Origin: Desulfoluna sp.
Lineage (GTDB): Bacteria; Desulfobacterota; Desulfobacteria; Desulfobacterales; Desulfolunaceae
Length of the DNA: 32,222 nucleotides
Direction of reading: 5' to 3'
Assembly (NCBI RefSeq): GCF_030145185.1
Contig: NZ_JAQYWB010000064.1
Location: forward strand, 1 to 32,222
Each line of letters starts with the position of its first letter. Within the stretch, counting starts at the first letter, position 1. The notes under the pieces are model-generated. The model did not search any database. It saw only the letters and a list, made by a program, of their open reading frames with translations, and was not told where the DNA came from. A program made the translations under genes and the position numbers. This document shows, piece by piece, positions 1 to 32,222 of this stretch.

Positions 1-205
1 GGGCCAGGCGGGTGGCAGACTGCTGAGGGACCACGCCGAAGGATAAGACGGGTTTGGGCTCCACCGCCCCTGCCTGCAGAGGAATCAGCAACAGAAGCAG
101 GCACCCGAGAATCCAGGCGGCCGGGGATAAGCCGGTCCGCCGGGGGAGGTGTTGTGATAAAAAGGGCGGCTCCTGGCCGCGGTCAGGGAGGGGCTTTTTG
201 TTCAT
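1..205 (-). CDS. PhnD-like phosphate/phosphonate ABC transporter substrate-binding protein (5' part only)
   Basis: Only the first 68 codons are inside the window; the gene runs off the left edge on the minus strand. The start ATG at 205-203 is preceded by AAGGAG with a 7-nt spacer. The protein begins with a charged N-terminus, then a hydrophobic signal segment (about residues 35-48, ILGCLLLLLIPL followed by QAGA). The mature start then reads LSFGVVPQQSATRLA, which is the typical opening of PhnD-family periplasmic binding proteins for phosphonate, phosphite or phosphate. The role would be capture of phosphorus compounds in the periplasm for an ABC importer, or, in some relatives, sensing as part of a two-component protein. 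The rest of the gene and any permease partners lie outside, so the substrate cannot be settled. The family call rests on about 15 residues but the motif is distinctive. Confidence 0.75.
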   Translation of the reverse strand, partial: MNKKPLPDRGQEPPFLSQHLPRRTGLSPAAWILGCLLLLLIPLQAGAVEPKPVLSFGVVPQQSATRLA

Positions 206-744
206 GGGAAAGCTCCTTTTTATGTCACGATTCAGTTCGCATCAAATCAAAAGAGTTTTGGGGACCAGGGGGAGCAAAAGGGTGCACAGGCACCGTCTCT
301 ACGGGGTTTCGCAGGGAGGGATGTTTTCACCGCCCTGGCCGCCTGAGGGAGAGTGAGCGGAAGCGTTTTTTAGAGAATGCAAGTGTCTCAGGCCTGTGTA
401 ACGGCGCGTCAGTGAGGTGTCCCATGACGTCTCTATCGATGCCTTGAGAGAATCGGGCGGGCTGCGTTGATGTTGAACGCTCGGGTAACTTTATCTTTAT
501 ACCAGATTGATTCTCAGACGACAATCGGTCTTTCTCGGGTGACATTTTATTGACTAAGCGCGCGTTTTCTTTTGGCTGTCGCTTATATTTTTTTGTAAAT
601 CGGACCGAGATTCGTGTATGGCTATAGGGCGGTTTGACCTGGTGGCCCGTTGACCTGCCTTGGCCCTATTGTCCCATGGCTTTTCCATCGACAGCAACGG
701 GGCTTTGTTGAAAAGAGTGATGAGACGAAATGAAGGAGGCGAAC
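206..744. other. Divergent intergenic region, no gene seen
   Basis: This 539-base spacer separates the minus-strand PhnD-like gene from the plus-strand nucleoside transporter. Short open frames exist on both strands but none has a ribosome binding site with family-like protein sequence. It should hold both promoters. I found no convincing -35/-10 pair with correct spacing: a TTGACT at 550-555 and an AT-rich TATATT at 584-589 are 28 bases apart. Nothing resembling a known riboswitch was recognised. Confidence 0.5.
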
Positions 745-1986
745 ATGATTCAGAGCCTGTTCGGGTTGCTGGTATTGACGGCAATAGCCTGGGGGTTGAG
801 TGAACAGCGGCAGGTGTCTCAGTGGCGCAATATTCTTATTGGGCTGGGACTTCAGTTTTTTCTGGCGCTTCTGCTGTTGAAATGGGCTCTGTTTCGAGAC
901 TTTTTTATCATGCTCAACGGGGCGGTTCTCGCCCTGGAAGAAGCCACCCAGGCAGGGACGGGGTTCGTGTTCGGTTACTTAGGGGGGGGGCGCTTTCCCT
1001 TTGAGGTGACGGCCCCCGGGGCCGATTTTATTCTCGCCTTTCGCGCCCTTCCCATTCTTCTTGTCATGAGCGCCTTATCCGCCTTGCTTTTTTACTGGCG
1101 CGTTCTGCCAAAGATTGTTCAGGGCTTTTCATGGCTTTTGCAGCGCAGCATGGGCGTGGGCGGGGCGCTGGGGGTGGGGGCCGCGGCCAATGTCTTTGTG
1201 GGGATGGTGGAGGCTCCGCTGCTGATCCGACCCTATCTGGCACAGCTTACCCGAAGCGAGTTGTTTGCCGTCATGACCTGCGGCATGGCCACGGTGGCCG
1301 GGACCGTCCTGGTTCTTTATGCCAGCTTTATCGGAAACATCATCCCCGATGCCCTCGGGCACATTCTGACGGCTTCCTTGATCAGTGTGCCTTCCGCTCT
1401 GATGGTTTCAAGGCTGATGGTTCCCGAAACCGGTGAGGAGACCTCCGGGGAGATCGATCCGTCTCAATCCGCGTCCAGCACCATGGATGCCATCAATCAG
1501 GGTACCATGGCCGGGTTGACTCTCTTCTTGAACGTCACCGCCATGCTCCTTGTTCTGGTCGCCCTGGTCCATCTCGTGAATCAGATGGTCGGCCTGCTGC
1601 CGGACGTCTATGGCTCGGCCTTGTCCCTCCAGCGCATTCTCGGCTGGCTGATGGCCCCCGTGGTCTGGCTCATGGGCATTCCCTGGGCCGAAGCCCAGAC
1701 GGCAGGGAGCCTCATGGGTGTGAAGACCGTGCTCAATGAACTCCTGGCCTACCTTCAGCTGGCCAGCCTGCCCCCGGGGGCGCTGTCTCCCCGCAGCCAG
1801 ATGATCATGACCTATGCCCTCTGCGGATTTGCCAACTTTGGCAGCCTGGGTATCATGCTGGGGGGATTCAGTACCATGGTCCCCGAACGCCGCGAAGAGA
1901 TCGTCGGCCTCGGTTTGAAATCCATTGTTTCAGGAACCCTCGCCACGTGCATGACAGGCGCCATGGTGGGGGTAATGATGAACTGA
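745..1986 (+). CDS. NupC-type concentrative nucleoside transporter (CNT family)
   Basis: This is a 413-residue inner-membrane protein, a normal CNT/NupC length, expected to import nucleosides by ion symport. Hydrophobic segments run through the whole chain. Family landmarks are visible: the EAPLLIRPYL stretch with Glu at about residue 156, GMATVAGTVLVLYASFIG just after it, a central NVTAMLLVLVALVHLVN segment, and CGFANFGSLGIMLGG near the C-terminus, matching the conserved CGFANF motif. An upstream in-frame ATG exists at 730, but the AAGGAGG at 733-739 lies 5 bases before the ATG at 745, so 745 is the likely start. The gene stands alone on the plus strand; no nucleoside hydrolase or phosphorylase adjoins it. 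It could feed the same pyrimidine salvage as the NCS1 permease and dihydropyrimidinase-type genes at 14-17 kb, but that is inference. Confidence 0.88.
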   Translation: MIQSLFGLLVLTAIAWGLSEQRQVSQWRNILIGLGLQFFLALLLLKWALFRDFFIMLNGAVLALEEATQAGTGFVFGYLGGGRFPFEVTAPGADFILAFRALPILLVMSALSALLFYWRVLPKIVQGFSWLLQRSMGVGGALGVGAAANVFVGMVEAPLLIRPYLAQLTRSELFAVMTCGMATVAGTVLVLYASFIGNIIPDALGHILTASLISVPSALMVSRLMVPETGEETSGEIDPSQSASSTMDAINQGTMAGLTLFLNVTAMLLVLVALVHLVNQMVGLLPDVYGSALSLQRILGWLMAPVVWLMGIPWAEAQTAGSLMGVKTVLNELLAYLQLASLPPGALSPRSQMIMTYALCGFANFGSLGIMLGGFSTMVPERREEIVGLGLKSIVSGTLATCMTGAMVGVMMN

Positions 1987-2385
1987 GAAAGGGAGAGAAC
2001 AGACCTTGAATGGCAAAGCGGCCCCCTCTGCTCCGCATAGAAGGGGGGGCGGCAGACATGTTCGTGACGGATAGCGTTGACCGCCGGAATGGATTGCTGT
2101 TAGTGTGTTTGGTGATTCATTTGACATGAAATAAGCAGGTTAAGCCTGCTCTGTGACCTGCTTTAAATGTGGCGCGCTTTGCCTCCTGAGTTCTTTTACC
2201 GAACGGTCCCCACCAAAGTACCTGCAGCTCCGGCCTTTTCGAGGCAGGGAGCTGGCCTTTACGTCCCAAGCGAATGGAGACGCATGGCAGGCCCCAAGGC
2301 CCGATGCGCATTCGCGCCCCCGCATTTGAAGTGTTTTCCCTGCCCATAACCTGTTGGAATCTCAAGTGTCGTCCAGGAGGACATG
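1987..2385. other. Intergenic leader of the CoA-transferase gene, several stem-loops
   Basis: No gene is supported here. A C-rich/G-rich imperfect inverted repeat at about 2021-2050 could fold after the transporter stop codon but lacks a T-run. A short stem-loop AGCAGG/CCTGCT lies at 2134-2150. A larger bulged hairpin at 2270-2315 is listed separately. The last bases carry the AGGAGG (2375-2380) that serves the next gene. Confidence 0.5.
2270..2315 (+). repeat. Bulged hairpin resembling stem I of the dispersed 3'-end repeat
   Basis: GCGAATG (2270-2276) pairs with CATTCGC (2309-2315), and CGCAT (2281-2285) pairs with ATGCG (2304-2308), with GAGA bulged out on the left arm and an 18-base loop. 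The GCGAATG/CATTCGC arms are the same as the outer stem of the dispersed repeat found elsewhere in this window, but the second palindrome and T-run are missing. It may be a degenerate relative, or a leader structure of the CoA-transferase gene about 70 bases downstream. Confidence 0.45.
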
Positions 2386-4371
2386 ATGGAGAAAAAAAAG
2401 CTGTCTCATCCCTTTAATCCAAGCTTAGAGCCCGGTCCCATCCATAAAAACAAAGTGGTGACGGCTGAGGAGGCCGTGGAAATTGTCCAGAATGGCGATG
2501 TGATCGGGCTCGGCGGATTTGTCGGGAGCGGTTTCGCAGAGGAGATCGCCCTGGCGTTGGAGTCGCGATTTTTGACGACCGGACATCCCCGGGACCTGAC
2601 CCTCTATTTTGCGGCCGGACAAGGGGACGGCCGGGACCGGGGGGTCAATCACCTCGCCCATGAGGGGATGATCAAGCGAGCCATCGGCGGGCACTGGGGG
2701 CTCATCCCCAAGATGCAGAAGCTGGCCATCGATAACAAGATCGAAGCGTATAATTTTCCCCAGGGCTGCCTGGCTCATATGTTGAGGGATGCCGGGGCGC
2801 ATAAGCCCAGGACCATTACCCGAGTGGGGCTCGGGACGTATATCGATCCCCGTCACGGTGGGGGAAAGATCAACGAGCGGACCACCGAGGAGCTGGTGGA
2901 GCTGGTGACGTTTGACGGGAAAGAATATCTGGCCTACAAAACCCAGCCCATCGATGTGGCCTTTATTCGAGGCACCACCGCCGATATGGATGGGAACATC
3001 AGCATGGAGAAGGAGGCCTTGACCTTAGAGAGCCTTTCCCTGGCCATCGCTGCGAAAAACAACGACGGGTTTGTCATTGTCCAGGTGGAACGGGTCGCCG
3101 AAAAGGGGGCGCTTCCGCAGCGAAACGTTAAAATTCCGGGGGTTATGGTGGATTGCGTGGTGGTGGCGACCGCGCCTGAAAACCACATGCAGACCTTTGA
3201 CGTGGCCTACAGCCCCGCCTTTGCCGGGGAGTTCCGGGTTCCCCTCTCCTCCATCAAGCCTCTCCCCTTAGACGAGCGCAAAATCATTGCGAGGCGAGCC
3301 GCCTTTGAGTTGATCCCCAACAGCGTCGTGAACTTAGGGATCGGGATGCCGGAAGGGGTGGCCAACGTGGCCGCCGAGGAGAATGTCTTTGATTACATCA
3401 CCCTGACGGCAGAGCCTGGGGTCATCGGAGGCATTCCGGCCGGCGGCTTGAGCTTTGGTGCCGCCGCCAATGTGGATGCCATCATCGATCAGCCCTATCA
3501 GTTTGATTTTTATGATGGCGGTGGGCTGGATCTTTGCGTCCTCGGCCTTGCGCAGGCCGATCAGGCGGGCAATTTAAATGTCAGTAAATTCGGGTCGAGG
3601 CTTGCCGGATGCGGCGGGTTTATCAATATCAGCCAGAACGCCAAGAAGATTGTCTTTGTGGGGACCTTTACCGCCGGGGGGCTGAAGGTCTCCGTGGCCG
3701 ACGGGACACTTCGCATCGACCAGGAGGGGAAAACCAAAAAATTTGTGGACGCGGTGGAGCAGATTACCTTTTCGGGACAGATTGCGACGGAGACCGGATA
3801 TCCGGTTCTTTATATCACCGAACGATGCGTCTTCGAGCTTTCATCGGAGGGGCTGGTGCTGACGGAGATCGCACCGGGGATCGACCTCGAACGGGATATT
3901 CTGTCACAGATGGATTTTCGGCCGGTGATCACGGGAGAGCCCCGGCTCATGGATCGGCGCCTTTTTGCCCCCGAGGCCATGGGGCTCAAGGGCGAGCTCC
4001 TCTCCATTCCCCTCGAACGCCGTCTGGGTTACGACCCGGATCAAGGGGTGTTCTACGTTAACTTCGAAGGCCTCTCCATCCGCTCCCGTGATGAAATTGT
4101 GTCGATCGAAGCGCAGGTGGCCGCCATCCTGTCCCCCGTGGGCGCGAGGGTGAAAGCCATTGTGAACTATGACAACTTTGATATTTCTCCAGAGCTGATT
4201 GATGAGTACATGGATATGGTGAAATCCATCATGGATCGTTTCTACAGCGATGTGACGCGCTACACCACCAGTACCTTTATGCGGATGAAGATGGGGGAGT
4301 CCCTGAAAGCGAGAAATCTCTCGCCCCATATTTATGAAACACGCTCGGAAGCCTCAGCGGCTCTCAAGTAA
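2386..4371 (+). CDS. Acyl-CoA:acetate/3-ketoacid CoA-transferase, fused alpha-beta (propionate CoA-transferase type), C-terminally extended
   Basis: This cytoplasmic family I CoA-transferase moves CoA between short-chain acids through a glutamyl-CoA thioester. The N-terminal half is the alpha-type domain ([20 protein letters not shown], then [13 protein letters not shown] and [16 protein letters not shown]). The second half is the beta-type domain ([14 protein letters not shown]) with the catalytic Glu at about residue 343 in [10 protein letters not shown]. Fused enzymes of the Pct/YdiF kind are usually about 520-530 residues. This one is 661, with an extra region of roughly 130 residues after the [22 protein letters not shown] segment. 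That tail ([23 protein letters not shown] and onward) is hydrophilic and not recognised. Two ATGs occur at 2383 and 2386; AGGAGG at 2375-2380 is better spaced (5 bases) for 2386. A role in fermentation or activation of acetate, propionate or butyrate is likely; the exact substrate is not readable. Confidence 0.88.
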
Positions 4372-4390
4372 GACATTGCAATGCCCGTGG

Positions 4391-4611
4391 CCTTCAAGGT
4401 GGCACACCTTGCCGCCGGAGTTATTCCGGTTCATGTCAACCCGTGAATTGGCACTGAAGCACCGGCAGCTCATGCCCTTGCGACAGCCGTTGCCTTCCCT
4501 CAGCCATCACGCGAATGCGGAAGCGAGGTACCCGGAGTACCAGCCGCCGAAGAGCATTCGCAAACCCGCTTTCAAGGTGGCGCCACCTTGCCGCCGGAGG
4601 CCTGCTTTTTT
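4391..4611 (+). repeat. Dispersed structured repeat, copy R1 (long form)
   Basis: The right-hand core holds an outer stem GCGAATGCGG (4511-4520) with GCATTCGC (4554-4561), an inner small hairpin around GGTACCCGGAGTACC, then the 18-bp palindrome CAAGGTGGCGCCACCTTG (4573-4590), GCCGCCGGAGGC and a T-run ending at 4611. The left half (4391-4500) is a second, partial unit (TTCAAGGTGGCACACCTTGC, GCCGCCGGAGTTATTCCGG) shared with copy R3. It lies between convergent genes: just after the CoA-transferase stop and 6 bases before the stop codon of the exporter pseudogene. In the plus direction the GC-rich hairpin plus T-run could terminate the CoA-transferase transcript. Confidence 0.8.
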
Positions 4612-4617
4612 CAATCC

Positions 4618-5499
4618 TTATTTTTTAAGCAGAAAGACCCCGACAAAGATCATCCCGGTGGATAGAACGTCCATCAGCTCGATGGGCTCGCCCACAAGGA
4701 GCCACCCGATGAAAAGGGCGACCACCGGGGGCAGGTAGGTGACGGAGGATGCGGCCACGGCGCCCAGGGTCTCTACGATGTAGTAGTAGAGGATGTAGGC
4801 GAGGCCGGTGCCGAGGATGCCCAGGCCCACGATGAGGCCGATGGAGGCGTGGGGGTCGGTCCAGAGGGTACCGATTCCGGCGGTGTCTGTGAGAAGGGAC
4901 AGGATGAGAAGACCGAAGCCGAGCTGGTAGGTGGTCAGCGCCGCCGCCGGGATGCGCAAGGGGACGATAAACTTGCGGGCGTAGACAAAGGAGCCACCCA
5001 CGCTTAACGAGCCGGCGATCATGTAGCCGATCCCTTCCAGATTGGTGGTGAGCACTTCCTGGCCAGAGGGCCGGGCAATGAGCACCACACCTGCAAACGC
5101 GATGAGCACGCCGGTAATGTTGCGCACGGAGGCCTTCTCTTCAGGGATAAAAAGGAGGGCCATGATAAAGGCAAAAAGGGGGATCGCGCCGCTGACCGCC
5201 CCGGCAATGCCGGAGAGCAGCAAATCCGCGCCTTTCGAAAAGACGTCTTAGTAGAAGGCGGTGGCCAGGATGGACATCACGATAAAATGGTGCGCATGGC
5301 GAAGGTGACGCAGGTGGAGCGACCGCCTGGCCCCCGCATAGATCAGCACAGGGATCAACCCGAAGAGCACCCGGAATAAGACAATCTGCCCGGGCGATAT
5401 CAGGGCAACCGCCATTTTCATGTAGATAAAGTTGCTTCCCCAGACGGCTCCGAGAACGGCGAAAATAAGAAGGGGAAGATGTTTTCTCTGGGACGTCAT
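4618..5499 (-). pseudogene. EamA/DMT-family exporter interrupted by an in-frame TAA
   Basis: Read on the minus strand from ATG at 5499, the frame gives a typical drug/metabolite transporter start (LPLLIFAVLGAVWGSNFIYM) and stops at a TAA at 5250-5248 after ILATAFY. The same frame continues without shift through DVFSKGADLLLSGIAGAVSG to a normal end at 4618 (ASSVTYLPPVVALFIGWLLVGEP, then FVGVFLLKK). Together the parts make about 293 codons, the usual 10-helix two-EamA-domain length. Relatives normally have Tyr or Phe residues at the interrupted place, so a single base change of a TAC/TAT codon explains it. The second part has only a TTG at 5223 and no evident ribosome site. The gene would have been a broad inner-membrane exporter. 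A sequencing error or read-through are alternatives. Confidence 0.8.
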
Positions 5500-5552
5500 G
5501 GGTTGCGGGTCCTTATGGTGTGGAAAGAAGGAGCCTCTTTCGCATTACGAAT

Positions 5553-6059
5553 TTATTCAACGATAAGAACGTCTCCTGGTTCTGGAAGACGAAGTGCCAT
5601 TAACTCAGCGTCTTTGAGTTCTCGGCCAAACCATAGATAGGCCTTTCTGGCTCCCACGGCATACGATAATTTTATTAATGCCTTATTTTCACTGTGAGAG
5701 GGTGCCCCACCCATTTTTTTTGTTGGATGCATAATGATGATGGGTTTAACCCATTTCTTTCTTTCGGTAATTTTCGACATAAAATGCACCAACGTGGCGT
5801 GTGCAACGTCGAAATCACTTATGCCGCCTTCTGGATGAGAAAAACCATTATGAATCGAAATGTCAGGATTTGATGTCTTTTCAACGTCAGCCCCAATCGC
5901 AAGGATGATTTTTTTACCCTGCCTGTTTTTTTTTATCGCCAGAAGTGGCCTGTCTTCATACGTTTTCCCCGTTTCGACATGCTTCACGGACACCCAGTCA
6001 CCGCTGAATTTTATATAAAAAGTATGTCGAAAGAATGTGTCACACAAAAAATTAAGCAT
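5553..6059 (-). CDS. Small MreB-like (actin-fold) protein, partial domain
   Basis: This 168-residue soluble protein has no signal peptide. Its middle and C-terminal parts resemble the first subdomain of MreB: GGISDFDVAHATLVHFMSKI matches the conserved DG-(V/I)-I-A-D-F-(x)-V/A-(x)-M region, KPIIIMHPTKKMGGAPSHSE matches the RP-x-V-x-I-x-VP stretch, and KALIKLSYAVGARKAYLWFG matches the region where MreB has A-(x)-AGA-(x)-x-VYLI-E-P. The N-terminus (FSGDWVSVKHVETGKTYEDR, LLAI) fits the early beta strands. The phosphate-binding DLGT motif is not visible, and the whole second half of MreB is absent. Start ATG 6059 has AGGGAAGA upstream. It stands alone on the minus strand between an exporter pseudogene and the transport operon. 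Related short MreB-like proteins may exist in other bacteria, but I do not know a function. It could also be a decayed mreB duplicate. Confidence 0.5.
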   Translation of the reverse strand: MLNFLCDTFFRHTFYIKFSGDWVSVKHVETGKTYEDRPLLAIKKNRQGKKIILAIGADVEKTSNPDISIHNGFSHPEGGISDFDVAHATLVHFMSKITERKKWVKPIIIMHPTKKMGGAPSHSENKALIKLSYAVGARKAYLWFGRELKDAELMALRLPEPGDVLIVE

Positions 6060-6220
6060 GGTTTATCTTCCCTGAAGCCATCGAACGCGCACGGATGGGC
6101 TTGTGCTCCTGCGGCATGGGCGTGATCGTTTGAGGTGACCCGGTCCTTATACCCGCATACAAGGCCAGGTCCCTGGAGACGTCAGCATAGCATGACGAAT
6201 GGGGCTTGGAGGGCGTGCTT

Positions 6221-7429
6221 TTAAAAATCAGACTCAACGGTCCAGTCAAGCAATTGAACCGCACGGAGTTTCTTTGCGGTTTTTCGGTCCACCCCATAGA
6301 TGGTCTGGTAGAAATCGAGGACCCATTGATGAACCTTTATGTCGGCAAACCGGTCGGGGTATGCTGTTTTTGCGATGACCATCAAGTCGATGGGGTGTTC
6401 GATTCGTGATGCATCGCAGTTTGACGGGGTGAAGGGGAGGGCGCTGACGTTTTTTTCCCTCACCGCTTTCAGGTCCTGGAAATCCTGGTAGTAGGGAGCG
6501 TTGTAGATCTCTTCAGGGGGATGATACCCGAAGGACGTTGTGAGAATGAGAATGTCCGGGTTGATGGCGAAAACCTGTTCGGCGCTTAGCAATCCTGTGT
6601 CCGGGGTATGATATTTTACGTTGTACGCACTCTTCGCGTTGACGATCTCTTCGATATAATACTTGATGATGCCACTTCGGGCATTCCCGGCGCCTCCGGC
6701 GCTTCTGGCTTTGGATGAAAGCCCCAATGCCAGGACCCTTGGTTTTTGAGATTCGGGGACGTCCTTTGTTCTATCCTGAATGGCTTTGACGCTGTTTTGG
6801 AGAATGGCCGCGATCTGATTGGCTTTTTCTTCTTTGCCGAATATTTGGCCGATCAGGCGAATCTCTTCGGGGATTTTATTGAGATTCGGGGTGTCAAGGC
6901 ATGGGGGGGCAAACAGAGTGACAACGGGTATCCCAAGGGACTCAATGATGGTGATGTTTTTGGTCAGGATCTGGCTGGAGGTGCCCCAGGAGGCAGAGCA
7001 GGAACCGGCTCTTATAATGACGACATCCGGCTCCAGGCTCGCAAGGGTTTCAAAGTTGATCCCGCTTGCGTCTTTAACCAGGGGTAAATGGGCAAATCTG
7101 GGATTCAGATACCGGACAGGATTCATGCAGTCGGTATATGAGTAGTCCTTTCCTGAGATGCTGGGGATGGTATAACTGGATGTTTTTCTCAAGGATTTTG
7201 AGCCCAGTCCGACAATTTTTTTGGATTCCCCTAAAAGGGTGATGATCCCTTCGGTCAGCCCATCGTCTATGGTGACAATTCGGTGAAGGGTGGCCGGTAT
7301 TCTGACCTGTTCACCCCGGAGATCGGTGATGACCCGGTAGTCCTCGGCAGCCAGATTCTGTATGCCGATGGTAAAGAAAAAAAATAAAAAAAGAATGATG
7401 TATGCTGCGGAACCGCGAGTGGGTTTCAT
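6221..7429 (-). CDS. ABC transporter substrate-binding protein, FepB/BtuF class (paralogue 1)
   Basis: This 402-residue exported protein has a signal peptide at about residues 1-28 (hydrophobic YIILFLFFFFTIGIQNLAA, cleavage before EDYRV). It has the type III periplasmic binding fold signature of metal-chelate/corrinoid carriers: RVITDLRGEQVRIPATLHRIV at the start, LASLEPDVVIIRAG in the first lobe, LLSAEQVFAINPDILIL in the second, and EKNVSALPFTPSNCDASRIEHP near the end. It is clearly paralogous to the protein at 7671-8909; both share the MNPVxxLNP, GSC and SxGYHPPxExYxAPYYQ segments. It is last in the minus-strand operon, 241 bases after paralogue 2 and behind an inverted repeat. ATG 7429 has GGAG 8 bases upstream. 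The ligand is unknown; siderophore, haem, corrinoid or another metal chelate are possible. Confidence 0.85.
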   Translation of the reverse strand: MKPTRGSAAYIILFLFFFFTIGIQNLAAEDYRVITDLRGEQVRIPATLHRIVTIDDGLTEGIITLLGESKKIVGLGSKSLRKTSSYTIPSISGKDYSYTDCMNPVRYLNPRFAHLPLVKDASGINFETLASLEPDVVIIRAGSCSASWGTSSQILTKNITIIESLGIPVVTLFAPPCLDTPNLNKIPEEIRLIGQIFGKEEKANQIAAILQNSVKAIQDRTKDVPESQKPRVLALGLSSKARSAGGAGNARSGIIKYYIEEIVNAKSAYNVKYHTPDTGLLSAEQVFAINPDILILTTSFGYHPPEEIYNAPYYQDFQDLKAVREKNVSALPFTPSNCDASRIEHPIDLMVIAKTAYPDRFADIKVHQWVLDFYQTIYGVDRKTAKKLRAVQLLDWTVESDF

Positions 7430-7532
7430 GATGTCTGCTCCATCTCTAAAAATCTGTTGAGTATGCGTTTATTGGTCTTCGTCATCGTTTGGGCCGCGAC
7501 CTTCAAAAAAACCGAGAAAGATCGACCGAAAC

Positions 7533-7600
7533 GGAGCGCCGCACTCCGGTGCGGCTTTTTAGTCCGTCGTTACCCGTGCCGTACAGGAGTGCGGCGCTCC
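7533..7600. repeat. Intercistronic inverted repeat (15-bp perfect arms) between the two binding-protein genes
   Basis: GGAGCGCCGCACTCC (7533-7547) is the exact reverse complement of GGAGTGCGGCGCTCC (7586-7600), with a 38-base loop. Nested in the left arm, GCCGCAC TCCG GTGCGGC followed by TTTTT (7538-7560) forms a plus-strand terminator-like hairpin that competes with the long stem. In the operon direction (minus) the long stem is not followed by a T-run, so it looks more like a REP-type or mRNA-stabilising element than a terminator. Confidence 0.7.
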
Positions 7601-7670
7601 AGGGGACAAGGGTGTTCGGGGGGTGATGTAATACGCGGATGGCCCAAACGATGATCAAGGCCCGTTTATT

Positions 7671-8909
7671 CTATAAAATAAGGCCAGACGTTTCGTCTGC
7701 GGCGGGGCCGCCGGAGGCCTTTTTCAGGGTCCAGTCCATCCATTGGGCGGACCGGAGGCCTTGAGCCGTTTCCGTGTCCACCCCGTAGACATGTTGGTAA
7801 AAATCGAGCAGCCAGTCGGCCAGGTTCACATCCTGAAAACGTTTCGGATAGGATGCCTTGGCGATGACCATGGCGTCGATGGGATACTCCAGCCGTTTGG
7901 AGCAGTTGCAGGGAGACCAGGGCAGGGCGGCCACGCGTCTGTTCTTTACGGCCGAAAGATCTTGAAGGTTCTGGTAATAAGGGGCCTCATACAGCTCTCT
8001 TGGAGGATGGTAGCCAGAGGCTGTGCAGAGGACGATTACATCCGGATTCAAGGCCAGCAGCTGTTCTGCGTTGATCTTCTTGAAATAGCCCGATTCCCTG
8101 AAGGCGTTTCTGGCGTGGACGATCTCTTCCACGAAATGAGCCTCGATGGTGTTCAACCCGAACACCTGGCCCGCTCCGCCGGCTTTTCTCGCTCTGGGGG
8201 AGGGTCCGAAGACCAGGGTGGTGGGTTTCTCCTCTTCGGGAATGGATTGGGTCCTCTCCTGAATCATCGCCACCTGGGCCTGGAGATACCCGGCAAGTTC
8301 GAAAGCCTTGGCCCTCTTATTAAACACCTCCCCCACAATTCTGATCTCTTCTGAGATTCCGGAGACCGAAGGGGCCTTCCCGCAGTTGGTCCCATGGATC
8401 ACCACCACCGGAAATCCAAGGGCTTCCACCATTTCAATGGTCTTCGTGGCGGTTTCATCTCCTTCATAGCGAAGGGTGCAGGAGCCGATTCTCACGATCA
8501 CCACCTCCGGGTCCGCCTTGACCAGCGCCTCATAATTGATCGGGGTTCCGGATTTTGCCACCCGGGGCAGGTCCTTGATCCACGGGTTGAGGCGGAGTAC
8601 CGGGTTCATGCCGTCCTGGCAGGAAAAATTCTGTCCAGACACCGAAGGAAAAGAGTATTTGAAATGTCTCTGAAGGCACGATGACCCCACGGCGACCAGG
8701 GTCTCCTGGACGCCCAGGGCGGTCATGACCCCTTCCACAAGCCCGTCGCTGACCGTGGCCACCCGCTTGATCTCAGAGGGAATCGAGACCTGGATTCCGC
8801 GGCTGTCCACGACGGTCCGTTGGGGCTCGGCCAGGCAGGGTGCTCCCTGCAACGCAGTCACCAGCCAGACAAGGGTGAGGATCATAGGCAGGGTCGATTT
8901 TCCGGGCAT
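7671..8909 (-). CDS. ABC transporter substrate-binding protein, FepB/BtuF class (paralogue 2)
   Basis: This 412-residue exported protein has a signal peptide at about residues 1-28 (LPMILTLVWLVTALQGAPCLA). It has the same architecture as the protein at 6221-7429: VVDSRGIQVSIPSEIKRVAT at the N-terminus, LVKADPEVVIVRIGSC in lobe one, AEQLLALNPDVIVLCTASGY in lobe two, and a Cys-containing WSPCNCSKRLEYPIDAMVIA. Several cysteines (in FSCQDGMNP, GSCT, TNCGK, PCNC) are conserved-looking and unusual for this class; they may bind a metal or form disulfides. The start codon overlaps the stop of the methyltransferase gene as TAATG at 8911-8907, so the two are translationally coupled. It probably delivers a metal complex or tetrapyrrole-like ligand to the FecCD permease encoded upstream. 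Confidence 0.87.
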   Translation of the reverse strand: MPGKSTLPMILTLVWLVTALQGAPCLAEPQRTVVDSRGIQVSIPSEIKRVATVSDGLVEGVMTALGVQETLVAVGSSCLQRHFKYSFPSVSGQNFSCQDGMNPVLRLNPWIKDLPRVAKSGTPINYEALVKADPEVVIVRIGSCTLRYEGDETATKTIEMVEALGFPVVVIHGTNCGKAPSVSGISEEIRIVGEVFNKRAKAFELAGYLQAQVAMIQERTQSIPEEEKPTTLVFGPSPRARKAGGAGQVFGLNTIEAHFVEEIVHARNAFRESGYFKKINAEQLLALNPDVIVLCTASGYHPPRELYEAPYYQNLQDLSAVKNRRVAALPWSPCNCSKRLEYPIDAMVIAKASYPKRFQDVNLADWLLDFYQHVYGVDTETAQGLRSAQWMDWTLKKASGGPAADETSGLIL

Positions 8910-9841
8910 TATGACACTCCAATGCTGCTTTTTATGGGTGAAGGCGCGCGGCGGCTCAGCGAAGGAAGGCCCTTTTTGTCACGGGACTCCCCTGCGTTTT
9001 GTGAGGTGACGTCCCACCATATTTTTACCCGTGTCGATGAGTTTTTCTGGATCCAGTGGCCGTCTTTCTCCAAAAGGTTTTTCTCCAGATAATTTTTAAG
9101 CAGGGTCTCCTGGGCTTGGTTTTTTATCTGGTACCTGCGCTTGGACTGATCCACGGCATCTGCCAGGGAGTCATAGACGGTGTCGTGATCTATGGTGAAG
9201 ACCTCCATGTTTGGATAGATGCCCATCTGATAGAGCAGGTTGTACAGGGTGTCGCATCGGGGCATGGGAGTGTAGGGGGTGTTGTGGAGGGTTTTCCAGA
9301 GATATTGGGAGTGTTTGTCCCAGGCGGTTTCCCCGGCAAACCAGAGGAGGCAGACATAACGTGAAGAGACGTGAACCATTTTCTCGATGGCCGCTTTCAT
9401 GTTTTCCATGCCCAGGGAAAAAGAGGCAATCACCAGGTCGTAGGGGGGGAGCAGGTCGGTTTCGCAGCAGACCTCCTCCCATCTTTTCTGGACCAGATGA
9501 ATGTTGGTTCGCCCCGCTGCCCGGGCATGGTCTGTCAGGAGGTCCGTCATCCCTTCCGCAGGTTCCACGGCCGTCACCTGGGCGAACCGGCAGGCCATGG
9601 GAATGGCGAGGTTTCCAGGGCCGGCCCCTACATCCAGAATGCGTGAGTTGGCGCTTAAGTCAAACCCTGACAGCGTTCGCTCCAGGCGGTGATCCATATT
9701 TTTTCGGGTCATCTCCCAAAATCGTTTGGCAGCTGTTCGATCTTGCCACTGAGATCCGCAATCGTTCTGGATGATCTCGTTGTGTTTTCGAACCTGTTTA
9801 CTCCACACGTCATTCCAACGTTCTGCTGTATTGGCTTTCAT
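8909..9841 (-). CDS. Class I SAM-dependent methyltransferase inside the ABC transporter operon
   Basis: This 310-residue cytoplasmic protein has a class I Rossmann methyltransferase core. Motif I is ILDVGAGPGNLAIPMA (about residues 68-83), followed by an acidic strand VTAVEPAEGM that would bind the SAM ribose, and YDLVIASFSLGM in the motif IV position. The N-terminal 60 residues (WNDVWSKQVRKHNEIIQ and following) and the Lys-rich C-terminus are not recognised. It lies 42 bases after the ATPase gene and overlaps the following binding-protein gene by TAATG, so it belongs to the transport operon. A methyltransferase in this position could modify the imported ligand, or a chelator made by the cell, or detoxify it. 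The sequence does not show the substrate. Confidence 0.85.
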   Translation of the reverse strand: MKANTAERWNDVWSKQVRKHNEIIQNDCGSQWQDRTAAKRFWEMTRKNMDHRLERTLSGFDLSANSRILDVGAGPGNLAIPMACRFAQVTAVEPAEGMTDLLTDHARAAGRTNIHLVQKRWEEVCCETDLLPPYDLVIASFSLGMENMKAAIEKMVHVSSRYVCLLWFAGETAWDKHSQYLWKTLHNTPYTPMPRCDTLYNLLYQMGIYPNMEVFTIDHDTVYDSLADAVDQSKRRYQIKNQAQETLLKNYLEKNLLEKDGHWIQKNSSTRVKIWWDVTSQNAGESRDKKGLPSLSRRAPSPIKSSIGVS

Positions 9842-9883
9842 CCGTCTTTTTTACTCCATCATAAAAGGTTGTCTGCCTGTCTT

Positions 9884-10690
9884 TCACATCGCTCGGAGTT
9901 GCCCCTTGGGACGCCCTTCTGTCAAATGACTCGGAAACACTATTTTTGACCCATTCAGTCGGCCCACGTCACACATATCGCTGTAAATCAGATTCAATGT
10001 CTCCCGGGTGATGACCTGCTCGGGTTTGCCCTTGGCCACCACCTTTCGGTCGCCCAGCACCACCACCTCATCGCAGAACCAGGACACATGATTGGGGTCG
10101 TGGGTGCAGGCCAGAATGGTGACGCCGCTGTCTGCAATTTTTCTGATGGTGTTCCAGATTTTGATCTGGTTTGAAAAATCAAGGGCCGAGGTGGGCTCAT
10201 CCAGAAACATAATCTCCGTCTCCTGGGCGATGGCTCGGGCCATGAGCACCATTTGCCGCTGCCCACCGGACAGGGAGTTGTAGGTCTTGTCAGCCAGGTG
10301 TTCCATGGACAGAAGCGCCAGGGCCTCTTCTGCTTTTTCTTTCTCCTGCCTGGTCACCCCGAAGAGTCCGTTCATGTGCGGGGTTCGCCCCATGAGCACC
10401 ACTTCTCTGACAAGATAGGGAAAGGGTGGTTTGTGGTCCTGGGGGACGTAGGCCACGGTTTTTGCCATCTCCCGGATGCCCATTTTGTGAATACTTTTTC
10501 CCTTCATCATGACCCGGCCCTCTTGGAAGGTGAGCAGCTTCAGGCAGCATCGGAACAGCGTGGATTTGCCGCTTCCATTGGGTCCGAACAAGCCGCAAAG
10601 GCTCCCTCGGCCCACATGGAAGGTGATGCCATCAAGGATCGACTCTTCTCTGGACCCGTAACTGCAGTTCAACGCGTCAACATGAAGCAT
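9884..10690 (-). CDS. FecE/BtuD-type ABC transporter ATP-binding protein
   Basis: This 268-residue cytoplasmic ATPase carries all expected motifs: Walker A GPNGSGKST at residues 36-44, Q-loop VPQD at about 82-85, signature LSGGQ at 140-144, Walker B IMFLDEP with Asp164 and Glu165, and the switch His in ACTHDPNH. The sequence is typical of the iron-siderophore/haem/B12 importer group (FecE, FhuC, BtuD). Its start codon overlaps the stop codon of the permease gene as TAATG at 10692-10688, so both are translated together. It powers uptake through the FecCD-type permease encoded at 10690-11775. Substrate remains open. Confidence 0.93.
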   Translation of the reverse strand: MLHVDALNCSYGSREESILDGITFHVGRGSLCGLFGPNGSGKSTLFRCCLKLLTFQEGRVMMKGKSIHKMGIREMAKTVAYVPQDHKPPFPYLVREVVLMGRTPHMNGLFGVTRQEKEKAEEALALLSMEHLADKTYNSLSGGQRQMVLMARAIAQETEIMFLDEPTSALDFSNQIKIWNTIRKIADSGVTILACTHDPNHVSWFCDEVVVLGDRKVVAKGKPEQVITRETLNLIYSDMCDVGRLNGSKIVFPSHLTEGRPKGQLRAM

Positions 10691-11775
10691 TACACGCCTC
10701 CGAATGCCGACTGTCCCCGGGACCTGAGAAGAAAAAACAGGTAGGGGGCGCCGGCGATGGATGTGATGATTCCGATGGGGATTTCCACGTCGAGAAGTGT
10801 TCGTGCCGCGGTGTCACAGCAGATCAGGTAAATCCCGCCAAGAATGGAGGCCAAAGGAATCAGGTACCGGTGATCCGGTCCGAGGATCATTCGGGCCGCA
10901 TGGGGCATCATCAGCCCCACCCAGGCGATGATGCCCGCCGATGAAACGGCCACGGCCGTGGACAGGGTGGCCAGCGTAATCAAGATAAATTTCAGGAGTT
11001 CAGGGTTGACCCCCAGGGTTTTGGCCTCATCATCCCCCATGGAGAGAATGTTGAGTTTCCAGCTTTGGGACCAGATGATGACAAAGGAGGTCAAAATAAT
11101 GGGGGTGAGAAGGGCGACGTCGTTCCAGGACGCATAGTAAAAACCGCCCATGAGCCAGAAGACGATCTCACGCAGGGCGGAATCTTCAGCGATGAATTTC
11201 ATGATTCCCACCAGCGCAGAAAACACCGATCCCACGATCACACCGGAAAGGATGAGCAGGATCACGGGTGTCTCGCCACGGGTATGCGCCAGAAAGTAAG
11301 CGATGGTGACGGCGGCTAAAGCGAAGAGGAAGGCCAGGGACTGAACGGAGAGGAAAAAACCCGGAAGGACGATTCCCAAAGCGGCTCCGAAGGCGGCTCC
11401 GGATGAGATCCCGAGAATGTAGGGCTCCACCAGTGGGTTTCGAAAGCACCCCTGAAACACGGCCCCGGACAGGGACAGGGCAATGCCTGTGTTGATCGCC
11501 AGAAGGATTCTCGGAAGCCTGATTTTCCACACAATGGTGTTGTGAAGGCGATCGACCGCCGGCAGGGTAAAGAAGGGGTCGCAATGAAATCGGATGACAT
11601 GGAGGATGTCGGAGACATCAAGCTGATAAGCCCCACAGGTCATGGCGGCCAAGGCCACCCCCACGAGCAGGAGAAAGGAGAGAAGGAGGATGACACATTT
11701 CCGGTCGAGGAGAGCCCATGCCCGTCCGGTTTGGCGATGAATCTTTACAACATGACCCGTGCTTGCATTCAACAT
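10690..11775 (-). CDS. FecCD-family ABC transporter permease
   Basis: This 361-residue inner-membrane protein has about ten hydrophobic segments, the normal BtuC/FecCD/FhuB layout. Family landmarks are KIRLPRILLAINTGIALSLS followed by GAVFQGCFRNPLVEPYILGI and SSGAAFGAALGI, and later TLGVNPELLKFILITLATLS and AGIIAWVGLMMPHAARMILG, which is the loop that contacts the ATPase. The first 25-30 residues are a short cytoplasmic extension. The start ATG at 11775 has GGAG 7 bases upstream. It is the first gene of the minus-strand operon: permease, ATPase, methyltransferase, binding protein 2, binding protein 1. One permease gene is enough because such transporters use a homodimer. Confidence 0.93.
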   Translation of the reverse strand: MLNASTGHVVKIHRQTGRAWALLDRKCVILLLSFLLLVGVALAAMTCGAYQLDVSDILHVIRFHCDPFFTLPAVDRLHNTIVWKIRLPRILLAINTGIALSLSGAVFQGCFRNPLVEPYILGISSGAAFGAALGIVLPGFFLSVQSLAFLFALAAVTIAYFLAHTRGETPVILLILSGVIVGSVFSALVGIMKFIAEDSALREIVFWLMGGFYYASWNDVALLTPIILTSFVIIWSQSWKLNILSMGDDEAKTLGVNPELLKFILITLATLSTAVAVSSAGIIAWVGLMMPHAARMILGPDHRYLIPLASILGGIYLICCDTAARTLLDVEIPIGIITSIAGAPYLFFLLRSRGQSAFGGV

Positions 11776-12165
11776 AGCATTTCTCCAAAAAAAAACCCAA
11801 AAGGCAATGACTTAAAACAGAGCCTTCGTGGCTTGAATTCAGGTGAAAATGAATGTGCAAAACGGGTACCTCAAAAAGAGGGACTGCAATCCTTATTAAA
11901 ATAAGGACGTCTTCTTTTTCCTTGTAACGATCGAGGAAATATGGGCCACAGCCTTCATGGCTGTTATATAACTTTTACTACGATTATGGGCCTTGAATGT
12001 CAATATTAATCTATATTTCATTGGTGTAGAAAATAACAACCTCTGGCGTTGAACGATTCGGGCTAAAAAGGGCTTCAATAATGTCTGAACCACGAAAAGC
12101 ACGATAAAAGCCATAGGTCTAAAATAAAAGTAACGATTCAGCTCATGAAAGGTTGGGGTGTCTTT
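11776..12165. other. Intergenic region upstream of the ABC operon
   Basis: This AT-rich spacer of 390 bases separates two minus-strand transcription units and should contain the operon promoter. I looked for a cobalamin riboswitch (GCCACTG box and its partners) and for a clear Fur box and found neither. One exact palindrome is listed separately. Open frames here have no family resemblance. Confidence 0.5.
11890..11907. promoter_or_regulatory. Candidate operator palindrome upstream of the ABC transport operon
   Basis: TCCTTATTAAAATAAGGA is a perfect palindrome with 8-base arms and a 2-base centre, lying about 115 bases before the permease start. Its size and symmetry suit a dimeric repressor site. 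It does not match the standard Fur or DtxR consensus, so the regulator is unknown. Confidence 0.4.
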
Positions 12166-12903
12166 TTACAAAATAGCCAACATGGCTTTGTAAAGAATCA
12201 TTCCCCCCATTGCTCCCAGAATCGAAAAGAAAATTTTCCGATACGAAAAATCCCCGACAACCTGTGAAAGACGAATGCCGATCCAGCATCCGGTGACGGC
12301 GGAGGGGAGGGCCACCAGGGCCAGGGTGAGGGAGGCGAGGCTTTGAAATCCGGCCAGGGTCTGGGCGGTGATCATGATGGCTCCGGCGCACATGAAGAAA
12401 CTGCCGATGCCGGCTTTGATCTGGTCCTGTTTCCAGCCGGTCAGAGAGGTGTAGACGATGGTGGGGGGCCCTCCCATGCCAAAGGAGGTGCCGATGGCTG
12501 ACGAACAGAAACCCGCAAGAACGCCCCAGTATCTGGACACCACGCGCCGGGAGGTTCCTTCAAAGAAGAGGCCCCAGCAGGCGTAGGCGATGAGAAAGAG
12601 GCCCATGGCGAGTTTCAGGGCGTCACCGGGGAGTCTTTTCATGAGGGTGACGCCGGTGAGGGCACCGGGGAGGGCGCCGAGGATGAGGGGGCGGAGTCGG
12701 TTCCAGTCTGCGTATTTTCGAAAGGTGAGCCCCATCTGCAGGCTCATGGCGAGGCCGATGATGGTTCCGGCGGGGATGGCGAGGGGCAGCTCAATGAATT
12801 GGGTGGTCAGAGGTGTGGCGACAAGGGCGCATCCGAACCCGGCGAAGCCGTTGACAAAGCCGCCGAGTCCCCAGAAGAGGGCCATGATCAGGTAGTCATT
12901 CAT
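12166..12903 (-). CDS. TauE/SafE-family (sulfite exporter-type) membrane permease
   Basis: This 245-residue inner-membrane protein has about eight hydrophobic segments. It opens with the family pattern LGGFVNGFAGFGCALVATPL and has the mirrored second half GFCSSAIGTSFGMGGPPTIV with GGPP, both diagnostic of PF01925. These carriers export or import small sulfur or carbon oxoanions such as sulfite, sulfoacetate or taurine breakdown products. In a presumed sulfate reducer such permeases are common, and the substrate cannot be read. Start ATG at 12903 has only a weak ribosome site (GAAAGA). The gene is monocistronic as far as visible: 390 bases separate it from the ABC operon and no partner enzyme adjoins it. 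Confidence 0.88.
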   Translation of the reverse strand: MNDYLIMALFWGLGGFVNGFAGFGCALVATPLTTQFIELPLAIPAGTIIGLAMSLQMGLTFRKYADWNRLRPLILGALPGALTGVTLMKRLPGDALKLAMGLFLIAYACWGLFFEGTSRRVVSRYWGVLAGFCSSAIGTSFGMGGPPTIVYTSLTGWKQDQIKAGIGSFFMCAGAIMITAQTLAGFQSLASLTLALVALPSAVTGCWIGIRLSQVVGDFSYRKIFFSILGAMGGMILYKAMLAIL

Positions 12904-13410
12904 GTCTTGAATCTTTCAAAAACGATGCCCAGCCTCTTCATTACGGAGAGCATTGGACCTCTGTATTAAAATTCAAGTCAATAACGCTTTGGCCTGTGTT
13001 TGTAAAAGACTCTTTTTTATGTCGCAGAGAGAGGGCTCAGGCTGACAGGGGCCTTTCTCTATCTCCCGGGGTTTTCTCCGGTCTTGAGTCGGGGGACCGG
13101 GCACCCCTTTTAATCGAGTGTTCGAGAAAATTTTCCCGGCTGTCTGCAAAAATTGATTAATGTGGCTGAAAAAAGTATAGTTGTCATTGGGCCGGTTTCC
13201 GGCCATTGAAGGACGCATTTCTGGTTGTGCCAGCCTTGTATAAACGCACGGTGAATGTGTCGGCTTTCGTCCGGCTTTTCCCGTCAATACGGGCTTCGAC
13301 TGTGAATCAGTCGGTGAGATCGCAGATGGGTATCAGCGGTATGGGCCGATGGAATGAGGCTGGTTCTCCCAGGGTTCGGCGTACGCCACTTTAAATAAGG
13401 AGACACGGGC
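12904..13410. other. Intergenic region before the small Lys-rich gene
   Basis: No protein-coding frame is supported. A short GC hairpin GGCCGG-TTT-CCGGCC sits at 13190-13204. The last part (about 13240-13410) would be a leader for the small gene at 13411, carrying AAGGAGA at 13397-13403. I found no well-spaced promoter. Confidence 0.45.
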
Positions 13411-13515
13411 ATGGGCGAAAAGGGAAAAAAAGACAAGGGCAAGAAGGAAGACCAGAAAAAAGCTCAACTGAGTCTCAAGGAAAAAAGAAAAGTGAAAAAA
13501 GATAAGAAATCCTGA
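13411..13515 (+). CDS. Small lysine-rich basic protein (34 residues)
   Basis: ATG at 13411 is preceded by AAGGAGA with a 7-base spacer, one of the cleanest ribosome sites in the window. The 34-residue product starts MGEKGKKDKGKKEDQKKAQ and ends in KVKKDKKS; nearly half its residues are lysine, with no aromatic residue and no hydrophobic core. It contains LSLKEKRKVKKDKK, and such K-rich tails with an L-(S/T)-x-KEKR motif occur in tiny basic proteins of other proteobacteria, as far as I recall. It is probably disordered and may bind RNA, ribosomes or another polyanion. Function is unknown. The spacer on either side is long, so it is a single-gene unit. It is easily missed because of its size. 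Confidence 0.7.
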   Translation: MGEKGKKDKGKKEDQKKAQLSLKEKRKVKKDKKS

Positions 13516-14243
13516 TGAAAGGGCGTCTCATCAGGCGTTAAATGATGAACACAGACGTTATGTGGCTGTAGCGATAAGAGATCCTTCGAACTGTCACACA
13601 CCGCGTCATGGTTTATTTGCAAGGGAGTGGGGTCAGGCTATGCTTTGACAACGCTCCTTTTTTAATTTTAGCCTCCCTCCCCTTCGTTCAGGGCCGCCTC
13701 GATACCTCTTCCCCTCCAACCGACCTCCCCAAGCCCCCCTGTGGCTCACGGGTGAGCACCCTCGAATGACGGTTAAGATCCCCCATGCTCCTCGAAACCC
13801 TGTTTATCGTTATGAGAATGATGGCTTTCTGTGATGGCCGTGACCGGTTGGTTTCGATCTGCGTTTAAATGGGTGGGTTGGGTCTTTCTGTGGTGTGTGG
13901 GGGCGCGATGTGGATTGATTATTATAATGATAATATTTATCAGAGTGATAATTCGTTGACGGACGGTCATTTTCTATAGTGAACAATATAAACTGCATTA
14001 TCAGATGTTTTTCATTATTTTCCTTAAAAGAGTCATCTGGCGTACAATTTGCAAAACCTCACGGGCAGGAGATTCATTGGATGCGGTTCTCGAAGCGCCG
14101 GATGGGAGGAGCTTTGGCTTTTTCTCCGTGCTGTGACGAGCCGGTTCGTCAAGGTGAAAATCAGTCCCTTACGGGGGGCACGGAGGGTTTGACCGTGCCG
14201 GGCTGATTTTCCCAAACAACATGTTGATATGTGAGGTAATCAG
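13516..14243. other. Long intergenic region upstream of the NCS1 permease
   Basis: This 728-base stretch has no supported gene. Around 13630-13665 is GTGGGGTCAGGC, then TTTGACAACGCTCC and a T-run. That kind of sequence often flanks small REP/RAYT-type repeats in other genomes, so this may be a remnant (weak). TGACGA-GCCGGT-TCGTCA at 14134-14151 is an exact 6-bp hairpin, and a larger nested hairpin follows at 14156-14211. The region from about 13980 probably contains the promoter and leader of the permease-hydrolase pair. Confidence 0.45.
14156..14211 (+). promoter_or_regulatory. Nested stem-loop in the leader of the NCS1 permease gene
   Basis: GAAAATCAG (14156-14164) pairs with CTGATTTTC (14203-14211), and inside it GGCACGG (14177-14183) pairs with CCGTGCC (14193-14199). 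The arms are exact. The structure ends 32 bases before the start codon, so it could be an attenuator-like or riboregulatory hairpin. It carries TTTT in its right arm but no true T-run after the stem. Confidence 0.45.
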
Positions 14244-15620
14244 ATGAGTAGTGATGTTTGCAACAAAGACCTTCTTCCGACGACGGCGTCTGGAAGGACC
14301 TTGAGTTTTCTTGATTTTACTCTCCTTTGGGCGGGGATGACCGTTAATATTGCCGGTTTTGCCATCGGGGCTCAGTTATACCCCCAGCTTGCGCCTGTTT
14401 CTGTTCTCTGGGCGATTTTCGGCGCCTACATGATGGTGACCGTGTTGCTCGTGCTTAACGGGGACATGGGGATTAAGTATGGGATCACCTTTGCCGTCTA
14501 TATGCGGGCATGCTACGGGTACAAGGGCTCGTGGATACCCGGGCTGATTCGAACCATTCCCTGCTTTTTCTGGTTCGGGTTTCAGACCTGGGTGGGGGCT
14601 CTGGCCATTGACTCGGTGGTGAGCATGCTCACCGGGTTCACCTGTCTTCCACTCTGGATTATCCTGTTTGCGGCCATGCAAATCGTCAACGCCGTGTATG
14701 GGTTGAAAGCGATGGCAAAATTTGATCTGGTGGCTATCCCCATGCTCGCCATCGTCTTTATTGCTATCTTTTTGTGGATGCTTAAAGCCAATGACGCGTC
14801 TTTCGTTGCAGACATTCTTCATGCTCCGGCTGAAAACACCTACTCCATGGCCTTTGCCATCATGGGGATCGCCGGTGGGTGGATCACCATGGCGTTGAAC
14901 AGCCCGGACCTGACCCGTCAGCTCAAGATCAAAAACATCGATGGCCAGGGCTTTGTCGGCCGTAACACGATCCCCTTTGCCGGGCAGTTTCTGGGGCTGG
15001 TGTTTGCCGGTGCTCTGATTCTTATCGTGGGCCTTACCTCCAGTATTCTCATCGGAGAATGGAACCCTATTGATGTGGTGGCAAAGACCTTCGGCCCGGA
15101 CAAGCCCATCATTCTTTTTATTTGTTTTTTGACCATCACCTTTGCCCAGTGGTCTACCAACACGGCTGCCAACCTGATGCCGCCGACGTATATCCTCCTC
15201 AACTCTTTTCCCAAGCTTTCCTACGCCAAGGCCACAGTGATCAGTGGCATTATAGGCATTGCGATCATGCCCTGGGAGTTCTGTGATTATCTCGTGCAGT
15301 TTCAGGTTTTTTCCTCCAGCCTTTTGGGCCCCATCTGCGGCATCATGCTCGCCGATTATTACATCATCCGCAAGATGGTCCTCAACGTGGAGGATCTATA
15401 TAAAAGCAGCGGTCAGTACACCTACGCAGGGGGCTTCAACCCGGCGGCCATCATCACCACCCTGGGGGCCTTTGTGGTCGGTTACTTTGTTCCGGATTAT
15501 GCCTTTTTCGTCACCTTTATCATCGGCGTTGTCGGCTACCTTATCCTGATGCGCTGTATGGTCATGCCCAAATACGAACAGAATGTGGGCCGGGAAGTGC
15601 TTCTGACTGTGGAAGAGTAG
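14244..15620 (+). CDS. NCS1-family cytosine/uracil/hydantoin/allantoin permease
   Basis: This 458-residue inner-membrane protein has about twelve hydrophobic segments, the normal NCS1 (Mhp1, PucI, CodB) length. The first segments read LWAGMTVNIAGFAIGAQLYP, the TM3 region has FFWFGFQTWVGALAIDSVVS with the Trp/Gln positions used for nucleobase or hydantoin stacking in this family, and AIMGIAGGWITMALNSPDLT precedes the middle. ATG 14244 follows GAGG with an 8-base spacer. The next gene on the same strand is a dihydropyrimidinase/hydantoinase-type enzyme, so uptake of a cyclic ureide such as hydantoin, dihydropyrimidine or allantoin is the simplest role. It is unclear whether the two genes form one transcript, because a structured repeat with a T-run lies between them. 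Confidence 0.9.
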   Translation: MSSDVCNKDLLPTTASGRTLSFLDFTLLWAGMTVNIAGFAIGAQLYPQLAPVSVLWAIFGAYMMVTVLLVLNGDMGIKYGITFAVYMRACYGYKGSWIPGLIRTIPCFFWFGFQTWVGALAIDSVVSMLTGFTCLPLWIILFAAMQIVNAVYGLKAMAKFDLVAIPMLAIVFIAIFLWMLKANDASFVADILHAPAENTYSMAFAIMGIAGGWITMALNSPDLTRQLKIKNIDGQGFVGRNTIPFAGQFLGLVFAGALILIVGLTSSILIGEWNPIDVVAKTFGPDKPIILFICFLTITFAQWSTNTAANLMPPTYILLNSFPKLSYAKATVISGIIGIAIMPWEFCDYLVQFQVFSSSLLGPICGIMLADYYIIRKMVLNVEDLYKSSGQYTYAGGFNPAAIITTLGAFVVGYFVPDYAFFVTFIIGVVGYLILMRCMVMPKYEQNVGREVLLTVEE

Positions 15621-15635
15621 GCAGTCCCCTCAGCC

Positions 15636-15740
15636 TTCACGCGAATGCGAACGCATTTCAGCCCGGAGTGATGACTCCCCGTGCGCATTCGCAAACCCGC
15701 TTTCAAGGTGGCGCCACCTTGCCGCCGGAGGCATGTTTTT
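15636..15740 (+). repeat. Dispersed structured repeat, copy R2
   Basis: Outer stem GCGAATGCG (15641-15649) with CGCATTCGC (15684-15692), the exact 18-bp palindrome CAAGGTGGCGCCACCTTG (15704-15721), then GCCGGAGGC and T-runs. It is the one full copy lying between two genes of the same direction (NCS1 permease and amidohydrolase), with its T-run side toward the downstream start codon. It could reduce or terminate read-through between the two. Confidence 0.8.
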
Positions 15741-15768
15741 ATTTTTTTTATCAACGAGGAAGAGCATC

Positions 15769-17196
15769 ATGTTTGATCTTTTGATTCGCAATGGGCGTGT
15801 GGTCTCTACGGAGGCCACGGTTCGCACGGATGTGGCCATCAAGGACGGAAAAATTGTGGCGTTGGGGTTGTTTGACGACACGGTGACGGCAACCCGTGTT
15901 ATTGACGCCGACGGCAAGTATCTTCTCCCCGGGATCGTGGATGCTCATATGCATGTTGAGGCCCCTTTTCAGGGCTGTTTCGGGGCCAATGATTTCTTTT
16001 CGCAGAGTGTCTCGGCCGTGTTTGGCGGCGTGACCACCATCATGGATTTTACCAACACCTTCCCGGGAGATTCGGTGAAGGTTCAGCTGGAGAAACGCAT
16101 TGAGGAGATGAGCAAATCGGCGGTGGACTTTGGGGTTCACTGCAAATTTGTGGAGGCACCTGAGGCGATCCTCAAGGAGATCCCCGAGATTATCAAGATG
16201 GGGTGCCCTTCCTTCAAGATGTTCATGACGTACCGCAAAGAAGGCGTGATGTCCGATGATGAGACCCTGCTGAAAATTTTCAAGCTGGCCAAGGAGCACG
16301 GGGGGCTGCCTTTGATTCACGCCGAGTCCAATGCCATCGCCGAGAGCAATATTGAGGCGTCACGCGCGGCCGGCACTCTGGGCTGGACCGATTTTGCCAA
16401 GGCCAAGCCTGTCCTTTGCGAGACCGAAGCGGTGAGCCGTGCCGTGCTCTTCAGTAAATATTGCGGCAATGCCCTGCTGCTGGTCCATACCACCAATGAG
16501 CCATCACTGGATATCGCCCGGACCGCACAGGCCGAAGGACACCCCATCTATGTGGAAACCTGTCCCCATTATCTCACTCTTTTTAAGGACCTTTATGAAG
16601 ATGAGGCGCGAGGTCATCTGACCATCTGCTCTCCTCCCCTGCGGACGCAGGTGGAGGCTGATGCCTTGTGGAAGGGGCTCGCCGACGGCTCCATCTGCGT
16701 GACCGGCTCGGATGACTGCACCTACTCTGTGGAAGAGAAGGAGATGTTCCTCGAAAAGGATGCCGATGGGACCATCATTCCCGATTTTACCAAGGTGGTG
16801 AACGGTCTCTCCGGCCTGGAAGTCCGTCTGCCGATTTTACTCTCCGAAGGCGTGGCCAAGGGCCGTCTCAGCCTGAATCGGCTGGTGGCGCTTACCAGCA
16901 CCAACGTGGCCAAGCTCTCGGGGTGCTACCCGCAAAAGGGCATCCTCGCGCCGGGAAGTGATGCGGATATCACCCTGGTGGATCTGGATCGGGAGTGGAC
17001 GCTCTCTGCCGAGACGCTTCACAACAACATCGATTACTGCCTGCATGACGGCCTGAAGATTAAGGGCGGTGTAGAGATGACCATCGCCTGTGGCAAGGTG
17101 GTGATGGAGGAGGGTCAATTTAAAGGGAAACGCGGAGAAGGCCGGTTCCTTCATCGGCGTATCGACGAAGAGATCCTCTCCGGATACGCTTTGTAG
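15769..17196 (+). CDS. Dihydropyrimidinase/D-hydantoinase-family amidohydrolase
   Basis: This 475-residue cytoplasmic metal-dependent hydrolase should open cyclic amides such as dihydropyrimidines or hydantoins. The binuclear metal ligands are all visible: His60 and His62 in DAHMHVE, the carbamylated Lys150 in PSFKMFMTY, His184 in LIHAES, His240 in LVHTTN and Asp315 in TGSDDC. The length fits (family about 460-490). The usual TDH after the last ligand is replaced by SDDC, a small difference. The start at 15769 follows GAGGA with an 8-base spacer; a longer frame beginning at 15733 reads into the T-run of repeat R2 and is rejected. It pairs with the NCS1 permease upstream. A hairpin with T-run at 17279-17326 ends the unit. 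Allantoinase or dihydroorotase-like activity is less likely. Confidence 0.9.
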   Translation: MFDLLIRNGRVVSTEATVRTDVAIKDGKIVALGLFDDTVTATRVIDADGKYLLPGIVDAHMHVEAPFQGCFGANDFFSQSVSAVFGGVTTIMDFTNTFPGDSVKVQLEKRIEEMSKSAVDFGVHCKFVEAPEAILKEIPEIIKMGCPSFKMFMTYRKEGVMSDDETLLKIFKLAKEHGGLPLIHAESNAIAESNIEASRAAGTLGWTDFAKAKPVLCETEAVSRAVLFSKYCGNALLLVHTTNEPSLDIARTAQAEGHPIYVETCPHYLTLFKDLYEDEARGHLTICSPPLRTQVEADALWKGLADGSICVTGSDDCTYSVEEKEMFLEKDADGTIIPDFTKVVNGLSGLEVRLPILLSEGVAKGRLSLNRLVALTSTNVAKLSGCYPQKGILAPGSDADITLVDLDREWTLSAETLHNNIDYCLHDGLKIKGGVEMTIACGKVVMEEGQFKGKRGEGRFLHRRIDEEILSGYAL

Positions 17197-17278
17197 GCTC
17201 GCAACGGAACGTCCCTTCCTGGGACGATGGAAAAAGGCCTTCGGCAGGCAGGGGATACATCTCCTGCACCCCAGGTTT

Positions 17279-17326
17279 GCGAATGTGATCAGCCCTTGTA
17301 CCTCGGTCTGATCACATTTGCTTTTT
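17279..17326 (+). terminator. Intrinsic terminator after the amidohydrolase gene
   Basis: GCGAATGTGATCAG (17279-17292) pairs with CTGATCACATTTGC (17308-17321), with one mismatch or G-T pair, a 15-base loop and then TTTTT at 17322-17326. It lies about 80 bases after the amidohydrolase stop codon. Confidence 0.75.
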
Positions 17327-17366
17327 GAGATGTATTAAGGCTTGTTTGTTGACCTTTTCAAGCGTT

Positions 17367-17521
17367 TAGCCCGGATATTTCATGAGAAAACAATCAAGAC
17401 TAAGGACTCATCCGTAATGGCAGTTCTTCGCAGTCATATTTTCAGTCGTTTCAAAAATGCAAAATGTAATCCACGGTATTCTGTCTGATTTTCTCACCCA
17501 ACCCGTGAAATATCCGGGTTA
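17367..17521. mobile_element. MITE-like element, copy A (155 bp)
   Basis: The left end TAGCCCGGATATTTCATGAG (17367-17386) and the right end CGTGAAATATCCGGGTTA (17504-17521) are imperfect inverted repeats of about 18-20 bp. No coding sequence fits inside. The same ends, and an internal block TTCAAAAATGCAAAATGTAA, occur in copy B at 20068-20317, with unrelated or diverged sequence between. Two copies 2.5 kb apart with shared termini are best explained by a non-autonomous transposable element. The source transposase is not in the window. Confidence 0.75.
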
Positions 17522-17545
17522 GCCCCCGGCAGGAACGCCGGAGGC
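17519..17545 (+). repeat. 27-nt hairpin repeat, copy 1
   Basis: TTAGCCCCCGGCAGGA then ACGCCGGAGGC matches the reverse complement of 26544-26570 in 26 of 27 positions, and similarity continues weakly for about 12 more bases. CCCCGGC and GCCGGAGG can pair across the short loop. It abuts the right end of MITE copy A. Confidence 0.6.
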
Positions 17546-18017
17546 ACAAGCTGAATCCTTCCATTTATTTTTTACAGGAGCCCTGACTTTATTACAGGCC
17601 GGATTTAAACTAAGGAAACGGCCTGCTTTAAATGGATTCTGCGCGCCCTGCGTATTTACACCCTCTTGTCCCCCATGGTCTTGCCATGAATCTCTCCCGT
17701 ACCGCACCGCAGGCCTCCCCGATGTTTTGTCTTCAGTCCCCTCCCCGATGCATGGAAACCAAAGGTTGACAATGGCTGCGTCGGGATGCGTTGGGGTGAG
17801 AGCGTCCTGCCTTTTATCGTTGTTTTTTAATAGAAACATGATTATCCTTCGGAACCCGAAGTCTATGCATTCCTATATTTTCGAATGGTGAATAAAGGCA
17901 TCAGCCCTTTTTTTGTTTGAGCTATCGTTGTGGTTGATTTCAGAGGGAAGAGGTCGGGTTTGGAGAGAGGGATAGAAAAAGGAAAGAGGGACAGGTCACG
18001 CCATTTTACGTTCACAG
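17546..18017. other. Intergenic region before the ankyrin gene, possibly decayed
   Basis: No supported gene. A minus-strand open frame (17519-17839) is rejected because its end is encoded by repeat sequence and no ribosome site or family match is visible. A hairpin CAGGCC/GGCCTG lies in 17590-17630. The upstream part of the ankyrin gene may once have extended into this region. Confidence 0.4.
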
Positions 18018-18617
18018 GTGAGACGTTGTCTGAATGCCAGGCTCCACCGGCTGGATTATATGAAGTTGCTGGTGTCCCAGGGCTCCAGCATGAAGATTTG
18101 TGATGTGCATGAAAACTCCATTGCCTTTACGACCCTCGATTCAGACGAGCGGAATGATGAATCAAATACGAAGGCCAGTGCCACACTGGATATATTGAAA
18201 TATATCGTGGAACAAGGCGGCGAGGTTGTCAAAGGCAACGATCGAGGGGTGACCCCCCTGATGGCCGCCATGAGCACAGAGGTTGTCGAGTTTTTACTCG
18301 ACAACGGGGCCGAGATCAATGCCAGGACGGATCATGGGGGGACGGCGTTGCACAGGGCTGCGAACAACCGCAAGCTGGCGGTCGCGGAAGCCTTGGTAAA
18401 CGCCGGGGCAGATTTGAATTTTACAGAGGATTATCATGGTTATTCAGCACTGCATATGGCCGTTGATTTTAACAATATAGAGAGGGTCACTTTGTTGGTG
18501 AACCATGGCATTAACAGGGATTTAAAGGACCATAACGGGGAAACAGCCCTTGACCTGGCAAAATCAAAAAGTAAGGTGAACCCAACGATCGTCAGCCTCA
18601 TAGAAAAAGGAAAATGA
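18018..18617 (+). CDS. Ankyrin-repeat protein, probably 5'-truncated
   Basis: This frame codes for 199 residues with at least three clear ankyrin repeats: RGVTPLMAAMSTEVVEFLLD with NGAEINA, HGGTALHRAANNRKLAVAEA with NAGADLNF, and YHGYSALHMAVDFNNIERVT with NHGINRDL, then a half repeat NGETALDLA. An earlier, weaker repeat (DYMKLLVSQGSS) starts almost at the first residue, so repeats seem to be cut off on the N-terminal side. The start is unsure: GTG at 18018 or ATG at 18060, neither with a good ribosome site; the frame is open upstream to a TAG at 17973. No signal peptide is seen. It would be a protein-binding scaffold. It converges with the LPP20-type gene, with only 7 bases between stops. Confidence 0.65.
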   Translation: MRRCLNARLHRLDYMKLLVSQGSSMKICDVHENSIAFTTLDSDERNDESNTKASATLDILKYIVEQGGEVVKGNDRGVTPLMAAMSTEVVEFLLDNGAEINARTDHGGTALHRAANNRKLAVAEALVNAGADLNFTEDYHGYSALHMAVDFNNIERVTLLVNHGINRDLKDHNGETALDLAKSKSKVNPTIVSLIEKGK

Positions 18618-18624
18618 ACCGGAT

Positions 18625-20031
18625 CTATTTCGTCATGGTGGTGACCGTCAGGCTTGCTTCGGCATGTAGGGCTGTCTTCTTTTTTTTGAGCATCAGGCCG
18701 CGGGTGGTCACCACCGCCTCGGCGGGGCGGGTTTTTTCCTTTAGAGGGGTTCCCACCTTGTAGAGCTCGGTGGTGGGGTCACGGAAGGTGTAGGGCACCC
18801 TGTCTTCGAGATCTTCTGTGGCGGCAAAGACCTGAAGGGTCTCCACGCCATAGGGCGGGACGGCCTCAAATTCGCCCAGTTCCACCCATTTACCTGCTTC
18901 GTCAGGCCCCACATAGGAGACAAACCGTCGGTTGCCCGGGGAGTTGCTCAACTCAACCAGGTATGTGTAGGCATCGTCCTTGAAGGTGTGGCTCATGAGA
19001 TAGAAGTAGCCCGGCTGGTTCATCTTGATGAGGAGGGTGATGGTGTCTCCGCCTTTGTAGAGAAGATCGGAGCGTCCGTTGGCTGTCTTGATATCGATGG
19101 AGAAGTCGTTTGAGATGACCATGCCCGAGGCGATGAGTTTCTCAAAATCAAGGGTCGCCGGCTTGATCTGGTATCCCTTGTAAGCGGAGGGCAGAAACAG
19201 GCTCATGGAGGTCTGCAGGGTGTTTTGCTGCTGGTCTATCAATCGGTAGGTGAGCTCGATGGCGTTGTCCAGGAGGGTGTATTCTCCGGTCATGATGTAG
19301 GCGGCGGAGGACAGGCTGGGACTGGTATTGACGTAAATGGAGAGATGGTCTTTAACGGCGCTGGCGAATTGGGTGATCTCACGTGAGGCGCCGGCCGTGG
19401 GCGGGAAGATGTAGATTCCTTTTTTGGAGATGCCACGGGCCATGAGTTTGAGCCCGGCATCCAGGGTGTCTGCCTTTTTTTCCAGCTGTCGGATGCGTGC
19501 CTTTACTTCGGCGTCGGTGACATCCAGAGGGGGCTGGGGGGGCATGCCGAGGAGGCGGGCCACAAGACTGAGGCGCTCGAACCGATCGATTTGGGTGAGG
19601 GCCTCTTGAAGCAGGGCTGTTTTTTCCGTGTTGGTCGGGGCCTTGTCTGTTTTGGACAGGGTTTGATTCATCGCTTGATGAACTGTGGACCGTTCTTTTT
19701 CGTACAGGGGACGTGTGGTGTCGGAGAGGCGGGCGATGGCCTTGAAGTCGGCCCCGGCTGGATCAACGGAGAGCTCTACCCCAAGAAGGGGAAGGCGTGA
19801 TGAGACATCAAGGTGTTTGGTTTTCAGGGTGTCCGCGGTCGTTCCCGTCTGGGTGGTCACAGAGCTGAATTCACTGACCACCTCCACATGGAGGTTCTGG
19901 GAGAGGTCGGCTAAGGCCTCTTTTTTGGCTTCCTCCCGGGAAGGGCCGAACCCCTGCCCGGAAAACGTCTGGGCATGTAGAGACGTGGCGCAGAGCAGGA
20001 GAAGCGATAAGAGCAGTGTGCATTTTTTCAT
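18625..20031 (-). CDS. Exported LPP20-like / DUF4384-domain envelope protein
   Basis: This 468-residue protein has a signal peptide (residues 1-20, KKCTLLLSLLLLCATSLHA, cleavage before QTF). The region directly after it, SGQGFGPSREEAKKEALADL, with following SQNLHVEVVSEF, is the typical LPP20/TPR-like helix in which a protein named for repeated A-x-x-x-A periodicity assembles at the envelope. The C-terminal third (about residues 320-420: DLLYKGGDTITLLIKMNQPG, YFYLMSHTFKDDAYTYLVEL, then PPYGVETLQVFAA) is a DUF4384 domain, a beta-rich module common in exported proteins. The start ATG 20031 follows GAGGGG. It ends 7 bases from the ankyrin gene and its promoter side faces MITE copy B. The function is unknown; a structural or secretion-related envelope role is plausible. 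Confidence 0.7.
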   Translation of the reverse strand: MKKCTLLLSLLLLCATSLHAQTFSGQGFGPSREEAKKEALADLSQNLHVEVVSEFSSVTTQTGTTADTLKTKHLDVSSRLPLLGVELSVDPAGADFKAIARLSDTTRPLYEKERSTVHQAMNQTLSKTDKAPTNTEKTALLQEALTQIDRFERLSLVARLLGMPPQPPLDVTDAEVKARIRQLEKKADTLDAGLKLMARGISKKGIYIFPPTAGASREITQFASAVKDHLSIYVNTSPSLSSAAYIMTGEYTLLDNAIELTYRLIDQQQNTLQTSMSLFLPSAYKGYQIKPATLDFEKLIASGMVISNDFSIDIKTANGRSDLLYKGGDTITLLIKMNQPGYFYLMSHTFKDDAYTYLVELSNSPGNRRFVSYVGPDEAGKWVELGEFEAVPPYGVETLQVFAATEDLEDRVPYTFRDPTTELYKVGTPLKEKTRPAEAVVTTRGLMLKKKKTALHAEASLTVTTMTK

Positions 20032-20067
20032 GGCGATGGGGTTCCCCTCGTTGGTCGCGAGCTGTTT

Positions 20068-20317
20068 TAGCCCGGATATTTCATGAGAAAGCTATTGTGC
20101 CAAGTCAATATGATGTTATTACAGCCGTTTGTATGGAAAATTTAGATACTTCAAAAATACAAAATGTAATTCACCATTTTATGCTCGCCATTCTCACCCT
20201 TCGGGCGAGCCGAGTGCACCCATCTTCTGCGTTATCAGAGCTTTGAGGTAAACCACTACATCTGCAGCTCTGATGCCTTGAATATGGATGCACTCAACTC
20301 GTGAAATATCCGGGTTA
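20068..20317. mobile_element. MITE-like element, copy B (250 bp, with nested palindrome)
   Basis: Its ends, TAGCCCGGATATTTCATGAG (20068-20087) and CTCGTGAAATATCCGGGTTA (20298-20317), are the same as those of copy A. Copy B has about 95 extra bases near the right end. In that insert GAGTGCA (20212-20218) pairs with TGCACTC (20289-20295), and ATCAGAGCT (20234-20242) pairs with AGCTCTGAT (20266-20274), so it forms its own long hairpin. It lies between the divergent LPP20-type and ecotin genes and may influence their promoters. Confidence 0.75.
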
Positions 20318-20359
20318 GGCAGCCCGTTCATTCGAATGCATTTATTAGATGACAATGAC

Positions 20360-20381
20360 TTATATCAATCCGGTGATATAA
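20360..20381. promoter_or_regulatory. Candidate operator palindrome upstream of ecotin
   Basis: TTATATCA (20360-20367) and TGATATAA (20374-20381) are exact inverted repeats with a 6-base spacer, an arrangement typical of CRP/FNR-size regulators. It lies about 175 bases before the ecotin start. The regulator is unknown. Confidence 0.4.
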
Positions 20382-20555
20382 ATCAATGTTTGGCCCTCGG
20401 TGCGGATGGGCCCCCACGCACAAGGGACGGTTCTATCAACAGGACACGCCACGCCCGGGAGTCACGCTTTTGCTCGATTCCTTTCGAAATTTTCAGTACA
20501 CTGGGTGGCTGAACAGGTTGCCCATGAATGTTACATAAGAGGAGTTGAAATACAG

Positions 20556-21041
20556 ATGAAAAAAACAATCATGATGTTGCTGGTGATGGGCTTTCTCACC
20601 ATCGGGGGGTCGGTCTCCTGCGCGACCCACGAAGAGCTTAAGGCCTTTCCTGCGCCAATAGAAGGGATGACGCGTTTTGTGATCATCCTGCCGGAAAAGG
20701 AGCGTGGGGAGGACGAGGATTTTCTGGTTGAACTGATCGCAGGTAAGATGCTGATGACCGACGGGGTCAATCAGGTCCGTCTTGGCAGCGTGATTGAGCC
20801 GCAGCCTTTGCCGGGGTGGGGCTATACGTATTATGAGGTGACCGGACCTTCGGAGATGATGAGCACGATGATGGCGCCACCCGAGGGTGCCCCTCAGGTC
20901 GAAGCCTTTGTGACGGGCCGGCCCCTTAAGGTTCGTTACAACAGCCGGCTTCCGGTCGTGGTGTATGCACCGGAAGAGTATGAAGTCCGGTATCGAATCT
21001 GGGAAGCCTCGGCCAGCGTTGAATCGGCCACAAGGCGGTAA
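20556..21041 (+). CDS. eco: Ecotin-family serine protease inhibitor lacking the usual cysteine pair
   Basis: This 161-residue exported protein matches ecotin along its length: FPAPIEGMTRFVIILP, FLVELIAGKML, VRLGS, GWGYTYYEVTGPSEMMSTMM, RYNSRLPVVVYAPEEYEVRY and RIWEAS. The reactive loop STMMA aligns with that of E. coli ecotin, giving Met105 as P1, so trypsin/chymotrypsin/elastase-like proteases would be inhibited in the periplasm or at the surface. The two cysteines that form the disulfide in E. coli ecotin (after VD and in ACPDG) are both replaced here (TDGVN and APPEG). The only Cys is residue 22, at the end of the signal peptide in GSVSC. It may be a lipid-anchored Cys, but the lipobox is poor, and cleavage after Ala23 is possible. 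ATG 20556 follows GAGGAG with an 11-base spacer. Confidence 0.92.
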   Translation: MKKTIMMLLVMGFLTIGGSVSCATHEELKAFPAPIEGMTRFVIILPEKERGEDEDFLVELIAGKMLMTDGVNQVRLGSVIEPQPLPGWGYTYYEVTGPSEMMSTMMAPPEGAPQVEAFVTGRPLKVRYNSRLPVVVYAPEEYEVRYRIWEASASVESATRR

Positions 21042-21095
21042 CCGGACGTTCCGGGTTCGCCTCCCTCTTGGGTGATTTCGTTTTCATCCGACCCG

Positions 21096-21120
21096 GCAGC
21101 TCCCTGTCTCAGGGAGCTGC
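21096..21120. terminator. Strong stem-loop between convergent ecotin and lipoprotein genes
   Basis: GCAGCTCCCTG (21096-21106), loop TCT, CAGGGAGCTGC (21110-21120): an exact 11-bp stem located between two convergent genes. No T-run follows on either strand, so it is only a possible bidirectional terminator or 3'-end stabiliser. Confidence 0.45.
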
Positions 21121-21159
21121 TCTGCGCTGACAGGGGCCGTGACGATTTCTCCTGAGGGC

Positions 21160-22704
21160 TTATGAGTTCAGGGCGGTGGCGGCCTGGTCGGCGGCCTTTT
21201 CCTCGCTCTCTTCGGCCTGTTTCAGCGCCGCCTTTTTCCCTTCCAGGGTTTGCTTCAGCTCACTTACGGTGTCTTTCAGGGCAGCGATCTCGTCAAGCCC
21301 TCGGTTTTTGTCGGACTGCAGGCCGGTGATTTTCTCTTCACATTCCCTGTTGGCCTCTTCCAGAGTTTGAATCTCTGTTTTTAAGGCCTCCGCCTGGGTC
21401 AGTTTTTTCTCTGTGTCTCCCAGTTTCATTTCAAGTTCAGTGAGGGTGCGTTTGAGTTGGGTGATCTCCTCAAGGGCCATCGTCTTTTCTCCAGAGATCT
21501 TCTCTCCGGCTTCCTGCTTGGCCGTCAGGTTTTGATTCAGGGTCTCGATCTGGGTTTTCAGCTCGGTGTTCGCCTGGGTCAGCTCCACTTTGGCCTGGTC
21601 ATCCTGAACCTTGCCTGCCGTGAGGACGGCCAGGGAGTCTTCGAGTCCTGTGATCTGCTGCTTCAGGGTCTCGGCACTCTTTTTCTCTGCGTCAAGGGCT
21701 GAGCCGAGGGTCTCTTTTGTTTCCTCAAGGCCGGGGACCTTTGCCGCGGTTGCCGAAAGTGTTTCGGCGGATTGAATCAACCCTTCCAGTTGGGTCTGGA
21801 GGGTGTGGTAGGGCATGTCCGGTTGCCCCAGGGAGTTTCCCACCTTGCGGATCTGTTTTTCAATGGAGAGGGCAAAGCGTTCGACGGTGCTGGTTTCAAG
21901 GGCATTGATCATTTTGACTTCCCGGGTGATCATCAGGGCATGGGTTGCCGCCTTCAGGGTCTCTTTTTTAATGCTTTTTATGCCGTCTTTGTCTCTCGGG
22001 TAGGTCCGGATAAAGGTTTCAGCCTGGGTCAGTTTCAGGGTGGCCGTTTCAAAGGTGGCGGGGGCATACCGCTTTGCCTCCTGGGCTTGGGCCTGGGCCA
22101 GAATTTTTCGGGCTTCATCCAAAGTGATTTTGTCCAGGGTCTTGATGAGAAGTGCTGCGGTCTGTTGGGTGAATTGAGTCTGCAGGCCCGTGGCCTCTTC
22201 GGGTTTCTTCTCTTCGATGAGGGTGATCATCTGTTTCAGGCTGGCCAGGGAGGCTTCATACTCCAGCGGGAAGAGGGCGGGCGTGTCCAGGTCATCCAGG
22301 CGTTTTTTTTCTGCCAGAGAGATGCCCAGGAGTTCAACCACTTGAGTTTTGGTCTCAAAACCCGCATCAATGGTTTGTTTGGCTTTGATGGCAACAAGAA
22401 GAACCTTCTCCGGCTTTTCCCCTTTTTTTACGAGCAGGGCGTTGGCCTTTTTCACAAGCTCGGTTGCGGCCTGAAGGGTGTGTGGGGCATAAAAATCAAG
22501 CTGGGCTTCGGTGGCTTTTTCCAGCCTTTTTTCCGCCTGACTGATCATCTCTCCGGGGGTAGTATTTTCACGCATGGCTTCATCGAACAGGGTTCGTTCA
22601 CGAGGGGTCATGGAGGAAAGACCGGAACCGGCGCATCCGACAAACAGGGTGAGTATAAAAAGGATGGCCAGGCGGCCAAGTGTTGAGGCATGCAATTTTT
22701 TCAT
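21160..22704 (-). CDS. Long coiled-coil lipoprotein with DUF4398-like repeats
   Basis: This 514-residue lipoprotein has a signal peptide MKKLHASTLGRLAILFILTL ending in FVGC, with Cys24 as the lipidated residue. The region about 40-300 is helical with at least two related segments, FYAPHTLQAATELVKKANAL and YAPATFETATLKLTQAETFI, typical of DUF4398-type tethers. Residues from about 330 to the end are strongly heptad-like, rich in Glu, Lys, Leu, Gln and Thr (KTQIETLNQNLTAKQEAGEK, GLQSDKNRGLDEIAALKDTV), so a long coiled coil reaching into the periplasm is likely. No OmpA or peptidoglycan-binding domain is seen. The start at 22704 is preferred because the lipoprotein signal begins there; in-frame ATGs lie upstream at 22764 and 22722. 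It lies convergent to ecotin and next to LysE. Function is unknown. Confidence 0.75.
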   Translation of the reverse strand: MKKLHASTLGRLAILFILTLFVGCAGSGLSSMTPRERTLFDEAMRENTTPGEMISQAEKRLEKATEAQLDFYAPHTLQAATELVKKANALLVKKGEKPEKVLLVAIKAKQTIDAGFETKTQVVELLGISLAEKKRLDDLDTPALFPLEYEASLASLKQMITLIEEKKPEEATGLQTQFTQQTAALLIKTLDKITLDEARKILAQAQAQEAKRYAPATFETATLKLTQAETFIRTYPRDKDGIKSIKKETLKAATHALMITREVKMINALETSTVERFALSIEKQIRKVGNSLGQPDMPYHTLQTQLEGLIQSAETLSATAAKVPGLEETKETLGSALDAEKKSAETLKQQITGLEDSLAVLTAGKVQDDQAKVELTQANTELKTQIETLNQNLTAKQEAGEKISGEKTMALEEITQLKRTLTELEMKLGDTEKKLTQAEALKTEIQTLEEANRECEEKITGLQSDKNRGLDEIAALKDTVSELKQTLEGKKAALKQAEESEEKAADQAATALNS

Positions 22705-22816
22705 GATCGATGAATTCTCCATGTTTGATATCCGGTTGAGTCCCAGAGAGTAAGAAAAGCACAAAAGGGCATCATTTTAGCGATGAGGTGCATCTCCTTG
22801 TCATGGCCGGCGTGTT

Positions 22817-23434
22817 TTATTCCGAGGCAATATCCGCAGCGAGTTTGAGGCCCGCGGTAATCATGAGTCCCCCTTCGGTGCTTTGAATGGCTTTCAGGGC
22901 GTTTTTTTGTGTCATGGCGCTACGCGCGCGAGAGGCCAGAAGGGCATAGCCGCAGAGAACCGTGGTGACCACCGTGGCGACGGTGAGGGCCGTCAGGGCG
23001 ACTCCGGTGGGGGTCAGGGCCTTCAGATCCATAAAGGCGGGGAGGAATCCGCAGTAGAAGAGGATCACTTTGGGGTTGGCCAGGGTAATGAAGAGGCCGC
23101 TTAAATATGTTTTACCCGTGGAGGATGGGGGGGTGTCTTCGGGTCGGCAGGGGGCGGCGAAGAGGAGCCGGACCCCTAAGTACACCAGGTACGCTCCTGC
23201 GCCTATTTTAATGAAGATAAAGAAGGCCCCCATGGCTTCGGCCACCAATGAGAGACCGAAGATAGCAAAGAGGAGGTAGCAGATGTCGCCGGTTACCAGG
23301 CCAAAAATAAGGCTGAGGGTGGCGCGAAACCCAGACGACAGGGCCGTGGCGATGGTGGCGAACACACCGGGGCCGGGCGTGAGGGCCAGGATGACCATGG
23401 CGGAGGCCAGTGCGGTAAAAGAGAGAAGGTCCAT
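22817..23434 (-). CDS. LysE/RhtB-family amino acid exporter
   Basis: This 205-residue inner-membrane protein has six hydrophobic segments. The N-terminus LASAMVILALTPGPGVFATI contains the family hallmark TPGPG, followed by SGFRATLSLIFGLVTGD, and the central IKIGAGAYLVYLGVRLLF and SGLFITLANPKVILFYCGFL segments with the conserved NPK. Together these are diagnostic for the LysE/RhtB superfamily. The likely job is export of amino acids or homoserine-lactone-like compounds. The start at 23434 has AGGAGACATC before it. It stands as a single minus-strand gene. Confidence 0.9.
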   Translation of the reverse strand: MDLLSFTALASAMVILALTPGPGVFATIATALSSGFRATLSLIFGLVTGDICYLLFAIFGLSLVAEAMGAFFIFIKIGAGAYLVYLGVRLLFAAPCRPEDTPPSSTGKTYLSGLFITLANPKVILFYCGFLPAFMDLKALTPTGVALTALTVATVVTTVLCGYALLASRARSAMTQKNALKAIQSTEGGLMITAGLKLAADIASE

Positions 23435-23809
23435 GATGTCTCCTGTTGTCGGGGGCTGTCTTTGCGTGCAGTGCGCATTTGAACACTCTTGTCAGTAAAA
23501 TACAAGTGTTGAGTCAGGGTGTGCCTACGGAGGAATCTTCTAAAATCATGCCTTTTTTTAGAGGATGTGGTACCTGTTCTTATTCGTCTGGTAACTGGCT
23601 TGTCCGACATAAGGGTCGGTTTTACCTGTTTTTTGTCTTCGCAGGGATGATCTTGCATAGACTTTATCTGTGTGGGCTGACTAAAAATATCCAATAAGTA
23701 ATGCATCTTATGCCGATGGCTCCTTTGTCCTGTACCACGTAAGGATGGGCAAGGAGCCATCGATCGAGATTTTTTATGACCGCCCATGATTTGGAATGAC
23801 ATTATTATT
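23435..23809. other. Intergenic region between LysE and the NYN gene
   Basis: No gene is supported. An imperfect inverted repeat AACACT-CTTG/CAAG-TGTT lies near 23480-23510 and a strong hairpin at 23714-23775 is listed separately. It must contain the divergent promoters for LysE (-) and the NYN protein (+). Confidence 0.45.
23714..23775 (+). promoter_or_regulatory. 12-bp stem-loop with T-run in the leader of the NYN gene
   Basis: CGATGGCTCCTT (23714-23725) is the exact complement of AAGGAGCCATCG (23751-23762) around a 25-base loop, and TTTTTT follows at 23770-23775. It is about 35 bases before the start codon of the NYN gene. It may be a leader attenuator, or a site whose cleavage controls the mRNA. 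The AAGGAG inside the right arm is a possible hidden ribosome site. Confidence 0.5.
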
Positions 23810-25075
23810 ATGAAACTTAAAAATACGGCACTGCTTATCGATTTTGAAAACCTGATTTGCGGGTTGAGCGGGAATTGCAACGCAGAGAGTGATGAGGCGC
23901 TTTTTGACCCCTCTCTTCTTTTGAAGCTCTGCGAAGATCAGGGGAAACTGACCACGGCGCTTGCCTATGCGGACTGGCGTCATCGGGACTACAATCAGCA
24001 CCAGTTCAAGCTGTATCAGCATGGGATCGAGTTGGTTCATGTGCTGGGGAAAGGGCAGAAAAATGCCGTGGATCTGAGGCTGGCGGTCGATGCCATGGAG
24101 ATGATTTACGAACGCCCCCAGATTGACCGGTATGTGATTGTCAGCGGGGATCGCGATTTCATTCATCTGCTGAAGAAACTGAAGCTTCACAACAAAGAGA
24201 TTGTGGGTGTTTCTCCTGAAAATTGTGCCTCTGAAGATTTGGCTGAGTTGTGTGATCGTTTTGTGAACTACGAGAGCCTGCAGGGTATTTTTGATAGTGA
24301 GTTGAGGAAACCAAACTCGGGCAATTTAGAATCATTAAATGTTTTTAAAGCGCAGCTTCGAGATCTTCTGGAGCGGCATGTCGGCGAACAGGGAATCCTC
24401 GGGGCCCAGTTGAAATCACTGATTCGCAGGCATATCTCCACCTCCTTTGATGAGTCTCAGTACGGGTATCGAAAATTTATCGATTTGATTCTGGCCTTAA
24501 ATGACATCGCCACCGTCCAGAGAACGGATTCTGTCGGCGATTTTTATATTACGGCGGCCCGGTTTGAAAACAAGGCGCCTCGCATCGAAGACACCGATGA
24601 TATTATTTCAAAGCTGCGGGCAAAATTGAGTGTGTTGAACATTGACTGGGATCGTTCCTCACGGGATGGAATGCTCGCGTTTATCCACGACAATATGGTC
24701 CGCACACCAACCTTCTCGGTCAACTCCATTATCGAAGAGCTTGAGGGGATGACCTTTGATGACGGGCGCGTCGTCAACTCCCGGAAACTCGACGGATACA
24801 TTAAGGTCTGCAACCATTCGAGCATGCTCCAGATTCAGCATCTCGGGAACGGAACCTTTCGAGATCGGGAGATCGCCTTGAAATCGGAGTACCATGATAT
24901 TGACGCCTTTATCAGTCGCTTCGAATACAGTTTGATCTACAAAGTCAAAGAGATGCTTCCGAATTCATCGGCTGATGCACTGGAGATTTGTAAAAAGCTC
25001 CTGGAGCTGCAGCCTGAAGACGATGACAAGTACCTTGAAAATATCCTGAACAGGCTGCCCCAGAAATTTGTGTAA
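23810..25075 (+). CDS. NYN-domain nuclease with LOTUS/OST-HTH-like C-terminal modules
   Basis: This 421-residue cytoplasmic protein begins with a NYN/PIN-like domain of the LabA group: NTALLIDFEN with Asp11, a VDLRLAVDAMEM motif with Asp88, and VIVSGDRDF with Asp114 and Asp116, the acidic set that binds metal for RNA cleavage. From about residue 180 there is a module (FKAQLRDLLERHVGEQGILG, then RKFIDLILALNDIATVQR) with OST-HTH/LOTUS pattern, an RNA-binding winged helix. A second, less clear one follows at about 260-340 (GMLAFIHDNMVRTPTFSVNS). Such NYN-LOTUS proteins are candidate small-RNA or quality-control RNases. Two starts are possible: ATG 23786 and ATG 23810; neither has a good ribosome site, and 23810 fits the usual short N-terminus. 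Repeat R3 lies behind it. Confidence 0.85.
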   Translation: MKLKNTALLIDFENLICGLSGNCNAESDEALFDPSLLLKLCEDQGKLTTALAYADWRHRDYNQHQFKLYQHGIELVHVLGKGQKNAVDLRLAVDAMEMIYERPQIDRYVIVSGDRDFIHLLKKLKLHNKEIVGVSPENCASEDLAELCDRFVNYESLQGIFDSELRKPNSGNLESLNVFKAQLRDLLERHVGEQGILGAQLKSLIRRHISTSFDESQYGYRKFIDLILALNDIATVQRTDSVGDFYITAARFENKAPRIEDTDDIISKLRAKLSVLNIDWDRSSRDGMLAFIHDNMVRTPTFSVNSIIEELEGMTFDDGRVVNSRKLDGYIKVCNHSSMLQIQHLGNGTFRDREIALKSEYHDIDAFISRFEYSLIYKVKEMLPNSSADALEICKKLLELQPEDDDKYLENILNRLPQKFV

Positions 25076-25087
25076 GGCAGGAAACTT

Positions 25088-25328
25088 GCTTTCAAGGTGT
25101 TTTTGGCTAAGTGGCTTCAACATCCTTGCCGCCGGAGTTATTCCGGTTAATGTCAACCCATGAGTTAATACGGAAGCACCGGTAACTTGTGCGCTTGCGA
25201 CACATGAGGTACCCCTTCACCCTCTTCACGCGAATGCGGACGCGGGGTGCCGCAAGTACCGATAGCCGAGGAGCATTCGCAAACCCGCTTTCAAGGTGGC
25301 GTCACCTTGCCGCCGGAGGCATTTTTTT
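25088..25328 (+). repeat. Dispersed structured repeat, copy R3 (long form)
   Basis: The outer stem is GCGAATGCGG (25230-25239) with GCATTCGC (25273-25280). The palindrome CAAGGTGGCGTCACCTTG (25292-25309) has one changed base in its centre; GCCGCCGGAGGC and ATTTTTTT follow. The left half (25088-25200), with GCCGCCGGAGTTATTCCGG, matches the left half of R1. It sits between the convergent NYN and LysO-type genes, with the T-run 30 bases before the LysO-type stop. Confidence 0.8.
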
Positions 25329-25358
25329 GGCCCCTTTAACCATAGAAGGCCGTTTTTT

Positions 25359-25961
25359 TTATGAAAGAATCACGGTCACGAGGATGGGCACGGCGATGGT
25401 GAGAACGATCCCGCTGAAGATGGCGAGGATGGCGAACTCTTTTCCTGAGCTGCGGATGATGATGGGCAGGGTGGTGTCCATGGCCGTGGCGCCAGCTGCG
25501 GCGATGGGGGCCGTTCGTCCGAACCAGGCCGCAAGCAGGGGGGCGGCCAGCAGGGTAACTATTTCCCGCAGGATGTTGGAGAGGAGGGAGATGGTACCTA
25601 AAACTTCTCCGCGCATCTCGGTGATGTAGATGGACGAGAGGCTGTAGTAACCCAGCCCTGAGCCGATGGCCAGGGCGTCCCGGATGGAGATGTCGGCCAG
25701 AAACAGAGAGGCGACGGCTGCCCCGGTCAGGGAGCCGAAGGTGATGGCCACCGGGATGAGAAAGATGCGAATGTTGCTTTTTTTCAGGACAGAAAAGGAG
25801 GCGGCGGCGTCACCCCCGATGCCGATGCCCACAAAGAAGATGAGGGCGTAAAGAACCCAGAGGGTCAGGTCCGATTCAGTGACAACGGCCGGAAGATCCG
25901 CAAAGAGCCCTGCGAGAACGCCGGCGATAAAGCAGCAGAGAATGGTGAGGCTACCCTTCAT
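25359..25961 (-). CDS. LysO-type lysine exporter, C-terminal part as a separate gene
   Basis: This 200-residue membrane protein corresponds to the second part of LysO/YbjE (DUF340). Landmarks include YALIFFVGIGIGGDAAASFS, DALAIGSGLGYYSLSSIYIT and EIVTLLAAPLLAAWFGRTAP. The start is ATG 25961, inside the end of the preceding gene (11-base overlap), with GGGAGG before it; a longer frame with a start at 26024 reads through the other gene and is rejected. With the partner at 25951-26265 it gives 304 residues, the length of the single-chain protein in enterobacteria. The two products probably form one transporter exporting lysine or a toxic analogue. Confidence 0.85.
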   Translation of the reverse strand: MKGSLTILCCFIAGVLAGLFADLPAVVTESDLTLWVLYALIFFVGIGIGGDAAASFSVLKKSNIRIFLIPVAITFGSLTGAAVASLFLADISIRDALAIGSGLGYYSLSSIYITEMRGEVLGTISLLSNILREIVTLLAAPLLAAWFGRTAPIAAAGATAMDTTLPIIIRSSGKEFAILAIFSGIVLTIAVPILVTVILS

Positions 25962-26265
25962 CGGTGGCCTCCCGCTCGAAGGTTTTTTCCTGAAATGATG
26001 TCGCCGGGAAGAGTCCCCAGGCAAACCGACAGCAGAGAATACTGCCCGCCACCGCCCCGAAGGTTAAAACCACCGCTTTCACCCCGATCATATGAATATT
26101 CCCCACCACCGTTTCATTTAATCCCACCGAGATCCCGAGGACAAAGAGCAGAAGAAAGATGACGGCCATGACCACACGGTCGAGGGCGGCAAAGAGGGCC
26201 TTTTTTTGGCGCAACAGGTAGCCGATCATCATGCCCGCGGCCATGATGACGAGAATTTCAATCAT
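25951..26265 (-). CDS. LysO-type lysine exporter, N-terminal part as a separate gene
   Basis: This 104-residue membrane protein has three hydrophobic segments: IEILVIMAAGMMIGYLLR, VVMAVIFLLLFVLGISVGL and IGVKAVVLTFGAVAGSILCC. The pattern FVLGISVG followed by N-(x)-ETV is that of the first DUF340 domain of LysO. It overlaps the second gene by 11 bases, which gives tight translational coupling and suggests a fixed 1:1 complex. The start at 26265 has a GGAG-like site nearby. It is not a frameshift of one gene: both frames carry their own start and the second has its own ribosome site. A similar two-gene form exists in other anaerobes. Confidence 0.82.
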   Translation of the reverse strand: MIEILVIMAAGMMIGYLLRQKKALFAALDRVVMAVIFLLLFVLGISVGLNETVVGNIHMIGVKAVVLTFGAVAGSILCCRFAWGLFPATSFQEKTFEREATDEG

Positions 26266-26299
26266 GTGTCACTCCAGAAAGACAGTTAAAAAGCGCCGG

Positions 26300-26351
26300 A
26301 AAAAAAGGCTCCAGCCGCAAGGTGTGGCCGTGAGCGCGGGGTTTCGCATGC
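26300..26351 (-). repeat. Degenerate copy R7 of the dispersed repeat
   Basis: On the plus strand AAAAAAGGCTCC, then GCCGCAAGGTGTGGCC and GCGGGGTTTCGCATGC align with the reverse form of the full copies (A-run, GCCTCCGGCGGC, AAGGTGG palindrome, GCGGGTTTGCGAATGC). The palindrome arms no longer match fully. Confidence 0.5.
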
Positions 26352-26487
26352 AGGATAGGCCTCGGCGCGTTTTATCTCTTCACCACACCAGCGGATATAA
26401 AAGAACCCGTGGTGCTTGTCAATAGAGCGAAAAGGATGGGGGCGGGAGGGTAACGTCTGTGGAGGAGAGGACTGCGTTGGGTTGGGG

Positions 26488-26523
26488 GGCGGTTTCAAGG
26501 TGGGAGCCTCTTGCAGCCGGAAG
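26488..26523 (+). repeat. Degenerate copy R8 of the dispersed repeat
   Basis: GGCGGTTTCAAGGTGGGAGC then CTCTTGCAGCCGGAAG resembles the palindrome part of the full copies (CCCGCTTTCAAGGTGGCGCC, ACCTTGCCGCCGGAGG). The outer stem and T-run are missing. Confidence 0.45.
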
Positions 26524-26543
26524 TTTGTAACTATTCATCTTAC

Positions 26544-26570
26544 GCCTCCGGCGGTCCTGCCGGGGGCTAA
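26544..26570 (-). repeat. 27-nt hairpin repeat, copy 2
   Basis: This is the reverse complement of 17519-17545 with one mismatch in 27 bases (GCCTCCGGCGGTCCTGCCGG then GGGCTAA), and the neighbouring bases ATTCATCTTAC also agree partly with copy 1. Confidence 0.6.
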
Positions 26571-26648
26571 ACTTTTGCCTGATTTTATTAAGACGGGTTT
26601 AACAAACAGGTCTTAAAAAATTCTTCTTGAATGAATTTTGTTTTAAAT

Positions 26649-26768
26649 GCGGATGTGATTTGACCCGAGGAATCCGTCTTCGCCTGCGGCTACGCCGTGA
26701 CATTGGGGCAAAGCGCATCCGCAACCTGCTTTCAAGGTGGCACACCTTGCCGCCGGAGGCTTTTTTTT
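26649..26768 (+). repeat. Dispersed structured repeat, copy R4
   Basis: The outer stem here is GCGGATG (26649-26655) with CATCCGC (26716-26722), so both arms have changed together relative to R1-R3. AAGGTGGCACACCTT, GCCGCCGGAGGC and eight Ts (26761-26768) follow. The T-run ends 24 bases before the stop codon of the CcdA-like gene. Confidence 0.75.
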
Positions 26769-26791
26769 GAGCTGAATAGTGACGGAAGTTT

Positions 26792-27505
26792 TTACCCCAA
26801 GCCTGAAAGAAAGGGCCGGACGATAAAGTAGATTCCGAGGCATCCCACCACCACGCCGGCCCCTTTTTTAAACCAGGCGCTGCCGCCCTGAAGGGTTCGG
26901 TTCATGAGAATGCGGCGGACCAGGGCGGTGCTGGATCCGGCCACGGCAATGGGGACGCAGTGCCCGAGGCCAAAGGCGGTGATGAGCAGAAGGCCGGTGG
27001 CCATCTTTTCCTGAAGGGTGATGACGGCCAGGATGGGCGCAATGAAGCCGAAGGTGCAGGAGCCGGAGAGGATGCCATAGGCAAGGCCGAGGACAAAGGC
27101 CCCGGAGAGGCCCCGCACCCGGATCTTTGAGAGGGCACCGCCGGAGAGAGAGCAGGCTTCGACCCCGAGCATATCCAGGGCGACCCAGATGAGGATGCCT
27201 CCGATCAGAAGGGTCCAGTAAGGGCTTACCTCGCCCATCATGCGTCCCAGAAGGGTGCAGATGACGCCCAAAAGGGCAATGGTGAGAAACAGGCCGAGGG
27301 TGAAGGCCACGGCGTACCGGGCAGCGCTCCGGGCTTTGAGCGCTTCCTCCTGCCCGGCCACGTACCCGACGATCAAGGGGATGGAGGCCATGTGGCAGGG
27401 GGAGAGCAGCACGCTCACCATGCCCCAGAGAAAACTGCCGATCAAGGCCAGGGCCAGGGTGTCCCCCATCCAGGCGTTGACAGTGGTCAGAAAGGTGTAG
27501 AGCAT
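26792..27505 (-). CDS. CcdA/DsbD-like membrane protein (ArsG-like candidate)
   Basis: This 237-residue inner-membrane protein has six hydrophobic segments and the two CcdA cysteines: Cys37 in LLSPCHMASIPLIVGYV and Cys150 in LSGSCTFGFIAPILAV. Classical members carry electrons from cytoplasmic thioredoxin across the membrane to periplasmic thiol proteins. The preceding genes on the same strand code for two thioredoxin-fold proteins, a UPF0718-type permease and an ArsR repressor. This makes it similar to the arsG member of arsEFG loci, where a CcdA-like protein is an aromatic arsenical efflux permease. The plain reading is a thiol electron carrier for the exported thioredoxin encoded at 27854-28240. 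A good ribosome site AGGAGA precedes ATG 27505. Confidence 0.85.
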   Translation of the reverse strand: MLYTFLTTVNAWMGDTLALALIGSFLWGMVSVLLSPCHMASIPLIVGYVAGQEEALKARSAARYAVAFTLGLFLTIALLGVICTLLGRMMGEVSPYWTLLIGGILIWVALDMLGVEACSLSGGALSKIRVRGLSGAFVLGLAYGILSGSCTFGFIAPILAVITLQEKMATGLLLITAFGLGHCVPIAVAGSSTALVRRILMNRTLQGGSAWFKKGAGVVVGCLGIYFIVRPFLSGLG

Positions 27506-27853
27506 CGCGGGTCTCCTGTGGTTGCGTGAATCAGGTGAACAGAGGTGAAAAAAAGGTAACTATTTGGCTTCATCCTGTCTCTGGCAGGTCTCTTTTTGGA
27601 AAAAATTTCGCAAAAACGTTTCAGCCCGTAGGGTGCGGCACCCGCACCGTTCACCGTCACGCAAACCGCCGGCCCCGTCTCAACACGTATCACAAAATGC
27701 AGCGTTGCAGGTTTATCGGACGTTAAGCGGTGCGCACGGCGCACCCTACTTTTCACATCGATACGGTTTCCTTCGTCATCGACCCTTCCGTACCGGTGTG
27801 CGGCGATTGGGTGGCTTAAGCTGATTCGTTATGATTTATTTTTGCTCCGGCCT
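27506..27853. other. Intergenic region between CcdA-like and thioredoxin genes
   Basis: No gene is supported. It carries the REP-like element at 27628-27749 and a small hairpin CCTG/CAGG followed by TCTCTTTTT at about 27569-27590. The spacing makes it uncertain whether the CcdA-like and thioredoxin genes share a transcript. Confidence 0.5.
27628..27749. repeat. REP-like element with inverted ends (about 122 bp)
   Basis: The left end GTAGGGTGCG-GCACCCGCACC and the right end GGTGCGCACG-GCGCACCCTAC are inverted relative to each other. The end sequence GTAGGGTGCG with a following CGCACC hairpin resembles REP-type repeats that occur in many proteobacteria. No coding sequence inside. Confidence 0.6.
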
Positions 27854-28240
27854 TTATTTCGTCCCCGGTTTTTTGACTCCAAGATCTTTAAGGATTGCGA
27901 CGATCCCCTTCTTGTCGATGAATCCCACATGGCGCTTCACCTCTTTTCCGGTTTTGTCATAGAAAATCTGGGTGGGGATGGCGCGGATGCCGTATTTTTG
28001 CGCCTGGCTTCGGTTTTCTTTGATGTCGATGAAGAGGATGGAGGCCTTCCCCTGGTACTCTTTCTGCAGGTCGGTGATGATGGGAGCCATCATCTTGCAG
28101 GGGATGCAGGTGTGGGCGCCCAGGTCCAGCATGGTGACCATGTTCTTCGTCGGCACCTCAGGGAGGATGGCTGAGCCTCCAAAGGCCGGGGCCGTTGTCA
28201 GGCAGAGCAGGGTTGTGAGGCAGAAAATGAGTCGTTTCAA
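27854..28240 (-). CDS. Exported thioredoxin-family protein
   Basis: This 128-residue protein has a signal peptide (KRLIFCLTTLLCLTTAPAFG, about residues 2-21) and a thioredoxin fold. The active site is HTCIPC with Cys45 and Cys48, preceded by VTMLDLGA and followed by KMMAPIITDLQKEY; the cis-proline is in IRAIPTQIFYD. The likely start is TTG at 28240, 6 bases after GGAG; a longer TTG-initiated frame from 28261 puts extra residues before the signal peptide. It should act in the periplasm as a thiol reductase and would receive electrons from the CcdA-like protein encoded downstream. In arsEFG-like loci similar thioredoxin-fold proteins are ArsE/ArsF partners; that equivalence is inference. Confidence 0.87.
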   Translation of the reverse strand: MKRLIFCLTTLLCLTTAPAFGGSAILPEVPTKNMVTMLDLGAHTCIPCKMMAPIITDLQKEYQGKASILFIDIKENRSQAQKYGIRAIPTQIFYDKTGKEVKRHVGFIDKKGIVAILKDLGVKKPGTK

Positions 28241-28309
28241 GGATGTCTCCAATTGGCTCAAAGGTGTGTGGGTGTCAGCGGTGTGGCATGGGCCACGCGC
28301 GGATCGGCA

Positions 28310-28543
28310 TCAGGCGGTAATCCAGGTGATCACATCTTCTTTTTTGGGGATCTTGCCCACGCTTTTGACCTCTTCGTTTACCACAACAGCAGGCGTTCCG
28401 AACACACCGTAAGAGCCGATGGCCAGAAGATCGGTGATTTTTTCTACGGTGGCGGTAACGCCTGCTTCAGCCACGGCTTCTTTGACAATGGCTTCTGTTT
28501 TGCTGCACTTGCTGCATCCGGGTCCGAGGACTTTGATGATCAT
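28310..28543 (-). CDS. Small thioredoxin-like redox-active disulfide protein
   Basis: This 77-residue cytoplasmic protein belongs to the small redox-active disulfide/MTH895-like group: it starts MIIKVLGPGCSKCSKTEAIV with active Cys10 and Cys13, then has VTATVEKITDLLAIGSYGVF and GTPAVVVNEEVKSVGK with the cis-proline. The start at 28543 follows AAGGAG with a 7-8 base spacer; a frame from 28564 is rejected. Such proteins are often encoded next to UPF0718 permeases and ArsR repressors, as here, and are thought to pass electrons to or sense thiol-reactive metalloids. It is 69 bases before the thioredoxin gene and 172 bases after the permease gene, with repeat R5 in the gap. Confidence 0.87.
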   Translation of the reverse strand: MIIKVLGPGCSKCSKTEAIVKEAVAEAGVTATVEKITDLLAIGSYGVFGTPAVVVNEEVKSVGKIPKKEDVITWITA

Positions 28544-28628
28544 GGGGGTTCTCCTTTGTTTCATGACGGTTTGTAGACATGAACGTTGGGTTCATGCAAA
28601 AAAATAGATACATAAATCTTATCAAAAT

Positions 28629-28717
28629 GCCGCTGTGATTTCACCCGAGAAACGAGGGTTAAATCACAGCGGCAACGCGCTTTCGAGGTGGCTCACCTCG
28701 CCGCGGAGGCTGTTTTT
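28629..28717 (+). repeat. Dispersed structured repeat, copy R5
   Basis: The outer stem is an exact 13-bp pair GCCGCTGTGATTT (28629-28641) and AAATCACAGCGGC (28661-28673). The second stem is CGAGGTG-GCT-CACCTCG (28684-28700), where both sides differ from AAGGTG/CACCTT of the other copies and still pair. CGCGGAGGC and a T-run follow; the T-run runs into the TTA that is the stop codon (28718-28716) of the minus-strand permease gene. Confidence 0.75.
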
Positions 28718-29882
28718 AAATCGCCCCGTAGATCATCCCTGCGATGGTGGACATGACCACCACGATGGAGACGAAGACGGCCGTTTTCTTGACTCCCATG
28801 ACCCCGCTGATGACGATCATGTTGGGCAGCGAGAGAGCTGGGCCTGCCAGGAGCAGGGCCAGGGCCGGGCCCTTGCCCATGCCGGACCCCATGAGTCCCT
28901 GAAGAATGGGGATCTCGGTGAGGGTGGCAAAGTACATGAGGGCGCCGGAGAGCGAGGCAAACAGGTTGGCGGAGAGAGAGTTGCCGCCCACGAGGTTTGC
29001 GATCCACGCTTCGGGGATAAGGGCCGGGTGGCCGGGGCGTCCCAGGAGGAAGCCTGCCGCCAGGACCCCGATGGCCAGCATGGGGAAAATCTGCTTCATA
29101 AAGCCCCAGGAAGAGTCCACCCATTCGGTGCGTTCATCGCTGTCAAACCAGCGTTTCAGCATCCAGGCCAGGACGAGGAGGAGGCCCCCTGTCACATACC
29201 ACTTGGTCTTGAAGATGGTCTGCCAGATGATGCCTTCATCGGCGCCGGGCTTGGCAAAGGCGGCGAAGATGAGGATCAGGACCATGACCCCCATAAACGT
29301 GCCGTCTTGAAGGAGGGTGCGCCCCTGGCCGTCTTCATCGGGGAGGTGCATGGGACCCTTGGCACGGGCCACGTCATCCTTTCGGAAGATGAAGGCCATG
29401 AGAAGGCCGATGATCAGGGCAAAACAGATGGCGCCGATGGCTCGGGCCAGGCCCATCTTCCATCCGAGGATGCGTCCGGTGAGGATGATGGCCAGAACGT
29501 TGATGGCGGGGCCGGAGTAGAGAAAGGCCGTGGCCGGACCGATGCCCGCGCCCCGGGAGTAGATACCGGCAAAGAGGGGCAGAACCGTGCAGGAGCAGAC
29601 CGCCAGAATAGCTCCAGAGACGGAGGCCACGGAGTAAGCGAGGACCTTTTTCGCCTGGGCGCCGAAGTATTTCAGGACCGAGGCCTGGGAGATGAAGACG
29701 CTGATGGCTCCGGCGATGAAGAAGGCGGGCACCAGGCAGGTGAGCACGTGCAGGCGGGCGTACTCCTGCAGCATCAAAAAGGCCTCCATGCCTGCCTGAC
29801 GAATGGTGGGAGAGGTCCAAGGCATAAAGTAGATGGCAAGGTAAAGTCCGACAATCCAGGCTAATTTCGTACGTTCTTTCAT
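28716..29882 (-). CDS. UPF0718/ArsP-like membrane permease
   Basis: This 388-residue inner-membrane protein has about ten hydrophobic segments of PF03773 (YraQ/ArsP_1) type. The first half has VPAFFIAGAISVFISQASVL and the key GAILAVCSCTVLPLFAGIYS with Cys96 and Cys98, then GAGIGPATAFLYSGPAINVL. The second half repeats the pattern weakly (GGNSLSANLFASLSGALMYF and GKGPALALLLAGPALSLPNM). Members of the family export trivalent organoarsenicals or related metalloids, with the paired cysteines as candidate ligands. The gene is preceded by an ArsR-type repressor gene, and an operator-like motif lies about 90-110 bases before its start. The stop codon overlaps the T-run of repeat R5. Start ATG 29882 has a weak ribosome site (GGAA). 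Confidence 0.87.
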   Translation of the reverse strand: MKERTKLAWIVGLYLAIYFMPWTSPTIRQAGMEAFLMLQEYARLHVLTCLVPAFFIAGAISVFISQASVLKYFGAQAKKVLAYSVASVSGAILAVCSCTVLPLFAGIYSRGAGIGPATAFLYSGPAINVLAIILTGRILGWKMGLARAIGAICFALIIGLLMAFIFRKDDVARAKGPMHLPDEDGQGRTLLQDGTFMGVMVLILIFAAFAKPGADEGIIWQTIFKTKWYVTGGLLLVLAWMLKRWFDSDERTEWVDSSWGFMKQIFPMLAIGVLAAGFLLGRPGHPALIPEAWIANLVGGNSLSANLFASLSGALMYFATLTEIPILQGLMGSGMGKGPALALLLAGPALSLPNMIVISGVMGVKKTAVFVSIVVVMSTIAGMIYGAI

Positions 29883-29971
29883 AACAGCGTTCCATGATGG
29901 GGGCGGTGTGACGATCCGGCAGCCGGTTTTAAGGTGCCGGACAGTGCGCGACCGTCGGGGTTAGTGTTCCT

Positions 29972-29993
29972 ATATATTGCCATGTGTCGATAT
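29972..29993. promoter_or_regulatory. ArsR-type operator motif, site A (in front of the permease)
   Basis: ATATATTGCCAT, four bases, then CGAT (29972-29991) matches site B in front of arsR with identical spacing. The flanks TATAT and ATATA are symmetric, giving an imperfect palindrome. It lies in the 281-base gap between arsR and the permease, so the permease probably has its own ArsR-controlled promoter. The rest of the gap holds short GC hairpins and direct repeats (CCAAGCA twice near 30120) but no gene. Confidence 0.65.
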
Positions 29994-30163
29994 ATTTGAG
30001 CCCAGCGTAACGTAACGCGTGCCCTGTACGGTCAACCTTCCAGGGCATGGGCTCCTTGTTCGTCGTTCCATGATGTTGCTGCGTTGATCTTTTTGAATGC
30101 CGGAGCGAATCGACTCCGAAACCAAGCACCAAGCACCACGAACGAAGAACCTTTTTTTCCGGA

Positions 30164-30508
30164 TCAGCCTCGGGTGATGAACTCTCTGTCGATGCCCGGG
30201 AGCCTGTCCAGCATCTCCCGGATGTCCTCATCGGCTTCGAGCCATTCGTTGACTTGTGCCAGCATTTCCCGGGCATAGGTGTTGTCCGGTCGTCCATTGA
30301 GCTGAAAGTTGACCCAGAGGCCATCTTTTTCATAGCTCACCAGCCCGGCCTCTTCCAGGACCTTGAGGTGCTTGCTCACCGTGGACTGGGCCAGGCCCAG
30401 GGCTTCTTTCAGTTCGCAAACGCAAAGAGACCGATGTTGCAGGGCCTTGACAATCTTCACCCGGCTGGGGTCGGACAGGGCCTTCATCACTTTGATAAAC
30501 GGTTTCAT
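30164..30508 (-). CDS. arsR: ArsR-family metalloid-responsive transcriptional repressor
   Basis: This 114-residue winged-helix protein has the ArsR/SmtB layout: IKVMKALSDPSRVKIVKALQ at the start, recognition region LAQSTVSKHLKVLEEAGLVS with the wing YEKDGLWVNFQL. The second helix holds Cys29 and Cys31 in LCVCEL, the place of the arsenite-binding CVC of classical ArsR proteins. Thus repression released by As(III) or Sb(III) is expected. The start at 30508 follows GGGAG. A sigma70-type promoter with the operator over its -10 lies directly upstream, which suggests autorepression, and a second copy of the operator controls the permease region. It is co-directional with permease, thioredoxins and CcdA-like gene, forming one functional set. 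Confidence 0.9.
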   Translation of the reverse strand: MKPFIKVMKALSDPSRVKIVKALQHRSLCVCELKEALGLAQSTVSKHLKVLEEAGLVSYEKDGLWVNFQLNGRPDNTYAREMLAQVNEWLEADEDIREMLDRLPGIDREFITRG

Positions 30509-30537
30509 CGGAAACTCCCTGATTTTTACGCTTCATT

Positions 30538-30559
30538 AAATCGTTATATGGCAATATAT
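30538..30559. promoter_or_regulatory. ArsR-type operator motif, site B (in front of arsR)
   Basis: On the minus strand ATATATTGCCAT, four bases, then CGAT lies over the -10 and start region of the arsR promoter, 30-50 bases before the start codon. It equals site A (29972-29993) at 12 of 12 leading bases and at the CGAT, with the same gap. Confidence 0.7.
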
Positions 30560-30581
30560 GGTTTGGACCACCGGGTGTCAA
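30553..30581 (-). promoter_or_regulatory. Sigma70-type promoter of arsR
   Basis: On the minus strand TTGACA (30581-30576), a 17-base spacer and TATATT (30558-30553). The -35 is perfect and the -10 is 5 of 6. The -10 is part of operator site B. Confidence 0.8.
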
Positions 30582-30696
30582 CCTCAAAAGTGATGCCCCC
30601 TGTTTTGTGGCTGTGCCTTATATAACACAGGATGAGGTATTTAGGGCGGAAGGAACCGGCGTTCCGGCCAGGCCGTGTTTAATTTACTGATGACCT

Positions 30697-30725
30697 TTGA
30701 CAACCCGTGGATTTCGGCTTATTTT
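30697..30725 (+). promoter_or_regulatory. Sigma70-type promoter of the aldolase gene
   Basis: TTGACA (30697-30702), a 17-base spacer and TATTTT (30720-30725). A start of transcription near 30732 would give a leader of about 65 bases before ATG 30797. Confidence 0.65.
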
Positions 30726-30796
30726 CTTCACTTAAATTGAATGAGACATACCGGTGGAAGACAGCCGGGCAGAAAGAAATCATGGAGGATGTTCGG

Positions 30797-31831
30797 ATGG
30801 ATACAGGGATGATCAGTTTGGCCAGTGACAACTATGCGGGGGCACATCCCGAGATCGTGGCGGCGGCGGGGGCTGCGGCAGCAGGCACTGCCGGAGCATA
30901 CGGTGCGGACCCCTGGACGGCCCTGGCCGAGGCGCGGTTCAGGAAAATTTTCGGGGAGGAGAGCTCCGTTTTTTTTGTGATGACCGGCACCGCTGCCAAT
31001 GTCCTTGCCATCGACGCCGTGACCCGGCCCTTTGAGTCGGTGCTGATCTCCGATTGTGCTCACATGCATATGGACGAGTGCGGCGCGCCAGAGCGGTTCA
31101 CCGGCAGCAAGTTTATTGTGGTGCCTTCTGAAAAGGGAAAACTCACCGTGGACGGACTTCGGCCCTGGGTGGAACGGGAGGCCGACTATCACCGATCCCG
31201 CCCCAAAGTGGTTTCCCTTACCCAGACCACCGAGTACGGAACCGTCTACACGGTCTCTGAGATCAAGGCCATCACCGATTACGCTCATGAGAACGGGCTT
31301 CTCGTTCACATGGACGGCTCCCGTATCTCAAACGCCGCCGAAGCCCTGGGACTGGATTTCGCCGCCTTTACAAAGGAGGCCGGGGTAGATTTTCTCTCTT
31401 TTGGAGGCACCAAAAACGGGATGATGTTCGGCGAGGCCGTGGTCTTTTTCTCCCACGAGGTTGACGACGCCTTTCAATACACCCGCAAGCAGGGCATGCA
31501 GCTCGTCTCCAAGATGCGCTTCGTGGGTGCCCAGTTCGAGGCGTTTTTAAAAGACGGCCTCTGGAAGCGAAACGCCGCCCACGCCAATGCCATGGCCCAA
31601 AAGATGGCTGAAGCCCTGACCCGGGTTCCCGGCGTCACCCTCACCCAGCCCGTGGAGGCCAACGCCGTCTTCGCCATTCTTCCTGTGGCGATGATCGAAA
31701 AGCTCCATAAAAAGTTTCACTTCTACGTCTGGGACAACCAGACAGGCGAAGTGCGCCTCATGGCCTCTTTTGCCACCACCGCCGAAGAGATTCAAACCTT
31801 TGCTGAAGAGATTCAAGGTATGACTGTTTAA
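30797..31831 (+). CDS. Low-specificity threonine aldolase-type PLP enzyme (beta-eliminating lyase family)
   Basis: This 344-residue cytoplasmic enzyme of PLP fold type I is expected to cleave L-threonine or allo-threonine to glycine and acetaldehyde. Family marks: ISLASDNYAGAHPEIVAAAG at the start, MTGTAANVLAI for the phosphate-side loop, HMHMDECGAPE, LVHMDGSRISNAAEALG with the PLP-pairing Asp, and the Schiff-base Lys206 in FGGTKNGMMFGE. Length is normal (about 340). The start at 30797 is set by GGAGG 8 bases before it; longer frames reach to 30707 and overlap the promoter. It has its own promoter, divergent to arsR. Repeat R6 lies directly after the stop codon. A related beta-eliminating lyase activity cannot be excluded. 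Confidence 0.88.
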   Translation: MDTGMISLASDNYAGAHPEIVAAAGAAAAGTAGAYGADPWTALAEARFRKIFGEESSVFFVMTGTAANVLAIDAVTRPFESVLISDCAHMHMDECGAPERFTGSKFIVVPSEKGKLTVDGLRPWVEREADYHRSRPKVVSLTQTTEYGTVYTVSEIKAITDYAHENGLLVHMDGSRISNAAEALGLDFAAFTKEAGVDFLSFGGTKNGMMFGEAVVFFSHEVDDAFQYTRKQGMQLVSKMRFVGAQFEAFLKDGLWKRNAAHANAMAQKMAEALTRVPGVTLTQPVEANAVFAILPVAMIEKLHKKFHFYVWDNQTGEVRLMASFATTAEEIQTFAEEIQGMTV

Positions 31832-31841
31832 GGCTTCAGGC

Positions 31842-32030
31842 AAAAAAGCCTCCGGCGGCAAGGTGGCGCCACCTTGAAAGCGGGTTTGCGAATGCGCTGC
31901 GGGTGTCGGGACTCCGGGCACCTCGCGTCCGCATTCGCGTGAAGGTCGAGGGGTTGCGCATGTCGCGGCGAAGCTGGCTTTTCCAAGCGAAGCTGAACGC
32001 GTAGACTGATCGTGCGTCGCAAGCGCATGC
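31842..32030 (-). repeat. Dispersed structured repeat, copy R6 (reverse orientation, extended)
   Basis: On the plus strand it reads A-run (31842-31847), GCCTCCGGCGGC, the exact palindrome CAAGGTGGCGCCACCTTG (31859-31876), GCGGGTTTGCGAATGCGC (stem arm 31888-31897) and the partner GCATTCGC (31931-31938). A further shared piece, the reverse of GCGCTTGCGAC found in R3 (and a diverged form in R1), lies at 32016-32026. It starts 10 bases after the aldolase stop. Between it and the heptamer array (about 32031-32116) I see nothing else. Confidence 0.8.
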
Positions 32031-32116
32031 GATCTCGAGGATATTGTTGTTGTTCAAGTTCCTGTTTATCATAGGTATAGTGTTTTTTTCTTGACACCGT
32101 TATTCATCCGGGCTTT

Positions 32117-32222
32117 TTTAGCCTTTAGCCTTTAGCCTTTAGCCTTTAGCCTTTAGCCTTTAGCCTTTAGCCTTTAGCCTTTAGCCTTTAGCCTTTAGCC
32201 TTTAGCCTTTAGCCTTTAGCCT
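32117..32222. repeat. Heptamer tandem array (TTTAGCC)n, running off the window
   Basis: Fifteen perfect copies of TTTAGCC plus one base, from 32117 to the last base, with no mismatch. The right end is not in the window, so the copy number is a minimum. Arrays of this type vary by slippage; a 7-base unit would shift the reading frame if it lies inside or at the start of a gene. Confidence 0.95.

Follow-up and report, generated by a model that had tools for sequence, protein, structure and literature searches.

What brings the same folded repeat to one gene end after another? The question is raised by the 32,222-nucleotide stretch of DNA analysed here (the window), which belongs to the 5.8-Mb draft genome, in 152 contigs, of the marine sulfate reducer Desulfoluna sp. 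A sequence-only reading of the window had described a dispersed family with covarying stems at gene 3' ends. Its account of covariation, gene-end placement and stop-facing T-runs is borne out by the results given below, and the mobility that it suggested is supported; no nuclease or recombinase of the kind that it envisaged was found. The core hairpin has 378 exact matches in the genome and its reversed-pattern control has none, so the repeat family is not a product of chance. The copies are probably non-autonomous mobile DNA elements of REPIN/MITE type, spread across the genus and lodged at terminator-like sites at gene ends. They look like small mobile elements relying on an enzyme encoded elsewhere, and their hairpins may, to judge from sequence, also help to end transcription.

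A covariance model was built from 61 genus copies (alignment A1: 60 hand-picked of 117 type-A candidates, plus R5). It recovers all six of the copies named earlier, R1 to R6, at 52.0–99.1 bits; the match of R5 is by construction, since R5 is among the 61. R2 (15627–15738, plus strand, 60.7 bits) consists of stem 1 (GCGAATG/CATTCGC), hairpin 2 and GCCGCCGGAGGC. R4 (26647–26766, plus strand, 84.7 bits) has stem 1 as GCGGATG/CATCCGC with an enlarged loop, then hairpin 2, GCCGCCGGAGGC and a T-run. R5 (28615–28716, plus strand, 99.1 bits) combines stem 1 (GCCGCTGTGATTT/AAATCACAGCGGC) with hairpin 2 (GAGGTG/CACCTC) and a T-run. R6 (31842–31946, minus strand, 65.0 bits) carries stem 1, hairpin 2, GCCGCCGGAGGC and a T-run toward the stop at 31831. 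R1 and R3 are composite, with an extra right-end hairpin ending in GCCGCCGGAG directly before a longer unit, unit C. In R1 this hairpin (R1a, 4391–4420, plus strand; 31.0 bits over model positions 67–95) precedes a unit C of 179 nt (4421–4599, plus strand) that runs from TTATTCCGG through stem 1 and hairpin 2 to CCGCCGGAG. In R3 it has an enlarged loop (R3a, 25088–25137, plus strand), and unit C measures 181 nt (25138–25318, plus strand). Both units stand directly after GGAG and are followed by GC; the model matches lie at 4497–4607 (52.0 bits) and 25222–25326 (55.3 bits). A seventh copy had been overlooked. This decayed copy, R7 (17231–17335, minus strand, 36.5 bits, E 1e-7), differs in the sequence type of its hairpin 2 (CAGG../..CCTG), and its T-run end is turned toward the stop at 17196. 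Two decayed copies had been claimed without coordinates, and the candidates for them are weak: a covariance-model match at 2121–2198 (13.2 bits, E 0.06) and a hairpin remnant at 26490–26521 (78% identity). A second-type end, GCCCCCGGCAGGAACGCCGGAGGC, at 17522–17545 (plus strand) is the inverted counterpart of the composite unit's left-end hairpin.

In the shared module, stem 1 is joined by a linker AACCnGC to hairpin 2, and a short CCGCC linker connects that hairpin to the conserved terminus GGAG|GC. Refinement of the alignment pairs GCTTT before hairpin 2 with GAGGC after it, across the six-base bulge CCGCCG. In alignment A1, 95.9% of stem cells are paired. The compensatory stem changes first noted in a handful of copies hold on the larger sample: 194 double-change cells are observed, where shuffles give 55.6 (sd 8.6) and slid controls 16–40. 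Covariation in a dispersed repeat need not imply a functional host RNA. The folding strand is identified by the excess of G·U over A·C pairs, which in stem 1 is 58 to 8 in the hand-picked A1 and 169 to 18 in the larger alignment A2, fitted to the model; the G·U-rich strand is the one that runs into the U-run. Other hairpin types, such as CAGGGG..CCCCTG, also belong to the family. A protein-coding reading was rejected by eye: units are commonly 179 nt long, a length not divisible by three, and the seemingly repeated frame contains a stop in many copies. No Rfam match reaches the gathering thresholds, and sub-threshold matches at R3, R4 and R5 were not counted as support. The P8 sRNA (RF01682) resembles R4 over its full length on the minus strand, but at 25.9 bits this match is far under the gathering threshold of 60, and R3 and R5 have no P8 match.

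The exact hairpin is abundant within the genus Desulfoluna and absent from 144 other genomes sampled from the same order. Covariance-model matches number at least 150 in five of six genomes of the genus, among them the window's own; the sixth has 13. A remote genus of the phylum also has this end (hairpin plus GCCGCCGGAGGC). Among the literature matches listed (titles and starts of abstracts, mostly outside subscription journals), no paper deals with these Desulfoluna/Desulfovibrio repeats.

Placement at gene ends was mapped in 176 of 223 model matches, on stretches chosen for holding the hairpin, where genes were called by a home-made ORF finder (76% coding, 32 at stretch edges). Only five of the 176 copies lie inside called genes, and 5 of 139 element-bearing spaces are divergent, compared with 67 of 378 element-free ones. 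At 183 of 218 gene ends the GGAGGC terminus of the nearest family end points at the stop codon, a count that takes in family ends of every hairpin type up to 300 nt away. In the window itself the T-run end faces the stop in five of the six named copies, R2 being the exception, or in six of seven with R7 (mechanical ORFs).

Ends are commonly paired. The usual unit consists of two outward-facing ends, written as GCCTCCGGCGGC/GCCGCCGGAGGC, and is about 170–190 nt long. Neighbouring ends within 700 nt are outward in 133 cases, inward in 23 and tandem in 51; without pairs at most 60 nt apart, the counts are 124, 13 and 48. (Nine outward and nine inward pairs lie within 60 nt, some of which may be one palindrome read twice.) A left end is found upstream within 5 kb of 177 of 444 right ends, overlapping loci included, and 113 of these pairs are spaced by 110–220 nt; left ends of opposite orientation give 98 pairs, 14 of them at that spacing. 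Among 116 distinct inner units no target duplication occurs, the longest flank match being 3 bp. Unit C likewise sits directly after GGAG without target duplication. Its left flank is GGAG in 25 of 37 cases and GGAA or GAAG in six, GC follows it on the right in 32 of 34, and the junction is palindromic (CCGGAG|TTATTCCGG); these cases come mostly from the window's own genome, whose loci were chosen with unit C.

R4 lies in an outer, MITE-like unit of 257 nt (26527–26783, plus strand). Its inverted ends, GTAACTATTCA and TGAATAGTGAC, differ by one mismatch and are flanked by an exact 8-bp target duplication, GGAAGTTT (26519–26526 and 26784–26791, unstranded). The left end of the inner unit, an outward-facing hairpin GCCTCCGGC..GCCGGGGGC, is at 26544–26567 (minus strand). 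Among GTAACTATTCAGC-like end pairs 150–330 nt apart, just 12 of 39 candidate outer units, R4's included, retain an exact 8-bp duplication, compared with one at 7 bp and none at 9 bp. Orthologous sites in relatives are empty or differently filled at R2–R6 and at four further loci. The R2 site is empty in one relative (G147), and the R5 site in D. butyratoxydans has no end. Together with the 8-bp duplications and the position of unit C after GGAG, these sites support the earlier proposal that the family is a folded mobile element aimed at the ends of genes. Gene conversion between copies is another way in which the interiors at orthologous sites could have been replaced.

That the repeats are instead host-derived bidirectional intrinsic terminators, maintained under selection for termination and propagated by recombination without being mobile, is unlikely. 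Like intrinsic terminators, many of them set a GC-rich hairpin before a T-run at gene ends. TTTT lies within 16 nt of 215 of 447 ends (232 are without it), against 6.7% of random 16-mers, coding DNA included. The RNA fold of hairpin 2 in R2, R4 and R6 allows GCUUUC..GGUGGC and puts GCCGCC-GGAGGC directly before the U-run; the G·U excess falls on the strand running into that U-run, and outward pairs with T-runs fit bidirectional termination. A native hairpin with T-run precedes the element at 12 of 183 gene ends where the first family end is turned toward the stop codon, compared with 49 of 228 that lack an element. Terminator activity of the copies is plausible. The family departs from ordinary terminators, however, in its long two-stem structure, its species presence and absence, and its transcription-independent orientation: between tandem genes, 42 copies lie in sense and 55 in antisense. 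Of 35 sense copies, 8 follow a native terminator, a share no different from that at element-free genes, and the CAGGGG..CCCCTG hairpin types cannot, by eye, form a direct stem before the U-run. Transposition is required to account for the exact 8-bp duplications and for sites that are occupied in one species and not in another.

Another reading takes the repeats for elements of an IS200/IS605-type (HUH) system. Its subterminal hairpins would be recognized with GCTTT as a guide pairing with the cleavage site GGAG, and insertion would occur 3' of GGAG/GAAG without duplication. The junctions of unit C, the GCTTT–GAGGC pairing with its palindromic junction, the confinement of the G·U excess to one strand and 15 Y1 transposase matches in the genome all point this way. 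PMC7290912 describes IS200/IS605 PATEs as having hairpin ends, tetranucleotide-adjacent insertion without duplication, and guide pairing. The likeness to that description lies in the hairpin ends, a possible guide pairing and the position of unit C, the only unit found 3' of a fixed tetranucleotide without duplication. A PATE would be expected to share its ends with a TnpA-encoding element, and no transposase copy with matching ends was found in the window's own genome. None of the 15 Y1 loci has an end-like motif on both sides within the stretch scanned, eight have one on one side, and some stop at contig ends; one locus (L037) instead has GTAG-type repeats on both sides, by eye. Y1 transposases are not supported as the mobiliser. 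In a second genome (G146), 29 listed positions divide 16 to 13 by orientation and chromosome half (hand count; origin at position 1 and terminus midway assumed), a lack of bias that speaks weakly against a lagging-strand single-stranded route. The outer unit duplicates 8 bp, and HUH enzymes are not known to make target duplications. An HUH origin is unlikely. It is highly improbable that the repeats are attC-like hairpins at which an integron-like or other site-specific recombinase acts. Hairpin ends, unit C copies stacked in tandem and a single gene of integron-integrase type above the family cut-off would suit this reading, but that gene has an internal stop, no array beside it and two family ends in 10.7 kb, and is not supported as the mobiliser. 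The sequence at the right junctions is G|GC instead of the G|TT of attC sites, and no RYYYAAC/GTTRRRY boxes are seen by eye in alignment A1.

Other candidates fared no better. Both IS66 genes lack GTAACTATTCAGC ends and are not supported as the mobiliser; an end-like motif lies on one side of one of them. No autonomous transposon with GTAACTATTCAGC ends was found at these two loci of the 152-contig draft, nor among the end positions listed (about half of 202 in the window's own genome; 35 in G146, leaving aside two ends that face each other across 5.2 kb). No recurrent gene was seen in 28 segments bounded by outward ends. Three reverse transcriptase matches are present in the genome, their loci having been scanned for the terminus alone. 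The suggestion of a substrate for a repeat-specific nuclease or recombinase therefore keeps its fit to the pattern and lacks an enzyme at the Y1, IS66 and integron integrase loci.

Among known systems, REPINs/BIMEs come closest in plan. They are portrayed in PMC3116915 and PMC8266576 as intergenic palindromes in outward-inverted pairs, with conserved ends, a variable interior and singlet remnants. The Desulfoluna family has more than 100 intergenic palindromic copies, and the inverted outward pair is its unit. The likeness extends to the hundreds of intergenic palindromes, to ends that are conserved around a variable interior, to compensatory changes, to singlets left as remnants and to unit stacking. 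The tag, however, is GGAG 3' of the hairpin, not GTAG on the 5' side; units have two hairpins per half and measure 170–190 nt; and no RAYT-like gene is bounded on both sides by family ends (15 Y1_Tnp loci, own genome). Because both the GTAG-type 5' tetranucleotide and the RAYT linkage fail, the family is not classed as REP. With MITEs it shares many copies, no gene, and the inverted ends and exact 8-bp duplication of R4's outer unit. Terminal inverted repeats with target duplication mark the outer GTAACTATTCAGC unit and not the inner one; many hairpin modules lie outside such ends, and a parent transposon was not found.

For mobile REPIN/MITE-type elements the following route is envisaged. (i) A trans-acting enzyme would recognize the folded end on the T-run-bearing strand. 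(ii) It would insert that end next to terminator-like G(G/A)AGGC-T-run sequences where genes end. (iii) Newer units would stack into or displace older ones, so that orthologous sites hold different interiors. (iv) An inserted copy could serve for intrinsic termination, in part in both directions, and this would account for its tolerance at gene ends. Two transposition routes may contribute, DDE-type for the outer MITE and end-specific for unit C. More tentatively, the repeats may form an undescribed class of terminator-parasitic elements. Their end would be cut at GGAG|GC and would target a G(G/A)AGGC-T-run terminator arm or earlier copies, on either strand, replacing the host terminator and supplying termination, and a second, DDE-type MITE family would carry such units as cargo. 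Gene-end landscapes would then have been rewritten between species. The family offers a natural experiment on how short palindromic repeats originate, keep their fold despite sequence change and arrive where genes end. Its hundreds of copies per genome in several species, together with empty sites, duplications and the GGAG|GC junction, make both a REP-like hairpin mobiliser and terminator replacement directly testable.

Two minor observations concern motifs. IMG/VR viral contigs contain 65 exact matches to the stem-1 loop motif and one to the hairpin motif. The motif CTTTAACCATAGAAGGC, which follows R3 and its T-run at 25334–25350, lies near an element end and on the same strand in 31 of 48 matches.

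The hairpin repeats of this Desulfoluna contig belong to a family that is amplified, pairs its ends outward, conserves its fold on one strand and turns over from species to species. A covariance-model search of the window recovered, in place, the six copies (R1–R6) recognized in the sequence-only reading, together with a seventh, R7, on the minus strand at 17231–17335. R1 and R3 are double copies. Each starts with a hairpin end (R1a, 4391–4420; R3a, 25088–25137), followed by a unit of 179 and 181 nt, respectively, here called unit C. Queried with the R1 core, the draft assembly of the same genome yields at least 54 matches (best 40 of 611 candidates scored). The exact hairpin pattern occurs there 378 times, its backwards-read counterpart not at all. 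Across the order (146 genomes, 103 genera), the exact hairpin is matched in this genome and one congener only. All matches listed among named genomes (100 stretches) lie in Desulfoluna limicola, D. butyratoxydans, D. spongiiphila or the MAG Desulfobacteraceae GLD-1. The terminus is common to other hairpins: CCAGGGG..CCCCTGGCCGCCGGAGG is found 22 times in this genome. Of 395 genomes surveyed across the phylum, two more, both from a single other genus, contain it (5 and 8 copies), and the control gives 0.

The fold was defined on a hand-picked alignment of 61 copies. Stem 1, with 17 pairs in the structure used and apical loop GAGGAACGA, is followed 3' by AACCnGC and then by hairpin 2, which is AAGGTG/CACCTT or GAGGTG/CACCTC; GCTTT pairs with GAGGC over a six-base bulge. 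Of 1751 cells, 95.9% are paired. The compensatory change claimed for both stems holds up: 194 cells are changed on both sides, compared with 55.6 (sd 8.6) in shuffled and 16–40 in slid controls. The 500 shuffles keep the make-up of columns and not the relatedness of copies, so that 0/500 should not be read as a probability. Stem 1 has 58 G·U against 8 A·C cells, and hairpin 2 has 123 against 0, there mostly at two nearly invariant pairs; a model-fitted alignment of 132 copies gives 169 versus 18 and 267 versus 2. From this G·U excess it follows that the folding strand is the one ending in the T-run, as RNA or single-stranded DNA. In minimum-energy RNA folds of four window copies on that strand, three (R2, R4 and R6) pair hairpin 2 in a partly different way, GCCGCC-GGAGGC closing immediately 5' of the U-run. 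Covariation at an A-T/G-C pair supports the form seen in the alignment, and the two forms may be alternatives. At one contig start (L071, G000:C11:1-160), hairpin-2 units form a direct tandem repeat, one every 38 nt.

The basic module of the family is an end, made up of stem 1, hairpin 2 and the GGAG|GC terminus. A left end, GCCTCCGGC..GCCGGGGGC, lies within 5 kb upstream of 177 of 444 right ends (loci partly overlapping); 113 of the 177 pairs are 110–220 nt apart, compared with 14 of 98 when opposite-orientation left ends serve as control. Of the resulting inner units, bounded by GCCTCCGGCGGC and GCCGCCGGAGGC, 116 are distinct. Read on the opposite strand, the left end is a right end. Neighbouring ends up to 700 nt apart (449 ends, 100 stretches) are outward in 133 cases, inward in 23 and tandem in 51, or 124, 13 and 48 once pairs within 60 nt are removed. 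This outward-paired plan is common to REPINs, as described in PMC3116915.

Some units are bracketed by GTAACTATTCAGC-like ends, which also enclose other interiors. Among 39 such pairs spaced 150–330 nt, 12 carry an exact 8-bp duplication (7 bp, one; 9 bp, none; 2 bp, two; 3 bp, four). The MITE-like outer unit around R4 (26527–26783) is flanked by the duplication GGAAGTTT. Unit C starts 5' with TTATTCCGG or a near variant (37 cases, mostly in this genome). The site directly before it ends in GGAG (25), GGAA (3), GAAG (3) or a comparable motif, beyond which the upstream sequence varies; the right flank of the unit is GC in 32 of 34. Other repeats share the window. One, at 27556–27844, is about 280 nt long with inverted repeats GTAGGGTGCG..CGCACCCTAC and the look of a GTAG-type REP; its relatives sit within GTAACTATTCAGC-like ends, the 8-bp duplication being exact in locus L291 and having one mismatch in L286. 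Another (20066–20319 and 17365–17522) is about 250 nt long with inverted ends TTTAGCCCGGATATTTCATGAG / CTCGTGAAATATCCGGGTTAG; the matches listed for it include many copies and come from no fewer than four of the six genus genomes.

Orthologous sites differ between relatives. The R5 site is empty in D. butyratoxydans, where the flanking alignments lie about 32 nt apart, and holds other units in D. limicola and D. spongiiphila. No family end was found at the R2, R3, R4 and R6 sites of the relative genome G147, nor at the R6 site of D. spongiiphila; D. limicola and D. butyratoxydans have different elements there, with orientation kept. In D. butyratoxydans, the gene before R3 is followed by a native terminator, and the roughly 390 nt downstream of it lack any family end. 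At four more loci, three relatives have elements that differ in stem 1 or in type, and in one relative the unit is much shorter.

Gene context was counted from 176 of 223 model matches. The 139 elements with two neighbours lie in 37 convergent, 97 tandem (42 sense, 55 antisense) and 5 divergent spaces; element-free spaces number 45, 266 and 67. Where a stop faces the T-run end (92 cases), the median distance between them is 24 nt; for the opposite end it is 180 nt (79 cases). Seen from gene ends, the terminus of the first family end points towards the stop, the orientation noted for most of the window copies, in 183 cases and away from it in 35. A native hairpin and T-run precede the element in 12 of the 183 and 8 of the 35, and occur at 49 of 228 gene ends lacking an element. 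In 215 of 447 ends, TTTT is present within the adjoining 16 nt, compared with 6.7% of random 16-mers drawn from whole stretches. Resident copies are putative transcription terminators, probably active in some orientations. The motif CTTTAACCATAGAAGGC occurs at 25334–25350 and in 48 places (L079–L178); 31 of these 48 are near an element end, always on the same strand, and 21 of the 31 begin 8–11 nt past it.

In the mechanism we propose, the folded end would be recognized in trans by an enzyme and joined beside G(G/A)AGGC-T sites, chiefly those of terminators or of earlier copies. Some units would have been picked up by a MITE family of the DDE type, distinct from this one. The family behaves like REPINs, and partly also like MITEs and PATEs, but in this genome shows neither the GTAG tag of REP/REPIN systems nor a RAYT gene with the family's ends on both sides. 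No account of these repeats appeared among the titles and opening lines of abstracts listed for the topic; also consulted were PMC3733652, PMC2817692, PMC7290912, PMC12306157 and PMC8266576.

Candidate enzymes were sought in the same genome. Its 15 Y1 transposase matches fall into several families (L031–L045); within the stretches read, none has an end-like motif on both sides, and 8 have one on one side. The outer ends are missing at the two IS66 loci. An integron-type integrase gene (L336:7952-9139, G000:C42) scores over the threshold of its family but is interrupted by an internal stop; the 10.7 kb read shows no attC-like array beside it. By eye, GTAG-tagged inverted repeats lie on either side of the Y1 locus L037, perhaps a true RAYT/REP system. 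Class C introns insert next to terminator hairpins. In D. limicola, a reverse transcriptase gene with, by eye, a group II intron look (L128:5646-8000) lies between two outward family ends. A tandem array of the 7-mer TTTAGCC occupies the contig end (window 32107–32222); similar arrays (L305 and L035) occur in D. limicola and next to a Y1 gene.
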